Source: Erwinia billingiae Eb661 (lineage in GTDB: Bacteria > Pseudomonadota > Gammaproteobacteria > Enterobacterales > Enterobacteriaceae). From it: a stretch of DNA of 64,000 nucleotides. Made by a program: the position numbers and the translations under genes. Every line of letters starts with the position of its first letter. The stretch's first letter is position 1. The stretch is taken from the NCBI RefSeq assembly GCF_000196615.1, contig NC_014306.1, positions 4,836,001-4,900,000 of the forward strand, given 5' to 3'. This document shows positions 1 to 64,000 of the stretch, in pieces. The notes under the pieces were generated by a model, which did not search any database, was not told the origin of the DNA, and worked only from the letters and a program-made list of their open reading frames with translations.

Positions 1-1053
1 TGGCTGCATCACCAGATTTCGACCGGCATGCGCGGCTTTGTCTGGAAGAATGAAAACCCGCGCAACGGCGCAACCTCAACGCTCGGCAGCGCCTCGCTGG
101 ACAATCCGCAGGCGTTTGCCGAGCCGGACTATCCTGACTTTACGCATCGTTACCATTCGGCGACCGCCACCCAGCAGGCCTTCTTACTCAGCGATACGCT
201 GACCTTTTCGCCGCAGTGGAGCCTGCTGCTGGCCGGCAGCGAAAGCTTCCTGAGTTCGGCGAACTACGCCAAAACCGGCAGCCGCACCAGCGAGTCAAAT
301 AACAGCGGGTTCAGTGGTTCAGCCAGCCTGATGTTTAAGCCGGTCGATCCGCTGACGCTTTACGTCACCTATGCCGACAGCCTGCAACAGGGCGATACCG
401 CACCGACCGGAGCCGCCAACGCCGGCAATATTCTGGCGCCGTACCGCAGCAAGCAGGTGGAAGTGGGCAGCAAGCTGGCGGTAGGCAAAGTCCTGCTCAC
501 TGCCGCACTGTTCCAGATCGATCGCCCGTTTGCCTATACCACCACCAGCGGTGAATACGCCGTTGACGGTAACCAGCGCAACCGGGGCCTGGAGCTGATG
601 GCCGACGGCGACCTCAGCGAAAATCTGCATCTGTATGGCGGCATGACCTGGCTCGATCCGCGCCTGCGCGATACCGCCAGCGCAACCACCGACGATAAGC
701 AGATTGTCGGCCTGGCACGCTATACCGCCAGCCTGTTTGCTGCTTACGATCTGCCGTTCTTTAGCGGCACTGATATTCACGGCGGTATGCATTACGTTGG
801 CCGCCGCAGCACCGATAACGCCAACGACAGTTGGGTGGGCAGCTACGCCACCTTCGATGCCGGCACCCGCTACAAAACGCGGCTTTTCAATACCGACACT
901 ACGTTCCGGCTGGATATGACCAACCTGACCAATCGCCATTACTGGACCAACATCGTGCCCGGCGGCCTGAACGGCTACAGCGGTGCCGGTTATGCCAGCG
1001 CCCAGATTGGCGAACCGCGAATGGTGCAGATTTCCATGCAGCTTAATTTCTGA
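1..1053 (+). CDS. TonB-dependent siderophore receptor, 3' part (5' end outside window)
   Basis: The frame is open from base 1, so only the C-terminal ~350 residues are present and the plug domain lies outside the window. The protein is an outer-membrane beta-barrel that imports a ferric siderophore using TonB-ExbBD energy. Visible signs are alternating amphipathic strands, the NxxRGLEL-type strand typical of the FhuE/FoxA/Fiu receptor group, a conserved DMTNLTNRHYW segment near the end, and a C-terminal phenylalanine (MQLNF) as required for BAM-mediated insertion. The stop is 10 nt before the start of a periplasmic binding-protein gene, which suggests a shared transcript for one uptake system. 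The family is clear; the siderophore cannot be told from this fragment. Confidence 0.85.
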   Translation, partial: WLHHQISTGMRGFVWKNENPRNGATSTLGSASLDNPQAFAEPDYPDFTHRYHSATATQQAFLLSDTLTFSPQWSLLLAGSESFLSSANYAKTGSRTSESNNSGFSGSASLMFKPVDPLTLYVTYADSLQQGDTAPTGAANAGNILAPYRSKQVEVGSKLAVGKVLLTAALFQIDRPFAYTTTSGEYAVDGNQRNRGLELMADGDLSENLHLYGGMTWLDPRLRDTASATTDDKQIVGLARYTASLFAAYDLPFFSGTDIHGGMHYVGRRSTDNANDSWVGSYATFDAGTRYKTRLFNTDTTFRLDMTNLTNRHYWTNIVPGGLNGYSGAGYASAQIGEPRMVQISMQLNF

Positions 1054-1063
1054 TGAGGTCCTG

Positions 1064-2086
1064 ATGAACATGCGCCCGATCCTGCTGCCGCTGCTGGCGG
1101 CACTGAGCCTGACCACTTTTAGCCAGTCGCTATTCGCCCGCACGGTAACCGATGACGCGGGGAATCGCGTCACCGTTCCCGTTCAGGCAACGCGCATTGC
1201 CGATGGCTGGTATGCGCACCATTCGCTGCTGATGACGCTGGGTGCGGGCGACCGGATCGTGGCGACGGTAAATCACGCCAAAGACCGGCCGTGGATGTTT
1301 AAAATCCAGCCGTCGTTAAATCAGGCGCTGTCGGTGCATGGCCGCAGTTTCGAGAGCGAAGCGCTGCTGACGCGAAAAGTGGATGCCGTGTTTGTCGCGG
1401 CGGAAGATGGCGATGCCGCCGCCTATCGCCAGGCTGGCCTGCCAACGCTGGTGATGGGTTTTGACGACTTCCCGTCCATGAAGCGCTCCCTGCTGACCAC
1501 GGCGGAGGTGGTCGGGACGGAGAAAGCGCGTCGGCGGGCGCTGGCATACAATGCCTATCTGGACCAGCATATTGCCGCGATTCAGGCCAAAACGGCGGCG
1601 CTGCCGGCTGACCAGCGCCCGCGCGTGCTGCATATTGAGTCACTGCATCCGTTAAAAGTGGATGGTAGCCATACGCTGATTGATACCTGGATCAAACTGG
1701 CCGGCGGGCGCAATGCGGCGGCGGAAGTGAGCGGCAATATGAAGGAAACCTCGCCGGAGAACGTGCTGTTCTGGCAGCCGGATATCATCATTATTGGTGC
1801 CGGTGCAGGTTCTATTGCTGACTCCGATTACGCGACACTATTTAGCAGCCTGAATGCGGTGAAAAACCATCAGGTGTGGCAAAACCCGGCCGGGGTTTTC
1901 CCCTGGGATCGCTACGGTACCGAAGCCGCGCTGCAAATCCAGTGGGCAGCAAAACTGCTGCATCCGGCGTTATTCCCGGATCTCGATATGGTGAAAACCA
2001 CCCAGGATTTCTATCAGCGCTTCTTTGATTACCCGCTAACGGCGGATCAGGCCGGTAGGATCTTGCGGGTGTTGGGGCCGGAATGA
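1064..2086 (+). CDS. Iron-siderophore ABC transporter periplasmic substrate-binding protein
   Basis: About 340 aa. The start at 1064 was chosen over in-frame 983 because it follows a GAGG ribosome site and opens a good signal peptide, with cleavage expected after SLFA. The mature part begins with TVTDDAGNRVTVP, the signature opening of FecB/BtuF-type (cluster A-II, COG0614) binding proteins that carry ferric siderophores or cobalamin. Other family features are the PERVL-like segment, WQPDIIII, and the long helix linking two Rossmann-like lobes. There is no lipobox cysteine, as expected for a Gram-negative soluble protein. It sits directly behind the TonB receptor; no permease or ATPase gene is in the window, so those are presumably elsewhere or upstream. 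Confidence 0.85.
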   Translation: MNMRPILLPLLAALSLTTFSQSLFARTVTDDAGNRVTVPVQATRIADGWYAHHSLLMTLGAGDRIVATVNHAKDRPWMFKIQPSLNQALSVHGRSFESEALLTRKVDAVFVAAEDGDAAAYRQAGLPTLVMGFDDFPSMKRSLLTTAEVVGTEKARRRALAYNAYLDQHIAAIQAKTAALPADQRPRVLHIESLHPLKVDGSHTLIDTWIKLAGGRNAAAEVSGNMKETSPENVLFWQPDIIIIGAGAGSIADSDYATLFSSLNAVKNHQVWQNPAGVFPWDRYGTEAALQIQWAAKLLHPALFPDLDMVKTTQDFYQRFFDYPLTADQAGRILRVLGPE

Positions 2087-2127
2087 GGCTGTAAAGTGTG
2101 AGCACTCAAGCCACGCTGATAAGCCAC

Positions 2128-2751
2128 TCAGTAAAGCGTGTCCTTAATCCGCCCCGGCAAAGCCCGATCGTAAGCCTCGCCGTCGATAGCTGACTGGGAA
2201 AGGGCTTTCAGGATGCTGCCGGTGCTGGGCAGTTGAGCGCGTTCAAGCTGGGTGGCGGGATCCCACAGTCGGGCGCGGATTATCGCCCGGCTACATTGGA
2301 AGAACACGCTATTTACCGTAATACGTAACACCGATCTCGGCCTGTTTCCCTCGACCGCAAAGCGTTCCAGCAGCTCGGGATTGATGCTGATCTCAGCAAC
2401 GCCATTTACCCGCAGCGTTTCACCAATGCCGGGGATCAAAAACAGCAGCGCCACACGAGGATCGCTGACGATATTTCTCAAACTGTCGATGCGGTTATTG
2501 CCTCGCCGATCCGGCAGCAGCAGGGTTTTCTCATTTTCGATATGCAGGAATCCGGCCGGGTCGCCTCTGGGCGAAACGTCCAGACCTGACGGGCCTGATG
2601 TCGCCAGTGCCACAAAGGGAGAAGAGTCAATAAACGGGCGGTAGGCCGGGTGAATATGGTCGGTTACTTTCATCAACGACGGCGTTGCAACCTCGCCATA
2701 CAGCTGTTCAAGCGCGGCCAGCGTTGTAATGCAATCCTGCTCGTCTGACAT
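2128..2751 (-). CDS. Pyridoxamine 5'-phosphate oxidase (PPOX)-family flavoprotein
   Basis: 207 aa, cytoplasmic. The start at 2751 is preceded by GGGGA at good spacing; the longer open frame to 3057 has no such site and overlaps the opposite gene. The split-barrel FMN-binding fold is indicated by SPFVALATSGPSGLDVSPRG, then a DRRGNNRIDSLRN segment and a DPRVALLFLIPG segment. This arrangement matches the MSMEG_1061-type FMN-dependent PPOX family. Members bind FMN or a related flavin; the physiological substrate is unknown, so no reaction is assigned. The gene is convergent with the binding-protein gene and divergent from the small lipoprotein gene at 2964. Confidence 0.8.
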   Translation of the reverse strand: MSDEQDCITTLAALEQLYGEVATPSLMKVTDHIHPAYRPFIDSSPFVALATSGPSGLDVSPRGDPAGFLHIENEKTLLLPDRRGNNRIDSLRNIVSDPRVALLFLIPGIGETLRVNGVAEISINPELLERFAVEGNRPRSVLRITVNSVFFQCSRAIIRARLWDPATQLERAQLPSTGSILKALSQSAIDGEAYDRALPGRIKDTLY

Positions 2752-2963
2752 GTTATCCCCGCAAATTTGATCGAAATTGTGCTTTGCTCGACGCCGACAA
2801 AGCACCTTGCCGATAATCATAGTACAGCGCCAGGATGGCAGATGGGTTACCGGCAACGGTTTCATCCGGCCGTCGTCGCATATCAGCCCGGTAATCTTCG
2901 CGTTTTTGACCAGGCTATCTATGCTGTCAGTATCGCTTTTGCATGCTTTTTTCTGGGGAAATA

Positions 2964-3218
2964 ATGATGAAGATGACTGGCATTCTGGCCCTGCTGGCGC
3001 TGGCGTTCTCAGGTACCGCCTGTTCGCAAATGTCTCAACTGCCGTTGGTGCCGCCAAAGCAGGATATTATCGCCACGCCGGTGGCGGCAAAGTGTGATGT
3101 CAGCCTGTGCCAGCAAAATTGCTATGTGCAAAACAGCCAGTGTCAGCGCAACAATGACAGTGGCTGTGGTGCCAAGATGCAGTCCTGCCTGCAGGCCTGC
3201 ACCTCTCAGTGCCGTTAA
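2964..3218 (+). CDS. Small cysteine-rich exported protein, probable lipoprotein
   Basis: 84 aa. The start at 2964 follows GGGGAA at 2955-2960. There is a basic N-terminus, a hydrophobic stretch (ILALLALAFSG) and then a cysteine in SGTAC that could be a lipidation site, although Gly rather than Leu/Val at -3 is atypical. The mature part carries eight further cysteines in the pattern CDVSLCQQNC, QC, GC, SC, AC, QC, which suggests several disulphides in the periplasm. No functional family is recognised. Its last 4 bases overlap the stop of the convergent hydrolase gene. Confidence 0.65.
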   Translation: MMKMTGILALLALAFSGTACSQMSQLPLVPPKQDIIATPVAAKCDVSLCQQNCYVQNSQCQRNNDSGCGAKMQSCLQACTSQCR

Positions 3219-4225
3219 GGTTGATCCAGATTTTTAATCAGCGCCTGATTAAACTTCGCCGGCTCTTCCATCTGCGGCGCGTGCCCCATTCCCGGGAATT
3301 CAATCAGCGTGGAATGCGGAATTAACGCGGCAACCTGCTTGCCCAGTTGGTTGTAATGGCCGATTTTTGCCTTCACCTCCGGCGGAGCAATATCGCTGCC
3401 GATCGCCGTGGTGTCTGAGGTGCCAATCATCAGCGTGGTTGGCATTTTCAGATCCTTAAACTCGTAGTACACCGGCTGAGTGAAAATCATGTCGTACAGC
3501 AGCGCCGAATTCCAGGCGACAATCTGGTGGCCCGGTCCGTTATTCAATCCGGCCAGCATGGTGACCCAACGGTCATATTCTGGCTTCCAGCGACCAACAT
3601 AATAGGTGTTCAGCTCATACTTTTTGATGCTGGCCGCCGAGGTTTTCAGCTCGCGCTGATACCAGTCATCGACGCTGCGCCACGGCACGCCCTTCGCTTT
3701 CCAGTCTTCCAGACCAATCGGATTCACCAACACCAGCTTCTGTACTTCCTGCGGATACATCAGCGCAAAGCGCGTTGCCAGCATGCCGCCGGTTGAATGG
3801 CCCACCAGCGTGACCTTGTCGATATGCAGTTTGTTCAGCAGGTTCTGCGTATTCAACGCCAGTTGCTGGAAGCTGTACTGGTAATGAGCGGGTTTGCTGG
3901 AGGTACAAAAACCGATCTGATCCGGGGCGATCACCCGGTAACCGGCGTGGCTCAACGCATCGATCGAGTCCTGCCAGGTCACGCCGCAAAAGTTTTTGCC
4001 GTGCATCAGCACCGCCGTGCGGCCGTTGGCCTGGCCTTTCGGCTGCACATCGATATAGCCCATGCTGAGCGGCTGGCCCTGCGAGGTAAAATCGAATTTC
4101 TGAATTGGGTAAGGGAAATCAAAACCTTGCAGTTCCGGCCCGTAGGTCGGCGTGGTTTCCGCCGCCGTTACAGAGAAACCGGTTACCAGGCTGGCAAAGA
4201 CCAGGCCACGAAGGATGTTCGACAC
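3215..4225 (-). CDS. Exported alpha/beta hydrolase
   Basis: 336 aa with GTG start; AAGGA lies 8-9 nt upstream. A signal peptide is visible (cleavage near VTAAE), so it acts in the periplasm or outside. Alpha/beta hydrolase signatures are HGKNFCG (oxyanion region), the nucleophile elbow GHSTGG with Ser at about residue 144, a GTSDTT segment for the acid, and GMGHAPQMEEP for the catalytic His. Substrate cannot be read from the sequence; relatives include esterases and haloalkane dehalogenase-like enzymes. It is divergent from the pectin-oligomer operon and shares the intergenic region that holds a KdgR operator, so co-regulation is possible. Confidence 0.8.
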   Translation of the reverse strand: MSNILRGLVFASLVTGFSVTAAETTPTYGPELQGFDFPYPIQKFDFTSQGQPLSMGYIDVQPKGQANGRTAVLMHGKNFCGVTWQDSIDALSHAGYRVIAPDQIGFCTSSKPAHYQYSFQQLALNTQNLLNKLHIDKVTLVGHSTGGMLATRFALMYPQEVQKLVLVNPIGLEDWKAKGVPWRSVDDWYQRELKTSAASIKKYELNTYYVGRWKPEYDRWVTMLAGLNNGPGHQIVAWNSALLYDMIFTQPVYYEFKDLKMPTTLMIGTSDTTAIGSDIAPPEVKAKIGHYNQLGKQVAALIPHSTLIEFPGMGHAPQMEEPAKFNQALIKNLDQP

Positions 4226-4559
4226 AGGTTTATCCTTATCAAATGAGGAAAGGGAGAGGAAAAATCAGCATAAACAAGGCTTAACCATAGTGGATAAAAA
4301 AGTCTGTCAGCGGATGTGACAGGTAAAGAAGCGCAAAGAAGAAAAACCGTACTAAAATTGGCAATCAAGACGGCACTTCAATAAAAATGAAACGGCATTT
4401 TATTAAATTGGTGAGATCGGTGTCCGGTTTCTTCTTTTTAATGTCACCTACCCCCTAAACCTGGCAAAATCGCAAAGGTTTTCTGTTCGTGCTGGTTCTA
4501 ACTTAGCTCATCCCCGACATAAGGCCGGGTCTGACAGTTGTCTAACCAGGATGGGCACT
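4226..4559. other. Intergenic region between divergent hydrolase and transporter genes
   Basis: This 334-bp AT-rich spacer separates the hydrolase (minus) from the oligouronide operon (plus). Its main recognisable element is the KdgR-type operator listed separately. No further gene was seen. A long leader of about 150 nt separates the operator from the transporter start. Confidence 0.6.
4386..4404 (+). promoter_or_regulatory. KdgR operator upstream of the oligouronide operon
   Basis: AATGAAACGGCATTTTATT fits the published KdgR consensus AATRAAAYRNNRTTTYATT at every position. KdgR is the IclR-family repressor of pectin catabolism in Enterobacterales and is released by KDG. The site lies about 155 bp before the transporter start, so it probably sits at or near the promoter with a long leader. 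Confidence 0.75.
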
Positions 4560-6149
4560 ATGATGATACGTAAACCAGGAACGCTAACTTATTTAGCCTA
4601 CGGATCAGGTGATTTTCTCGGCGCTGGCACCATGGCGCTAACCTCTGCGTGGCTTCTCTATTTTTACACTACCTTCTGCGGGCTCAGCCCGATTGAAGCC
4701 ACGTCCATCTTTGCCATGGCCCGCGTGCTGGACGCCGTGGTCAGCCCGCTGATGGGCTATCTTACCGACCACTTCGGTTCGACCTGGCTGGGCAAGCGCT
4801 TTGGTCGCCGCAAATTCTTCATTCTGACCGGTATCCCGCTGGTCTTCACTTACAGCCTGATGTGGGTCGGCGATATGACTTACGTCTATTACCTGCTGAC
4901 CTATCTGGTGTTCGAAGTGGTTTACACCTCAATTCTGGTGCCATACGAAACGCTGGTGCCGGAAATGACCGATGATTTCAAAGAGAAAACCAAGTTCTCT
5001 GGCGCACGCATCGCGCTGGCGCAGCTTTCAGCCATTCTGGCGGCTTTCCTGCCGGGCGTGTTGCTCAGCTACTTCGGCAAAGATAATGCGATCTCCTTCT
5101 TCTATTCCAGCCTGGTGTTCTCGGTGATTTGCGCCATCGTGCTGACGCTGGTGTGGTTTAACACCTGGGAACGGCCGGCCGAGAAAAAATCCGCTGCCGC
5201 ACTGGAAGCCGAGCAGCAGAAACTGACGCTCGGGCAAAGCCTTTCCCGACTGAAGATTGAGCTGACGTCCACGCTGCGCGTGCGCATCTTCCGCCAGCAT
5301 CTCGGCATGTATCTTGGCGGCTATATCGCCCAGGACGTGTTCAATGCGGTGTTCACCTATTACGTGGTGTTCGTGCTGATGCAAAGCGCCAGCCTGGCCT
5401 CTAATCTGATGGGCACCATGGCAATCATGCAGTTTATCGCCGTGATGGGCATGATCCCACTGTGCATCCGCTTCGGGCCTGCGCCTTCTTACCGCATCGT
5501 GGTGGTGCTGTTCGGTCTGAGCACCCTCTCTTACGGCGTGCTGTATTACACCGGCCTGAGCGATGTGTTCTCGCTGCTGCTGCTGGTATCGGGCCTTGCC
5601 GGACTGGGTCGCGGCGGCATCAACTATGTGCCGTGGAATATCTACACCTACATTTCTGACGTTGACGAGGTGATCACCGGACAGCGCCGTGAAGGGATTT
5701 TTGCCGGGATCATGACCCTGACCCGCAAAGCCTCCCAGGCGGGCGCGGTGATGCTGGTCGGCATCCTGATGCAGCTCTCCGGTTTTGTGGCCGGCAGCAG
5801 CGTGCAATCCCCGACGGTCAGCCACGCCATTCTCGGCATCCTGTGTGGCGGCACGCTGGTGATGCTGTGCATCGGCTTCTTTATCTCACTGCGCTTCAAG
5901 CTGAATCTGGCAACGCATCAGACGCTGCGTGAAGAGACAGAAAAAATGCGAGCAGCCGGCAATGTGGTGCCCGGCAATATCACCCCTCAGGCCCGGGCAA
6001 CCGTCGAGATGCTGGCCGGACTGCCGTACGAAGCACTGTGGGGCAACAACAATATTGGCTACCTCAACCGCAACAAGCCTGCTGTGACGCCATTGCCCGT
6101 CGCGCCGCTGGTTGAACCTGTCGCCAGTCAGTTAACCCGTCATCCCTGA
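4560..6149 (+). CDS. GPH-family oligogalacturonide/rhamnogalacturonide transporter
   Basis: About 529 aa. An in-frame ATG at 4551 is also possible, but AGGA at 4548 is better spaced for 4560. The protein is a 12-helix inner-membrane symporter of the glycoside-pentoside-hexuronide:cation (MelB-like) family. The N-terminal half shows the family motif around DAVVSPLMGYLTDHF followed by GKRFGRRKFFI, and the second half has RREGIFAGIMTLTRKASQAGAV. Length and motifs match TogT/RhiT-type transporters that import unsaturated oligouronides in soft-rot bacteria. It is the first gene of an operon with a GH105 hydrolase, KduD and an isomerase, which supports a pectin-fragment substrate. TogT versus RhiT specificity is not decidable here. 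Confidence 0.85.
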   Translation: MMIRKPGTLTYLAYGSGDFLGAGTMALTSAWLLYFYTTFCGLSPIEATSIFAMARVLDAVVSPLMGYLTDHFGSTWLGKRFGRRKFFILTGIPLVFTYSLMWVGDMTYVYYLLTYLVFEVVYTSILVPYETLVPEMTDDFKEKTKFSGARIALAQLSAILAAFLPGVLLSYFGKDNAISFFYSSLVFSVICAIVLTLVWFNTWERPAEKKSAAALEAEQQKLTLGQSLSRLKIELTSTLRVRIFRQHLGMYLGGYIAQDVFNAVFTYYVVFVLMQSASLASNLMGTMAIMQFIAVMGMIPLCIRFGPAPSYRIVVVLFGLSTLSYGVLYYTGLSDVFSLLLLVSGLAGLGRGGINYVPWNIYTYISDVDEVITGQRREGIFAGIMTLTRKASQAGAVMLVGILMQLSGFVAGSSVQSPTVSHAILGILCGGTLVMLCIGFFISLRFKLNLATHQTLREETEKMRAAGNVVPGNITPQARATVEMLAGLPYEALWGNNNIGYLNRNKPAVTPLPVAPLVEPVASQLTRHP

Positions 6150-6169
6150 ATATTCGAGGACAAAAAAAT

Positions 6170-7309
6170 ATGTTGGTCTATCCCGTAAAACACAGCGAAC
6201 TGCTCCGCCAGCCGGACCGCTTTATCTCCAGTAAAGAATTACATCAGCTGATCAATAAGTTGGTGGATAACCTGGTGAACATTACCGATGAGTCCGGCGA
6301 GTTCCTGTTAAGACTGGATGACGGACGGGTAATTGATACCAAGGGTTGGGCAGGCTGGGAGTGGACGCACGGCATCGGGCTGTACGGTATTCATCAGTAC
6401 TACCGCCAGACCGGTGACGATCGTCTGCGGGCCATCGTTGATGACTGGTTTCGCGACCGCTTTGCGGAGGGTTCCACCACCCGCAACGTCAACACCGTCT
6501 GCCCGTTCCTGACGCTGGCCTACCGCTATGAAGAGAGTAAAGACCCGCGCTGGTTGCCCTATCTGGAAAGCTGGGCCGACTGGATAGTACACAAGATGCC
6601 GCGTACCGATTGCGGCGGTCTGCAACACATCACGCTGGCAGAGGAAAACCATCAGCAGCTGTGGGACGACACGCTGATGATGACCGTGCTGCCGCTGGCG
6701 AAGATTGGCAAGTTGCTGAACCGCCCGGACTACATCGAAGAGGCGAAATATCAGTTCCTGCTGCATACCCAGCATCTGATGGATCGCCAGAGCGGCTTGT
6801 GGTTCCACGGCTGGACGTTTGAAGGCCACCACAACTTTGCCAATGCCCGTTGGGCGCGCGGCAACAGCTGGCTGACGATTGTTATCCCGGAATTCCTTGA
6901 GCTGCTGGATCTGCCGGAGAAAGACGCCACCCGGCGTTATCTTCAGCAGGTCCTTGCCAGCCAGCTGGCGGCGTTAGAGAACTGCCAGCATGAGAGTGGG
7001 CTGTGGCACACGCTGCTGGACGATCCGACCTCCTATCTGGAAGCCTCGGCCACCGCAGGCTTTGCCTTCGGCATGCTGAAAGCCGCCCGCTGCCACTATG
7101 CCGACGACCGCTACATCGCTGTAGCTGAAAAGGCGCTGAAAGGACTGATTAAGCATATCAATGCCGAGGGTGAACTGACTCAGGTTTCCTTCGGCACCGC
7201 GATGGGCAAAAACCTCGATTACTACCGCCAGGTCCCGCTGACGTCGATGCCGTATGGCCAGGCGATGGCGATTCTATGCCTGGTGGAATACCTGCACGTT
7301 TATCTGTAA
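6170..7309 (+). CDS. GH105 unsaturated galacturonyl/rhamnogalacturonyl hydrolase
   Basis: 379 aa, no signal peptide, so cytoplasmic. It belongs to the YteR/RhiN group (GH88/105, alpha6/alpha6 barrel), which removes the 4,5-unsaturated uronic acid from the non-reducing end of imported pectin disaccharides by hydrating the double bond. The catalytic Asp is expected in the WDDTLMM motif at about residues 165-171. Other family segments are GWEWTHGIGLYG (about 63-74), RGNSWL and a C-terminal PYGQAMAILCLVEYL. It starts 20 nt after the transporter stop. The expected product is 4-deoxy-L-threo-5-hexosulose uronate, feeding the next two genes. Confidence 0.88.
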   Translation: MLVYPVKHSELLRQPDRFISSKELHQLINKLVDNLVNITDESGEFLLRLDDGRVIDTKGWAGWEWTHGIGLYGIHQYYRQTGDDRLRAIVDDWFRDRFAEGSTTRNVNTVCPFLTLAYRYEESKDPRWLPYLESWADWIVHKMPRTDCGGLQHITLAEENHQQLWDDTLMMTVLPLAKIGKLLNRPDYIEEAKYQFLLHTQHLMDRQSGLWFHGWTFEGHHNFANARWARGNSWLTIVIPEFLELLDLPEKDATRRYLQQVLASQLAALENCQHESGLWHTLLDDPTSYLEASATAGFAFGMLKAARCHYADDRYIAVAEKALKGLIKHINAEGELTQVSFGTAMGKNLDYYRQVPLTSMPYGQAMAILCLVEYLHVYL

Positions 7310-7324
7310 AAAAAGGAAAACCGC

Positions 7325-8086
7325 ATGATCCTTAACGATTTTTCTCTCCACGGCAAGGTCGCCGTGGTCACCGGATGTAATACCGGGCTGGGGAAGAGTA
7401 TGGCCGTCGGCCTGGCGCAAGCCGGGTGCGACATCGTGGCCATAAACCGCAGTGAACCCACAGAAACCGCTAAGGAAGTCACGGCAGCAGGTCGACGTTT
7501 TTTGAGTCTGAAGGCCGATTTGGGCAAACAGGATCAACTGGCGTCGCTGCTTGAACGCGCGGTCGGCGAAATGGGGCAGATCGATATTCTGGTCAACAAC
7601 GCCGGGATCATCCGCCGCGATGAGGCACTGGACTTTAGCGAGCAGGACTGGGACGACGTGATGAATGTGAACATCAAGACGCTGTTCTTTTTGTCCCAGC
7701 TGGTCGCCCGTCAGTTCGTTAAACAGGGCCACGGCGGAAAAATTATCAACATCGCGTCCCTGCTCTCTTTTCAGGGCGGGGTTCGCGTGCCGTCGTATAC
7801 CGCCTCGAAGAGCGCGGTGATGGGCCTGACCCGCGAGCTGGCCAACGAATGGGCGAAGCATGGCATCAACGTCAACGCGCTGGCACCCGGCTATATCACG
7901 ACCAATAACACCGAGCAGTTACGCGACGACCCAACGCGCAACAAAGACATTCTTAATCGCATTCCGGCCGGACGCTGGGGAGCCCCGGAGGACCTGATGG
8001 GCCCGGTGGTATTCCTCGCCTCCAACGCGTCTGACTACGTTAACGGATACACCCTTGCGGTGGATGGCGGCTGGCTTGCACGCTAG
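7325..8086 (+). CDS. kduD: 2-dehydro-3-deoxy-D-gluconate 5-dehydrogenase (KduD)
   Basis: 253 aa, the same length as E. coli KduD. It is a classical short-chain dehydrogenase/reductase: the NAD-binding TGCNTGLG motif at about 17-23, NNAG at 91-94, catalytic Ser at about 145 and YTASK with Tyr158/Lys162. It reduces 2,5-diketo-3-deoxygluconate to KDG in the cytoplasm. An AAAAGG ribosome site precedes it and it starts 15 nt after the hydrolase. The same fold and role are found in Gram-positive DhuD enzymes of glycosaminoglycan catabolism, so either name would describe the reaction. Confidence 0.9.
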   Translation: MILNDFSLHGKVAVVTGCNTGLGKSMAVGLAQAGCDIVAINRSEPTETAKEVTAAGRRFLSLKADLGKQDQLASLLERAVGEMGQIDILVNNAGIIRRDEALDFSEQDWDDVMNVNIKTLFFLSQLVARQFVKQGHGGKIINIASLLSFQGGVRVPSYTASKSAVMGLTRELANEWAKHGINVNALAPGYITTNNTEQLRDDPTRNKDILNRIPAGRWGAPEDLMGPVVFLASNASDYVNGYTLAVDGGWLAR

Positions 8087-8132
8087 CCCTTTCTGCCCTT
8101 TTTGAACGAATAAGCCTTAAACGGGAGTAAAT

Positions 8133-8774
8133 ATGAATATTGCACTGATGATGGAAAACAGCCAGGCGGGAAAAAATGCGCTGGTATTAACCCAACTGGA
8201 AGCTGTCGCTAAAGAAAACAAAGATGCGGTGTTTAACGTCGGTATGCAGGACGATCAGGACCACCATCTGACCTATATTCACTTAGGTATCATGGCCAGC
8301 ATTCTGTTGAATGCTAAAGCGGTGGATTTTGTCGTCACCGGCTGCGGCACCGGCCAGGGCGCGCTGATGTCGCTGAACATCCATCCAGGCGTGGTGTGCG
8401 GCTACTGTATCGATCCGGCGGACGCCTTCCTGTTTGCGCAGATCAATAACGGCAACGCCTTGTCGTTACCTTTTGCTAAAGGCTTCGGCTGGGGCGCGGA
8501 GTTGAACGTCCGCTATATCTTTGAGAAAGCCTTCACCGGTCGCAAAGGCGAAGGCTATCCGCTTGACCGTAAAGAGCCTCAGGTCCGTAACGCAGGCATT
8601 CTGAACCAGGTGAAAAGCGCGGTCATCAAGGAGAACTACCTCGATACGCTGCGGGCCATCGACCCGGAACTGGTGAAAACCGCCGTGGGCGGCAAACGCT
8701 TCCAGCATTGCCTGTTTGAACACGGTAAAGATGCCGAGATTATTGCCTGGGTCAGAAAATTGATTCAGCAATAA
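8133..8774 (+). CDS. RpiB/LacA/LacB-family sugar isomerase, probable unsaturated-uronate ketol-isomerase (DhuI-like)
   Basis: 213 aa, cytoplasmic. The RpiB-family core is clear: VTGCGTGQGALM at about 68-79, with the conserved Cys71, then a CGYCIDPADAFLF segment. It carries a C-terminal extension beyond the ~150 aa of RpiB, a length and context matching DhuI-type enzymes that convert 4-deoxy-5-hexosulose uronate to the 2,5-diketo form. It is the last gene of the operon, 46 nt behind kduD, and no cupin-type KduI is present in the window. The function is therefore inferred from position in the pathway and known DhuI-DhuD pairs; a plain ribose-5-phosphate isomerase is less likely. Confidence 0.72.
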   Translation: MNIALMMENSQAGKNALVLTQLEAVAKENKDAVFNVGMQDDQDHHLTYIHLGIMASILLNAKAVDFVVTGCGTGQGALMSLNIHPGVVCGYCIDPADAFLFAQINNGNALSLPFAKGFGWGAELNVRYIFEKAFTGRKGEGYPLDRKEPQVRNAGILNQVKSAVIKENYLDTLRAIDPELVKTAVGGKRFQHCLFEHGKDAEIIAWVRKLIQQ

Positions 8775-8787
8775 TCATTTCATCATT

Positions 8788-8825
8788 ACCGGCAGCCACT
8801 ATCCGGTGGCTGCCGGTATTTTTTT
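8788..8825 (+). terminator. Rho-independent terminator of the oligouronide operon
   Basis: A perfect 12-bp stem (ACCGGCAGCCAC paired with GTGGCTGCCGGT) is followed by a T run, 14 nt after the isomerase stop. Confidence 0.92.
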
Positions 8826-9073
8826 ACCCTGTAAAAACACGATTATGTAAACTGCCATTTCACCATCATGGTTTTAATAATGTTGCGTATAATTACTGCG
8901 TAAAGTACTATTCCCTGCCAGTTAGATTAAATAACACCCCTAAAATTGATCTACATCAGAGGTCAAGCTTCCCCTCTTTCCCCGCGCCCACAGGTTTATG
9001 CCTCGTTTAATTAACGGTTGCTACCTTTCATTTTTAAAAATCGCATTCAGTTAAACATCATGGGAAAAAACAA

Positions 9074-9535
9074 ATGAAATCTGGAATAACCGTCCTTATT
9101 ATTGCTGCCGTACTGACGTCTTCTGCGGCCTTTGCCAAGGAAAATAACGCCTGTGTTAAAACGACCGAGAAACAAGTGGCGTCAATGTTCGATCGCTGGA
9201 ACGCCTCGCTGCAGACCGGCGATGCGAAAACCGTTTCAGAAAATTACCTGTCGGACGCGGTATTGCTACCGACGCTGTCTAATCAGGTCCGTTTAAGCGA
9301 CGAAGAGCGCATTCATTATTTTGAAGAGTTTTTAGCGAAAAAACCGGTTGGCCATATTGATAGCCGCAATATTCGTCTGGGCTGTAATAAAGCGATTGAT
9401 ACCGGAACCTATACCTTTACCTTTAAAGACGGCAGTAAAGCGGCAGCCCGTTATACCTTTACCTATGCCTGGAATGGCGAGAAATGGTTGATTTCAACTC
9501 ACCACTCTTCTGCCATGCCAGAACAGGTTAAATAA
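9074..9535 (+). CDS. Exported SgcJ/EcaC-family (SnoaL/NTF2-like) protein
   Basis: 153 aa. A signal peptide is clear, with cleavage after SAAFA. The mature part has the NTF2-like cone fold seen in SgcJ/EcaC and DUF4440 proteins: FDRWNASLQTGDAKTVSENYLSDAV, then a LSDEERIHYFEEFL helix and a final strand pair ending in WLISTHHSS. Such proteins often bind small hydrophobic or aromatic ligands or dimerise, but no reaction can be assigned. It stands alone, with no close neighbour in the same direction upstream because of the operon terminator. Confidence 0.72.
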   Translation: MKSGITVLIIAAVLTSSAAFAKENNACVKTTEKQVASMFDRWNASLQTGDAKTVSENYLSDAVLLPTLSNQVRLSDEERIHYFEEFLAKKPVGHIDSRNIRLGCNKAIDTGTYTFTFKDGSKAAARYTFTYAWNGEKWLISTHHSSAMPEQVK

Positions 9536-9899
9536 CCCCTTTATCTGATTATTCCCGTCCAGCCATAAAGGCCAATGTATATATATCGACAATGGCAATC
9601 GGTGCGCGGGGAACATAAGGCGCGCGCTGGGCGAAAGCAATGAATACGCTCCAGCGTTTCGTCGCGTGCTTCAGGCTTTATGCTGCACCGATACCCACCG
9701 TGGCCCGGGCCAGACCAATGCTGAAGCACGGTACCAGAGCGGCAAAACCCACCATCGTGCGATCCTGACTCTTAAAAAGAGCCTGAATGAAATTCTGTCA
9801 TCAATCCGATCAACACTGGCGAGCAGGCTGAAACAGTTGCAATTTAAAGGCTGCCTGATGGAAGATGCGTTAACTTCACCCCTTTTACCAGGAGCAGGT
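9536..9899. other. Intergenic stretch without a convincing gene
   Basis: This 364-bp region between two small exported-protein genes has a few short open frames on both strands, none with a ribosome site and a recognisable product. An in-frame longer version of the downstream gene (from 9666) was rejected because the signal peptide begins at 9900. Confidence 0.5.
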
Positions 9900-10244
9900 A
9901 TGAAAAAAGCACTAATGCTGCTCGCCATTCTGGCAGCAACCGGCGCGGCGCAGGCCGCAGATGACTCTGAAGATCCGGCTCAGGGCTATATCGCCAATCT
10001 GTGTACGCTAGTGACCCAGGAAAAAACCAGCGGGTCCGTGGACAGCTACATTGCTAAGTTGAAGGCGCTGGATGCACGCGGTCAGTCGCCTTCCGCGCAG
10101 GAAAAACCTGAGTTTGATGAAGATGAAGCCAGAACGGTGATTGCCGCCTGGATGAACCTGAATGAAAACCAGAAAAAAGAAGCGCGTCAGAGCCCCGAAG
10201 CTTGCCAGAACGCCACGCTGGACGAGTATCAGAGCCAGGATTAA
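9900..10244 (+). CDS. Small periplasmic protein of unknown function
   Basis: 114 aa. The start at 9900 follows AGGAG with good spacing and opens a typical signal peptide (cleavage after GAAQA). The mature protein is acidic and helical, with two cysteines (LCTLVTQ and EACQNA) that could form a disulphide. No domain is recognised and no function is assigned. A perfect 10-bp inverted repeat follows the stop and separates it from the convergent cbpM. Confidence 0.65.
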   Translation: MKKALMLLAILAATGAAQAADDSEDPAQGYIANLCTLVTQEKTSGSVDSYIAKLKALDARGQSPSAQEKPEFDEDEARTVIAAWMNLNENQKKEARQSPEACQNATLDEYQSQD

Positions 10245-10250
10245 AGCGCA

Positions 10251-10275
10251 TCAGGGTCGGGCGAACCGACCCTGA
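10251..10275. terminator. Inverted repeat between convergent genes
   Basis: TCAGGGTCGG and CCGACCCTGA pair perfectly around a 5-nt loop. No clear T tract follows on either strand, so termination strength is uncertain. Confidence 0.5.
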
Positions 10276-10296
10276 ACACTTCGCCACGCCGTCAAA

Positions 10297-10596
10297 TTAG
10301 TGAGTGTGCAGCAGCCGCTCAAGTTGGCGCTTCAGATGGGCGTTCTCTTTCTCCAGATGCTCCACCTTCTCCATCAGCGTCAGCGCCATCGCAATACCCG
10401 CCCACTCCAGCTCAAGCTCAACCTGCAGCTGTCGTGCTTTGCGCAGGCTACGCAGCGCGTGATAATCGAAAATCCAGCCGGGCGTCACTTCCAGCGGGGT
10501 GATCACCCCAAGCCCCACCACTTCCGTCAGCTCTTCGGGGGAAATATCCACCGAACGGCAAATCTCAATCACGGTATAGCGGACATGTTCACTCAT
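10297..10596 (-). CDS. cbpM: Chaperone modulator CbpM
   Basis: 99 aa, close to the 101 aa of E. coli. CbpM binds the J-domain of CbpA and inhibits both its DnaK co-chaperone and DNA-binding activities. The MerR-like helix-turn-helix is visible in [24 protein letters not shown], followed by the conserved [17 protein letters not shown] and [14 protein letters not shown], then a C-terminal coiled coil ([19 protein letters not shown]). The start was set at 10596 because its ATG overlaps the cbpA stop as ATGA, the usual arrangement for this pair. Confidence 0.93.
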
Positions 10597-11540
10597 GATG
10601 CGTTCTCCCATGCTGAGCGCGGCTCGAAGGCGGCCTTCTCCGCTAACTCACGCCACAGGGCGGCCGTTTGCTCATCGGCTTTGCCCGGCATCACCACTTT
10701 CAGAATGGCAAACAGATCGCCGCTGCCTTTTTTACTGACCAGGCCTTTACCTTTGACCCGCATTCGCTGGCCGTTCTGACTGCCCGCCGGGATGGTCAGC
10801 GCAATTTTTCCGGTCAAGGTTGGCACCTGAATCGTCGCGCCCAGCGCGGCTTCCCACGGAGCCAGCGGCACCACAATCTGCAAATTCTGCCCATCGACTT
10901 CAAACAGCGGATGCGGCGCCACGCGGATCACCAGATACAAATCGCCGTTCGCCGCACCGTGGCTGCCCGCCACGCCCTGGCCTTTCAGGCGAATACGCTC
11001 GCCATCGACCACGCCAGCGGGGATTTTCACCTTCAGGGTTTTCGCTATTTCATCCGTCTGGCGACCAAACTCATCCAGCACTGGCAGGGTGAAGGAGACG
11101 TTGCGGCTGTCGCCGGTCAGCGTCTCTTCAAGGAACATCGGCACTTCCATTTCCAAATCCTGACCTCGTCTTGGTGGATGACGTCGCGTCTGCCCCTGGA
11201 ATCCACCGCCCTGACGGCCAAAGATGGATTCGAAGAAGTCAGAATAGTCACCGGTATTACCCTGAGAATGTTGACCAAATCCGCCACCGAAGTCCGGTGC
11301 GGATTGTGAGAAGCGGGGATCGTCGCGGTGTAAGCGCAGATTGTCGTATTCAGCGCGCTTGTCGCTGTCCTTCAGAACCTCGTAAGCTTCTGCCATCTCT
11401 TTAAATTTCGTTTCGGCATTGGCTTCGGTGCTGACATCGGGATGGTATTTTCGCGCCAGCCGACGGTACGACGTTTTAATGGTTTTCAAATCTGCCGTCG
11501 GTTCAACCTCCAGCAGGGCGTAATAATCTTTAAATTCCAT
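10593..11540 (-). CDS. cbpA: Curved DNA-binding co-chaperone CbpA
   Basis: 315 aa. A DnaJ-type co-chaperone of DnaK that also binds curved DNA in the nucleoid in stationary phase. The J-domain is at about 1-70 with the catalytic HPD at 33-35, then a Gly/Phe/Gln-rich linker (about 85-130) and two C-terminal substrate-binding domains without the zinc-finger of DnaJ. The Arg-rich stretch [10 protein letters not shown] lies at the linker end. It forms an operon with cbpM through an ATGA overlap. Confidence 0.95.
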
Positions 11541-11881
11541 CTATTAACACCTTCTTTTCACACAACTATTTTGAGACAAGTCGGGTTCAATCCGTCGAAA
11601 ACAAGTGAGGCCATAAGGCCCCACGGTGACCCTTAACGCGGTACTTAATGAGTGTAAGGCGTAAATGCGCGATGGGGGAAATAAATCAGACCATCCCGTT
11701 ACAGGGTGTGGAGAGTTTAATGCGGCGATCGACAGGCACAGCAAATCGCCCGATGGCTGAACGGGTTCAGAAGGCGTAAGAAGATTTTTTAGGGAGAGTA
11801 GAAGGCAGTGAAGAACAGAAGAAAGTGATAACCACCGGTCGGTCCCTGACCGAGGCTATCGAGGGTGTCTGGCCGGAACCA
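11541..11881. other. Region upstream of cbpA and downstream of the 25-codon gene
   Basis: About 340 bp with no convincing coding sequence. It should hold the cbpA promoter (minus strand) and the 3' end of the small-gene transcript. A short hairpin with stem CGGTC/GACCG lies near 11840-11855, just past the small gene's stop; it lacks a T run. Confidence 0.4.
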
Positions 11882-11959
11882 TTAAGACATGGCGCCTGGC
11901 GGCACGTGTTTGAACGCTTCAACATAGCTGTGCAACACGCGTTTAAAGAATTTTTTCAT
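11882..11959 (-). CDS. Putative 25-aa basic small protein
   Basis: A short frame starting at 11959 and stopping at 11882. It encodes MKKFFKRVLHSY, then an acidic-aromatic segment VEAFKHV and the C-terminus PPGAMS: a cationic amphipathic helix with a proline break. A CAGGT ribosome-site match lies about 8 nt upstream. A good sigma70 promoter (12002-12030) places the transcript start about 36 nt before the ATG. No family is recognised with certainty. Confidence rests on the promoter, ribosome site and start being correctly ordered. Confidence 0.5.
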   Translation of the reverse strand: MKKFFKRVLHSYVEAFKHVPPGAMS

Positions 11960-12001
11960 TTCGGCTACCTGATTAAACTTTTGTTAGTAAAACGCAAAAA
12001 A

Positions 12002-12051
12002 AGTATACAAGAAGCGCGTTTTTCAGGCAAATAAATTTGAACCAGATCACA
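12002..12051 (-). promoter_or_regulatory. Sigma70 promoter with CRP-like site for the 25-codon gene
   Basis: On the minus strand, -35 TTGCCT (12025-12030) and -10 TATACT (12002-12007) are 17 bp apart. Just upstream, TGTGATCTGGTTCAAA (12036-12051) matches the CRP consensus TGTGA-N6-TCACA in 9 of 10 positions, centred near -48. Confidence 0.55.
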
Positions 12052-12099
12052 AAATTGGCGGGTAGTATGCAAAGGTGAACTTAAACGAAGGTTAAACAA

Positions 12100-12115
12100 G
12101 CGGGCCGCAGCCCGC
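12100..12115. terminator. GC-rich hairpin downstream of mntP
   Basis: GCGGGC and GCCCGC pair around a 4-nt loop, 30 nt past the mntP stop. The following T content on the minus strand is weak, so this is a tentative terminator. Confidence 0.4.
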
Positions 12116-12144
12116 CGACAGCAAGGAGAGAAAGAGGAGGGAAA

Positions 12145-12714
12145 TCAGGCAAAAAGGCCTAAATGTTCAACCAGAATGCTGCTGCCGATACCGATCAGCA
12201 CGACACCACCAAATATCTCTGCCCATTTGCCCATCACCGGGCCCAGGAAACGCCCCAGCAAAATACCTGCTGATGCCATCACCATGGTGGAAGCGCCGAT
12301 AGCCAGCGCGGTGGTGACAATGTTCACCTGCAGGAAGGCCAGGCCAACGCCCACAGCCATAGCATCGAGGCTGGTTGCCACCGCAGTGGTGGCCAGCAAC
12401 ATGAAGCTGTGGCTCTGGGGCGCGTCTTCGACCGATTCTTTTTTGCGGAACCCTTCCCAAATCATACGGGCACCGAGTACAAACAGCAGCGTGAAGGCCA
12501 CCCAGTGATCCCACTGCATAACGTAACGGCTGGCCGCAATGCCCACTGCCCAGCCAATCAGCGGGGTCAGCGCTTCAATAACGCCAAAAATCAGGCCGGT
12601 GCGCAGCGCCTCTTTCAGTGAGGGACGATGCAGGCTGGCACCTTTACCGATGGCCGCCGCAAACGCGTCCATCGACATGCCAAAGGCCAAAATCATTGTT
12701 GCGTACATGTTCAT
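12145..12714 (-). CDS. mntP: Manganese efflux pump MntP
   Basis: 189 aa, six transmembrane helices, against 188 aa in E. coli. It exports Mn2+ from the cytoplasm and protects from manganese excess. The two inverted-repeat halves each carry the family motif: [15 protein letters not shown] near the N-terminus (Asp16) and [15 protein letters not shown] in the second half. The start at 12714 (MNMYAT) aligns with the E. coli start; a longer frame to 12759 adds a non-hydrophobic tail with no ribosome site. An MntR-type operator lies about 145 bp upstream, agreeing with MntR-dependent induction known for E. coli mntP. Confidence 0.95.
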
Positions 12715-12859
12715 TGTAGTTATACCGGTTTGAGGGCCCTGGACGCCTTCAGGCATCAAAAACGGAGGTCCCGGCGAAAAAATAAGCGCGGGTGCTCAAC
12801 AAGAAGCGCATCCTATCACGGGGTTTCGCAAAAAAAAAGACAACAAAATCAGGGATTTG

Positions 12860-12879
12860 AGTATAGCCTTGGCTATACT
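12860..12879 (-). promoter_or_regulatory. MntR operator upstream of mntP
   Basis: The 20-bp palindrome AGTATAGCCTTGGCTATACT has 9-bp arms. It closely resembles the E. coli MntR box (AACATAGCAAAGGCTATGTT), sharing the ATAGC/GCTAT cores at the same spacing. In E. coli MntR with Mn2+ activates mntP. Confidence 0.75.
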
Positions 12880-13058
12880 TTTTAACGAATGCTAATTTCG
12901 CGGTAAATTTTTAATCAAAAAGGCTAAAAGAATTACTGTGTTAACGGTCACATCCCTGAAGCCGTTGGGGGAATAGCCAGCAGAAATGAGGGATAAGGCG
13001 GGCAGGAAATGGGGGAATCTTTTGTTTAGAAAAGGGGCGGAGATCGGCCCCCTGAGCG

Positions 13059-13175
13059 TTACCAGACCCGGTAAACCTTGCCGGTTTCAAACTGGGTGAT
13101 GGTCATCTCGCTCAGCGGGTCAAAATGGACGCCGCCCGATTCACGTTTTGTAGCGGCAGGATCTGCACCCTTCGG
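13059..13175 (-). pseudogene. Possible C-terminal remnant of an unidentified gene
   Basis: Reading leftward to a TAA at 13059-13061, the frame encodes a protein-like tail, GGVHFDPLSEMTITQFETG followed by KVYRVW. No start, ribosome site or N-terminal region was found, and the right part overlaps the other remnant. The parent gene is not recognised. It may also be chance coding. Confidence 0.3.
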
Positions 13176-13237
13176 AGAAGCGCAGCAGCTTTATTCAGTG
13201 GATGCGGGAAGAGGTGAAACGCGCGCTGGCGGTGTAA
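13154..13237 (+). pseudogene. Possible C-terminal remnant of a LysR-type regulator
   Basis: Between a TAG at 13151 and a TAA at 13235, the frame encodes DLHPSEKRSSFIQWMREEVK followed by RALAV. The pattern of a charged loop, F-I-x-W-hydrophobic and a short terminal helix is typical of the last helix of LysR-family effector domains. There is no start or upstream domain, so it looks like the leftover end of a deleted gene. The family call is inference. Confidence 0.35.
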
Positions 13238-13297
13238 GCATTGAACCTGAAGCGAGTTTGCTGGAAAATGGCCGCTGATGACCCGACTGGAAGCTCC

Positions 13298-13549
13298 ATG
13301 AATAACCCGTTTCTGACCTTTTTGATGCCGATGAGCACCCTGATGCTGGGCATGCTCTCCGCCCTGCTGTTGCCCGCGCCATGGTTTGGTCTGAGCCTGA
13401 CGTACCGCCTGATGGCGATGTTCCATCTCAGTGATATCGGCCAGCTGTATACGCTGGTGTTTTGCCTGTGGTTTTTGCTGCTGGGGGCGATTGAATACTT
13501 TGTGATCCGCTTTATTTACCTGCGGTTTGTGAAGGTCTCACGGGATTAA
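13298..13549 (+). CDS. Small inner-membrane protein of unknown function
   Basis: About 83 aa with two long hydrophobic segments: FLMPMSTLMLGMLSALLL near the N-terminus and YTLVFCLWFLLLGAIEYFVI near the C-terminus, ending in basic residues, so probably a two-helix membrane hairpin. The start at 13298 gives a clean membrane N-terminus; an in-frame ATG at 13268 is possible, and neither has a strong ribosome site. No family is recognised. It is convergent with the mgtA transcript, with a strong inverted repeat between them. Confidence 0.55.
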   Translation: MNNPFLTFLMPMSTLMLGMLSALLLPAPWFGLSLTYRLMAMFHLSDIGQLYTLVFCLWFLLLGAIEYFVIRFIYLRFVKVSRD

Positions 13550-13554
13550 AAAAA

Positions 13555-13581
13555 TCAGGGCGGATCGGCGATCCGCCCTGA
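13555..13581 (-). terminator. Rho-independent terminator of the mgtA transcript
   Basis: TCAGGGCGGAT and ATCCGCCCTGA form a perfect 11-bp stem around 5 nt. On the minus strand it is followed by a run of seven T, so it ends the mgtA plus 30-aa peptide transcript. Confidence 0.88.
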
Positions 13582-13586
13582 CTGCA

Positions 13587-13679
13587 TTACATGCTGAGGA
13601 TCATCAGCAGTCCGCTGGAGAAAATCAGCAGCCCGACGAAGAACAGCACGATGGTGGTCACCACGTTAGCGTATTTCAT
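13587..13679 (-). CDS. 30-aa hydrophobic peptide coupled to mgtA (MgtR/MgtS-like position)
   Basis: A 31-codon frame encodes a short polar start (MKYANVV) and one continuous membrane helix (TTIVLFFVGLLIFSSGLLMI). The ATG at 13679 is preceded by GAGGAG at ideal spacing; that ribosome site overlaps the mgtA stop, so translation is probably coupled. A strong terminator follows 6 nt after its stop. Short hydrophobic peptides that control Mg2+ transporters are known (MgtR behind mgtCB in Salmonella, MgtS in E. coli), but this sequence is not recognisably homologous to them. The role in MgtA stability or assembly is inference from position. Confidence 0.72.
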   Translation of the reverse strand: MKYANVVTTIVLFFVGLLIFSSGLLMILSM

Positions 13680-13689
13680 GCGTTTCTCC

Positions 13690-16374
13690 TCAGAACCACT
13701 GGCCGAAGCGGCGGATATAAACACGTTTCATCGCCTGCGCGACCACGCAGTACCCGAACAGCGTGGCGACCAGCCATGGGAAGTACGACCATGGCAACGG
13801 CACCAGACCGACCGCATGCCCCAGCGGTGAGAACGGAATATAGATCCCCAACGCCATCACCAGCCCGGTGGCTATCATCACCGGCAGCGCCGCACGGCTC
13901 TGAATAAACGGGATTTTCTGGGTGCGCAGCATATGCACCACCAGCGTTTGCGAGAGCAGCCCTTCAATAAACCAACCCGACTGGAACAGGGCCTGATGCT
14001 CGACGCTGTTGGCGGCAAACACGTGCCACATAATCACAAAGGTGGTGATATCAAACAGCGACGAGGTTGGCCCCATCCACAGCATAAAACGACCGATGTT
14101 TTTCGCGTCCCATTTGCGCGGTTTGCGTAAAAACTCCTTGTCCATTTTGTCCCACGGCAGCGCCAGCTGAGACAGGTCATACATCAGGTTCTGGATCAGC
14201 AGATGAATGGCCAGCATCGGTAAAAACGGAATAAAGGCACTGGCGATCAACACTGAAAACACGTTGCCAAAGTTGGAGCTGGCGGTCATGTTCAGGTACT
14301 TAATGATATTGCCGAAGGTTTCCCGGCCTTTAATCACGCCCTGTTCCAGCACCATCAGATTTTTTTCCAGCAGAATAATATCGGCGGACTCTTTGGCGAT
14401 GTCCGTGGCGGTATCCACCGAAATGCCGATGTCCGCATCCCGCAGCGCCGGCGCATCGTTGATGCCATCGCCGAGGAAGCCGACGGTGTGGCCGTTGTAC
14501 TGCAACGCCTGCAGCACGCGTGATTTTTGCTGCGGTGTCAGGCGGCAAAACACCGTCCGCGCTTCTACCAGCGGGTAAAGCTCATCGTCGCTGAGGCGGG
14601 CAATCTCGGTCCCACACAGCGGCACGCCCGGGTTAAGGCCGACTTCACGGCAAATTTTGCTGGTGATAATCGCGTTATCGCCGGTCAACACCTTCACCGC
14701 CACGCCACTTTCCTGCAGCGCAGCAATCGCTTCGCCGGCACTCTCTTTTGGCGGATCGAGGAAGGTAAGCAGCCCGCAAATGGTCAGCTCACGCTCGTCC
14801 GCTTTGCTCAACGGCAGCGTCAGCGGATTGTCTCCCAGCTCACGTTCGCCCAGCATCAACACGCGGAAGCCCTGCTGATTCCACTCTTCTGCCTGCTGAC
14901 GCCACTGTTGCCGTGCGGCTTCATCCAGCGGACGCTTTTCGCCGCCGTCCAGCCACCAGCTGGCCACCGCCAGCATCTCATCCACCGCGCCTTTGCAAAT
15001 CAGCTGCTGCTGATTGTGTTCATTGGCGACCACCACCGACAGGCGGCGACGCTCAAAGTCGAACGGCAGCTCGTCAATTTTACGGTAGCGCCACAGTCCG
15101 GCGACCGCCTGGTTTCCCTGGCTGAAGCTGAGGATGGCTTTATCCATCAGGTTCTTAATACCGCTTTGATGGCGGCTGTTCAGCCAGGCCAGCTGCAGCA
15201 CCTTGTCGTTATTGCGGCCATGGGCATCCAGATGCTGTTCCAGAATGATGCGATCTTGCGTCAGCGTGCCGGTTTTGTCGGTGCACAGCACGTCCATCGC
15301 GCCGAAGTTTTGAATGGCATTCAGCCGTTTCACCACCACTTTGCGACGGGACATAGCAATCGCCCCTTTCGCCAGGTTGGAGCTGACGATCATCGGCAGC
15401 ATTTCCGGGGTCAGACCCACCGCCACCGCCAGCGCGAACATCAGCGCATCGGACCAGTCACCTTTGGTAAAGCCGTTGATAAACAACACAATCGGCACCA
15501 TCACCAGCATAAAGCGGATCAGCAGCCAGCTGACGCTGTTGACGCCACGGTCGAACGCCGTTTGCGGACGGCTACCCACCACTGATTTCGCCAGCGAGCC
15601 AAACCAGGTTTCGCCACCGGTCGCCACCACCACGGCGGTTGCGGTGCCGCTGGCGACGTTGGTGCCCATCAGGCAGATGCCGGGCATCGACAGCAGGTCG
15701 GCATCATCGCTACTGCCGGCCGCGGTTTTCTCGGCGATGTTGGCCATCGCGTCATATTTCTCAATCGGAATGGCCTCCCCGCTGAGCGCCGCCTGGCTGA
15801 CAAACAGGTCGCGGGAGGAGAGCAGCCGCACGTCAGCCGGGATCATGTCGCCCGCCGACAGGAAGATAATGTCGCCTGGCACCACATCATGCAGGGCAAT
15901 TTCACTTCTGACCGGCTGCGCCGAGGCGCTGCTGCGGCGGATCACCGTGGCGGTGGTACGCACCATTGACTTCAACGCTTCCGCGGCTTTATTGGTGCGG
16001 TATTCCTGCCAGAAACGCAGCAGCCCGCTCAGCATCACCATCATCAGCATGATCAGCACGCCGGTCAGATCGGTTTCCTCACCTTTGCGCTGCGGCAAAA
16101 TGTAATCGGTGACAAAGCTGATGCCGGCCAGCACCATCAGCACCCAGATAAAGGGATTGTTAAACGCCTGAAAAAGCTGGCGAATGGCATGGGGTGCCTT
16201 CTCGTTCGCCACCTGGTTTTTGCCGTAATGGGCGAGGCGCTCTGCGGCCTCTTCCTGGGTCAGGCCCTGACGCTGGGTATGCATTCTGGCCAGCGTGCTG
16301 TCCAGGCTCTGTTTTGCGGCGCTGGCGATGGCCAGATCGCGGGCAAGGTTTAAGTTGGCATTGTTCATTTTCAT
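13690..16374 (-). CDS. mgtA: Magnesium-importing P-type ATPase MgtA
   Basis: 894 aa (E. coli 898). A P3B-type ATPase that imports Mg2+ at the inner membrane when Mg2+ is scarce. The cation-ATPase N-terminal domain is at about 25-85, the TGES-equivalent LSGEAIP at about 198, the TM4 motif LTPEMLPMIVSSNLA at about 321, the phosphorylation motif DKTGTLT with Asp366, and the hinge GDGINDAP further on, then six C-terminal helices. Start at 16374 (AAGGAT upstream), with 16368 as alternative. An mgtL-like leader ORF lies 115 nt upstream and a 30-aa peptide gene directly downstream. Confidence 0.95.
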   Translation of the reverse strand: MKMNNANLNLARDLAIASAAKQSLDSTLARMHTQRQGLTQEEAAERLAHYGKNQVANEKAPHAIRQLFQAFNNPFIWVLMVLAGISFVTDYILPQRKGEETDLTGVLIMLMMVMLSGLLRFWQEYRTNKAAEALKSMVRTTATVIRRSSASAQPVRSEIALHDVVPGDIIFLSAGDMIPADVRLLSSRDLFVSQAALSGEAIPIEKYDAMANIAEKTAAGSSDDADLLSMPGICLMGTNVASGTATAVVVATGGETWFGSLAKSVVGSRPQTAFDRGVNSVSWLLIRFMLVMVPIVLFINGFTKGDWSDALMFALAVAVGLTPEMLPMIVSSNLAKGAIAMSRRKVVVKRLNAIQNFGAMDVLCTDKTGTLTQDRIILEQHLDAHGRNNDKVLQLAWLNSRHQSGIKNLMDKAILSFSQGNQAVAGLWRYRKIDELPFDFERRRLSVVVANEHNQQQLICKGAVDEMLAVASWWLDGGEKRPLDEAARQQWRQQAEEWNQQGFRVLMLGERELGDNPLTLPLSKADERELTICGLLTFLDPPKESAGEAIAALQESGVAVKVLTGDNAIITSKICREVGLNPGVPLCGTEIARLSDDELYPLVEARTVFCRLTPQQKSRVLQALQYNGHTVGFLGDGINDAPALRDADIGISVDTATDIAKESADIILLEKNLMVLEQGVIKGRETFGNIIKYLNMTASSNFGNVFSVLIASAFIPFLPMLAIHLLIQNLMYDLSQLALPWDKMDKEFLRKPRKWDAKNIGRFMLWMGPTSSLFDITTFVIMWHVFAANSVEHQALFQSGWFIEGLLSQTLVVHMLRTQKIPFIQSRAALPVMIATGLVMALGIYIPFSPLGHAVGLVPLPWSYFPWLVATLFGYCVVAQAMKRVYIRRFGQWF

Positions 16375-16488
16375 CTGCCAGATCCTTTCTTTTTTTTGTT
16401 CAGGCGCGGGGAATCTCTCCTGCGCATGAGGATTAATCAGAATGTGTACGGATCGGGACGAGGGCAGGACAGCGTGAAGAAGGGAAGA

Positions 16489-16557
16489 TCAGTGCGTGTT
16501 TATCCCCCTTCTGCCGTGCAGCCGCCTTCGCCCATCGCTGGTCGGAGGTTCTTTCAT
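16489..16557 (-). CDS. mgtL: mgtL-like leader peptide of mgtA
   Basis: A 22-codon frame begins MKEPPTSDGRRRL and ends in a TGA at 16489. AAAGGA stands at good spacing before the ATG. E. coli MgtL ([17 protein letters not shown]) has the same order of an acidic-proline start followed by an Arg-Arg-Arg-Leu run. In that system the ribosome destabilises at the acidic/proline codons when Mg2+ is low, changing the leader RNA fold to allow mgtA transcription. Homology is judged by eye; the C-terminal part differs. Confidence 0.6.
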   Translation of the reverse strand: MKEPPTSDGRRRLHGRRGINTH

Positions 16558-17051
16558 CAGAAAATCCTTTATCAGAAAAAGTGTGTTTAGCGGCACTGCA
16601 AAAGATCGGGGATCAAACGCATAGCCTTCCGCGCCCAGTATTCACTGGACCTGATTACGATAAGTCAGGGGGGATGCGACGACCTTGAAAGGAGGTGAAA
16701 CATTGCCCGCCGTTTTTCGGCAAGCAAACAAAGGAGTTGGCTTACCAGATTAAGATGTTACTTAAGGGGTGACTGTCCAATTTTGGGCTCCGTTGTGTGA
16801 ATCGCCGTCACTATAGGCCGGGTCAGGACCGAAGTAAACCGCAAAATTTAGCACCACATTGCGATGTAAAAATAAAAATACCCAACATAATCATAAAGAT
16901 AAATGGTAACTTACGGTGATTAATCGCTGTTTTTTTCTTAAACCATTAATCAACAGCGGCGAAATTCCCATTAAGACATTGCTTAAACACAGTCTCATTC
17001 CCAGGCCGATCCGCTCTATACTTGCAGCGGAGACTCGGGCAGAAGGACAGG
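16558..17051. other. mgtA promoter/leader region and upstream region of the next gene
   Basis: Nearly 500 bp between divergent genes. It should contain the mgtA promoter (minus) and the hydrolase promoter (plus). A minus-strand TATAGT (16810-16815) with TTTACT 17 bp upstream is a possible mgtA promoter, but it would give a leader of over 400 nt. On the plus strand CTATACT at 17016-17022 resembles a sigmaS-type -10. No other gene was seen. Confidence 0.4.
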
Positions 17052-18506
17052 ATGACAATGCTTCAACGGACTAAAATCTGGTTTAAACGCGTGGCGATAC
17101 TGGTGGTCATTGTATCGATCGTGCTGCTGGGGCTGCGCGTGGCGCTAACGGAACGCGGGCCAGATTTGCAGCTGTGGCACACCTGGGTACCGCAGGAGCT
17201 GAGCGACAGTCAGATGGATAACAGCGACTGGGCGGGCTATCTGAAGAATGAGCAGAACCTGTTCGACGGCATCAAAATTAACGTCAGCGACAGGCTGCAG
17301 GACGACAATCCGGAAACCTATAACCGCTATGCGGAGCGCAGCCCGGTCAATCCGGAACACTTTTCCACCGACTGGAACCGCTCCTACATCATGATGCCGA
17401 CCGGCACGCCGCGTGGCGCAGTGGTGTTGCTGCATGGCCTGACCGACTCACCCTACAGCCTGCGCCATATCGCTCAGGACTATCAGCAGCATGGCTATAT
17501 CGCGTTGGGGATCCGCTTACCCGGCCACGGCACGGTGCCGGCGGCGCTGACCAGCGTGGTGTGGCAGGACTGGATGGCGGCAACCCGGCTGGCCGTGCGG
17601 GAAGCGAAAAAACGCATTCCACCCGGTGCACCGCTGCATATCGTCGGCTTCTCCAACGGCGGCGCGCTGGCAATGAAATATGCGCTGGATGCGCTGGACG
17701 ATCCGACCCTGCCGGCACCCGACCGGCTGATCCTGATCTCGCCGATGATTGGCGTCAGCAGCTACGCCCGTTATGCCGGGCTGGCGGGGATCCCGTCGAT
17801 CTTCCCGGCCTTTGCCCGATCGGCGTGGCTGAGCATCCTGCCGGAGTTTAACCCGTTCAAATACAACTCATTCCCGGTAAAAGCGGCGCGCCAGTCCTGG
17901 CTGCTTACCAGCGCCCTGCAGAGCCAGCTGCATCATGAACAGGCCAGCCAGCGGTTGGCTAAACTGCCGCCGGTGCTGACCTTCCAGTCGGTGGCGGATG
18001 CCACGGTCAGCACGCCTGCGGTGGTCAGAGCCTTATACAATCTGCTGCCGGCCAACGGCAGCGAGCTGGTGCTGTTTGATATCAATCAGTCGGTGCCGCT
18101 CTCCCCGCTGATGCGCAGCAGCGCCCGCCATGCGGCAGAACATCTGTTACCTCCCGCGCCACGGGCCTACACCGCGACCCTGGTCACCAACGCTTCTGCC
18201 GGAAGCGATACGGAAGTGGCAAAAACCACCCCAGCCGGCAGCACCGCGACCCTGGTCACGCCGCTGGGATTGCGTTACCCGGCAGACGTCTATTCGCTGT
18301 CCCATGTGGCGCTGCCCTTCCCGTTAACCGATTCCCTGTACGGGCGCACACCGACGCCGCCCAATGCGTTCGGCGTCAGTTTCGGCTCGATGACGCCGCG
18401 CGGGGAGCGCTCGGTGTTAATCGTCAGCCTGGATTCGCTGATGCGCCAGTCGTCGAATCCGTTTTATCCGTGGATGCTTGAGCAGGTTAACGCGACGATA
18501 AAATAA
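17052..18506 (+). CDS. Membrane-anchored alpha/beta hydrolase
   Basis: About 484 aa; AAGGACAGG precedes two possible starts, 17052 and 17058. One N-terminal helix (VAILVVIVSIVLLGL) anchors it to the inner membrane with the catalytic part probably periplasmic. LLHGLTDSPYSLRHIA is the oxyanion region, RLPGHG follows, and the nucleophile elbow is GFSNGG (Ser near residue 201). The C-terminal third is less conserved and contains TATLVT twice, encoded by an exact 17-bp repeat 72 bp apart (18171 and 18243), which looks like an in-frame insertion. Substrate unknown; lysophospholipase/monoglyceride-lipase-like by fold. Confidence 0.75.
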   Translation: MTMLQRTKIWFKRVAILVVIVSIVLLGLRVALTERGPDLQLWHTWVPQELSDSQMDNSDWAGYLKNEQNLFDGIKINVSDRLQDDNPETYNRYAERSPVNPEHFSTDWNRSYIMMPTGTPRGAVVLLHGLTDSPYSLRHIAQDYQQHGYIALGIRLPGHGTVPAALTSVVWQDWMAATRLAVREAKKRIPPGAPLHIVGFSNGGALAMKYALDALDDPTLPAPDRLILISPMIGVSSYARYAGLAGIPSIFPAFARSAWLSILPEFNPFKYNSFPVKAARQSWLLTSALQSQLHHEQASQRLAKLPPVLTFQSVADATVSTPAVVRALYNLLPANGSELVLFDINQSVPLSPLMRSSARHAAEHLLPPAPRAYTATLVTNASAGSDTEVAKTTPAGSTATLVTPLGLRYPADVYSLSHVALPFPLTDSLYGRTPTPPNAFGVSFGSMTPRGERSVLIVSLDSLMRQSSNPFYPWMLEQVNATIK

Positions 18507-18843
18507 ACCCTTCCCCATCCGCTCCGACACGCGTTGTAACACGCTGTGTCGGGGTTAACGTCGTCCGTCGCTGGGGCGAAAGCCAGTCATAAATCTGGTT
18601 TGCTGGGCAAAAGTTAGCCAAAAGCCAGCATTTAACGCTGACCCGCCACTTTTTATTGGCCGTTTACTGGTGTTTATTGCCAGCAAACCGGCGTTTGGCG
18701 TTGCCATCGCCCGGCAATTATCCTCTGTCACGCATAATCCTCTTTTCCACGCCGCAAGCCCGTCGTGCCGCGGTTTTCGCCATTGAATGCCGTCTCCGCT
18801 GTGCGTAAGATTCTTTAACATGTTTTACAAATAAGAAACTGCT
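18507..18843. other. Intergenic region before yhjE
   Basis: This 337-bp spacer starts with a hairpin at 18524-18552 (outer stem CCGACAC/GTGTCGG, inner stem GCGT/ACGC) that may end the hydrolase transcript, although no T run follows. The rest presumably contains the yhjE promoter; no clear gene was seen. Confidence 0.45.
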
Positions 18844-20172
18844 ATGCAAGCCTCCATCGCCCCAACGCTCGACGCCGAAAACGACACCACGCCCGTAAAT
18901 TCCCGCGGTAAAGTGATGGTCGCTTCGCTGGTCGGCACCGCTATCGAATTTTTCGATTTCTATATTTATGCTACCGCTGCGGTCATCGTTTTCCCGCATA
19001 TCTTCTTCCCACAGGGTGATGCCACGGTCGCCACGCTACAGTCGCTGGCTACCTTCGCCATCGCCTTTGTCGCGCGCCCGATTGGCTCGGCGGTGTTTGG
19101 CCACTTCGGTGACCGCGTGGGCCGTAAAGCCACGCTGGTCGCATCGCTGCTGACCATGGGGATTTCAACCGTGGTGATCGGCCTGCTGCCGGGCTATGAA
19201 ACCATCGGCGTCTTTGCGCCACTGCTGCTGGCGCTGGCGCGCTTCGGTCAGGGTCTGGGACTCGGTGGGGAATGGGGTGGCGCGGCGCTGCTGGCAACGG
19301 AAAATGCCCCGGCGAAGAAGCGTGCCCTGTACGGCTCCTTCCCGCAGCTCGGCGCGCCGATTGGCTTCTTCTTTGCCAACGGCACCTTCCTGCTGCTCTC
19401 CTGGCTGCTGACCGACGATCAGTTTATGCAGTGGGGCTGGCGCGTGCCGTTTGTGCTCTCTGCGGTGCTGGTGCTGGTTGGGCTGTACGTGCGCCTGTCG
19501 CTGCACGAATCGCCGGTCTTTGCCAAGGTGAAGAAAGAGAAGAAGCAGGTCAAAATCCCGATTGGCACGCTGCTGTCTAAGCACCTGAAGGCGACGATTA
19601 TCGGCACCTTTATCATGCTGGCGACCTACACGCTGTTCTATATCATGACCGTGTATTCAATGACCTACGGCACCACGCCGGCACCGGGCGGTCTTGGCTT
19701 CCCACGCAATACCATGCTGTGGATGCTGATGCTGGCGGTCATTGGTTTTGGTGTGATGGTGCCGATTGCCGGCCTGCTGGCAGACCGCTTCGGTCGCCGC
19801 AAAACCATGATCGTCATTACCCTGATGATTATCGCCTTCTCGCTGATTTTCCCGAGCATGTTAGGGTCAGGGAATCAGCTAATGGTGATGGCCTTCCTGC
19901 TGTGCGGCCTGAGCATCATGGGGCTGACCTTCGGCCCGATGGGTGCCCTGCTGCCGGAGCTGTTCCCGACGGAAGTGCGTTATACCGGTGCCTCGTTCTC
20001 CTATAACCTGTCGTCGATCCTTGGGGCGTCTGTCGCACCCTATATCGCCACCTGGTTAGCGCACACCTACGGTCTGTTCTACGTCGGCATCTATCTGGCC
20101 TCGATGGCCTGCCTGACGCTGATTGCGCTGTTGGCCAGCAAAGAAACCCGCCACGAATCGCTGTACGACTAA
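18844..20172 (+). CDS. yhjE: MFS metabolite:proton symporter YhjE
   Basis: 442 aa (E. coli YhjE 440) with very high visible similarity over the whole length. Twelve-helix inner-membrane protein of the metabolite:H+ symporter branch (ShiA/ProP/KgtP relatives). The MFS signature GHFGDRVGRKATL lies between helices 2 and 3, and LADRFGRRKTM between helices 8 and 9. FEFFDFY-type FFDFYIY near residue 38 is typical of the branch. The physiological substrate has not been settled for E. coli either. A strong terminator follows. Confidence 0.93.
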   Translation: MQASIAPTLDAENDTTPVNSRGKVMVASLVGTAIEFFDFYIYATAAVIVFPHIFFPQGDATVATLQSLATFAIAFVARPIGSAVFGHFGDRVGRKATLVASLLTMGISTVVIGLLPGYETIGVFAPLLLALARFGQGLGLGGEWGGAALLATENAPAKKRALYGSFPQLGAPIGFFFANGTFLLLSWLLTDDQFMQWGWRVPFVLSAVLVLVGLYVRLSLHESPVFAKVKKEKKQVKIPIGTLLSKHLKATIIGTFIMLATYTLFYIMTVYSMTYGTTPAPGGLGFPRNTMLWMLMLAVIGFGVMVPIAGLLADRFGRRKTMIVITLMIIAFSLIFPSMLGSGNQLMVMAFLLCGLSIMGLTFGPMGALLPELFPTEVRYTGASFSYNLSSILGASVAPYIATWLAHTYGLFYVGIYLASMACLTLIALLASKETRHESLYD

Positions 20173-20190
20173 GCCTTGTTCAGGCAATAA

Positions 20191-20216
20191 AAAACCGGCT
20201 CTGGCCGGTTTTTTTT
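20191..20216 (+). terminator. Rho-independent terminator after yhjE
   Basis: AAAACCGGC pairs with GCCGGTTTT around TCTG, followed by a T run. Confidence 0.92.
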
Positions 20217-20267
20217 CGTGCTGAAATCCGCTGCGGGAACGGGCGCTGCGCCCATCCCCGCCGGGGA

Positions 20268-22334
20268 TTATTTCTTGCTCTTCATCTGTTGCAGCACGTT
20301 GGTACACTGATTCTGCTCGTTGTCGCTGGGTGAAATCAGTGCCAGCAGCGCGGCGGCGGGCGCCACGACCGCACCGAGAGCCACCGCTGCCGCACCCCGC
20401 GCAATCAGCGGACCGGCTTTCACGCCCGCATCCGGATTCTTGAAGGTGCCCTTCACATACAGCGGCGAGCGTAGGGTGATGATACGGATACCCTTGCTCT
20501 CAGGATCGATCGACAAATCCATCCGCTCATTGGCAAAGTTGGTGGTGCCGGAGATGTTAATCACCGCGTTCTCGGTATCAAAGACGAACAGCCGGGTTGA
20601 GGCTAAGCCGTTGGTGACGTTGAGGTCGGCTGCGGCACAGTTGATCCGCACTTCATCATCGCCAAACAGCTTGCCGACCACGTAGTTACCGACGTTGAGA
20701 CCGACAATCTCCATCAGGCTGCGGCTGATCACCCCGTCATTCATCAGCATCTTCAGCTCGCCGTTGCTGGTCGCCAGAATATCGGCCACCGAGTTACCGT
20801 TTCCGCTCAGCGTGGCGTCGCCGTTCATCTGCCCCATGCTGCTTTGCATGGCGGAGACATTCGGGAACAGCTGCTTCAGCTTCAGGTTACGGGCATGCAG
20901 ATCGGCCCGCGCGCGCATCGGCGTACGATCGCCTTCCAGATGAATGGTGGAGTTGAGATTGCCGCCGGCCATGCCGAAGCGCAGCGGATCCAACAGGATA
21001 TCGCCGTTTTTCAGCACCAGATGGGTGTACAGATCGCTGAGCGGCAGCGAATTACTGTGCTCAATTTTCTTGCCGCTGAACTTCACGTCAGCGTCCATCG
21101 CGCCCCAGCTTTTGGTATCGAACTTATCGTGTGGCAACACGCGATCTGCCGGCTGCGTGGTGGCATCGCCCCGTTTGGCTTTCGCCTGCTCGGTTTTCTC
21201 GCTGCCTTTACCCGAATTCACGCCAATCAGTGGCCCTAAATCGGCCATTCTCAGCTGTTTCGATTCCAGCGAACCTTCCAGTTTTGGACGCGGTTTGCCC
21301 TGGGTGTAAGTCATGGAACCGTGAATATCGCTGTCGCCAATATGGCCGTTGAAATTTTCATAGCGGAATACCGGGCCACCCTTCTGCTGGAAGCGGGCGA
21401 TCAGATGTCCATCGGTTTCATATGGCGGCGTATCCGGCAGCAGAATGCCGGTCAGGCCGTAGAGATTGGCCAGCGTGTCACCGGCGAAGCGCAGCCGGAT
21501 ATCCAGCCCGCCAAGGTTAAGCGGATCCTGCAGCGTACCGGCCACCTGCACGCGCGTGGTGCCGTTGCGCACGTCGGCCTGCAGTGGGAAAGGATTGGTT
21601 TTACTGCGCAGCGACAGCATGCCGCCGATTTTGCCGTCGCCGGTCAGCTTCTCGTTGTTGTAAGTACCGGAAGCCTTCCAGCCAAACACGTAATCAGACG
21701 CGCCCTTCTGGCTCTTATCATCCTTGCTGCCCGCCACCTGAACGTAAGGCACCGGCTTGCCGAGCGGATCAACGGTGACCTGCACATCGGCTTTGTTGAT
21801 GGCATCCCGGTAGGCGATCTGTCCGCGGTCAAACATGATGTTGTCGAGGCGGAAGGTCCACGCAGAAGGCGGCTGATTCGGATCCGGGTTGTCACTGCCG
21901 GCCAGATTGAAGGTCCAGTTATTCTTTTTATCCGCGGTCTGGATCAGCCTGGCATCCGGCTGCGTCAGCTTAATCCACGGGATATAAACTTCTTTGCCCA
22001 ACAGCGCCAGCGGGGCCAGCGTGGCATCCACGCGTTGCAGATGCACCATGGTGACATCAGGAATTTCGGGCGGATTGCCCAGCAGAATATCGTCGGCATG
22101 AACGTGCGGCCATGGCACCCAACTGCGCCAGCCAGGTTCATCCCGGTTGCGTTCCCACGCCACGCCCAGGTCACCGCGAATGGCGAACGGACGATTCAAT
22201 TCAGTCGACACTTTTTGATTGATGGTCGGTTTGAGTCGGTTCCAGTCAAAGGTCGCAATGATGATCACCACCACGATCACCAGCAACAAAAAAATCCCGA
22301 CAATCCAGCTAATTATTTTTCCCGTACGCGACAT
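20268..22334 (-). CDS. yhjG: AsmA-family envelope protein YhjG
   Basis: 688 aa (E. coli YhjG 686). One N-terminal helix (IISWIVGIFLLLVIVVVIII) anchors it in the inner membrane; the rest is a long periplasmic AsmA-type repetitive beta-groove that ends with a hydrophobic Ala-rich segment near residues 640-670. AsmA-like proteins (TamB, YhdP, YdbH) move phospholipid between membranes; YhjG is a member of this family and its exact role is not settled. AAGGAG stands before the start. It lies between yhjE and pdeH as in E. coli. Confidence 0.92.
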   Translation of the reverse strand: MSRTGKIISWIVGIFLLLVIVVVIIIATFDWNRLKPTINQKVSTELNRPFAIRGDLGVAWERNRDEPGWRSWVPWPHVHADDILLGNPPEIPDVTMVHLQRVDATLAPLALLGKEVYIPWIKLTQPDARLIQTADKKNNWTFNLAGSDNPDPNQPPSAWTFRLDNIMFDRGQIAYRDAINKADVQVTVDPLGKPVPYVQVAGSKDDKSQKGASDYVFGWKASGTYNNEKLTGDGKIGGMLSLRSKTNPFPLQADVRNGTTRVQVAGTLQDPLNLGGLDIRLRFAGDTLANLYGLTGILLPDTPPYETDGHLIARFQQKGGPVFRYENFNGHIGDSDIHGSMTYTQGKPRPKLEGSLESKQLRMADLGPLIGVNSGKGSEKTEQAKAKRGDATTQPADRVLPHDKFDTKSWGAMDADVKFSGKKIEHSNSLPLSDLYTHLVLKNGDILLDPLRFGMAGGNLNSTIHLEGDRTPMRARADLHARNLKLKQLFPNVSAMQSSMGQMNGDATLSGNGNSVADILATSNGELKMLMNDGVISRSLMEIVGLNVGNYVVGKLFGDDEVRINCAAADLNVTNGLASTRLFVFDTENAVINISGTTNFANERMDLSIDPESKGIRIITLRSPLYVKGTFKNPDAGVKAGPLIARGAAAVALGAVVAPAAALLALISPSDNEQNQCTNVLQQMKSKK

Positions 22335-22395
22335 ACCCGGTCTCCTTGCTCGCTTCGGCCTTCTGTAAAGATAGTCGAGAGCGCAGGAAACGGGA

Positions 22396-23169
22396 TCAGA
22401 TCAGCTGGTGCGGCAGCGATCCCAGCTGGTCAAAAGGCATCGGACGGGCAAAAAAGTAGCCCTGAGCAGCATAAGCCGGTGAATTTTTCACCTGCATCCA
22501 TTCATCAAGGGTTTCAACGCCTTCGACAATCACCCCTTTGCAGTAGCGATTAATCAGGGCCAGCAGCATGTTAAAGAGATTGCGGCCCTCTTCTGACTTT
22601 CTCAGCATGATAAACAGCTCGCGGGCCATTTTGATGTAGTCATACTTCAGCTCGGTCAGCGCGGAAAAGTTGGCCATGCCGCAGCCGAAATCATCCAGCC
22701 ACAGCGGGCCGAGTTCCGGCATCTGCGCGACAATCTCTTCCTGCGGCAGCATATGGTGTTCCACCAGCTCAAAGCGCACCCACGGGCAGCGCGCAACCAG
22801 CTGACGGATGGCAGCATGATGCTGCAGTTCCAACAGGGTTGGGCCATCAATATTGACCGAGGCAACGGTGCCACTGGAGGTGAACAGCGTTTCCCATTCC
22901 GCCAGCAATTCAAGCTGCTCGGTAACAATGTGCAGGCGCTGTGGGATCTCAAGCGCTGCAAAATAGGACTCCGGTGATACCCTCTTGCCCGGTTCGGCGG
23001 GATGGAATACCGCCGTGAGCAACTCAATTGCCATCAGACTGCCGGTCACCCGGTAGATAGGCTGAAACGTATAGATGCGCTGGCACTCCTGCCAGTACAG
23101 ACGCTCATCCTGTTGCTTTGTCACAACATTTGAGAGAGGAAGCCGGTGACTGAGGTCGTTCAGCACCAT
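22396..23169 (-). CDS. pdeH: c-di-GMP phosphodiesterase PdeH (YhjH)
   Basis: 257 aa (E. coli 255): a stand-alone cytoplasmic EAL domain. It hydrolyses c-di-GMP to pGpG and is the main enzyme that keeps c-di-GMP low while cells swim. The EAL signature appears as AIELLT at about 47, as in E. coli YhjH (AVELLT). The remaining catalytic motifs are SVNIDGPTL, ELVEH, LWLDDFGCGMANFS, DYIKMARELF and IVEGVET. A near-consensus FliA promoter 58 nt upstream places it in the flagellar regulon. Its targets here plausibly include both BcsA synthases encoded nearby. Confidence 0.93.
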   Translation of the reverse strand: MVLNDLSHRLPLSNVVTKQQDERLYWQECQRIYTFQPIYRVTGSLMAIELLTAVFHPAEPGKRVSPESYFAALEIPQRLHIVTEQLELLAEWETLFTSSGTVASVNIDGPTLLELQHHAAIRQLVARCPWVRFELVEHHMLPQEEIVAQMPELGPLWLDDFGCGMANFSALTELKYDYIKMARELFIMLRKSEEGRNLFNMLLALINRYCKGVIVEGVETLDEWMQVKNSPAYAAQGYFFARPMPFDQLGSLPHQLI

Positions 23170-23226
23170 GTAATTGATCCTTGATAATGATGAGACCGTT
23201 CGGGGAACGGATCTCCCGCAAGAGAG

Positions 23227-23253
23227 ATATCGGCACCGGATCGCAGAACTTTA
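23227..23253 (-). promoter_or_regulatory. FliA (sigma28) promoter of pdeH
   Basis: On the minus strand TAAAGTTC, an 11-nt spacer and GCCGATAT match the sigma28 consensus (TAAAGTTT-N11-GCCGATAA) in 14 of 16 positions. The start codon is about 58 nt downstream. Confidence 0.88.
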
Positions 23254-23365
23254 TCGCGCCTGGCGCTAAAAACGCCCGGTAATTGCCCATTACCGCGGGC
23301 CGCAGCTGGCCGAAAATGCAGGCCGTTGCTGCTGTATTCTCAGCGATTCACTGCGTGAGGAAAAA

Positions 23366-23384
23366 AGTAAAACACCGTTTTAAA
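23366..23384 (+). promoter_or_regulatory. KdgR-like operator upstream of kdgK
   Basis: AGTAAAACACCGTTTTAAA agrees with the KdgR consensus AATRAAAYRNNRTTTYATT at 16 of 19 positions. It lies about 60 bp before the kdgK start, the usual place for a KdgR-regulated promoter in pectinolytic enterobacteria. Confidence 0.6.
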
Positions 23385-23446
23385 ATATTGACTACGTGCG
23401 TCTGCGCAGCGAAACTGGTGCAAATTTGAGGGATGAGCTGACCACC

Positions 23447-24379
23447 ATGACGCAGAAAAAAATTGCCGTTATCGGCGAGTGCATGATTGAGCTTTCACAG
23501 AAAGCCACCGACCTGAGCCGCGGTTTTGGCGGCGATACGCTGAACACCGCGGTGTATATCGCCCGTCAGGTTGACCCACAGCAGCTCAGCGTGGATTACG
23601 TGACCGCGCTGGGCACCGACAGCTTCAGCGGTGAGATGCTCGCCGCCTGGCAGCAGGAGCAGGTGCAGACCGGCCTCATCCAGCAGATGGATAACAAGTT
23701 GCCGGGCCTGTACGTGATTGAAACCGATGCGCAGGGCGAGCGAACCTTTTACTACTGGCGCAACGATGCCGCCGCGCGCTTCTGGCTGGACGGCGAGCGC
23801 GCAGAGGACATCTGCCAGCAGCTGGCCCGGTTCGATTACCTTTACCTGAGCGGCATCAGCCTGGCGATCCTCAGCCCGCAGAGCCGGGAAAAGCTGATGG
23901 CGTTGCTGACCGCCTGTCGCCGCAACGGTGGGAAAATCATCTTTGATAACAACTATCGACCACGCCTGTGGCCGTCGGCAGAGGTCACCCAGGCGGCTTA
24001 TCAGGTGATGCTGGCCTGTACCGACATCGCCTTCCTGACGCTGGACGATGAAACCCTGCTGTGGGGCGAAGCGCCGGTTGACGAGGTGATTGCCCGCACC
24101 CGTGCCGCCGGCGTCAGCGAGATTGTGATCAAGCGCGGTGCCGAATCCTGCCTGGTGTCGCTGGCCGATCGGCCACTGCTGGAGGTGCCGGCAGTGAAGC
24201 TGCCGGCCAGCAGCGTGGTCGATACCACGGCGGCAGGAGACTCCTTCAGCGCCGGCTATCTGGCGGTACGCCTAAGCGGTGGCAGTGCGGAAGAGGCGGC
24301 GAAACGCGGCCATCTGACCGCCAGCACGGTGATCCAACATCGCGGGGCGATCATTCCCCGTTCGGCAATGCCGGCTTAA
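23447..24379 (+). CDS. kdgK: 2-dehydro-3-deoxygluconokinase KdgK
   Basis: 310 aa (E. coli 309). A PfkB/ribokinase-family kinase that phosphorylates KDG to KDPG with ATP in the cytoplasm, ahead of the Entner-Doudoroff aldolase. The start at 23447 (MTQKKIAVIGECMIEL) aligns with E. coli; the upstream in-frame extension has no family similarity. FGGDTLNTAVYIARQV is the sugar-binding region, and DTTAAGDSFSAGYLAVRL is the second PfkB signature with the catalytic Asp in GDSF. It completes the route that starts with the oligouronide operon at 4.5-8.8 kb. Confidence 0.96.
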   Translation: MTQKKIAVIGECMIELSQKATDLSRGFGGDTLNTAVYIARQVDPQQLSVDYVTALGTDSFSGEMLAAWQQEQVQTGLIQQMDNKLPGLYVIETDAQGERTFYYWRNDAAARFWLDGERAEDICQQLARFDYLYLSGISLAILSPQSREKLMALLTACRRNGGKIIFDNNYRPRLWPSAEVTQAAYQVMLACTDIAFLTLDDETLLWGEAPVDEVIARTRAAGVSEIVIKRGAESCLVSLADRPLLEVPAVKLPASSVVDTTAAGDSFSAGYLAVRLSGGSAEEAAKRGHLTASTVIQHRGAIIPRSAMPA

Positions 24380-24413
24380 GCGCGTTCGCCGGTTTTCAGC
24401 CCTGGCGGCAAAC

Positions 24414-24437
24414 AGCCCCGCACTCGCGGGGCTTTTT
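24414..24437 (+). terminator. Rho-independent terminator after kdgK
   Basis: AGCCCCGC and GCGGGGCT pair closely around ACTC and are followed by five T. Confidence 0.9.
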
Positions 24438-24835
24438 ATTATTCCACGCCCGCCGATCCGCCCTTTAATTAACATCCGCAATTTAAGTCAAATTAATTAC
24501 GCGGCTTATCCGTAAGCAGTCTGAATGAGTCAATTCCTAATTCAGGTCCAGCCGCAGATCGGTAAACGGATAATAAACTGAATATTATGATAATTACCCT
24601 AAACCCGCTTAATGGCGATCCGTGATGCAAACCGACTCGTTTTAAAACAATCAGATAGCAGCAGATAAATAACCCCAGACCGGCGCTTCTGGGCATAGTC
24701 TGAAACTGCGCTAAAAGCGTGAGCAAGGCTGGACGCTGTATAAATAAATGGGCAATGATTGTTTTATTGCAGCCGATCCCCCCTATTCTCGCGCCGGGCT
24801 CGCCTATACTTAAATAATGAAATTCAGGAGCGCCT
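24438..24835. other. Intergenic region before the esterase gene
   Basis: About 400 bp, AT-rich, with no convincing gene; a 77-codon minus-strand frame has no ribosome site or recognisable product. CTATACTTAA at 24804-24813, 23 nt before the esterase start, resembles a sigmaS-type extended -10. Confidence 0.45.
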
Positions 24836-25711
24836 ATGAAAACCGAAATTATTAATATCTGGCCTCACGGCGAGGCTCCCGGTGCCAGCGATTCCAGGGT
24901 CAGCCCACAAATTGTCGATTTAGCGAAAGAGTACGAACCTTACGATCGTGCCGCCAGCGGCGTGCGCAATCCTGAGCTGGCCTTCTGGTATCCGGAAGAA
25001 TCCAACGGCGTGACCCTGCTGGTCGCACCCGGTGGCGGCTTCGAAAAAATCATGATCGACAAAGAAGGCAGCGCGCTGGCGATGTTCTTTACCGCGATGG
25101 GCTATACGCTGGCGGTGATGACCTACCGTTTCCCGCAGGATGGTCACCATGAAGCGGCTGACGCGCCCTTATCGGATGCGCAGCGTGCGGTGCGCGTGCT
25201 GCGGCACCGTGCCGCCCGTGGGCTGAACGGCAAGCGTATTGTGATGATGGGCTTCTCGGCCGGTGGCTATGTGGCCGCCAGCGTCGGTACGCGCTTCACT
25301 GAGAAACTCTATCCGGTGCAGGATATTGCCGACTCGCTGACCGCCCGTCCGGATGCACTGGTGCTGATGTACCCGGTGATCAGTATGCGTGAAGGGCTGG
25401 CGCATCAGGGTTGTCGCCAGCATCTGCTGGGTGAGCATCCGACGCAGCGGGAAATTGACGCGTACTCGATGGAAACGCGCGTGACTGAGCAGACGCCACA
25501 AACCTTGCTGATCCATGCGGTGAATGATGAGTCGGTGCCAATCAATAACAGCATGGTGATGTTCAGCGCGCTGCGGGAACACAAGGTCTCCAGCGAGCTG
25601 CACTTCTACGAGAAAGGCGGGCACGGCTTTGGCATTCGCAACGTCGCCGATCTGCCGCTGGCCAGCTGGCCGATGCTGGTTAATGAATGGCTGCGCGCAC
25701 GGATCTGGTAG
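24836..25711 (+). CDS. Alpha/beta hydrolase, acetylesterase-like
   Basis: 291 aa, no signal peptide, so cytoplasmic. AGGAG precedes the ATG. It resembles the carbohydrate acetylesterase/BD-FAE group: oxyanion-loop APGGGFEKI at about 64-72, nucleophile elbow GFSAGG with Ser141, HAVNDESVP for the acid, and GGHGFGI for the catalytic His. It has no counterpart between kdgK and yhjJ in E. coli, so it is an addition at this point. Its place behind kdgK makes deacetylation of imported pectin or hemicellulose fragments a reasonable guess, but no substrate can be read from the sequence. Confidence 0.75.
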   Translation: MKTEIINIWPHGEAPGASDSRVSPQIVDLAKEYEPYDRAASGVRNPELAFWYPEESNGVTLLVAPGGGFEKIMIDKEGSALAMFFTAMGYTLAVMTYRFPQDGHHEAADAPLSDAQRAVRVLRHRAARGLNGKRIVMMGFSAGGYVAASVGTRFTEKLYPVQDIADSLTARPDALVLMYPVISMREGLAHQGCRQHLLGEHPTQREIDAYSMETRVTEQTPQTLLIHAVNDESVPINNSMVMFSALREHKVSSELHFYEKGGHGFGIRNVADLPLASWPMLVNEWLRARIW

Positions 25712-25721
25712 CACGCAAAAA

Positions 25722-25748
25722 AACCCGGCCGCGTTAGGCGACCGGGTT
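25722..25748 (-). terminator. Terminator of yhjJ
   Basis: AACCCGG-c-CGC pairs with GCG-a-CCGGGTT around GTTAG; on the minus strand seven T follow. It may also slow the convergent esterase transcript. Confidence 0.8.
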
Positions 25749-25762
25749 GTGGTCAGAACAGA

Positions 25763-27256
25763 TCAGTTCTGCGAAGACGGGATATCAGAGACTTCCGGCT
25801 TGGTTTCATCCACCGCTGCGGCCGCCGCTTCCGGGGCCGGTGCCATGATTTTCTTCCAGCTCTCTTCCAGCTGCTGAACGTTGGTTTCCGGCTCGCCCTG
25901 CGGCTGCATCAGCATCATGGTCAGATCCTGTGACAGCTGCTGGCGCAGCTCCTGGTTCATCATCTGCAAGGTCAGGCCCGACAGGAAGCTCTGGCGCAGT
26001 TTCTGATACTGTTCCGGCGCGATATCCACTACCGCATTCTGCTGCGAGCGCAAACGCTGGCTCATCAGCACATCGGTATCAGTGCGGGCGTAGGTGGCAA
26101 ACAGCTTGTTCAGCTCGGCGGTTTTCTGCGCCATCAACGCGTCAAACTCTTCCTGCGGCAGGCCGTTATCGCGGATGTTTACCATCTCCCGCGCAACCAG
26201 ATTCAGGTTGCTTTGCAGGGTGGCGTTATCCGCATCCAGATTGATGGCGCACTGCGCGCGCTGGTACAGCACGCGGCAGTCAAAGCCCACCTGCACCTTC
26301 TGCGCCTTACTGTCGCTCAGCACATGCTGCACGTGCCAGAACAACGCTTCACGGGCCAGATCGCTCTGCCAGTAATGCTGCAAATTCTGCGAATCCCTGA
26401 TCGGCTGCCACGGCGAATCCCACACCAGCGACAGACGATCCTGGGTCAGATTATTGTTAACCAGGTTAATCGGCTGCGGCGGCAGTGGCGACAGCGTTGG
26501 CATCGGCGACGGCGTATCACGCTTGCCCTTCAGCGGCGAGAAGGTTTTGTTGATCTGCTCGGCCAGGCTGCGGCTGTCGACGTTGCCCACCACCATCAGC
26601 GTCATCGCATCCGGCGTGTACCACTGCTTGTAGAAGTCGTTCAGCTTGACCGGGTCGATCGGCGCATTAGCGGGCGTGCCCGGATCGTGGCCCAGCAACG
26701 TGGAGCCCTTCAGCCGGTAACGCCACCAGACATCCTGCGGATTGGCAGGCCAGGTGGCGATCGGATCGTCAGCAGCCAGCGCGGTGTTCACCGTCTGTTC
26801 ATTGATGGTCATATCGCCGACGGTCGCCGCCAGCCAGTTCATCGCTTCTTTCACCACTTCCGGCCGGTTGTTCGGCAGACTGAGGGTGTAGAGCGTGAAG
26901 TCATAAGAGGTGATCGCAGGCGGTTGCGGGCGATCGGGATCGATACTTTGCTGCCACAGCGAGCGCTGCTGCGCAGGGTCGAGCTTCGCGTTATGCACTA
27001 AGGCCAGACGCGGTAAAAGGTGGCTGTAACCGGCCTGCTGGGTATTCTCCACCAGAGAGCCGGTATTAACCAGTAAGCGGACTTCAACGCGGTCGCTGGG
27101 ACGCTGCGGAGTCGTTAAAACCTGCCAGGTGAACCCGTTGTCGAGTTTTCCCTGCTGCCAGGCGGGATCGGGTTGGAGTGTTTCAGCCTGCACAGTACTG
27201 CTGACCGCGGCCAGCAATATTCCACCAACCAAAAGACGAATTCTGGTGCCCTGCAT
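25763..27256 (-). CDS. yhjJ: YhjJ, M16-family peptidase homologue lacking the zinc motif
   Basis: 497 aa (E. coli 498). A signal peptide (cleavage after STVQA) sends it to the periplasm. The M16 fold is evident from LLVNTGSLVENTQQAGYSH and WYTPDAMTLMVVGNVD, yet the HxxEH zinc-binding motif of active pitrilysins is replaced by HLLPR, so it is most likely not a metalloprotease. E. coli YhjJ is also annotated only as a putative, non-canonical M16 protein. The C-terminal ~35 residues are Ala/Pro/Glu-rich and probably disordered. It keeps its E. coli position between kdgK and dctA. Confidence 0.92.
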   Translation of the reverse strand: MQGTRIRLLVGGILLAAVSSTVQAETLQPDPAWQQGKLDNGFTWQVLTTPQRPSDRVEVRLLVNTGSLVENTQQAGYSHLLPRLALVHNAKLDPAQQRSLWQQSIDPDRPQPPAITSYDFTLYTLSLPNNRPEVVKEAMNWLAATVGDMTINEQTVNTALAADDPIATWPANPQDVWWRYRLKGSTLLGHDPGTPANAPIDPVKLNDFYKQWYTPDAMTLMVVGNVDSRSLAEQINKTFSPLKGKRDTPSPMPTLSPLPPQPINLVNNNLTQDRLSLVWDSPWQPIRDSQNLQHYWQSDLAREALFWHVQHVLSDSKAQKVQVGFDCRVLYQRAQCAINLDADNATLQSNLNLVAREMVNIRDNGLPQEEFDALMAQKTAELNKLFATYARTDTDVLMSQRLRSQQNAVVDIAPEQYQKLRQSFLSGLTLQMMNQELRQQLSQDLTMMLMQPQGEPETNVQQLEESWKKIMAPAPEAAAAAVDETKPEVSDIPSSQN

Positions 27257-27440
27257 GTGAACCCCTACTCAATCACAAACCAAAAAAAATCACTGGCGAT
27301 CTACGGCCTGCTGCTATCTACGGGAGGGATAACTCAGGGAAGCCGCTGTTTTTTCTCAGAACAGCTTCTTAGACCACGCATTGGCGGGGATGTCCCACCA
27401 CGGAGTGAAAAATGATAAAAATCTCTGAGGGTTATTATGC

Positions 27441-27476
27441 AAATGCCCGCCGCGAGGGCAAGTCGCGACGGGCATT
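27441..27476 (-). terminator. Hairpin downstream of dctA
   Basis: AAATGCCCG-c-CGCGA pairs with TCGCG-a-CGGGCATTT, 28 nt past the dctA stop. The stem is long, but no T run follows on the minus strand, so intrinsic termination is not certain. Confidence 0.6.
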
Positions 27477-27503
27477 TGAGGGGATATTTAACGAATTAAC
27501 GGC

Positions 27504-28790
27504 TTATGCGGCGTTTTCGGGCAGTTTTTTCGCCTTATTTTTGCCGTCCAGCGTGTCTTTCAACTGTTGCTCGTCCAGCTGATCGACCCATTTTGCCACC
27601 ACCACGGTCGCCACGCCGTTGCCGACCAGGTTAGTTAACGCACGGGCTTCAGACATAAAGCGGTCGATACCGAGGATCAGCGCCAGACCGGCCACCGGCA
27701 AATGGCCGACCGCCGAGAGCGTGGCCGCCAGCACGATAAATCCGCTGCCGGTAACGCCCGCCGCCCCTTTCGAGGAGAGCAGCAGCACCACCAGCAGCGT
27801 GATTTGATGCCAGATATCCATATGCGCATTGGTGGCCTGGGCGATAAACACCGCTGCCATGGTCAGGTAAATCGAGGTGCCGTCGAGGTTAAACGAGTAG
27901 CCAGTTGGGATCACCAGCCCGACCACCGACTTCTTACAGCCCAGCTTTTCCATCTTATCGAGCATGCGCGGCAGCGCGGATTCTGAGGACGAGGTCCCCA
28001 GCACGATCAGCAGCTCTTCTTTGATGTAGGCGATAAATTTGAAGATGTTGAAGCCGACCACGCGGGCAATGGTACCCAGCACCACCACCACAAACAGCAG
28101 GCAGGTAATATAGAAGCAGATAATCAACTGACCTAACTGCACCAGCGAACCGACGCCGTATTTACCAATGGTAAAGGCCATCGCCCCGAACGCGCCAATC
28201 GGTGCCAGACGCATGATCATATTGATGATGCCGAAAATCACGCGGGAGAAACTTTCGATAAAGTTGAATACCAGCGTGCCTTTGTCGCCCATGCGGTGCA
28301 GGGCAAAACCGAACATGATGGCGAACAGCAGTACCTGCAGAATGTTGCCGCTGGCAAAGGCGCCAATCACGCTGTTAGGAATGATATCTAACAGGAACGC
28401 CACCACGCCCTGCTGCTCGGCCTGCTGGGCATACATCGCCACCGCTTTGGCATCCAGCGTGGCCGGGTCGATATTCATACCAACGCCAGGCTGCAACACG
28501 TTGACCACCACCAGGCCAATAATCAGGGCGATGGTGCTGACCACTTCAAAATAGAGCAGCGCGACGGCACCGGTACGGCCGACCGCTTTCATGCTTTCCA
28601 TCCCGGCGATCCCGGTGACCACGGTACAGAAAATAACCGGTGCGATGATCATCTTGATCAGCTTCACAAAGGCATCACCGAGCGGCTTCATCTGGGCACC
28701 CAACTCGGGGTAGAAATGCCCTAACAGCACGCCGATGACGATGGCGGTAATCACCTGGAAATAGAGGCTTTTAAACAGGGAAGTTTTCAT
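27504..28790 (-). CDS. dctA: C4-dicarboxylate:cation symporter DctA
   Basis: 428 aa, identical in length to E. coli DctA and highly similar throughout. Inner-membrane DAACS-family symporter that takes up succinate, fumarate, malate and related acids under aerobic conditions. Family signatures are [14 protein letters not shown] in the hairpin-1 region, [20 protein letters not shown], and [21 protein letters not shown] in the C-terminal helix. Expression in E. coli depends on CRP and DcuSR; neither site was assigned here. Confidence 0.96.
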
Positions 28791-29013
28791 AGAATGTCCA
28801 TTAACGGCTTGGATGGCAGGCGCTTTCGCTGAGGTTATCGTCAGTCTTCAGCGCGAAAGTAACACTACGTTAACGGGATTGATATAACTTGAAACACTCA
28901 GCCGCCGGGCAACGCGCCGTTTTATGAGCTGAATCACTTCAGCACCGGTAATGACGCGTTGTGGTTTGCGTTAAGGATTGATACACGTGGAAATTATCCC
29001 TTACGGGACCGTA

Positions 29014-31035
29014 TTAAGGCGTGATTAATTCCAGATATTTGCGGTTAAAGACCGCCAGCGGTAGCGCCTCAGAATAGAGGTAGCCCTGCCCGATATTAAT
29101 GCCGCGCGCCAGTAGCCAGTCGCGCTGCTGGCTGGTTTCGACGCCTTCGGCAATCACGTCCAGCTTGATGATTTCGGCAATCGCCGCAACGATTCGCACC
29201 ATGGTGTCATCATTCGGCAGCACACAGACAAAACTGCGGTCCATCTTCAGCTTACTGATGGGTAACGACTTAAACTGGCTCAGCCAGTTCAGGTTGGCGT
29301 AGCCCATACCAAAATCATCCAGCGCCACCGAGATGCCGACTTTCTGCAGCTCGCTTAACAGCTGCAGTGCCTGTTCCGGCTCGCCCACCTGGGCGGTCTC
29401 GGTGATCTCCAGCATCAGGCTGCCCGGACTGATTTGGTGGCGATGGATCAGGTCCTGTAAGTGGGTGACCATATCCGCTTCACGCAGCTGCACGGCGGAG
29501 AGATTGACGCTGAGCGGCAGATTAATGCCCTGCTTCTGCCAGCCCGCCAGCACCCGGCAGGACTCTTCGAACACCCAGCGGCCCAGCGCGCTGATCACGC
29601 CAATCTCTTCGGCGTTCACAATCAGATCTTCCGGCAAGGCCCAGCTGCCGTCCGGCTGGCGCATTCTCAGCAGGGCTTCCGCGCCGACCAGCTTGCCGTT
29701 ACGCATATCAATCTGCGGCTGCAGGAACAATGAGAACTGCTCTTCTTCCAGCCCCTGCAAAATGTCGTGTTCCTGGGTCAGCCGCTTGTGCGCCCGTTCC
29801 ATCATCATCGGGTCATAAAACAGGATCTGATTTTTGCCCTGATGACGGGCCGACATCATCGCCGACGCCGCACGGCTTAAAAAGTCCTGCGCGGTGAGAT
29901 CGCGCGCTTCACGCTGCGCCAGGCCGATGCTCAGGTTGGGCCGCAGCTGCATGTCCTGCAAAGTGACCGGCTGATTCAGCCGCAGCAGCAGCAGGCGCGC
30001 CAGGCGCATGGCGCGGAAAGGTTTATTGGCGCGCTTCACCAGCAGCACAAAATCGCTGCCTGACAGCTGGCCCACCAGCGTATGGCTGTCGATACTGTTG
30101 CGAATTTTTTCCAGCAGCGTCAGCAACAGCGCATCACGCTGTTCGTCCTTCACCACGCCGTTGGCGTCCTGCAAGGTCTCGATGCGCAGCACCATCAGGG
30201 TGAAATTGTCGTCGTCAGAGACGGAATTAAGATGCTGCTCCAGCAGCGCCAGAAACAGGGTTTTGTTCGGCAGATTGGTCAGGGCAAAACGGGTGGTCAG
30301 CCTGCTCATCTCATCATGCACCGCTTCGCCCACCTGCTGATTGCGGTTGTAGCTGCGGATTAACATGCCCAACTCATCGTCACGGTGGCGCTCAGGCAGC
30401 GTCAGCTGATGGGAAATCGCCTCCTGCGGCGGCAGATCCTGCAGCTCCATGGCGATCCGCCGCAGCGGGCGAACGATCAGCTTGTTGATGCACCAGCTGA
30501 TGGCGATCGACAGGATCAATGCCAGCAGCAGGTAAGTGGTCACCATCGTCGACAGGGCGCTGAGAATAAACTGATAGACCCGCCAGGAATCGGCCTGCAA
30601 CACCAGCAGCGCCAGCGGCTTGGGATTGGCTGGCTCCACCGAGTAGAGCGGCACGGTGATCTTCACCGGCAGCTCAAACAGCGTGGCGATAAATTCCGGC
30701 ACCGGTTTTTCGGGCTCGAAATCGGTATGCAGCGCCTGCAGGCCGTTCGGCAACACCACTTCGGCCCTGGCCAGGATCCCGGCCGGTTTCAGGGAGTTGA
30801 GGATCAGTTCGGCCTGGGGAATATCGGCTTTCAGCACCGCCTGGGACAGCGGCTGGCGCACGGTATGGGCGACGTTTTCCATCTGCTGGGCGTAGTCAAT
30901 CCTGCGCTGCTGCACAAAATGGAAAAGCTGAATGACAATAAAAATACAGATGGTCACGGCGGCCACGCAGGATACCGTCGCCATCTGTTTTATTGTTAAT
31001 GAACGACTGACGCGCAAACCCACTCTCCGAATCAC
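29014..31035 (-). CDS. pdeK: c-di-GMP phosphodiesterase PdeK/HmsP (YhjK)
   Basis: 673 aa. Domain order is: N-terminal helix (about 17-40), periplasmic region, second helix (about 155-180), HAMP-like linker, degenerate GGDEF domain where the signature reads SGSDF, and an EAL domain with GAEALLRM, DDFGMGYANLNWL and IAEGVET intact. It therefore should hydrolyse but not make c-di-GMP, like YhjK/HmsP, which limits biofilm polysaccharide. It has a GTG start with a weak ribosome site; another GTG lies at 31023. It immediately precedes bcsC and shares its direction, with 148 bp between, as in E. coli. Confidence 0.92.
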   Translation of the reverse strand: MIRRVGLRVSRSLTIKQMATVSCVAAVTICIFIVIQLFHFVQQRRIDYAQQMENVAHTVRQPLSQAVLKADIPQAELILNSLKPAGILARAEVVLPNGLQALHTDFEPEKPVPEFIATLFELPVKITVPLYSVEPANPKPLALLVLQADSWRVYQFILSALSTMVTTYLLLALILSIAISWCINKLIVRPLRRIAMELQDLPPQEAISHQLTLPERHRDDELGMLIRSYNRNQQVGEAVHDEMSRLTTRFALTNLPNKTLFLALLEQHLNSVSDDDNFTLMVLRIETLQDANGVVKDEQRDALLLTLLEKIRNSIDSHTLVGQLSGSDFVLLVKRANKPFRAMRLARLLLLRLNQPVTLQDMQLRPNLSIGLAQREARDLTAQDFLSRAASAMMSARHQGKNQILFYDPMMMERAHKRLTQEHDILQGLEEEQFSLFLQPQIDMRNGKLVGAEALLRMRQPDGSWALPEDLIVNAEEIGVISALGRWVFEESCRVLAGWQKQGINLPLSVNLSAVQLREADMVTHLQDLIHRHQISPGSLMLEITETAQVGEPEQALQLLSELQKVGISVALDDFGMGYANLNWLSQFKSLPISKLKMDRSFVCVLPNDDTMVRIVAAIAEIIKLDVIAEGVETSQQRDWLLARGINIGQGYLYSEALPLAVFNRKYLELITP

Positions 31036-31183
31036 TGAATGCCACCACCGGGGGCAGCAAAAAACTGCCCTGAGTATATCTTAAGGCGGCCGCTTGTTAA
31101 GCACTCTGTCCGGGCCAGGGGTTGATTAGGTGTTTTCTGAAGGCGATTATCTTAATTTTCTCACTAAATGCAGCCTGATAACC

Positions 31184-34100
31184 CTATTTAAAGTCCGCGT
31201 ATGGCGTTAACGGCTCTGGCGGCAGATCCAGATCGCCCTGCCAGCCGGCCATCGAATAGCGCGCATAGATCAGCCCGTGGCTCGGCGTATAGTCTTTTGC
31301 CTGCTGAATATCGACGCCGACGCCCATCGTCCAGTGCGCGCTTAACCGGCGTTCCAACACCGCGCGCAGGGTATAGCCGAATCCGTTGCTGCTGCTGTCG
31401 CTGCTTTGCGGGTTATCCGTGGTCAGCGCGCCGAAATCGAGCGGGTAGCGTGACTGGCCGTCGGTTTCCGAATGGGACCAGGAAACCGAACCGCCGAGAT
31501 CGTAAGACCAGTTTTCCGTGCGCTGCCGCCAGCTGACCGGCACCGAGAGCGAGCTGTAACGCTGCGGGCTGTAATAGCCGCCCTGTCCAAGTGAGTAATC
31601 ACTCAGATCCTTCGCGTAGTGCCACAGCATGCCGTTCAGGCCGATGGTGGCCCGCCGGTTGTTTTCGTTGATCAGCTTGTAGTAATAGCCCGCCATCAGG
31701 CGTTCGCGGCTGTTATCCGCCACGTTTTCGCCGGTGATCTGGTGCGCGCTGAGATCGGCCCAGACGCCGTTGGCGTTGCCCTGGTCATAGCTCAGGCCAA
31801 TCGCGCCGCCGGTTGCCACCACGCCGCCCCAGGTTTTGCCGCTGGCGGTGTTGGGATCCTGCGCGCCGGCATAGGCGAGCAGCGAGCTGGAAATCGGCCG
31901 CCGCGACGCGGTCAGCGACACGCCGATATCCTGCCAATCGGTGTTCCAGGTGACGCCACCCACCCAGTTGGTGACCGCAAAGCCCAGCGGCGTGGTGCCA
32001 ATATCCGCGCGCCATTTATCGCTACGGTAGCCGACGCCAAGGCTGGTGCCGTTCTGATGCTGGCGGAAATCGCGGTTGCAGGTCGCATCGTCATTGGCAC
32101 AGGTGCCGAACGTCTCATCAATATTTCCATCGACGTTGCGCGAGAAGGTGCCGGCCGACACATCGACATTATCCAGCCGCAGGAAGCTTTTGCCGTCGGC
32201 AAATGGCGTTTCGGCTTCCATCATGGTGGTGTGCGCAGTGAAGTCGGACACGCCGCCGGTGCCCTTATTGCGCGAATAGTCCTCTTCCAGCGTCAGCGTG
32301 CTGTCCTGCTGACGATAAAGATCGGCGGCATCGCTGCGGATACCGCGCTTCAGCCAGTCATCCCGCCGTTCGTTGCGGGTCAGCCGGGTAAAGGTTGGGT
32401 TATCCGGCGGCACCACCAGGCTGATGCCGCTGGCGACCATCGCCTGGCGGTAATCCTCCTGCGCGAAGTGAGGCTGACCCTGCTGCGCTTCCAGACGGGC
32501 GGCATCGCGATAGATCAGCGCGCTGCTTTGCGACGGCCCGTCTTTTGCGGCCTGGGTTTTCAGCCCGGCATACAGCGAGGTGGCTTTCTGCGGCTCGCCC
32601 ACCGCCAGCCAGGCATTGGCCACCCGCCGTCCGCTGTAGACGTTCGCCGTGGACGCCTCGGGCGGCAGCGCGTTCAGCTGCTTACGCGCGGCGGCCAGCT
32701 GATGGCGGGCGATCAGGGCCTCAATGTTATCCAGGCTGGCTTCCGCGCGGGCGATTAGCAGGCCGGTTTCCAGCCGGGTATTGAGGTCGGTGATATTGTG
32801 ATCCCACTTTGCCTGCGGCAGCGTGTGGATCTGCGCCAGCGCGGCCTGTGGCCGGTCGCTGCCTGACAAATAGAGCGCGTTGGCATAGACCTGTGCCGGC
32901 ACGCCGGGCTGCTGGCGCGCCATCGCCTGCATCTGCCGATCGGCGGCCTGCGTCTGCCCACTCTGACGCAGTGCGCCCGCCAGTCGGGTGTTCAGCCAGA
33001 CGTCGTCCGGCGACAGCTGGAGTGCCTGACGGTATACGTCTGCCGCCTGCCGCACGTTTCCGCCAGCCGCCAGCCTGTCCGCCTCGGCGCTGAGCGCACT
33101 GCTGCGCAGGCTGGCGAGGGTATCACCCAGCGCCTTTTTCTGTGAGGCCGGTAGCCCGTTGATAAACGCCATCGCCTTTTGCGGTGACTGCTGTTGATAG
33201 AGTGCGGCCAGCCGTCGGGCGGCGGTGGTATTGCCTGCATCCAGCCGTAACGCGCGGCTGTACTGCACTTCCGCCGTGGCCGGATTTTTCTGTGCCAGCG
33301 CCACGTCGCCCAGCCCAATCAGCGCATAGCTGTCGCGGTTATCCAGCGAGCGCGCCCGCTGATACTGACTGGCGGCCTGGGGAAGGTTGCCCGCCGCCAG
33401 TTCTTTGTCACCCTCGGCAATCGCCAGCCAGTACTGGTTGGAAGTCAGCAGGCTGCGCCATTTGCCGATATCGGTGCCCTGCGCATCGGCGACAATCGCC
33501 CGCTGAAAATAGCCGTTTGCCTCGGCGCGCTGGTTGGCCCGCGCCAGCGCCTGGCCCATGGCACCCAGTAAATCGGCATCGTCTGGCGTCGCCTTTAGCG
33601 CAGCACGCAGGGCGGGAATGGCAGCGCTGCTTTGACCGTCATCGATCATCGCCAGGCCGCGCAGCCGCTGCTGGTAAGCCGGATCGGCCAGCATTTTTTG
33701 CTGCCGCGCCAGCTCGGTCAGGCCGTCGGACTGCGGCTTGTCACTGGTAAAGGTGGCGAGATAGGTTTTCAGCTGGGCGACGCTTTGCGGCGTGACCGGC
33801 TGCGATTTGATATGGCTCAGCCACAGTTCGGCGGCCTGCACCCGGCCCGCCGGATCCATTGCCACCACTTGCAGTTGTTTAACGGCGGCGGTCGGGTTAT
33901 TGCGGCTCAGCTCCATTTGCGCAATCGCCATGCGCACGTTGATGCTGCCCGGCGCATCGCGATCCAGCGCGGAGAGTTCGGCCAGCGCGCGGTTTTCCTG
34001 TCCCGGCAGCCGCGACACTAACCGCCAGTATTCCAGCGCGATATCTGGCGAGGGAAAGACGCCGTTGAACTGTTTATCGTAAGCCGCTTTGGCCTCTTCC

Positions 34101-34492
34101 AGCCGGCCAGAGGTGGCGAGAAGCCGCGCCAGCTGCAGCTGTTTCCTGCCCTCGTCAGATAGTAAGCGAATACTAACTTCAGCCTGCCGCGTCGCCAGCG
34201 AATCGGGCGAAACCTGCTTCAGCGTCACCATCAGCTGACGCGCTTTGTCCTGTTCGCCCTGGTGCAGCGCCAGGCGGATCTGTGCCGCCAGCACCTGCGG
34301 ATTATCCGGCGCAATTTTTTCCAGCCGGTACAGCGACTGGCTGACCAGATCGTATTTCTGGGTCGCTTCGCCAATCCTGACCTGTTGCAGCAGCCAGTCG
34401 ACCGGCTCAACGTGATCGGGTGCCGCCGGCACGGCGCGGCTTAACGGCCACAGCAGCAGCGGCAACAACAGGCTGAGTCGCGAACGTTTCAC
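31184..34492 (-). CDS. bcsC: Cellulose synthase outer-membrane subunit BcsC (E. coli-type locus)
   Basis: 1102 aa. A signal peptide is followed by about 700 residues of tetratricopeptide repeats in the periplasm, then a C-terminal 16-strand-type beta-barrel that exports the glucan. The barrel part includes LAYAGAQDPNTASGKTWGGV and FSPQ-like YYSPQRYSSLSVPVSWRQR, both typical BcsC segments, and ends in a lysine-rich PYADFK rather than a terminal aromatic-only strand. Its start overlaps the bcsB stop by 4 nt. In E. coli bcsZ sits between bcsB and bcsC; here it is missing. Confidence 0.92.
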   Translation of the reverse strand: MKRSRLSLLLPLLLWPLSRAVPAAPDHVEPVDWLLQQVRIGEATQKYDLVSQSLYRLEKIAPDNPQVLAAQIRLALHQGEQDKARQLMVTLKQVSPDSLATRQAEVSIRLLSDEGRKQLQLARLLATSGRLEEAKAAYDKQFNGVFPSPDIALEYWRLVSRLPGQENRALAELSALDRDAPGSINVRMAIAQMELSRNNPTAAVKQLQVVAMDPAGRVQAAELWLSHIKSQPVTPQSVAQLKTYLATFTSDKPQSDGLTELARQQKMLADPAYQQRLRGLAMIDDGQSSAAIPALRAALKATPDDADLLGAMGQALARANQRAEANGYFQRAIVADAQGTDIGKWRSLLTSNQYWLAIAEGDKELAAGNLPQAASQYQRARSLDNRDSYALIGLGDVALAQKNPATAEVQYSRALRLDAGNTTAARRLAALYQQQSPQKAMAFINGLPASQKKALGDTLASLRSSALSAEADRLAAGGNVRQAADVYRQALQLSPDDVWLNTRLAGALRQSGQTQAADRQMQAMARQQPGVPAQVYANALYLSGSDRPQAALAQIHTLPQAKWDHNITDLNTRLETGLLIARAEASLDNIEALIARHQLAAARKQLNALPPEASTANVYSGRRVANAWLAVGEPQKATSLYAGLKTQAAKDGPSQSSALIYRDAARLEAQQGQPHFAQEDYRQAMVASGISLVVPPDNPTFTRLTRNERRDDWLKRGIRSDAADLYRQQDSTLTLEEDYSRNKGTGGVSDFTAHTTMMEAETPFADGKSFLRLDNVDVSAGTFSRNVDGNIDETFGTCANDDATCNRDFRQHQNGTSLGVGYRSDKWRADIGTTPLGFAVTNWVGGVTWNTDWQDIGVSLTASRRPISSSLLAYAGAQDPNTASGKTWGGVVATGGAIGLSYDQGNANGVWADLSAHQITGENVADNSRERLMAGYYYKLINENNRRATIGLNGMLWHYAKDLSDYSLGQGGYYSPQRYSSLSVPVSWRQRTENWSYDLGGSVSWSHSETDGQSRYPLDFGALTTDNPQSSDSSSNGFGYTLRAVLERRLSAHWTMGVGVDIQQAKDYTPSHGLIYARYSMAGWQGDLDLPPEPLTPYADFK

Positions 34493-36789
34493 TCCTCGTC
34501 GTCCTCGTCACCGAGGCGATGACGGCTGACGCGGCGCATCAGTCGCCACACCAGCAGCGCAAACAGGATCACCACCAGCGTGGCAAACGCCGCCAGCATC
34601 ATCGGATGGGTGGCCAGCGCATTCCATACCCGCTCCCACCACGGCAAATGGCCCACCCAGTAGGTGTCGCCTACGCGCAGGCTGCGCACGCCGGATTCAC
34701 GGATCACCGATGCCGAGCCAAAAATCGCCGCGCGTTTACCGCTGTCGATCAGCGCGCCATTCAGCAGTTCCCAGGCGCGCGGGCTGTCTGCCAGCAGCGC
34801 GACCACGCTGCGTTGCGCATCAAACGGCGACTGGAAGCCAATCACTGCCGCCATCGGCCCAGCGGAGCTGATGGTGGTCTGGCTTTCGGCGCGCAGATCG
34901 TCCGGGGCTGAGGAGCCGCTGGAGAACGCCGTCTGCCGGTTAGGCTTGTTGATCCAGCTTTTCGCCGCGTCCAGCAGCAGATTGACCTTGTCGTCATCCT
35001 TCATCTGTTCAGGCAACCGGCCGATCATCAGCAGATCGGCATCGCTGGTTTTCGCCTTGCTCCAGTCATCGGCGATCTGCATTTTCAGCGCCGGATAGCC
35101 GGTCTGCGCCGAGATATTGCCCAATGCGTTCAGCAGCGCGCTGACTTCGCCCGGCTGCGGACGGTTGTTGACCAGCACCAGCGTTTGCGCCAGGTCAGCA
35201 TTACGGCTGAACGGGAAGCCGGCGTTGGCAAACGCGCCCAGCGACGGCATTTCCATATAGTGGCGATAGCCGGAGAAATCGACCGTCGAATTGCCGTCGA
35301 TCACCACATGGTTGGATACCGGGGTGATGGTTTCGCAGCGCCCTTCGTTGGTGCCGTTATTAAACGAGCCGCCAATAAAGGTGCTGGCATAATCAAAATC
35401 GAAGCGCAGCTGATTGACCACGCCCAGCTGCAGCGCCGGAATGGTCAGCTGCGTGCCGCCATCCAGCAGCCCCTGCACCAGCGGAATATGCAGCAGCTGC
35501 TTGCCTTCCTCGCGCTTGTTGACCAGCGGGTAATCCTGCACAAACTGGTTGTTGAGGTTCACCGCCAGCCGCGATCCGTCATCCTGCACCGGGGAGGTAT
35601 AGCGGTACTTGATATCCATATCGATACCGCGTGCGCGCACCAGGAACAGATCCGGCGGTAATTTCAGGGTTAACGAGATGGGCGCAGGCTGCATGCCGTC
35701 GGCCTGAAGCTGGCCCTGGAACTGTTGCAGCTCGGCGAAGGTGGTGGCGCGGTCGGTCCGTACCCAGTTTGGCGCATCGTAAGGCTGGCGTGCCGCCAGC
35801 TCCTTCACGCTGTCGATGCTCGAGGCCTGTCCACGCAGCAGCAGTTCGCCCTGCGCAATTCCCTGCACCGCTTTCAGCAGGTCCTCGTCGTTACGCCCCA
35901 GCACCAACAGTAATTTTTGGTACTTATTGTCCGGCTGGTCGATGATTTCCACCGTCGGTTTATCCACCGGCGGCAAATCCTTCAGGAAGTCCGGACGCCG
36001 ATCGTTGGTGGCAAACACGACGGCGTGCTGACGATCCGGCAGCTGGTTATACAGCACCGGGAAGGTCTGTCCACGCCAGTCCGCCTGGGTGCCAAACCAC
36101 GATGCCAGCACCGCAGCCGCGCGCTGTTGGCCGAGATCCGGCGCGCGGGCAAAAATCATCGGCAGGGTTAACGGGCGGCTGTCGCGCGCATCGAAAAACG
36201 GCTCCGGGAAGTGCGATAAATCATCCTTCAAAGGCAGCTTTTGCAGCGACAGATTCAGCGTGCTGTCCTTGCCGATATCCAGCCAGATGGCGCTGCTGGC
36301 CGGGTTTTCGCAGATGTTGGCGTAATGCCCCACCAGCTCAAAGCGGATGCGGTTGAAGTCGCCAATAAATCGCGGGTCAATCGGCACCTGCACCTGATTA
36401 TTTTTACCGGCCTGTTCGGCGACTACCGGTACCAGACCGACCAGCTCGTCGTTCAGATAGACCTTCAGATGCGACATGCCGGGGATCAGCGACGGCGACG
36501 GGCGGAAACTCAGGTTGAGCAACGCGTTGGTCACCACTTCATCGCTGCGCACGCCAAACTCAATCTGCCCCTGAGTGCGGGTGCCGGTCAGGTTGAAGTT
36601 GCCTGGCGGCGGGGCGATCTGGGTAAACGGCCGCAGATAATCCCGCACCGGCGCGGCGGGATCGATGGCCGGAGGTGCCAGGCTGTCCGCCGTGGTGTTG
36701 ACCGGCCGGGTGTAGCCGTCTGCTGCTGCCTGAACCCCTGGCAGCACGCCAAGCCATAATGCGGTGAACCAAGCTAATTTTTTCGTCAT
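34489..36789 (-). CDS. bcsB: Cellulose synthase periplasmic subunit BcsB (E. coli-type locus)
   Basis: 766 aa. Signal peptide (cleavage after VQAAA), two repeats of carbohydrate-binding and flavodoxin-like domains, and a single C-terminal helix (MLAAFATLVVILFALLVWRL) that packs against BcsA. The segments EFGVRSDEVVTNALLNLSF and VNPF-like NRIRFELVGHYANICENP are standard BcsB features. BcsB guides the growing glucan across the periplasm and is required for BcsA activity. It lies 20 nt behind bcsA and is joined to bcsC by an ATGA overlap. Confidence 0.95.
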   Translation of the reverse strand: MTKKLAWFTALWLGVLPGVQAAADGYTRPVNTTADSLAPPAIDPAAPVRDYLRPFTQIAPPPGNFNLTGTRTQGQIEFGVRSDEVVTNALLNLSFRPSPSLIPGMSHLKVYLNDELVGLVPVVAEQAGKNNQVQVPIDPRFIGDFNRIRFELVGHYANICENPASSAIWLDIGKDSTLNLSLQKLPLKDDLSHFPEPFFDARDSRPLTLPMIFARAPDLGQQRAAAVLASWFGTQADWRGQTFPVLYNQLPDRQHAVVFATNDRRPDFLKDLPPVDKPTVEIIDQPDNKYQKLLLVLGRNDEDLLKAVQGIAQGELLLRGQASSIDSVKELAARQPYDAPNWVRTDRATTFAELQQFQGQLQADGMQPAPISLTLKLPPDLFLVRARGIDMDIKYRYTSPVQDDGSRLAVNLNNQFVQDYPLVNKREEGKQLLHIPLVQGLLDGGTQLTIPALQLGVVNQLRFDFDYASTFIGGSFNNGTNEGRCETITPVSNHVVIDGNSTVDFSGYRHYMEMPSLGAFANAGFPFSRNADLAQTLVLVNNRPQPGEVSALLNALGNISAQTGYPALKMQIADDWSKAKTSDADLLMIGRLPEQMKDDDKVNLLLDAAKSWINKPNRQTAFSSGSSAPDDLRAESQTTISSAGPMAAVIGFQSPFDAQRSVVALLADSPRAWELLNGALIDSGKRAAIFGSASVIRESGVRSLRVGDTYWVGHLPWWERVWNALATHPMMLAAFATLVVILFALLVWRLMRRVSRHRLGDEDDEE

Positions 36790-36809
36790 GGTGTCTTCAT
36801 CAAGGTCAA

Positions 36810-39404
36810 TCAGGAAACCGCGGAGCCTGTTCTGCTCACGCTGCGGGGGAAGAAGGAGGCCAGCCAGCCTGCCAGCTGCGTCAGCAGCGCAAACAGCCGG
36901 CGCAGCGGTGCAGGGCCATACTCTGCCAGCCGCAAATAGCCTTTAAAGCCCAGTACCACAATATCGGCCAGGCTTTGCACCGGTTTATCTTCCGGGAAAC
37001 TGTCCTGCCACAGGGCCCAGGTATCGGCGCGGGCAAAGGTGCATTGAATAAATTCGACGTGCTGTTCGGTGGTCAGCTGATGCAGGCGGATGCCGGCGCG
37101 GCGGCCAAAGGTGCGCTGCACCTGGCACGGGAAGCTGAACTCCTGCTGGCCCCGGCGCAGCAGCAGCCAGACCTGTTCGCCTTCGCTGAGCAGATTGTCT
37201 TCGCGCAGCTCCAGGCCAACGCCGCCGTCGGAGTAGTCGCGCAGCGTGCAGGGCAGCATATGGCCATCGGCCCGCGCCAGCGCCGCCGGCATGGCAATTT
37301 CCACCCGGTGCGCTTCACGGATCTGCCGGGCTTCCACCGACACCGCCACCGCGCCGCCGAGAATAATCATGTTGTAGAGCACCCACACCAGGCTGACGAT
37401 CACCGTCAATACCTCGTGCGGCGGGCCATAGTGCAGTCGCCAGAAGGCGGCGAACACGCCCGCCAGGTTGATCAGCACCAGGCACATATACGGCTTGGTG
37501 ATCACCCAGTCGAGATGCTGCTCTTCCACCAGCCCGCCTTTGGCGGTGACGTTGAACTTGCCTTTGTGCGGATTAAACAGCGCCACCGTGGTTGGACGGG
37601 CAATATACCAGGCCAGCACGGTTTCATAGACTTCGCTCCAGAACGAGTGACGCCAGCGGCCCTGAATGCGCGAGTTGGTCATGCTGGTGTGCACCATATG
37701 CGGCAGCACAAAGATGGCGATCACCAGCGCCGGGGCAAAAATGATAAAGGCGTGGAACAGCAGGAAGGCCAGCGGTGCCAGCAGGAAGATCAGCCGGGGA
37801 ATACCGGCGAGGAAGTGCAGCATGGCGTTGGCATAACAGAGCCGCTGCACCAGCTTCAGCCCCTTGCCCATCAACGGGTTATCCAGACGGAAGATCTGCA
37901 CCATGCCGCGCGCCCAGCGAATACGCTGGCCGATATGGGCGGACAGGCTTTCGGTCGCCAGGCCCGCCGCCTGGGGAATACGGATATAGGCCGAGGTGTA
38001 GCCTTTGCGGTGCAGCCGCAGCGAGGTGTGCGCATCTTCGGTGACGGTCTCCACCGCGATGCCGCCAATTTCATCCAGCGCGCTGCGGCGGATCACCGCA
38101 CAGGAGCCGCAGAAGAACGCCGCATCCCAGACATCGTTGCCATCCTGCACCAGGCCGTAAAACAGGGTGCCTTCATTCGGCGTGCGGCGGAAGCGGCCCA
38201 GGTTACGTTCGAACGGATCGGGCGAGAAGAAGTGGTGCGGCGTCTGCAGCATCGCCAGCTTCGGATCTTTCAGGAACCAGCCCAGCGACACCTGCAGGAA
38301 AGAGCGGGTTGGCACGTGGTCACAGTCAAAAATCGCCACGTATTCGCTGCGGCATTCGGACTTCAGCGCATGGTTGATGTTGCCGGCCTTGGCATGGGCA
38401 TTCCCGGACCGGGCAATGTACTTTATGCCGATCTCTGCGGCGAACTGGCGGAACTCTTCGCGGTTGCCATCATCCAGCAGGTAAATGGTCAGTTTGTCCT
38501 TCGGCCAGTCGATGCCGAGTGCCGCATACAGCGTCGGTTTCACCACGCTCAGCGCTTCATTGTAAGTGGGTACTAACAAATCTATCGAAGGCCAGCTGGC
38601 GGTATCTGCGGGCATCGGCACCGGCTGACGCTGCAGTGGCCACAGGGTCTGGAAATAGCCCAGCACCAGCACCACCCACGAATAGGTTTCCGCCGCGATC
38701 AGCAGCACGCCAAAGGTCAGGCTGACCGGGTCATCCCAGTTCAGCGTGGAGGTGTAGCGCCACCAGAGATAGCGGCAGGAGATGGTCAGCGACAGTACGA
38801 TCAGCATCATGGTCGGTAAGCGCCCCGGAATGCGCCGCACCACCATCGCCACGCTCCACAGCAGCACCACAAACACCGCCTGGGTAAAGAAGTCGAACGG
38901 CTGAGAGATACACAGCAGCGCCAGCGCGGTCGCCAGCAGGATCGCCAAACCAAACAGCCCTTTGCGTAGCGCAGCAGGCATCTGCTTTATGCAGCGGTCG
39001 GCCTTGCGCGCCAGCTGTCGGTCTTCCGCGCGCTGCGGCAGTCTGCCCAGCCAGATTAAGGCGCGCTGCCGCCAGCGTTGCAGCGGAATAATACGTGAGC
39101 GCTCACTACGGCTAACAGCACCGACCGGCAAGACCAGCATCAGCCACAGGCTCTGAAAAAGATAACGCAGCAGGTCTGCCGGACGCGGTTTTTCCGGCGA
39201 GATATGCGGGTACAGGCGACGGCGATCGGCCTGCACCTTTTGCCAGGCCGGCGACTCAAAACGCAGCAGCGACCAGCCCAACACCAGCCACAGGCAGTGC
39301 AAGGCGGAGGTGAGGGATGACGCACCGTGATGGCGGAAGCCGCTGTATCGTTGATGCAGCGCCTGCCAGACCGGCGGATTCAGCAGCCAGCGTAACGGCG
39401 TCAC
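36810..39404 (-). CDS. bcsA: Cellulose synthase catalytic subunit BcsA (E. coli-type locus)
   Basis: 864 aa. Processive GT2 glucosyltransferase that polymerises UDP-glucose at the inner membrane and is switched on by c-di-GMP. It has the long N-terminal extension of E. coli BcsA (WLLxPPVxxxxxxRYxxxRxHGAS). Catalytic motifs: DDG at 311-313, DCD at 360-362, TEDAH at 455-459, QRIRW at 493-497. The PilZ domain has REAHR (RxxxR) and DYSDGG (DxSxxG), so c-di-GMP binding is intact. Start is GTG at 39404, overlapping the stop of a 17-codon mini-ORF that itself overlaps the bcsQ stop. Confidence 0.95.
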   Translation of the reverse strand: MTPLRWLLNPPVWQALHQRYSGFRHHGASSLTSALHCLWLVLGWSLLRFESPAWQKVQADRRRLYPHISPEKPRPADLLRYLFQSLWLMLVLPVGAVSRSERSRIIPLQRWRQRALIWLGRLPQRAEDRQLARKADRCIKQMPAALRKGLFGLAILLATALALLCISQPFDFFTQAVFVVLLWSVAMVVRRIPGRLPTMMLIVLSLTISCRYLWWRYTSTLNWDDPVSLTFGVLLIAAETYSWVVLVLGYFQTLWPLQRQPVPMPADTASWPSIDLLVPTYNEALSVVKPTLYAALGIDWPKDKLTIYLLDDGNREEFRQFAAEIGIKYIARSGNAHAKAGNINHALKSECRSEYVAIFDCDHVPTRSFLQVSLGWFLKDPKLAMLQTPHHFFSPDPFERNLGRFRRTPNEGTLFYGLVQDGNDVWDAAFFCGSCAVIRRSALDEIGGIAVETVTEDAHTSLRLHRKGYTSAYIRIPQAAGLATESLSAHIGQRIRWARGMVQIFRLDNPLMGKGLKLVQRLCYANAMLHFLAGIPRLIFLLAPLAFLLFHAFIIFAPALVIAIFVLPHMVHTSMTNSRIQGRWRHSFWSEVYETVLAWYIARPTTVALFNPHKGKFNVTAKGGLVEEQHLDWVITKPYMCLVLINLAGVFAAFWRLHYGPPHEVLTVIVSLVWVLYNMIILGGAVAVSVEARQIREAHRVEIAMPAALARADGHMLPCTLRDYSDGGVGLELREDNLLSEGEQVWLLLRRGQQEFSFPCQVQRTFGRRAGIRLHQLTTEQHVEFIQCTFARADTWALWQDSFPEDKPVQSLADIVVLGFKGYLRLAEYGPAPLRRLFALLTQLAGWLASFFPRSVSRTGSAVS

Positions 39405-39454
39405 AACGTCGACCCAGGGCGGGCAATTGACGCCGGGGCGATAAACGGCTTCAT
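39401..39454 (-). CDS. 17-codon mini-ORF coupling bcsQ to bcsA
   Basis: The frame starts with the ATG in the ATGA at the bcsQ stop and ends with the TGA in the GTGA at the bcsA start, encoding MKPFIAPASIARPGSTL. Both joints are 4-nt overlaps, so ribosomes could pass bcsQ, mini-ORF and bcsA by re-initiation. It may be a coupling device or a chance frame; no separate function is claimed. Confidence 0.3.
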   Translation of the reverse strand: MKPFIAPASIARPGSTL

Positions 39455-40182
39455 GACGCCTGCTCAGCCAGATGGATCAGCGCCCAGCTGGCAAAGGTCA
39501 TCATCTCTTCTGCCGCCAGGCTCTGCGGGCGATATTCGCTAAACGGCTGCTTGCGCAGCAGCGCTTCCGCCACCGCCTCATCGCGATGGAGTGTCAGCGG
39601 GATCAGGTTCTGCAACGTCGCCAGCCACAGCTGATGCAGATCCTGCTGCGAACGGCTGACCGGGAAGAACTGATTCAGTAAGAACAGGTTATTGGCGGTA
39701 AAGCGCTGCTGATGCAGGCGGATATGGCAGTTGGCATCGGGCACCATCACGCTGATGGTGCGGTCAGCCAGCGCCAGCAACGCCCGCGTCCACGGCGTGG
39801 TGCCGGCAGGAACATCCAGCAGGATCCAGCGGTAGGTTTGCCTGAGTGTGGCAAGCTGCGCGGTCCAGCCATCCAGACCGGCCTGCGGCTGGCTGACAAA
39901 GGCCATCAGCTCGTCGTCATTCAGCTGGCCGAAGGGGATAAAATCCAGCTCGGGCGCATAGCGCAACGCACTTTGCTGCCAGGGCTGGCGATCGAGCGCG
40001 GTGCGCAGCCAGCCACGGGGATGATCCGACGCGGTATTGAAGTGCATCCGCAGCTGGTTATCGGGCGACATATCGATGGCAATAACCGACTCGCCCAGCG
40101 TATGCAGCGCCCAGCTCAACCCGGCCACCAGCGAAGTGGTGCCCGCGCCGCCGCGCAGCCCCTGAAAGGCAATTACCGGCAT
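39451..40182 (-). CDS. bcsQ: Cellulose biosynthesis ParA-like ATPase BcsQ (E. coli-type locus)
   Basis: 243 aa. MinD/ParA-family (SIMIBI) ATPase that forms a complex with BcsR and, with BcsE, regulates synthase assembly and localisation at the cell pole. The P-loop is the deviant GLRGGAGTTSLVAGL at about 8-22, as in E. coli BcsQ (GVRGGVGTT); the lysine of the usual GKGGVGKT is absent in both. LDVPAGTTPWTR is the switch region. The start overlaps the bcsR stop (TAATG). This BcsQ is of the E. coli branch and differs strongly from the second copy at 54 kb. Confidence 0.9.
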   Translation of the reverse strand: MPVIAFQGLRGGAGTTSLVAGLSWALHTLGESVIAIDMSPDNQLRMHFNTASDHPRGWLRTALDRQPWQQSALRYAPELDFIPFGQLNDDELMAFVSQPQAGLDGWTAQLATLRQTYRWILLDVPAGTTPWTRALLALADRTISVMVPDANCHIRLHQQRFTANNLFLLNQFFPVSRSQQDLHQLWLATLQNLIPLTLHRDEAVAEALLRKQPFSEYRPQSLAAEEMMTFASWALIHLAEQAS

Positions 40183-40376
40183 TACGCCACCTGCTTACGG
40201 ACGTCCGTGGCCCGTTCCGCCAGTAACGGCCAGCGGGCAACGATCGCCGCCAGTCGCTCTTCGCGGGCGATATCAATATAGCGCCAGTGTTGTAAAGAGA
40301 AGGCGTCGGCTAACGCGCGAATGTCATCCTGTGATTCATTGCTTACTGATAACAGCGGATGTCGCGGCTCACTCAT
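40182..40376 (-). CDS. bcsR: Cellulose biosynthesis protein BcsR
   Basis: 64 aa (E. coli 62). Small regulatory partner of BcsQ in the synthase complex. The conserved segment is recognisable: DIRALADAFSLQHWRYIDIA then EERLAAIVARWPLLAE, matching E. coli ALKQAFSLPDIDYADIS and LAAALKRWPLLAE. The ATG at 40376 with AAGGG upstream is preferred over an in-frame TTG at 40382. First gene of the bcsRQABC operon, divergent from bcsEFG. Confidence 0.88.
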   Translation of the reverse strand: MSEPRHPLLSVSNESQDDIRALADAFSLQHWRYIDIAREERLAAIVARWPLLAERATDVRKQVA

Positions 40377-40563
40377 TATCAAACCCTTTTTTACGCAGCG
40401 GAAGGTGCCAAAAGTGGCGGGGTGTTCTAAGAATTAACTTAGGGACAGTTTAAATGGGTTTGGCAGAACTTGTAATGTATATTTACAGCAAGATAAGTCA
40501 GGCAATCTATTTTCATCTGCTCACCACTCACTGTTTTTAATAGGACGTGTTGCGATAAAACTT

Positions 40564-42111
40564 ATGGCCACATCATTTTCTTTAGGTTTCGAACAGGTCA
40601 GGGATGAATTAATCCTGATGCAGCCGTCCGGCTGTTATTGGGTGACCGCAAATCGGCAAGAAGATGCCCGCGTTCTGGCACGTCAGTGCATCAGCGCGCA
40701 GCGCTCGGTGGCCCTGATAACCTCCGGCAGTCAGCCGCAGGCGTTGCTGACCCCGGCACCGCCCGGCGGCCCTGATGCGATCCCGATGTTCTCCCTGCCG
40801 GAGACGCGTAAAGCATTGCTCAACCTGACCGACGATCTGGACCGGGTGCTGTCGGAAAAACCGCGTCTGGTTATATTGTTTACCGCTTCGTTGTTATGGG
40901 AAAAAATAGCGGCGGACGAGGTGAATATTTGGCTTAAGCAATTACAGCAGTGGTTGAGCGGTAAAAAGATTACGCTTCTGATTATTACGGCGGGTAGCGG
41001 AATTAATAACCTGCGCAATCATTTGCAAACCTGTTATCGCCACCTTGAAGGGCTTTCCCATCTCGACTGGCAGCAGGACAGCTGGAATTACCGCATTAAC
41101 TGGTGGGCGAATGGCGGCGGCATGCTGGCCGACCGCGCCATGCGACTCAGCGCCTCGGAAACGGGCTTCGCGTTGTTGGATCAGGATGAGCAAAATACGC
41201 CGCTGACCCTCAACGATGAGCAGCGGTATCTCGCGGAACAAACGGTGCTGGAAGGCGCGCCGCCGCTGTCAACGCAGTGGACGCTGTTCGCCACCAATGA
41301 AGCGGTCTATGACCGCGCGTTGCAGGCCAATGCCGCCACGGTGATTTTCACCCTGAAAAACAGCGATCGTATTCCGCATCTGGCGGGCCGCATCCACAGC
41401 CTGCGCCGCACGCGCGGCAGCGGGCTGAAAATTGTGGTGCGCGAGATGGAAACCGCCCTGCGCTACAGCGATGAACGCCTGCTGCTGGCCTGCGGCGTCA
41501 ACGCCATCGTGCCGTTTAATGCGCCGATGTCGCGCTTCCTGACCCTGCTGGAAGGCATTCAGGGGCAATCCTACAATCGCCACGTGCCCGCCGATCTTGA
41601 TGCGTTGCTGAAATCGATGCAGCCGCTGCAGGAAAGAGGCTATCTGCCGCTGGAGGCGTTCTGCCAGTCGGTGACGCTGCTGGTGAACAACGCCCTGCTG
41701 CCCGAGAATGGCAAAGGGCTGTTGGTGGCGCTGCGGCCGGTGCCGGAGCTGAAACCGGAACAGGTGCTGACGCTGTGCAAACCCCGGCGCTTTGGCGATC
41801 TGGTGACGCTGGTCGATGACCGGATTTATCTGTTCCTCTCCTCCTGCCGCTTCAACGATTTGGATACGGCGGTGAAGTATATCTTCCGCCTGCCGCACGA
41901 TGAGATTTTCACTAACCGGCTGGTGTGGCAGGAAGATCTGCAGATTTTATCGGAGATCCGCCAGATCCCCGGCAAGGTGAAAACCGCCTGGCGCGCCGCG
42001 CCGGTGCAGCCCGCTGCCGATCCGAAGGCGTCGACGCCGGCCACGGAAGCGCCGCGCCGCCAGCCGCAGGACATCACCCTCGGCAAACAGCCGCCGGAAG
42101 CGTCAGAATGA
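40564..42111 (+). CDS. bcsE: c-di-GMP-binding cellulose regulator BcsE
   Basis: 515 aa (E. coli 523). Cytosolic protein that binds c-di-GMP through its GIL domain and recruits BcsF/BcsG and the BcsRQ complex to the synthase. The N-terminal half is a degenerate RecA-like NTPase domain; the C-terminal half holds the GIL domain, whose RxGD-type c-di-GMP signature is seen as KPRRFGDLVTLVDDRIYLFL. The last ~35 residues are Pro/Ala-rich. It starts the bcsEFG operon, and its stop overlaps bcsF as ATGA. Confidence 0.93.
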   Translation: MATSFSLGFEQVRDELILMQPSGCYWVTANRQEDARVLARQCISAQRSVALITSGSQPQALLTPAPPGGPDAIPMFSLPETRKALLNLTDDLDRVLSEKPRLVILFTASLLWEKIAADEVNIWLKQLQQWLSGKKITLLIITAGSGINNLRNHLQTCYRHLEGLSHLDWQQDSWNYRINWWANGGGMLADRAMRLSASETGFALLDQDEQNTPLTLNDEQRYLAEQTVLEGAPPLSTQWTLFATNEAVYDRALQANAATVIFTLKNSDRIPHLAGRIHSLRRTRGSGLKIVVREMETALRYSDERLLLACGVNAIVPFNAPMSRFLTLLEGIQGQSYNRHVPADLDALLKSMQPLQERGYLPLEAFCQSVTLLVNNALLPENGKGLLVALRPVPELKPEQVLTLCKPRRFGDLVTLVDDRIYLFLSSCRFNDLDTAVKYIFRLPHDEIFTNRLVWQEDLQILSEIRQIPGKVKTAWRAAPVQPAADPKASTPATEAPRRQPQDITLGKQPPEASE

Positions 42112-42296
42112 ATCTGTCGGACATTGTGCAGATCCTGATCCTTGTGGTGCTGCTGCTGTTATTACTGAAACCTGTTTATGCCCGCTGGCTGCCAAAAAAA
42201 TGGCACCGGCTGATGCTACGCCTGACCCCGCCGCGCGCCCTGAAGTACGAAGGCACCTGGCGACGTAATGCGGCAACACCACCGGATAAGAAATGA
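42108..42296 (+). CDS. bcsF: Inner-membrane BcsF
   Basis: 62 aa (E. coli 63). One transmembrane helix (IVQILILVVLLLLLLKPVY) followed by a basic cytoplasmic tail. BcsF links the c-di-GMP sensor BcsE to the phosphoethanolamine transferase BcsG. The gene overlaps bcsE and bcsG by 4 nt each. Confidence 0.9.
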   Translation: MNLSDIVQILILVVLLLLLLKPVYARWLPKKWHRLMLRLTPPRALKYEGTWRRNAATPPDKK

Positions 42297-43930
42297 CTCA
42301 ACGACCTGTTATGCCCGCGACGCGCTTTGTATGGCGCGGTCTGGGTGGCTGGAACTTCTACTTCCTGATCAAATTCGCGCTGCTGTGGTTTGGTTACCTC
42401 AATTTTCATCCGTTGAGCAACCTGGTGTTGCTGGCCGGCTTGTTGCTGCCGATCCGCTCCGATCGGCTGCACCGCCTGCGTAACTGGATCGCCATCCCGG
42501 TCGGCATCGGTTTGTTCTGGCACGATACCTGGCTGCCCGGCCCGGAAAGCATTGCCAGTCAGGGCAGCCAGCTGACCGGCTTTTCCGCGTCGTATCTGCT
42601 GGAGCTGGCCAACCGCTTTATCAACTGGGAGATGGTGGGTACCGCCTTTGTGATGCTGGTGCTGTACCTGTTTATTTCGCAGTGGGTGCGGATTACCGTG
42701 CTGGTTTCGCTGGCGCTGCTGTGGCTGAACGTGGTGACGATTGCCGGTCCGTCGGTGAACCTGCTTCCCGGCAGCAGCACGCCGGTCGCGGCGTCTACGT
42801 CTGCGCCAGCCGCGAAGGTCGCCGCCGACGGGTTGGATCAGTCTGCGCCGCCCACCAGCGCCAATCTGACCGCGTACCTCAATAAGTTTTACGACAGCGA
42901 AAAGCAGAAAGTGACCGCGTTCCCCGCCACCTTACCGGCGGAAGCGGCGCCGTTCGATATTCTGGTGATTAATATCTGTTCGCTGGCGTGGTCCGATCTG
43001 GATGCGGCGCAGCTGCGCGATCACCCGCTGTGGAAGCACTTCGATATTATGCTGAGCAACTACAATTCGGCGACCGGTTACAGCGGTCCGGCGGGCATCC
43101 GCCTGTTGCGCGCCAGCTGCGGCCAGAGCTCGCACAGCGATCTGTATAAACCGACCGATGGACGCTGCTATCTGTTCGACAATCTGGCCAGCCTCGGCTT
43201 TAAGCAGCAGCTGATGATGGACCATACCGGCGTGTTCGGTAACTATCTGCAGGAACTGCGTGAAGAGGGCAATCTGAAGGCACCGCTGATGTCGCAGGCC
43301 GGGATCAGACCGGAGCTCAGCTCCTTCGACAGCTCGCCGGTATTAAACGATGGCGAGGTGATGCAGCGCTGGCTGGATGAGCGGCAGAAAAGTGCCGATC
43401 CGCGCAGCGCCACTTTCTATAACCTGATCCCATTGCATGACGGCACTCGCGAACTGGGCAGCAGCAAAACCGCCGCCTGGCAGCCGCGCGCGAAAATGCT
43501 CTTCGATCAGCTGGATACTTTCCTGACCAATCTGGATAAATCCGGCCGTCGGGTGATGGTGATCGTGGTGCCGGAGCACGGCGCGGCGCTGGAAGGCGAC
43601 AAAATGCAGATGTCCGGCCTGCGGGATATTCCCAGCCCGTCGATTACTCATGTGCCGGTCGGCATTAAGTTTGTCGGCATGAAAGCGCCTCATCCGGCCC
43701 AGGCCGTGGACGTCTCTACGCCAACCAGCCTGCAGGCCATTTCCGAACTGGTTTCCCGTGCGGTGGATGGTCAGGTGTTCAGCAACCCTCAGCTGAATCT
43801 GGCGACGCTTACCGCCAACCTGCCGCAGACGCCGGTGGTGTCGGAGAACGATAACGCGGTGGTGATGATCTATCAGGGCAAGCCGTGGATCCGGCTGAAC
43901 GGCGGGGATTGGGTGGCGTACCCGAACTGA
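42293..43930 (+). CDS. bcsG: Cellulose phosphoethanolamine transferase BcsG
   Basis: 545 aa. Several N-terminal helices (about 20-150), a low-complexity Ala/Ser/Pro linker (about 160-190), then a periplasmic zinc-dependent alkaline-phosphatase-like domain. It moves phosphoethanolamine from lipid to cellulose as the chain emerges. The nucleophile region NYNSATGYSGPAGIRLLRAS matches the E. coli site that carries the catalytic Ser. The metal-site segments ICSLAWSD and VPEHGAALEGDK are present. Last gene of bcsEFG, followed by a bidirectional terminator. Confidence 0.95.
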   Translation: MTQRPVMPATRFVWRGLGGWNFYFLIKFALLWFGYLNFHPLSNLVLLAGLLLPIRSDRLHRLRNWIAIPVGIGLFWHDTWLPGPESIASQGSQLTGFSASYLLELANRFINWEMVGTAFVMLVLYLFISQWVRITVLVSLALLWLNVVTIAGPSVNLLPGSSTPVAASTSAPAAKVAADGLDQSAPPTSANLTAYLNKFYDSEKQKVTAFPATLPAEAAPFDILVINICSLAWSDLDAAQLRDHPLWKHFDIMLSNYNSATGYSGPAGIRLLRASCGQSSHSDLYKPTDGRCYLFDNLASLGFKQQLMMDHTGVFGNYLQELREEGNLKAPLMSQAGIRPELSSFDSSPVLNDGEVMQRWLDERQKSADPRSATFYNLIPLHDGTRELGSSKTAAWQPRAKMLFDQLDTFLTNLDKSGRRVMVIVVPEHGAALEGDKMQMSGLRDIPSPSITHVPVGIKFVGMKAPHPAQAVDVSTPTSLQAISELVSRAVDGQVFSNPQLNLATLTANLPQTPVVSENDNAVVMIYQGKPWIRLNGGDWVAYPN

Positions 43931-43940
43931 TTGTTAAAAA

Positions 43941-43976
43941 AAACCCGCCTGCTCAACCGTTTGAGCAGGCGGGTTT
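43941..43976. terminator. Bidirectional terminator between the two cellulose loci
   Basis: A perfect 16-bp stem (AAACCCGCCTGCTCAA with its complement) around CCGT, with an A run before and a T run after, can end bcsEFG on the plus strand and bcsO-to-Z on the minus strand. Confidence 0.95.
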
Positions 43977-43996
43977 TTTATTGCCTGCGGAGCAGA

Positions 43997-44998
43997 CTAG
44001 TGGTCTTTCAGCGCCAGCCAGGCCAGCAGATGCAGGCTGGAGGAGAAGTAATCCTCTTTGGCATCCAGCTGGTCTGTCAGATAGCCGCTCTGATTCAGCG
44101 TCAAATCGCGCACCGCCAGCAGACCACCGGCCATATTGTAAGGCGCTTTGTTATTGCTCATCACGTCAATCCACGCCGGGGTTTGCAGCCGGGAGAAGCT
44201 CATCCAGTAACGCTGGAAAGGCACCAGCTGCAGACTTTGCGCGTCATACCAGTAGACATACAGCGGCACGCGGATCGCGTCATAGCTAAAGCGCGGCGGC
44301 CAGGCGGTGGCCGGTGCCACCGTGCCGTCGGCGTTCAGCGCCACCCAGTCAACCGGCAGGCCGGCATCGCCAAAGCGCATCTTGCCCAGCAGATCCATCC
44401 CGCTGTCGATCAGGTTGGTCCAGACTTTCAGATGACTGCGCGCGGCAAAATCACGCCACGCCGGGAACAGGAAATAGGACGGGTTCAGCACCACGTAGCT
44501 GGTTTTATTAAAGCCCTGCACGCCAGGCAGCATCACGGTCTGGCCACCAAAGGTGATCACTTCGCGGTCAACAATCGCCTTCTGAATGCGGTCGGATGCC
44601 TGCAAATACGCCTGATCCTGCCACTTCTGTCCGGCCTTCAGCAGCGCCCAGGCGATCAGCACATCGCCGTCGGAGGCATTGTTCTTGTCCATCACCGGAT
44701 CGGCGGCGGCTGGATTGTATTTCCAGTAGAACAGGCCATTTTGCGGGTTCTTCAGGTGCTGCTGGGTCCAGCGCCACAGGCTGTCGAAGCTGCCGCGATC
44801 GTTGTACCAGACCGCCATCAACATCGCGTAGCCCTGCCCTTCGGTATGGCTGACGTTGTTGTTGCCGGTATCCTGAATGCGGCCGTCTTCGGTCATAAAG
44901 CGCCCTTTAAAGGTGCTCCAACCGTCTGACGCGGTGGCCTGCGCGCAGCCCACCATCATCGCAATGATCATCAGGCTCGCCCTGAGCAGAGACATCAT
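43997..44998 (-). CDS. bcsZ: Periplasmic endo-beta-1,4-glucanase BcsZ
   Basis: 333 aa (E. coli 368). GH8 cellulase that trims the nascent glucan in the periplasm and affects fibre quality. A hydrophobic N-terminus precedes the mature part; the catalytic Glu is in [11 protein letters not shown] (Glu53), and [14 protein letters not shown] and [14 protein letters not shown] are further GH8 motifs. GAGGAAG precedes the start at 44998; the longer frame from 45145 overlaps bcsD and was rejected. A Cys at residue 18 (MVGC) could be a weak lipobox. It is the only bcsZ seen and must serve both synthases if both are active. Confidence 0.92.
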
Positions 44999-45006
44999 TA
45001 TCTTCC

Positions 45007-45474
45007 TCACCTCTGATAACGGAAATTCAGCGTGGCTTCGCTGTCGGTTTCTTCGCACACCAGCGGAACGGCCTGGTTGCCGCCCTGATCGCGTAGCCAG
45101 CGGGCGTATAAGCCCAGCAGCACCGCGCCCAGCGCCTGACGCCACTGACGGGCTTCAATCTGCCCGTCGCCCGGCGGCAGCGCCATATGCGAGATCACCA
45201 TCGAATTCTCGCGCGGCTGCACATCAACAAAGCCCCAGTTAAACTGCGCCAGCACCGCGTTGATCTGGCTTTCCAGATCCGCCACGGTATTTGCCGCGCC
45301 CAGCGGATAGCGCGCTGCCAGCGTGTCACCCATTTGCTGCAGGAAGGCGTGACTCTCACGCTCTCCGGCATTGCGCAGCATGCCGTTGATCATCACGCTC
45401 AGTAAGTCGAACCAGCCTGGCTGATACTGCTGCTGACGATAGTAGTGCAGCGTACGGTCCTGAAGGTCAGTCAT
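45007..45474 (-). CDS. bcsD: Cellulose biosynthesis protein BcsD
   Basis: 155 aa, like AcsD/BcsD of Komagataeibacter. It forms an octameric ring in the periplasm or cytosol that is thought to align glucan chains leaving neighbouring synthases. Helical N-terminal half ([29 protein letters not shown]) and a C-terminal segment with [20 protein letters not shown] fit the family. BcsD marks the bcsO/D-type operon and is absent from E. coli. It lies 8 nt before bcsZ and 2 nt behind bcsC. Confidence 0.88.
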
Positions 45475-45476
45475 TC

Positions 45477-48400
45477 TTATTTGTCCCCGAGCATATAGCG
45501 GAAATAGAGTTTCGCGCTGCTTTCGTTGTAATCACCGAAGGTGTCGTAGCCCAGCTGGCCGCCAATGGTGACGTCTTTATTCACCTTGTAATCCGCACCG
45601 GCGTGCAGATTATAGCCAATGCCGTTTTTGCTGCCGCCTTCGTAATAGGCCTCGGTGGCGTAGCCCGCATTGTAATAGCTTTCCAGCTGCGCCTGTTTAT
45701 CCGGATCCGTTGGGAAGTAGGCGCTGCGATCCTGCGAGTAGGACTGATAACCCACCGAGCCGCCGACCTTCACCTTCAGATCGTCGTAGTTCTTGCTCCA
45801 GTCAACCGGGAACGACACCGCAACAAAGTTCTGCGGGCTGAAGTAACCGCCCTGGCCGTAGGTGTAGTAGCTGAGGTTTTTCGAGAAATCCATCCAGCTC
45901 ATGCTGATACCGGTTTTCAGCTCGCTGCTGTCGTCATGGAACGGACGCACGTAGGCGCCCGCCTGGCCCATGATGCTCTGGTTGCTTTCAACGTTCTCAC
46001 CGAGATAGCTGTAACCGCCCGCGCCGAAGTAGAAACCGGCGTCGCCGTTGTCGTAGCTTAACAGCGCATCGCCGCCGTTTTTGGTCACGCGGCCCCAGCG
46101 CTTGCCACTCAGCTTGTCTTCAACGCCGACATAAGAGAGCAGGCTGTCGGTGACCGAACGGCGTTCACCGGTCAGGATCAGCGTCAGGTAATCGGTCAGC
46201 TTCGGTGACCACTGAATGCCGCCCACCAGCGTGCTGAGATCCTGGCCCAATGGCGTCGAGCCGAGGTCAATTTTGAAGTTGTCGTTGGTCAGGCCGAGGT
46301 TCACTTCAACCCCGGAGGCGTTCTGCGATCCCGGTGAATCCAGCTTCACTTCCGACGGCAGCACGTTGTTGGCCTGCGCGCTGCGGCCCTGCTCCAGCGC
46401 CTGGGTACCAAAGCGCGGCGTGGCCGAACTGTTGGCACTGCCCGCGCTGAGGGTCACCGGCGTTAAGGTGAAGTCGAAACGGGTGTCGCCATACGGCACC
46501 GTTGACCAGGTCAACGGCGCTTTGGCTTCGGTCAGCTTACTGAGGCCGGATTCGCCATCACGCCCTCTGACCTGTACGCCGCCCTGTGCCCAGGTGCCGG
46601 TGCGCTCCTGCAAATCGTCCATCATGGTATCGATCTGATGCAGCGTCTGGCTCTGCTGCGACGGCACGTCCACACTGGCGGTTTGCATCGCTGCATCGCT
46701 GCTGCCCGCCGGGGCGTTCTGCCATGGCATCACCGCGCCATACGCCGAAGGGGAACGACGCTGCGATGGCGTGGTGCGGTTGATAAACGGATTGTCTGCC
46801 AGCGCCAGGCCGCCGATTGCCGGGTTGGAGCCGCTTGAGGCGCCTTCCAGGCCGATCATCTTGCCGCGCGCGGTGCGCAGATACGCCAGCGCCTGCTGAT
46901 GGTCGCCATCGGCTTCCGCCACGCGCGCCATAAGCAGCAGGCGCTCCGGGGTTTGCTCGCCACGCAGTCCGGCCACCAGGCCTTTTGCCTTTGGCAGATC
47001 GTGACTGGCCAGCGCCACGTCAATCGCGCCAACGCGGGCATCCTGGGTTGGCGTGTCGCGGGTCATCAGGTAGTCATACACCACGCCCGCTTCTTTGTTC
47101 ATTTTGCCGGACTGATAGAGACGGCCCATGGCAAACATCAAATCGGTGTTCTGCGGATCGCGCTGCAACGCGCCGATCAGCTTGTCATAGGCCGCGGCAT
47201 ACTGCTTCTGATTCCGCAGACGGTCGGCTTCGTTGATCACGTAGCCGTTCTGAATGCCTGCCAGCTGGGTTTGCGTGCTGCGCGACTGCAGTTCCGGGTT
47301 GCTGAGGAAGCGCTGCGCTTCGCCGCTCAGCCCGGCCTGGTTCAGCACCGCCACCTGCGCGGCATAATCGCCGGCATTGCCCTGCACGCCGCGCTGCATA
47401 TTGTTGCGTACCACGGTTACCGCCGTCGACAGATCGCCGGCATCGGCCAGCCCTTTCGCCAGGTTACCCGCATCGGCCGGGTTCTCCGGTGGGTTCACCG
47501 CCAGCGCTTTCAGGGTGTTCGCCGCCGCGGCATTCGAGCCCTGCGCCAGATACTGCTGCGCCACCGCCATCTGCAGATTGAAGTTAGCCCTGCGCGACAG
47601 CTCGCGCATTTCGCTGCTCTGACTGCGGGCAGGAATACGGGCGATCAGCGTCTGCACCTGCTGCCAGGCCCCGCTTTCGCTGGCAAACAGGGCGCCGGCG
47701 TAAATTTCGTTATTGCTTGCGCCGTTACGGAACGCCGGCTGCATGATGCCCGCCGCCAGGCTGGTGTTGCCCTGCTGCTGGTAAATGCGCGCCAGATCGA
47801 GGCGAAGCCAGGGATCGGTTGGGAAGCGCTGAGTGCCCTGTTGCAGAATGGCAATCGCCTGCTGGGTATTGCCTGCCGCCAGCGCCTGCTTCGCCTGACG
47901 GCGCACCGGATCGCTGGTCACCGCCGGTTTCGGCGTCACGCTTTCGCGCACGCTTTCCGGCAGAGACGACAGCAGCGTATTGGCTTCTGCGCCACGGTTC
48001 TGCTGACGCAGCACGTAGAACAGCCCTTCTTTCGCCGGACGGTTGTCCGGGTCGCTCTGGATCACCGAGCGGTAGGTCTGCTCCGCGGCGTCGAGCTGGT
48101 TGCTGCGGCGCTGCACATCGGCGCGGAACAGCTTCGCCGACACGCCTTTTTCGCCGTCGGCCTGGGTCAGGGGTTCACTGAGGCTGAGCGCCTGCGCGGT
48201 ATTCCCGGCCTTCATCGCCTGCTGCGCGGTGGCAAGCTGGGCATAGAAACGGGCGTCGGCGGCCTGGGTCATGCGCTGCTGGCTGTTTTCACCGCCCTGC
48301 TTCGCGGCACGATCGAGATAGTCCGCCGCCGCGGCATAGTTGCCGTTACGCTGGGCGACATAGCCGAGACCCGCCAGCGCATCGGCATCTTCCGGGTTGG

Positions 48401-49289
48401 CCTGCAGCACCTGATTAAAGGCAGACTGTGCGCCGGAGACGTCACCGCTGTTCAGCGCGGTAAAGCCCTGGCCTTTCTCGGCGCCGCCGGCGTTCTTACG
48501 GTAATAGTCCATTACCGCGCGATCCTGCGGGTGACGCTGCTGATAGTTCTGGTACAGCGGGGCATCGGCCGGCTGCGGACCGAGCCATAACAGGCCCTGA
48601 CGCAGCGAGCGGTCCGCATCCTGGTTGCCATCCGCCATGCCGGCCAGCGTTTGCAGACCTTCGCGGCGGGTGGATTCCTGGTAGGTCAGCGCCTTGCCCA
48701 GCGCCAGCTTCGCGCCGTTATCCTGCGGATTTTGCGCCGAGAACTGACGCAGGTTATCAATCGCCTGCGGCAGCAGCGAACGGTCGCCCGCCATGGTCAG
48801 GTAATATTCTGCCGCCACGCTGGCCGGCGGCTCGTTGCCGCTGAAGGTGTTGCGCCAGGTTTGCAGCGACGCCGAGATATTGCCGCTGCGGGCCTGCTGA
48901 CGGGCCAGCGACAGCTGCGCCGCCGGGATCGACTGCAGCTGACGGGCCTGGTCCAGCTCCACCAGATGCGCATCATCCGGCGAGACCTGGCTCAGACGCG
49001 TGCGCCATTTGCTGGCCGTCGCGCTGTCACCGCTCTGCTGTGCCCACAGCGCCATCAGGTAAATGGCCTGAGTGTTGCTGCTGTCGACCATCAGCACTTT
49101 GTTCAGCGCATCGCGGGCCAGCTCGTCATGGGCCTTCTGGTGCCAGTAATTGGCCTGATCGAACAGCGCCTGGATGGCCGGGTTGTTCTCCGCTGCCAGC
49201 GCCGGGAAAACCAGCGCAGAGGCAGCCAGCGTCATGCCGGGAACCCAATGCTGACGAAGTCTGGCGGTCAGTGTTTTTATTTTCATCAT
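45477..49289 (-). CDS. bcsC: Cellulose synthase outer-membrane subunit BcsC (bcsO/D-type locus)
   Basis: 1270 aa, larger than the first copy. Signal peptide (cleavage near FPALA), a long TPR array to about residue 780, a Ser/Pro/Gln linker, and a C-terminal beta-barrel beginning near residue 920 with LNLG-type EVNLGLTNDNFKIDLGSTPLG and SYVGVEDKLSGKRWGRV; the last residues form the barrel strand SAKLYFRYMLG. The two BcsC copies share architecture but little visible identity in the TPR part. It follows bcsB by 5 nt. Confidence 0.93.
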   Translation of the reverse strand: MMKIKTLTARLRQHWVPGMTLAASALVFPALAAENNPAIQALFDQANYWHQKAHDELARDALNKVLMVDSSNTQAIYLMALWAQQSGDSATASKWRTRLSQVSPDDAHLVELDQARQLQSIPAAQLSLARQQARSGNISASLQTWRNTFSGNEPPASVAAEYYLTMAGDRSLLPQAIDNLRQFSAQNPQDNGAKLALGKALTYQESTRREGLQTLAGMADGNQDADRSLRQGLLWLGPQPADAPLYQNYQQRHPQDRAVMDYYRKNAGGAEKGQGFTALNSGDVSGAQSAFNQVLQANPEDADALAGLGYVAQRNGNYAAAADYLDRAAKQGGENSQQRMTQAADARFYAQLATAQQAMKAGNTAQALSLSEPLTQADGEKGVSAKLFRADVQRRSNQLDAAEQTYRSVIQSDPDNRPAKEGLFYVLRQQNRGAEANTLLSSLPESVRESVTPKPAVTSDPVRRQAKQALAAGNTQQAIAILQQGTQRFPTDPWLRLDLARIYQQQGNTSLAAGIMQPAFRNGASNNEIYAGALFASESGAWQQVQTLIARIPARSQSSEMRELSRRANFNLQMAVAQQYLAQGSNAAAANTLKALAVNPPENPADAGNLAKGLADAGDLSTAVTVVRNNMQRGVQGNAGDYAAQVAVLNQAGLSGEAQRFLSNPELQSRSTQTQLAGIQNGYVINEADRLRNQKQYAAAYDKLIGALQRDPQNTDLMFAMGRLYQSGKMNKEAGVVYDYLMTRDTPTQDARVGAIDVALASHDLPKAKGLVAGLRGEQTPERLLLMARVAEADGDHQQALAYLRTARGKMIGLEGASSGSNPAIGGLALADNPFINRTTPSQRRSPSAYGAVMPWQNAPAGSSDAAMQTASVDVPSQQSQTLHQIDTMMDDLQERTGTWAQGGVQVRGRDGESGLSKLTEAKAPLTWSTVPYGDTRFDFTLTPVTLSAGSANSSATPRFGTQALEQGRSAQANNVLPSEVKLDSPGSQNASGVEVNLGLTNDNFKIDLGSTPLGQDLSTLVGGIQWSPKLTDYLTLILTGERRSVTDSLLSYVGVEDKLSGKRWGRVTKNGGDALLSYDNGDAGFYFGAGGYSYLGENVESNQSIMGQAGAYVRPFHDDSSELKTGISMSWMDFSKNLSYYTYGQGGYFSPQNFVAVSFPVDWSKNYDDLKVKVGGSVGYQSYSQDRSAYFPTDPDKQAQLESYYNAGYATEAYYEGGSKNGIGYNLHAGADYKVNKDVTIGGQLGYDTFGDYNESSAKLYFRYMLGDK

Positions 49290-49294
49290 GTCGG

Positions 49295-51829
49295 TTACTT
49301 CTTCTCGCCAGAGGAATCGGAATCATGTTGCGGGTTCAGTCGCTTCCAGGCGTGGCGCTTCAGCAGCACAACGGTGCTCAGGCCCACCAGCACAGAGAAC
49401 AACAGCGCCAGCAGGGCTAACACCACCGCATGCTGGTTGGCATACCAGATCACCATCATGTACCACGGCATCTGGCCGCTCGGGAACTGCGCGCCGACGC
49501 GGAAGCTGCGGATACCGTTCTCATCGGTGATGATCGCCGTATCGCCCCGGATGCCGGCGTTAATGCGCGGCGACGTCAGGTCGTGATGCAGGCGGGAAAG
49601 CTGGGCATCGTCGGTGGCGACGGTCATCACCACCACCCGTGAACTGTTCCACGGCGAGCTGTAGCTGATAAAGCCGCGCCAGTCTTCGTTCGACGAGAAG
49701 TAGCGATCCGCATCCACCGCCTGGCGGTACCAGTCACCGGTCAGCCAGCCGCGCAGGTTATCCAGCAGCGTCGGCTCTTTAACGCCGAGGGTGTGGCCGT
49801 TCACATCGTACGGCGTGCCCTGCAACATCGACTGGTTGAAGGCCGTCTGCGACAGGGTCGAAACCGCCAGCACATCGCTGTTCTTCAGGCGTCCCAGCGA
49901 GGTTCCGCCCGCCGGAATACCAAACATCACGCTGTTGTGGCTTAACGCCACGCCGGTGGCATTGCCCGAGCGTCCGGCCATATCCAGCAGGGTGCTGATT
50001 TCAGCATTGCTTGGCGAGGACGGCAGCATCAACACGGTCTGCGAGTAGTCGGCAAAACGGGTGAACGGGAAGGCCGCACCGACGAAATACGACAGGTTCG
50101 GCAGCAGCGTAAAGTGACGCGTGTGGCTCAGGTCAATATAGGAGTCGTCTTCGATCCGGCTCTTGATATTGTTGTTGCTTAACACGCTGCACGGCGCATC
50201 GGCCTTCGGCTTGATGTTGAAGTACAGCTGCAGCTGGTTGTCACCGTAAATCAGGTACGGGTCGAGCTTCAGGGTGTAGTTTTCCTGACGCGCATCGCCG
50301 CCCAGACGGTGCCAGACGCTTTCCAGCAGGCCGACCTTGTTGACGGTCAGGTTACGCAGGAAGGTGCCGTTCAGCCCGACGTTTAAGAACGATTTGTCCT
50401 CATCAATCCAGCTTTCCGACGGGAAACGGTAGTTCAGCTTCACCGGCAGGGTGTCGCCATCCCACAGGAACAGGTCCGGCGCGGCGCGGAAGTTCACCCG
50501 CAGCGCGTCATGCCAGATCCCGGTGGTGGTCATGCTTTGATCTTTACGCAGCAGATCGCTGAGGCGAACCGGACGATCGGTGTTGATCCAACGCGGCGCG
50601 TCGTACGGCTTGCTGACCGGGATATTCTGCGCAGCCACCGCCAGCGACGGCACGTCGACGCTCAGCGGCTGCGTCAGACGCCAGGCCGCCTGACGCAGCG
50701 CGTCATCGTCCTTACCGATCACCAGCATCAGCTTGTAAACCGGGTTCACCGGGTTATCGATCACCTGCAGGCTCGGGCCGGTCACGCGTGGGATCGCCAC
50801 GCCCGCCACCATTTCGCCCGGATGAGCAAACAGGATGCCGTTTTTCTCTGGCAGCTCGTTACGCAGCACCGGGAAGCTGATGCCACGGTAATCGGTCTGG
50901 ATACCCATCCACGAGGAGACAATTGCCGCCGCGCTGACTTCACCCGGCGACACCGCATCGCCAAACACCATCGGCACCACCGAAGGGGTCATGCGCAGCG
51001 GATCGATAAACGGGCGCGGGAAGTTGCGCAGCGTGTTACCGATATTCAGCTGCTGGCCTTCCAGCGACAGGGTGGTTTTCGGCAGGATGGTGACCTGATA
51101 CTGACTGGCGCTGTCGCGCTCGCACAGCAGCTGATCGGCATCGTTAATCTTGAAGCTCAGGTTGTTGCTGGAGACCACCATCGCGGCGGGAATATCCAGC
51201 TGATAATCTTCGCTGGCGCTGTCTGAGGCGCTTAACGGCAGCGTGCCCAGCGGCTGACCGTTGAGCATCAGCTGCAGCGAGGTGTTACGGGCGGCCAGCG
51301 CCTGAGAGACCTTCAGTGACAGGTTCAGACGGGCGTTAGTGATCACTTCATCCGTTGGCAACGTGAAGACGATACCGGACTGCAGCTGACCGCCGGTCAA
51401 CAGAATGCCGTTGGTCTGGCCCATCTGGCCGACCGACACGGTGCTGGTCAGCGGCTGATTCAGCAACACGGGCTGCGCCGGGGCGGAAACCACCGGCGCG
51501 GGCAGCGGCGGCAGGCCCGCCGGCAGACCGGTGGCCGGATCCGGCTGCCTGGTCGCTGCGCTGTCCGCCGTGCCCGGTGCCGGCTGGGCAGCATCGGGCT
51601 GCGCGGCCGGATCGGCGGCGGGCTGGCTCATCTGAGAGGCCGTGCCGGTTGCCTGGTTCATCTGTGCCGAATAGCCCGGAGTGCTGCCGGTCTGCTGGCC
51701 TACATCGGCCGGCGGTGGGATCTGGGACAACGCATTGCTGTCCTGGGTCACGCTTTCCGGCGCGGCCCAGACGCTGCTCAGGGTCAGGACCCCGGTAAAA
51801 CAGAGCGCAGGTAATATCAGTCGCTTCAT
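49295..51829 (-). CDS. bcsB: Cellulose synthase periplasmic subunit BcsB (bcsO/D-type locus)
   Basis: 844 aa. Signal peptide (cleavage after SVWA), then a long Gln/Pro/Ala-rich, probably disordered segment (about 40-115) absent from the first BcsB, followed by the usual carbohydrate-binding and flavodoxin-like repeats (FTLPTDEVITNARLNLSLKV, FPRPFIDPLRMTPSVVPMVF) and a C-terminal helix (AVVLALLALLFSVLVGL). Its start overlaps the bcsA stop by 4 nt. The extra linker could widen the reach of this subunit; that is inference. Confidence 0.94.
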   Translation of the reverse strand: MKRLILPALCFTGVLTLSSVWAAPESVTQDSNALSQIPPPADVGQQTGSTPGYSAQMNQATGTASQMSQPAADPAAQPDAAQPAPGTADSAATRQPDPATGLPAGLPPLPAPVVSAPAQPVLLNQPLTSTVSVGQMGQTNGILLTGGQLQSGIVFTLPTDEVITNARLNLSLKVSQALAARNTSLQLMLNGQPLGTLPLSASDSASEDYQLDIPAAMVVSSNNLSFKINDADQLLCERDSASQYQVTILPKTTLSLEGQQLNIGNTLRNFPRPFIDPLRMTPSVVPMVFGDAVSPGEVSAAAIVSSWMGIQTDYRGISFPVLRNELPEKNGILFAHPGEMVAGVAIPRVTGPSLQVIDNPVNPVYKLMLVIGKDDDALRQAAWRLTQPLSVDVPSLAVAAQNIPVSKPYDAPRWINTDRPVRLSDLLRKDQSMTTTGIWHDALRVNFRAAPDLFLWDGDTLPVKLNYRFPSESWIDEDKSFLNVGLNGTFLRNLTVNKVGLLESVWHRLGGDARQENYTLKLDPYLIYGDNQLQLYFNIKPKADAPCSVLSNNNIKSRIEDDSYIDLSHTRHFTLLPNLSYFVGAAFPFTRFADYSQTVLMLPSSPSNAEISTLLDMAGRSGNATGVALSHNSVMFGIPAGGTSLGRLKNSDVLAVSTLSQTAFNQSMLQGTPYDVNGHTLGVKEPTLLDNLRGWLTGDWYRQAVDADRYFSSNEDWRGFISYSSPWNSSRVVVMTVATDDAQLSRLHHDLTSPRINAGIRGDTAIITDENGIRSFRVGAQFPSGQMPWYMMVIWYANQHAVVLALLALLFSVLVGLSTVVLLKRHAWKRLNPQHDSDSSGEKK

Positions 51830-53925
51830 GCCACGCCATCCTCTTCCTTCACGGCCTGACGATGACGCTTCGCACGACGATCTTTCCAGGTCAGCCAGAA
51901 CAATTCAAATACGGTACGGATAATGGTAATCAGCGAGCGGAACGGTTTGTCCTTCTCGCCTTCTGGCTTGATCCAGGCGTCGGCGCGCGAGAGCACCACG
52001 CGCACCAGTTCGCGGCGGCGTGATAACGGGATCTCATCAAACATCAGGCGGATCACCCCGTTGTCCGAGCCCATAATGCTCACCGGAATCGAGATAGTGC
52101 CGGACTGCAACATCAGGTCGATGGCTTCGATTTCATCATTTTCATGACGGTCATCCGGCGCGTTAACCTGTGCGCCACCCATCGACAGATCCACCGTGGT
52201 GGTGCGTGAAGAGATGCCGCTGGCGTAGTGCAGCACCACCGGAATATTCACCTCGATACGGATGGTTTTACGCGTCTGTTTGGTTTCGCGCGCCACGGCA
52301 ATCGCCGCCATCAGGATGATCAGGCTGAACATCGCCCAGCCGACGTTGAGGGCGATGACGTAAGGATCCACGCCGAAGTAGTCATGCGCCACGGCACGGA
52401 CAATGCCGCTCACCACGCCAATCGTCAGCAGCGCGGCACAGATTACGTGTGGACGCACGATGTTGAAGTCGAAGAAGCCAACGTCCAGCAGGCCGCCCTT
52501 ATCCGTTACGTTGAACTTGCCGTGCTTCGGCGAAATCATCGTCAGGAGGGTTGGGATAACCAGGTGGAAGGCCATCACCGTTTCGTAGATTTCCCCCCAG
52601 AAGGTGGCGCGGAAGCGGCCGTTCATGCGGGAGTTGACGTACAGCGACATCACCAGATGCGGCAATACGTAGGCGAAAATCAGGCTGGCTGAGGAGTGAA
52701 TGATGTTCAGGTTGAACAGCAGATACGCCAGCGGCGCGGTCAGGAAGATTACGCGCGGCAGACCAAACTGGAAGTGCAGCATGGCGTTCAGGTAGCACAG
52801 ACGTTGCTGCCACTTCAGGCCACGGCCCAGCAGCGGGTTATCCACGCGGAAAATCTGCGTCATGCCACGCGCCCAGCGGGTACGCTGAATGATGTGCAGA
52901 CCCAGACGTTCGGTGGCCAGGCCCGCCGCCAGCGGCAGCGCCAGGAAGGCGGACTTCCAGCCCAGACGCTGCATTTTCAGTGCGGTGTGCGCATCTTCGG
53001 TCACGGTTTCGGTGGCAAAGCCGCCGATCTCTTCCAGCGCAGACCGGCGGATCACCGCACAGGAGCCGCAGAAGAAGGTGGCATTCCAGTTGTCGTTACC
53101 CTGCTGTACCGGGCCATAGAACAGCGCGCCTTCGTTCGGGATATCGCGCGCGGCTTTCAGGTTGCGCTCAAATGGGTCCGGCGAATAGAAGTAGTGCGGC
53201 GTCTGTAACAGGGCCAGTTTCGGGTCTTTCAGGAACGGTGCCACGGTGGCCTGCAGGAAGGCGCGGGTGGCGACGTGGTCGCAGTCAAAGACGGTAATCA
53301 GCTCGCCTTTGGTAATGCGCATCGCGTGGTTCAGGTTACCGGCTTTGGCGTGGCGGTTATCGTCACGGGTGATGTAGCCCACGCCCGCATCGGCGGCAAA
53401 CACCGCAAATTCGCTACGCTTGCCGTCATCCAGCAGGTAGATTTTGATTTTGTCGCGTGGGTAGTCGATGCACTGGGCAGCGAGCACGGTATCGCGCACC
53501 ACATCGAGGCTTTCGTTATAGCTCGGCACGTAGATGTCGACGGTCGGCCATAAGCTGACGTCTTCCGGCATCGGCTCGATGGTTCTCTTAAGCGGCCATG
53601 ATGTTTGCAGGTAGCCGAGGATCAGGATCAGCCAGACATACACTTCGGCAATAAATAAGCCGATGCCTAAGATCGCTTCCACTTCGGAATTGAATGAGAG
53701 GGTTTCCGTCGCACGCCAGTATATATAGCGCGTCGACATTAATGCCGACAGGAACACCATTACCATAGAAATTTTGCGGCTTTTACTGAAGCCCATAACA
53801 AAAAGAATGGCAATAGAAATCAGACCAAAAATATACTGCTTCTGGCTGTCCATTGGGGTGATCACAATCACTGCGGCGAGCGGGAATAATACCAGCAGCA
53901 ACAGGTAATACAGGACTTTTTTCAT
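51826..53925 (-). CDS. bcsA: Cellulose synthase catalytic subunit BcsA (bcsO/D-type locus)
   Basis: 699 aa, lacking the ~150-residue N-terminal extension of the first copy. GT2 motifs are complete: DDG at 166-168, DCD at 214-216, TEDAH at 309-313, QRTRW at 347-351. The PilZ domain has RKTIR (RxxxR) and DLSMGG (DxSxxG), so it should also be activated by c-di-GMP. Eight or so transmembrane helices flank the catalytic loop. A 92-bp spacer with two hairpins separates it from bcsQ. Confidence 0.95.
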   Translation of the reverse strand: MKKVLYYLLLLVLFPLAAVIVITPMDSQKQYIFGLISIAILFVMGFSKSRKISMVMVFLSALMSTRYIYWRATETLSFNSEVEAILGIGLFIAEVYVWLILILGYLQTSWPLKRTIEPMPEDVSLWPTVDIYVPSYNESLDVVRDTVLAAQCIDYPRDKIKIYLLDDGKRSEFAVFAADAGVGYITRDDNRHAKAGNLNHAMRITKGELITVFDCDHVATRAFLQATVAPFLKDPKLALLQTPHYFYSPDPFERNLKAARDIPNEGALFYGPVQQGNDNWNATFFCGSCAVIRRSALEEIGGFATETVTEDAHTALKMQRLGWKSAFLALPLAAGLATERLGLHIIQRTRWARGMTQIFRVDNPLLGRGLKWQQRLCYLNAMLHFQFGLPRVIFLTAPLAYLLFNLNIIHSSASLIFAYVLPHLVMSLYVNSRMNGRFRATFWGEIYETVMAFHLVIPTLLTMISPKHGKFNVTDKGGLLDVGFFDFNIVRPHVICAALLTIGVVSGIVRAVAHDYFGVDPYVIALNVGWAMFSLIILMAAIAVARETKQTRKTIRIEVNIPVVLHYASGISSRTTTVDLSMGGAQVNAPDDRHENDEIEAIDLMLQSGTISIPVSIMGSDNGVIRLMFDEIPLSRRRELVRVVLSRADAWIKPEGEKDKPFRSLITIIRTVFELFWLTWKDRRAKRHRQAVKEEDGVA

Positions 53926-53957
53926 AAGTCATCCTGAAAACGAGACTATTATTTTTT

Positions 53958-54015
53958 ACCGCAGCGCGGGCGCACTGCGGTGTTTCAGGCATCCATACCC
54001 GACGGCTGCGCCGTC
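53958..54015 (-). repeat. Two hairpins between bcsQ and bcsA of the second locus
   Basis: ACCGCAG/CTGCGGT (53958-53981) and GACGGC-TGC-GCCGTC (54001-54015) lie in the only sizeable gap of this operon. Neither is followed by a T run on the minus strand, so they may be RNA-stability or processing elements that set synthase levels apart from BcsO/BcsQ. Confidence 0.5.
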
Positions 54016-54017
54016 GA

Positions 54018-54815
54018 TTAGCGCGATCTCAGCGGCGCCTGCATTTCACCGTCGCCGACCTTGATATCCAGCAGCGCAGCAATACGCTTGCTGACGATCT
54101 CAATATCAAAGGCCGCCGCCGAAACAGGGCTGAAATCAAAGATGGACTGCTGCGAGGCATTGGCTTCCGCCACGCTCTCATCGCGATTCACCACACCCAA
54201 CAACCGGTCGCCCAGTCGCTGTTGCATAAAGGCCGTTACGTCACGACTGATGTTGCGGCGGCTGTCACTCTGGTTCAGCACAAAGAAGTGTCCTGAACGC
54301 TGATTCAGCGCAGCGCCAATCATTTTTTCGTTTTCGATTTGCGGCAGCAGTGACAGCGAAGCGGTATCCGCCAGCATCACCACAAGGTGTAAATCGGCAA
54401 GATCGGTCATTGCCTTTAGGGCTGGACCCGGTCCTGGCGGAAAATCAGCGACAATCACCAGGCCTGGGTAGTTGAGGACGGTATGTAAACCCCGTGCGAG
54501 GAAGTTCGGGTCGCGGGATAAATTATCTTCAAATTCAACACGCTGCTGTTCAGTCACGTCACCATACGGCATCACAAAGATGTTGCCGCCGGTGGTTAAA
54601 ATAGACTGGCTCCAGTCGGGTGATTCGGACGATTTCGCCACGTAACCCCGCCCGTCTGACAACGGCACGCCAAAATGCAGACGCAGGGCGTTCTGCACAT
54701 CAAAGTCGATGGCCAGCACTTTGCTGCCGCCACGGGCGAGGGAATAGGCGAGGTTGGCCGCCAGCGTGGTTTTACCCACGCCCCCTTTGGGAGAACAAAC
54801 ACAAACTAACGGCAT
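54018..54815 (-). CDS. bcsQ: Cellulose biosynthesis ParA-like ATPase BcsQ (bcsO/D-type locus)
   Basis: 265 aa. MinD/ParA-family ATPase with a complete deviant Walker A motif (CSPKGGVGKTTLAANLAYSL, Lys present twice), unlike the first BcsQ copy whose P-loop lacks the signature lysine. LAIDFDVQNALRLHFG carries the Walker A' Asp, and IVADFPPGPGPA the Walker B region. It is expected to position the synthase complex at the inner membrane. Its start overlaps the bcsO end by about 10 nt, so the two are translationally linked. Confidence 0.92.
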   Translation of the reverse strand: MPLVCVCSPKGGVGKTTLAANLAYSLARGGSKVLAIDFDVQNALRLHFGVPLSDGRGYVAKSSESPDWSQSILTTGGNIFVMPYGDVTEQQRVEFEDNLSRDPNFLARGLHTVLNYPGLVIVADFPPGPGPALKAMTDLADLHLVVMLADTASLSLLPQIENEKMIGAALNQRSGHFFVLNQSDSRRNISRDVTAFMQQRLGDRLLGVVNRDESVAEANASQQSIFDFSPVSAAAFDIEIVSKRIAALLDIKVGDGEMQAPLRSR

Positions 54816-55576
54816 GAGGCAATTCTCTCCAGCAGAGGTTGCAGCAAAGTATCTTTCGATAAAGAGGTCACTGACGGCTCCGGCGCGGTGCTGAACAGCT
54901 GCTTAAAGCGCGGCAGATCGGCAGCCGGTTGCACCGGGGCTGCGGGCTGACGAGCCGGTGCAGTCTGCACGGGCGCAGCGGTGGGCAGCGAGGACAGGGA
55001 CGCCATCAGCGGTGACGCGGCCGGGGCTGGCTGAGCAGCTGGTGCGGCGGCGGCTGGGGTGGCGAAGGCCGGCTGAGAAGCTGGTGCGGCGGCGGCAAAG
55101 GCCGGCTGAGCTGACGCCAGCGGGTTCTGCGCCTCATTAAACGGGTTCACGGCCTGAGGCTCAGGTGCAGGTGCAGGTTCCGCCACCGGCGCAGGCTTCA
55201 GCGACGCGGATATGCTGTCCAGCAAGGAGCCACCAATCTGCGCTGCCGCCGGTTTCGCCACGAGCGGCGCCACGCTGTGCGACGGCGCGTGCGTAGGCGG
55301 CTGGTGCTGTGGTTTTGGCTGCTGAACCGGCTGCACTGGCTGCGCGGCTTGTCCCAGCAGGGCATCCAGGCTGTCTTCGGCAATCGGTTGCGGCGCAGGC
55401 ACATCGATACGCTGACCGTTGCCTAAAGCCGACTCTGCGCCATCATTCATTAACTGTTTGATGATCGCCCAATTGGCACTGTCTGAATTCTTCGTCTGTT
55501 CAGACATGTCCTTGAATTCGATATGGTTTGTTTGCGTTTTTTCTTTAAAACGCTGCAGGTCATCATAACTTTTCAT
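54806..55576 (-). CDS. bcsO: Proline/alanine-rich cellulose biosynthesis protein BcsO
   Basis: About 256 aa, first gene of the second locus. The N-terminus has the BcsO pattern (MKSYDDLQRFKEKT, then a helix WAIIKQLMNDG), followed by a long low-complexity Pro/Ala/Gln stretch (about 55-225) and a short conserved end (FKQLFSTAPE). The low-complexity DNA contains an 18-bp direct repeat at 55037 and 55079, 42 bp apart. BcsO function is unknown; it co-occurs with BcsD and may take part in spatial organisation. The start at 55576 is preferred by family alignment; neither it nor the in-frame 55621 has a good ribosome site. Confidence 0.78.
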   Translation of the reverse strand: MKSYDDLQRFKEKTQTNHIEFKDMSEQTKNSDSANWAIIKQLMNDGAESALGNGQRIDVPAPQPIAEDSLDALLGQAAQPVQPVQQPKPQHQPPTHAPSHSVAPLVAKPAAAQIGGSLLDSISASLKPAPVAEPAPAPEPQAVNPFNEAQNPLASAQPAFAAAAPASQPAFATPAAAAPAAQPAPAASPLMASLSSLPTAAPVQTAPARQPAAPVQPAADLPRFKQLFSTAPEPSVTSLSKDTLLQPLLERIASCR

Positions 55577-56096
55577 GGGAATGATCGCGGAGAGTGGGGG
55601 GATTTCGCGGCAATATACCATACAATGTTTATATGCATCAGATTATTCTTATCGCCAGTCAGGGTGCAGAAGAATGATTAATTAACTCTTCAGGATAAAT
55701 AAAATAAATGATTGCGCAGGCTATCAATCAACTTTGTTATTATTTGCCTTAATTAAATAATTTCGTCAGGTTAATTAAATAGAATGACGATTAAAAGACA
55801 ATGAATGATAAGAGGAAATAGCCAACTTCTTTGAGTTTAGCAATACGTTAGGGGAAGTAATCAAAGTTTATGCTGGCAAGCGGTGAAATTTGACATAAGT
55901 CACCTTTGACTGGCCCTGAACCCCTACTTTATCCGGTGGTCCTGTTCCTCCCAGCCTTTTGAACTGACCATTGGTCCTAAGCGCAATCGCCTGAGCAATC
56001 GCTACTCACGCCTTATTTCTCTTATAAATTCGTCTGCTACGCACAGATAAAAAAAGGGCGAATCGATGATTCGCCCTTCTCGCTTATGGCCGGACC
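55577..56096. other. Intergenic region between bcsO and dppF
   Basis: This 520-bp AT-rich stretch holds the promoter region of the bcsO operon (minus) and, at its right end, the dppF terminator. A plus-strand TTGACT with TTATCC 17 bp further (about 55907-55935) resembles a promoter but no gene follows it, so a small RNA cannot be excluded. No coding sequence was recognised. Confidence 0.45.
56048..56078 (-). terminator. Rho-independent terminator of dppABCDF
   Basis: AAGGGCGAATC and GATTCGCCCTT pair around GAT; on the minus strand a T run follows. Confidence 0.92.
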
Positions 56097-57101
56097 TCAG
56101 TTACCGACCGGTTGACCTTCATCCTGATCGACGGCGAAGCAGGCTATCTGCTGGTCGCCATACTGCTTGAGCTGCGGTTGCAGCTGGGTGCAGGGACCAA
56201 AACGGCGGCGGCAACGGGCGTTAAACGCGCAGCCCGGCGGCGGATTCAGCGGGCTTGGCAGCTCGCCGGTCAGCTTGATGCGTTCGCGACGCTCGTCCGG
56301 GTTCAGACGTGGCGTCGCAGACAGCAGCGCCTGGGTGTACGGATGGCGTGGGTTCGCAAAGATCGCTTCTTTACTGCCCCGCTCCACGCAGCGTCCCAGA
56401 TACATCACCATCACTTCATCCGCGATATGCTCCACCACCGACAGGTCGTGGGAAATAAACACGTATGACAGCCCCAGCTCCTGTTGCAGATCCATCATCA
56501 GGTTCAGCACCTGCGCGCGCACCGACACGTCCAGCGCCGATACCGGTTCATCGGCAATCAGCACGTCCGGATCCAGCATCAGGCCACGGGCGATGGCAAT
56601 ACGCTGACGCTGACCGCCGGAGAACATATGCGGATAGCGATCGTAATGCTCGGTTTTCAGGCCGACCTTGGCCATCATCGCCAGGGTTTTCTCGCGGCGC
56701 TCGGCTTTGCTCAGGCTGGTGTTAATCAGCAGCGGCTCTTCAAGGATCTGGCTGACCTTTTTACGCGGGTTCAGCGAGCCGTAGGGGTTCTGGAAGACGA
56801 TCTGAATTTTCTGGCGGCGCAGCTTCTGGGCCGCCGGATCGTGCTTCAGCAAATCCTGTCCCTGATAGAACAGCTGGCCTTCGGTCGGCGTTTCAATCAT
56901 GGTCAGTAAACGGCCCAGCGTGGATTTACCACAGCCTGACTCGCCTACCACCGCCAGCGTTTTGCCGCGCTCCAGATTAAAGGAGACGCCGTCCAGCGCC
57001 TTCACCAGACGCTCCTGACCAAACAGCCCTTTCTTCACCGGGTAATGCTTTTTCAGATCGATCGCCTGCATCAGCAGCGCAGAGTTATGTTCAGGCTTCA
57101 T
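56097..57101 (-). CDS. dppF: Dipeptide ABC transporter ATPase DppF
   Basis: 334 aa, the same length as E. coli DppF. One of two ATPases energising dipeptide (and haem/5-aminolevulinate) import. Walker [10 protein letters not shown], signature [15 protein letters not shown], Walker [13 protein letters not shown] and the C-terminal oligopeptide-transporter motif with [14 protein letters not shown] (Fe-S or structural Cys) are all present. The start at 57101 (GGGAG upstream) overlaps the dppD end by 11 nt; the longer frame to 57203 lies inside dppD and was rejected. Confidence 0.97.
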
Positions 57102-58077
57102 AAGTTGGTCTCCCGGCATCATCCAGAGGGTAATGACATTTGGACTGACGCCCCGGAATATCACGTAATTCAGGTTCTTCAACCCGGCAGCGGTCGTTGG
57201 CATACGGGCAACGCGGGTTCAGCAGACAGCCCTGCGGACGGTCATATTTGCCCGGCACCACGCCCGGCAGTGACGCCAGACGCGCCTTGTCAGCGGCAAA
57301 CTCCGGCAGCGCACGCAGCAGCGCCTGAGTGTACGGATGGCGTGGCGATTTGAAGATATCAACGGCCTTACCGGTTTCCACCACCTGCCCGGCATACATC
57401 ACGATGATGTGGTGCGCGGCTTCGGCCACCAGCGCCAGATCGTGAGTGATCAGGATCAGCGCCATGTTCTCCTGCTGTTGCAGCTCAAGCAGCAGCTCGA
57501 TGATCTGCGCCTGAATGGTCACATCCAGCGCGGTGGTGGGCTCATCGGCAATCAGCAGTTTTGGCCGACAGGCGATGGCCATCGCAATCATCACGCGCTG
57601 GCTCATCCCGCCCGAAAGCTGGTGCGGATAGACATCCAGACGCGACGACGGATCGGGGATGCCGACCTGGTTAAGCAGGTCAATCGCACGCTGGCGACGG
57701 GTTTTCTTGTTGCCGCCCTGATGCACCTTGATCGCTTCCATAATCTGGAAGCCCACGGTGTAACACGGATTCAGGCTGGTCATTGGATCCTGGAAAATCA
57801 TCGCCACTTCCGAGCCCACCAGCTGGCGGCGCTCTTTCTCGGAGATGCGTTTCAGGTCGCGCTGGTTAAACTCCAGCTTTTCCGCCATCACTTTGCCGGG
57901 ATAATCGATCAGCCCCATGATCGCCAGCGAGCTGACGGATTTACCGGAGCCGGATTCGCCGACGATGCCGACCACCTGGCCCTGCTCGACCTGATAGCTG
58001 ATGCGATCGACCGCTTTAAACGGTGCCTTCTCGTCGCCGAAATGCACCGACAGTTTGTCTACAGTGAATAGTGCCAT
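57091..58077 (-). CDS. dppD: Dipeptide ABC transporter ATPase DppD
   Basis: 328 aa (E. coli 327). Partner ATPase of DppF. Walker A GESGSGKS, signature [15 protein letters not shown], Walker [13 protein letters not shown], and the C-terminal [14 protein letters not shown] cluster. It follows dppC by 9 nt. Confidence 0.97.
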
Positions 58078-58086
58078 CTGGTGCCT

Positions 58087-58989
58087 CTACTGCTTGAGTT
58101 TCGGGTCGAGGGCGTCACGCAATCCGTCGCCCATCAGGTTAAATGCCAGTACGGTCAGCAGGATCGCGACACCAGGGAAGGTGACCACCCACCAGGCACT
58201 TTGCGCATACTGCAACACGTCGGAGAGCATGGTGCCCCACTCCGGTGTTGGTGGCTGCGCACCCATACCCAGGAAGCCCAGCGCGGCCATATCGAGGATC
58301 GCGTTGGAGAAGCCCAGAGACGCCTGCACGATCAGCGGTGCCAGGCAGTTTGGTAAAATGTTGATAAACATCTGGCGGATCGGGCCAGCGCCGGCCACGT
58401 TGGAAGCGGTGACATAATCGCGGTTCACTTCCACCAGCACCGCGGCGCGGGTCAGACGAATATAGTGCGGCAGGGCCACGAAGGTCAGCGCGATGGAGGC
58501 ATTGACGATCGACGGCCCGAAGATTGCCACCAGCACCAACGCCAGCAGCAGGCTTGGCAGCGCCAGCATGATATCGACCAGACGCATAATCACGTTGTCG
58601 GTGACACCGCCGACGTAACCGGCGATCAGACCGAAAATCACGCCGAGGATCAGCGACAGCACCACCACCAGACAGCCGACCAGCAGCGACAGGCGGGCAC
58701 CGTACATCAGACGGGAAAGCACATCGCGGCCCACGTCATCGGTACCGAGAATAAACTTCCAGCTGCCGCCATCCTGCCAGGCCGGCGGATGCAGCAACGC
58801 ATCGCGGAACTGTTCAGACGGCGCATGCGGCGCCAGCACGTTGGCAAAGATCGCAATCAGGAACATCAGAACCACGTAAACCAGGCCGATCACCGCGCCT
58901 TTGTTACGCTTAAAGTAGTGCCAGAACTCCTGTAACGGGGTCATGGGCTTTGGGGCAGCGCTCACGCTGCCTGGATCGAGTGCAGACAT
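58087..58989 (-). CDS. dppC: Dipeptide ABC transporter permease DppC
   Basis: 300 aa, equal to E. coli. Inner-membrane permease with six helices; the binding-protein-dependent transport (EAA) loop is seen as YVTASNVAGAGPIRQMFINI. N-terminal cytoplasmic tail precedes the first helix (GAVIGLVYVVLMFLIAIFAN). GAGGAT lies right before its ATG and it starts 12 nt after dppB. Confidence 0.97.
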   Translation of the reverse strand: MSALDPGSVSAAPKPMTPLQEFWHYFKRNKGAVIGLVYVVLMFLIAIFANVLAPHAPSEQFRDALLHPPAWQDGGSWKFILGTDDVGRDVLSRLMYGARLSLLVGCLVVVLSLILGVIFGLIAGYVGGVTDNVIMRLVDIMLALPSLLLALVLVAIFGPSIVNASIALTFVALPHYIRLTRAAVLVEVNRDYVTASNVAGAGPIRQMFINILPNCLAPLIVQASLGFSNAILDMAALGFLGMGAQPPTPEWGTMLSDVLQYAQSAWWVVTFPGVAILLTVLAFNLMGDGLRDALDPKLKQ

Positions 58990-59001
58990 ATCCTCGTCCC
59001 C

Positions 59002-60021
59002 TTATTTCTTGTGGCGAATGCGCGGGTTAACCACGCCATAGAGCACATCAACCAGCAGGTTGACCGCGATAATCAGGATGGCCACCATCAGCACGCCGCC
59101 CTGCACCACCGGATAGTCACGACGCTGAAGCGCATCGATCAGCCAGCGGCCCAGACCCGGCCAGGAGAAGATGGTTTCGGTCAGGATGGCGCCCGCCAGC
59201 AGCGTGCCCACCTGCAACCCGATCACGGTCACCACCGGCAGCATCGCATTGCGCAGCGCATGGACCACAATCACCCGCATCCGCGTCAGCCCTTTGGCGC
59301 GCGCGGTACGGATGTAGTCTTCACCTAACACTTCCAGCATCGCCGAACGCGTCATACGGACGATCACCGCCAGCGGAATGGTCCCCAGCACGATGGCCGG
59401 CAGGATCATATGCATTACGGCGTCTTTGAAGTCGCCCGGTTCGCCCCAGATCAGGGTATCAATCAGCATAAAACCGGTTAGCGGCTGACTGTCGTCGAGG
59501 AACACCGTATCGCCTATTCGCCCCGCGACCGGGGTCAGGTTCCAGTGCACCGACACCAGCATGATCATCATCATTCCCCACCAGAAAATCGGCATGGAGT
59601 AACCGGTCAGCGAGATGCCGACCACGGTATGATCGAAGATGGAACCGCGTTTAACCGCAGCCAGTACCCCGGCAGGGATGCCGACAGCCACGGCAAAAAT
59701 CATCGCGCAGATGCCCAGTTCCAGCGTCGCTTTAAAGCGCGGAACGAATTCCTGCCAGACCGGGATGCGGCTTTTCAGTGAAATGCCTAAATCGCCATGG
59801 AGCACGCCATAGACGTAGGAGACATATTGTTGCCACAGCGGCTTATCCAGACCCATCTGGGCCAGAAGCTGCGCGTGACGTTCAGGAGACATTCCGCGTT
59901 CGCCGGCCATAATCAGCACCGGATCGCCCGGGATCATATGGACAAACGCGAAGGTTAACAGGGTGATACCAATAAACGTTGGGATGACAAGTCCCAAACG
60001 TCGGAGTATGAACTGCAGCAT
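59002..60021 (-). CDS. dppB: Dipeptide ABC transporter permease DppB
   Basis: 339 aa, equal to E. coli. Inner-membrane permease partner of DppC. The first helix (LGLVIPTFIGITLLTFAF), the HMIPGDP motif and the EAA loop (DYIRTARAKGLTRMRVIVVH) are typical of the oligopeptide permease family. A 275-bp gap separates it from dppA, as in E. coli, where the binding protein is made in excess. Confidence 0.97.
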   Translation of the reverse strand: MLQFILRRLGLVIPTFIGITLLTFAFVHMIPGDPVLIMAGERGMSPERHAQLLAQMGLDKPLWQQYVSYVYGVLHGDLGISLKSRIPVWQEFVPRFKATLELGICAMIFAVAVGIPAGVLAAVKRGSIFDHTVVGISLTGYSMPIFWWGMMMIMLVSVHWNLTPVAGRIGDTVFLDDSQPLTGFMLIDTLIWGEPGDFKDAVMHMILPAIVLGTIPLAVIVRMTRSAMLEVLGEDYIRTARAKGLTRMRVIVVHALRNAMLPVVTVIGLQVGTLLAGAILTETIFSWPGLGRWLIDALQRRDYPVVQGGVLMVAILIIAVNLLVDVLYGVVNPRIRHKK

Positions 60022-60296
60022 ATTCCGGATTCTCTTTTGGTTCCCGCAGGCTCGTAGCCCGAGAGATTATATTTGCTCACATCTTGCCGCGGATATTCTC
60101 CGCCGCGACGCTTTTCAGGGCGCCGTACCTGGCATTGATTGAATGAATTCAATTAATGATGACTTCAGATGGTGATAACCGTCGGGCGCAGAGTGAAGAA
60201 CAAGGCGCGCGGCGCACAGCAACCCAGACATGGCATCGTGCCAGTCGAAGGTGGCGAGCGCCGCGCAACGCAGTTATTCAACCGCGCACCCGTTTA
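60022..60296. other. dppA-dppB spacer
   Basis: A 275-bp gap inside the operon. It contains an AT palindrome, ATTGAAT-GA-ATTCAAT (60138-60153), and a short GC hairpin (CCGCG/CGCGG near 60087-60107). These may stabilise or end the dppA transcript so that the binding protein is made in excess; no gene was seen. Confidence 0.5.
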
Positions 60297-61901
60297 CTAT
60301 TCCTGAATATCAACGTTCTCGAAGTGATGTTTACCCAATGGGTCAACCACGTAGCCGGTCACTTTCTTGCTCACCGGCTCGTACACCGTAGAGTGCGCGA
60401 TAATCAGCGCAGGCGCCTGGTCGTGCATCACAACCTGAGCCTGTTTGTAGTATTCAATACGTTTGTTGTGATCGGGCTCAGCACGGGCTGGCTGGATCTG
60501 GTCTTCAAACGGCTTGTAACACCAGCGGGAGTAGTTGGAACCGTCTTTTGCCGCTGCACAGCTGAACAGGGTGGCGAAGAAGTTATCCGGATCCCCATTA
60601 TCGCCGGTCCAGCCCATCATCACGGTCTGGTGTTCACCGGCTTTAGCACGCTTCAGGTACTCGCCCCACTCGTAGGTGACGATCTTGGCTTTCACGCCAA
60701 TTTTCGCCCAGTCGGACTGGATCATTTCAGCCATACGACGCGCGTTCGGGTTGTACGGACGCTGAACCGGCATTGCCCACAGGTCGATGGAGAACCCGTC
60801 TGGCATACCCGCTTCTTTTAGCAGCGCTTTCGCTTTCGCCGGGTCGTAGGTGTAATCCTTGACCGCGTCGTTGTAGCCCCACATGGTTGGTGGGATCAGG
60901 TTTTTGGCCGCCTGGCCAGCACCCTGATACACCGCGTCGATGATCGCCTGCTTGTTAACGGCCGTGATCAGCGCCTGGCGCACTTTCAGGTTATCCAGCG
61001 GTTTTTTCTCAGTGTTGAACGACAGGTAACCGACGTTCAGGCCTGGCATCTGCATCAGGTTGATATTTTTATCTTCCTTCATGCGGGCGATGTCAGCCGG
61101 GTTCGGGTACGGCATCACCTGGCATTCGCCTTTCTGCAGCTTGGCGTAACGCACGGACGCATCCGGGGTGATGGAGAACACCAGACGGTCGATTTTTGGC
61201 TTGGTGCCCCAGTACTGGTCAAAGGCTTTGTACAGGATGCGGGAGTCTTTCTGGTACTGCACCAGCTGGAACGGACCGGTACCGACCGGGTTCAGGTCGA
61301 TTTTTTCCGGGGTACCGGCTTTCAGCATGTTGTCAGCGTATTCAGCCGACAGCACGGAGGCGAAGTCCATGCCGAGGTCGGCCAGGAACGGAGACTCAGG
61401 ACGGGTCAGCACGAAGCGCACGGTATTGTCGTCCACTTTCTCGATTTTGCTGATCAGCTTCGGCATGTCCATGCCTTCGAAGTATTCGTAGCTGCCGCCA
61501 GAGACGCCATGATACTTGTTGTTCTTATCGAGCTGACGCTCGAAGGAGAACACCACGTCATCGGCGTTGAAATCGCGGGTTGGCTTGAAGTCTTTGGTGG
61601 TCTGCCACTTCACACCCTTACGCAGGTGGAAGGTGTAGGTTTTACCGTCTTCGCTCACTTCCCACTTCTCTGCCAGGCCAGGCTGGATTTCAGTGGTGCC
61701 GATTTTGAATTCAACCAGACGGTTGTAGATCGGAACTGAGCTGGCATCGTAAGTGGTGCCGGAGGTGAACAGCTGTGGGTTAAAGCCCTCAGGCGACCCT
61801 TCTGAACAATAAACAAGGGTTTTAGCCTGGACGCCAGCGGCAACGGTGAGAGCAATCAGGCTCAGACCTACCTTCAGCATCCCTGTTTTAGAAATACGCA
61901 T
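60297..61901 (-). CDS. dppA: Periplasmic dipeptide-binding protein DppA
   Basis: 534 aa (E. coli 535). Signal peptide (cleavage after GVQA) and the SBP_bac_5 fold that encloses dipeptides, and in E. coli also haem and 5-aminolevulinate. The mature start KTLVYCSEGSPEGFNPQLFT and the end VVDPLGKHHFENVDIQE match E. coli. Start at 61901 with GGAG upstream. A C/A-rich leader just before the ribosome site is a likely GcvB small-RNA target. Confidence 0.97.
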   Translation of the reverse strand: MRISKTGMLKVGLSLIALTVAAGVQAKTLVYCSEGSPEGFNPQLFTSGTTYDASSVPIYNRLVEFKIGTTEIQPGLAEKWEVSEDGKTYTFHLRKGVKWQTTKDFKPTRDFNADDVVFSFERQLDKNNKYHGVSGGSYEYFEGMDMPKLISKIEKVDDNTVRFVLTRPESPFLADLGMDFASVLSAEYADNMLKAGTPEKIDLNPVGTGPFQLVQYQKDSRILYKAFDQYWGTKPKIDRLVFSITPDASVRYAKLQKGECQVMPYPNPADIARMKEDKNINLMQMPGLNVGYLSFNTEKKPLDNLKVRQALITAVNKQAIIDAVYQGAGQAAKNLIPPTMWGYNDAVKDYTYDPAKAKALLKEAGMPDGFSIDLWAMPVQRPYNPNARRMAEMIQSDWAKIGVKAKIVTYEWGEYLKRAKAGEHQTVMMGWTGDNGDPDNFFATLFSCAAAKDGSNYSRWCYKPFEDQIQPARAEPDHNKRIEYYKQAQVVMHDQAPALIIAHSTVYEPVSKKVTGYVVDPLGKHHFENVDIQE

Positions 61902-61914
61902 GCTTCTGCTCCAA

Positions 61915-61937
61915 TTGTGATGTGGTGTTGTGTGCAC
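61915..61937 (-). promoter_or_regulatory. Probable GcvB small-RNA target in the dppA leader
   Basis: On the minus strand the leader 14-36 nt before the dppA start is C/A-rich, with CACACAACACCACATCACAA. GcvB represses dppA in E. coli and Salmonella by pairing its G/U-rich R1 region with such ACACAAC-type sites. Confidence 0.5.
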
Positions 61938-62522
61938 GTGCGCAAGACCCTGTATTTTTTTAGTGCGGTCTTTGCGTTGCCTTGCGGCGCTGGAGAAGGA
62001 AAGGATCGGTCAGGGGAGAAACCATCAGACTAATCCGCATCCTGTCTCGCTGAGGCATCAATTTGTCAACAGTTGCAAGGAACGTCAATACAACTGTCAG
62101 GTATTTACACAGAGTGTGAGAAACAGCAAGCAAACATAAAAAAAACCAATTGCGGGGTTTTTCAGAGGAAACGATTGATTGCAGCCAGTTTCACCGCACA
62201 AAGATAATGCCCACAACTTTAATCATGGCAATTTGCTCTAAAAAAAAACGATTAATTTAGTCGGCTAACTGGGTTATTTATGAACGATACGCTTTGCTTA
62301 TATCAACTTAGCCAGCTAAATATGCTGCAACTGACGCATAAGAAATCAGCAACAACCCGGGATCGGTCATAAGCGGAACGCGGCGCGAAATAAGGGGATG
62401 AAACCAGACGGCAGAAGGGTTTCAGCGACTTTTTTTCCATTTAAAATGGACAAATTTTTGTAACAGTCATTTTTCGCCAACAGGATTTTATGCTGCGGTT
62501 TTGCGGTGGGGAATTTCAGGCA
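61938..62522. other. dppA upstream region
   Basis: About 585 bp between eptB and dppA, AT-rich. It should contain the dppA promoter, perhaps near TTGACA at 62064-62069 (minus strand), which would agree with a leader of about 150 nt as in E. coli. The proK tRNA gene that lies here in E. coli was looked for and not found. No coding sequence recognised. Confidence 0.5.
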
Positions 62523-62523
62523 T

Positions 62524-62548
62524 AAAAAAGCCCGGAACGATCCGGGCT
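62524..62548 (-). terminator. Rho-independent terminator of eptB
   Basis: AGCCCGGA and TCCGGGCT pair around ACGA; six T follow on the minus strand. Confidence 0.92.
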
Positions 62549-62571
62549 AATTGCAGGGGTTTTGCAGCCGA

Positions 62572-64000
62572 TCAGGCTTTGTCGTCTGTCGTCGCCGTGG
62601 CCTGTTTCGGATCGGCACACCAGTTGTTTTTCTGATTGATGCCGCCGTCTGGCGAGGTGTAGCCGAGGCAACCGAGCAGGGTATCAAACAGCTCAACGTG
62701 GCGATGGGTCTTGCCCACGCGCTGCTGGGCTTTCAGCCGTTCAAAGGCGCTCTGATTGGTTGGGTCTGCCAGATACTTATCGGACGCCCAGACAATCATC
62801 GGCACGCGGAACTGCTCCGGTGGTGCCATATGACGCGGCGTGCCGTGCAGGTGCATGTTCTCGCTGATCGATTCGCCGTGGTCCGCCGCATAGAAGACGA
62901 TGGCTTTCTTATCACGCAGCTGGTCGAACACGCTGTCGAGCACCGTATCGGTGTACAGCACCGAGTTATCAAAGGCATTGATCAACATTGCCTTGCTGCA
63001 GGTGTCGTCGACGCCCATGCATTCAGGCTGATAGCGGGCAAACTCGCGCGGATAGCGCTGGGAATAGAGGTAGTGCGAGCCTTTAGTATGCAGCACCACC
63101 AGATGCTTGCCATCAGGGTGGCGATCCAGCGACTTTTTCAGCTCCGGCACCAGCAGCATATCGTCGACCGATTTGCCCTGATTCTCTTTCTCCGAGCCAA
63201 TCTGCTCGCGGAAGGCGAAGTTATCCGCATTGGTGTTGTTGTAGAACCACACTTCGCTCTGCATGGCGAACAGCTCCGAGCTGAAGCCCAGTTCTTTCAG
63301 TACCGAGAAGACGTTCTGCTCTTTCAGGGTGCGGGCCGGGCCTTCATCGGTTCCGCCCTCACGCACAAACATACAGCGCAGCGACAGCTTGGTGGCGGTA
63401 TCGCAGGACTCGCCCCGGAATGCCACCAGGTTCTTCTCTTTCGACAGTTTCGGCGTGGTATCACGGTCATAGCCGAGGATGCCCATATGGTCCCAGCGGG
63501 TGGTTTCACCGATGACAAATACCACATAGGTATCGTCCAGCCCGGCTGGCGCGGTGTAGGTAAACTGCTTCGCCGGATCCAGCAGGTCCTTGCTGTCCAT
63601 CTTCTCGTCGTAGCTGGTATAGGCAAACAGCCCCAGCGCCGACAGCCAGTTCGACGGCAGATAGGAGTGCGCCACCACGCCGCCATAGCTTGGCAGATCG
63701 ACGTTGGTCAGCTTTTCATTGATGTTCTGCTGCTTATCAAGGAAGCGGATCGGCAACCAGACCAGCGCGACGGCCAGCAGCAGGATCAGCAGCGGTTTAA
63801 TGCGGTGTCCCGGGGTTTTCAGCTGCTCAAGCAGGGTCAGGCGCAGCGCGTTGCACCAGATCAGCACTAACGGCACGATGCTGACGGACAGCATCCACAG
63901 GACGAAGTGGTAACCAATCACCTCTTTCGACAGGTCGGTATCGGTGGTCATCACCGAGGCGACGATGCCGTAGCCAATAACGACGTTAAAGAAGCTCATA
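62572..64000 (-). CDS. eptB: Kdo2-lipid A phosphoethanolamine transferase EptB, C-terminal part (5' end outside window)
   Basis: The frame runs to the window edge; by comparison with E. coli EptB (563 aa) roughly the first 85-90 residues are missing, and the Met at 63999 is internal. Visible are two or three membrane helices (FFNVVIGYGIVASV, VLWMLSVSIVPLVLIW, LLILLLAVALVWLPI), then a periplasmic sulfatase-like domain. The nucleophile Thr is in IGETTRWDHMG, and the metal and phosphate sites include AADHGESISENMHLHG. It adds phosphoethanolamine to the outer Kdo of lipopolysaccharide, lowering surface charge. It is in the same neighbourhood as in E. coli. Confidence 0.95.
   Translation of the reverse strand, partial: MSFFNVVIGYGIVASVMTTDTDLSKEVIGYHFVLWMLSVSIVPLVLIWCNALRLTLLEQLKTPGHRIKPLLILLLAVALVWLPIRFLDKQQNINEKLTNVDLPSYGGVVAHSYLPSNWLSALGLFAYTSYDEKMDSKDLLDPAKQFTYTAPAGLDDTYVVFVIGETTRWDHMGILGYDRDTTPKLSKEKNLVAFRGESCDTATKLSLRCMFVREGGTDEGPARTLKEQNVFSVLKELGFSSELFAMQSEVWFYNNTNADNFAFREQIGSEKENQGKSVDDMLLVPELKKSLDRHPDGKHLVVLHTKGSHYLYSQRYPREFARYQPECMGVDDTCSKAMLINAFDNSVLYTDTVLDSVFDQLRDKKAIVFYAADHGESISENMHLHGTPRHMAPPEQFRVPMIVWASDKYLADPTNQSAFERLKAQQRVGKTHRHVELFDTLLGCLGYTSPDGGINQKNNWCADPKQATATTDDKA

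What the first reader, a model, noticed from the sequence alone, without database searches (positions are those of the whole stretch)
31184..55576. Two complete, distinct cellulose synthase loci placed tail to tail
The E. coli-type locus (bcsRQABC plus bcsEFG) and the bcsO/bcsD-type locus (bcsO-Q-A-B-C-D-Z) lie side by side and meet at one 16-bp bidirectional terminator. Each BcsA retains all GT2 motifs and an intact PilZ c-di-GMP site, so both look functional. The first should yield phosphoethanolamine-modified cellulose (BcsG), while the second has the BcsD chain-aligning subunit associated with ordered fibres. The cell could therefore make two cellulose materials under a shared c-di-GMP input. 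Dual bcs loci are known in some Enterobacterales; the direct abutment and shared terminator are the notable points.
Basis: partly seen in the sequence, partly recalled or inferred. Interest (0 to 1): 0.72.

Follow-up and report, generated by a model that had tools for sequence, protein, structure and literature searches.

The report
Two cellulose-making gene clusters side by side
A bacterium related to plant-surface Erwinia carries two different sets of cellulose-making genes next to each other, a layout already published for related bacteria; here the two sets appear to share a single helper enzyme.

Summary
The genes are real. Window 31184-55576 holds an E. coli-type (Type II) bcs locus (RQABC plus divergent EFG) and a bcsD-type (Type I/hybrid) locus (OQABCDZ). 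Two corrections: both synthase operons run the same way, so only bcsEFG meets locus 2 tail to tail; and locus 1 lacks bcsZ, so it is not complete.

The layout is not new: it is in print for Enterobacter sp. FY-07 and 638. I found bcsD and bcsG convergent on one contig in 12 of 149 family genomes and 18 of 37 genus genomes. In this genus locus 2 is the near-universal one (BcsD in 34 of 37); two BcsB occur in 17 of 37. The hairpin's sequence is not conserved.

Mechanism: two c-di-GMP-gated synthases. Only BcsA1 has the N-terminal domain that recruits BcsG in E. coli, so phosphoethanolamine cellulose should come from locus 1 alone. The genome's only GH8 cellulase is locus 2's BcsZ, so the two systems probably share it. 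Three relatives without locus 1 keep a bcsE without stops.

An ordinary arrangement with modest new detail.

The parts
31184..34492 (-). bcsC of locus 1
   Evidence: PF05420, TPR; BcsC equivalog
34489..36789 (-). bcsB of locus 1
   Evidence: PF03170
36810..39404 (-). bcsA of locus 1, 864 aa, with E. coli-type N-terminal domain, GT2 and PilZ
39451..40182 (-). bcsQ of locus 1; its P-loop reads RGGAGTTS, without the usual lysine
40182..40382 (-). bcsR
   Evidence: PF10945
40564..42111 (+). bcsE
   Evidence: PF10995
42108..42296 (+). bcsF, 62 aa
   Evidence: PF11120 over its cut-off; below the NCBIfam cut-off
42293..43930 (+). bcsG, phosphoethanolamine transferase
43938..43979 (.). perfect 19-bp inverted repeat, 4-base loop, A and T runs at the ends: probable bidirectional terminator
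43997..45145 (-). bcsZ, GH8 cellulase, the only GH8 match in the genome; the true start is probably downstream, since this frame overlaps bcsD by 139 bp
45007..45474 (-). bcsD
   Evidence: PF03500; nearest solved chains 8poc and 8pog
45477..49289 (-). bcsC of locus 2
49295..51829 (-). bcsB of locus 2
51826..53925 (-). bcsA of locus 2, 699 aa, no BcsG-recruiting N-terminal domain
54018..54815 (-). bcsQ of locus 2, canonical P-loop KGGVGKTT
54806..55576 (-). bcsO, conserved head and Pro/Ala-rich tail
   Evidence: PF17037
29014..31035 (-). flank: GAPES3-GGDEF-EAL protein, HmsP equivalog, next to locus 1
56097..57203 (-). flank: dipeptide-type ABC transporter ATPase next to bcsO

Best explanation
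This is the known enterobacterial dual-bcs layout in an Erwinia genome. Locus 1 builds a Type II complex in which the N-terminal domain of BcsA1 holds BcsG, giving phosphoethanolamine cellulose. Locus 2 builds a separate Type I/hybrid complex (BcsA2, B2, C2, Q2 with a BcsD and probably BcsO scaffold), giving cellulose without that modification and probably more ordered. Both synthases are gated by c-di-GMP through PilZ. The only GH8 cellulase, BcsZ of locus 2, serves both export routes. The hairpin in the 66-bp gap ends transcription from both sides and does nothing more. Shown here: gene content, motifs, the domain difference, one GH8 match, recurrence in relatives, low dN/dS. Inferred: products, sharing of BcsZ, expression, the roles of BcsD and BcsO here.
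For: Families and motifs. BcsA1 aligns full length to E. coli BcsA, BcsA2 only from chain residue 155 on; that domain recruits BcsG (PMC11470070 and PMC11379886, passages). One GH8 match in the genome and in each of the 17 genus genomes with two BcsB. Cellulase activity is needed for pEtN-cellulose secretion in E. coli and CMCax restores it (PMC11379886, passages). dN/dS 0.02-0.25 for 15 of 15 bcs genes against two relatives. Layout in print and in relatives. E. amylovora makes cellulose through BcsA and BcsZ (review passages) and is said to lack bcsEFG, so a locus without EFG can work in this genus.
Against: Enterobacter sp. FY-07: deleting either matching locus left cellulose unaffected and both were poorly transcribed, in a strain with a third operon. 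Nothing here shows expression. Outside the genus sharing of BcsZ is not the rule: of 11 dual-locus genomes checked, 5 have two GH8 and 1 has three. L021 keeps bcsG although most of its Type II synthase genes are gone, which fits poorly with BcsG serving locus 1 only, unless the loss is recent.
Confidence: 0.7

Rival explanations
1. Only locus 2 matters in practice. Locus 1 is a relic on its way out, still intact here but rarely used.
For: BcsD in 34 of 37 genus genomes against two BcsB in 17 of 37; loss in place with remnants in one genome (L123); A, C and Q of locus 1 have higher dN/dS than those of locus 2; silent matching loci in FY-07.
Against: All eight genes of locus 1 are open with dN/dS 0.105-0.215; BcsB is no looser in locus 1 than in locus 2 (0.139 and 0.116 against 0.148 and 0.102).
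Confidence: 0.17
2. BcsG modifies the cellulose of both synthases, so the cell makes two variants of pEtN cellulose and not one modified and one plain product.
For: L021 keeps a full-length BcsG with only the Type I synthase, BcsB1 being reduced to a short stretch.
Against: BcsA2 lacks the recruiting domain; wild-type R. sphaeroides BcsAB, without it, did not co-purify BcsG (PMC11379886, passage).
Confidence: 0.08
3. The abutment and the shared hairpin couple the expression of the two loci and were selected for that.
For: Convergent ends 66 bp apart with a strong hairpin on both strands; one of 10 other junctions, L093, also has A-rich and T-rich sides around its own hairpin (by eye).
Against: None of the 10 other junctions shares the hairpin sequence; 11 of 18 genus genomes have 1.1-5.8 kb between the matched ends.
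Confidence: 0.05

Closest known systems
bcsI - bcsGFE - bcsII arrangement of Enterobacter sp. FY-07 and 638 (PMC4766428, passages)
   Same: Same three units in the same order and orientation: hypothetical-Q-A-B-C-D-cellulase, convergent G-F-E, then R-Q-A-B-C
   Different: FY-07 bcsII has its own bcsZ between B and C, and the strain has a third operon bcsIII; here locus 1 has no bcsZ and the genome has two BcsB
E. coli Type II Bcs system, bcsRQABZC with bcsEFG (PMC11470070, PMC11379886, passages)
   Same: R, Q, A with N-terminal domain, B, C, E, F, G, divergent operons
   Different: No bcsZ in the locus; BcsF and BcsE are diverged from the E. coli-type NCBIfam models
Type I and hybrid Bcs systems with BcsD and a proline-rich partner (BcsH, BcsP; PMC11470070, passages)
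   Same: BcsD, BcsQ, and a Pro/Ala-rich protein at the head of the operon
   Different: The partner is BcsO (PF17037); a BcsR-like head, as in BcsP, is only weakly indicated

Membership tests
Type II Bcs (locus 1) | BcsE and BcsG present | tested here: met
   PF10995 and PF11658
Type II Bcs (locus 1) | BcsA with the E. coli-type N-terminal domain | tested here: met
   Full-length alignment to 9fmv and 9b8v chains
Type II Bcs (locus 1) | bcsZ in the operon, as in E. coli bcsRQABZC (an E. coli trait; not said to define the type) | tested here: not met
Type II Bcs (locus 1) | Product is phosphoethanolamine cellulose | not testable with these tools
   Needs NMR
Type I/hybrid Bcs (locus 2) | BcsD present | tested here: met
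   PF03500; 8poc, 8pog
Type I/hybrid Bcs (locus 2) | BcsE and BcsG absent from the locus | tested here: met
Type I/hybrid Bcs (locus 2) | Proline-rich partner that organises BcsD | tested here: inconclusive
   BcsO is 15% Pro and 20% Ala; interaction not tested
FY-07-type dual layout | bcsD-type locus and E. coli-type locus with bcsEFG converging on bcsZ | tested here: met
BcsR/BcsP family (for BcsO) | Match to the BcsR or BcsP model | tested here: not met
   No such hit at E up to 10 in Pfam or NCBIfam; profile comparison weak, 3 of 150 shuffles as high

The most novel reading that the evidence does not exclude
The neighbours have become interlocked and are not merely adjacent: one BcsZ serves two export routes, and the Type II sensor BcsE has a second client in the Type I synthase, which is why bcsE survives beside locus 2 in some relatives after most or all of the rest of locus 1 is gone.
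Probability: 0.25. Interest if true: 0.5.

Novelty: new member of a known kind. Interest (0 to 1): 0.3.

Why it matters
It is a natural host in which two cellulose machines could be compared in one cell, and it predicts a clean division: phosphoethanolamine on locus-1 cellulose only, and one cellulase for both. The pattern in the genus (locus 2 kept, locus 1 often absent, bcsE sometimes left behind) makes cross-talk between Type I and Type II parts directly testable. The arrangement itself is not a discovery.

Tried and rejected
Rejected: that abutment or a shared terminator is special. Rejected: that locus 1 is complete. Rejected on BcsB alone: a third full bcs locus in this genome (two matches). 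Left open: BcsO as a BcsR/BcsP-type activator. For: the invariant columns of 34 BcsO heads and 14 BcsR share an Asp, an aromatic (Phe/Tyr), a second Asp and a Trp at matching spacing, read by eye; the profile comparison aligns 44 columns where the longest of 150 column-shuffled runs aligned 23. Against: hhalign probability is 0.75% and 1.5%, E about 0.03; 3 of 150 shuffles score as high; no BcsR or BcsP hit for BcsO at E up to 10. No structure was predicted. Not used: the sigma-70 scan, which found 3 sites against 6.7 expected; the terminator scan found 29 against 19.0 expected, and among its hits the junction hairpin appears only in a short form. The 13-base arm of the hairpin occurs exactly only in its own two arms in the window. 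No tree was built, so single ancestry of the layout is parsimony, not a test; PMC7112194 (passages) explains cellulose operon duplications by horizontal transfer of two operon clades.
Full report
What is there. The window lies at 4836001-4900000 of contig 3 of a 5.37-Mb genome in three contigs. Between 31184 and 55576 the named bcs genes are open and pass their Pfam cut-offs. By strand they form three likely transcription units: bcsRQABC leftward, bcsEFG rightward, bcsOQABCDZ leftward. The two synthase operons therefore point the same way, and only bcsEFG meets locus 2 tail to tail. The flanks are an HmsP-type GAPES3-GGDEF-EAL protein and dipeptide-type transporter ATPases.

The junction. 66 bp separate the stop codons. 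Positions 43938-43979 form a perfect 19-bp stem with a 4-base loop and A and T runs at its ends, folding at -36.3 and -39.9 kcal/mol on the two strands against shuffle means of -17.0 and -16.4. It is very probably a bidirectional terminator. Its sequence is not conserved: one search printed 12 junctions, one the window itself and two (L087, L023) identical; none of the 10 others carries this sequence. They form other hairpins, and one (L093) has an A-rich and a T-rich side by eye, so a bidirectional terminator of different sequence may recur. In the genus, 18 genomes (own included) have bcsD and bcsG on one contig, all convergent. In 7 of 18 the matched ends of bcsG and bcsZ are at most about 175 bp apart, in 11 they are 1.1-5.8 kb apart (my count). 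G178 has the two genes on different contigs and is not counted; its bcsG contig carries a second GH8 match facing bcsG.

Not a new layout. PMC4766428 (passages) describes for Enterobacter sp. FY-07 a bcsI operon (hypothetical protein, yhjQ, bcsA, B, C, D, cellulase), bcsG-F-E in the opposite orientation, then bcsII (yhjR, yhjQ, bcsA, B, Z, C), and says that strain 638 is the same. A table in PMC11231211 (passage) gives locus tags for Mangrovibacter that run in the same order. In 149 family genomes, BcsD matches in 40 (39 over the cut-off), BcsG in 57, both in 25 (my overlap): 12 convergent on one contig within 10 kb (own included), 3 far apart on one contig, 10 on different contigs. I mapped the 11 besides the window: each shows both BcsA sets in this order; in G028 bcsG is in fragments. 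Of 36 named loci found through BcsG, 8 show bcsZ and bcsD beyond bcsG, with at most 10 kb of flank held and two loci much shorter.

Which locus is the core one here. In the 37 genomes of the genus (own included) BcsD is in 34, BcsG in 19 (each also with BcsD), two full BcsB in 17. Of the 15 genomes with BcsD and no BcsG I mapped 10: in 4 no other queried gene lies between bcsZ and the EAL gene, in 5 a bcsE does, and in 1 remnants of bcsG and bcsC1 do. The simplest reading is that the genus ancestor had both and that locus 1 was lost in place more than once. I built no tree, and PMC7112194 (passages) favours horizontal transfer for cellulose operon duplications in general.

How each locus should work. 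BcsA1 aligns over nearly its full length to E. coli BcsA; BcsA2 aligns from chain residue 155 on. In E. coli that N-terminal domain recruits three copies of BcsG (PMC11470070, passages). [quoted passage not shown] sphaeroides BcsAB does not co-purify BcsG (passages). So phosphoethanolamine should go onto locus-1 cellulose. Both synthases keep the catalytic and PilZ motifs. BcsD is closest to solved chains 8poc and 8pog, the latter from Enterobacter sp. 638. BcsO has a conserved head and a Pro/Ala-rich tail. Proline-rich BcsH and BcsP organise BcsD into scaffolds elsewhere (PMC11470070, passages); BcsO may play that part, which is inference. For E. amylovora, reviews tie cellulose to BcsA and BcsZ (passages) and PMC9544554 says bcsEFG is not encoded in or beside its cluster (passage), so a locus without EFG can work in this genus.

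One cellulase for two systems. The genome has one GH8 match, locus 2's bcsZ, and so has each of the 17 genus genomes with two BcsB, own included. Of 12 handles searched one (G197, from L019) has the same GH8 coordinates as genus member G157 and is dropped; of the other 11 dual-locus genomes 4 have one GH8, 1 has one in two pieces, 5 have two and 1 has three. G028 was not searched. So sharing is usual in this genus and not the rule outside it. Of 13 Pantoea-type handles 12 were held; each has a GH8 gene (11 as one match, 1 in two pieces), in G185 apparently just beyond bcsC of locus 1. Cellulase activity is needed for pEtN-cellulose secretion in E. coli, and CMCax restores it (PMC11379886, passages), so use of locus 2's BcsZ by locus 1 is plausible.

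Are both loci kept working? dN/dS against G165 and G183 is 0.024-0.247 for the 15 bcs genes. A, C and Q of locus 2 (0.024-0.065) are tighter than those of locus 1 (0.105-0.215); BcsB is not (0.148 and 0.102 in locus 2, 0.139 and 0.116 in locus 1); BcsO is loosest (0.237, 0.247). dS reaches about 1 in places, and BcsA2 against G165 covers 402 codons only. Against function: in FY-07 deletion of either matching locus left cellulose unaffected and transcription was very low, in a strain with a third operon.

Leads. bcsE occurs in 23 of 37 genus genomes: the 17 with two BcsB, a shortened one in G173, and 5 of the 15 BcsG-less genomes, of which 3 have no stop and 2 have one. The three end before the last 20-40 positions of the model. 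Between L115 and L118 bcsE has dN/dS 0.244, near bcsZ (0.195) and bcsD (0.205) in that pair; the L116-L115 value, 0.218, rests on a saturated dS of 1.43. L116 also keeps a BcsR match. One search for bcsE with Erwinia and cellulose listed 10 of 21 papers, of which I read passages of three (PMC9544554; PMC7112194; PMC11231211), so I make no claim about print. L021 (Pantoea sp. BAV 3049) has lost bcsR, Q and A, most of bcsB1 and part of bcsE but keeps bcsG.

Verdict.

Noticed in passing
L003 11828-13339, L018 13791-15296, L021 11638-13242, L019 11632-12672 (all minus strand): The bcsG-bcsZ gap of relatives often holds extra genes: three frames match a T6SS Tle1-like family and one a bestrophin (4 frames scanned). 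The gap may be an insertion spot; 11 of 18 genus genomes have 1.1-5.8 kb there.
   Followed up: partly
L115 2312-3766, L116 2205-3746, L118 10980-12431 (intact); L120, L121 (with a stop): bcsE kept beside locus 2 after loss of bcsG and the Type II synthase, with low dN/dS in one pair.
   Followed up: partly
L021 5673-11638: Deletion joining the end of bcsB1 to the middle of bcsE, with bcsG kept: a natural test of whether BcsG serves the Type I synthase.
   Followed up: partly
54806-55576 and 40182-40382: The BcsO head shares spacing of an Asp, an aromatic, a second Asp and a Trp with BcsR; statistically weak.
   Followed up: partly
39451-40182 and 54018-54815: BcsQ1 lacks the usual P-loop lysine (RGGAGTTS), BcsQ2 has it (KGGVGKTT).
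   Followed up: no
G000 contig 3, 3374759-3375055, outside the window: Weak second BcsG-family match (25 bits) in a 590-aa frame, perhaps another phosphoethanolamine transferase (inference).
   Followed up: no
G178 contig 46, 2251-4398: A second GH8 gene facing a partial bcsG on a contig without bcsD, in a genome 91% complete.
   Followed up: no
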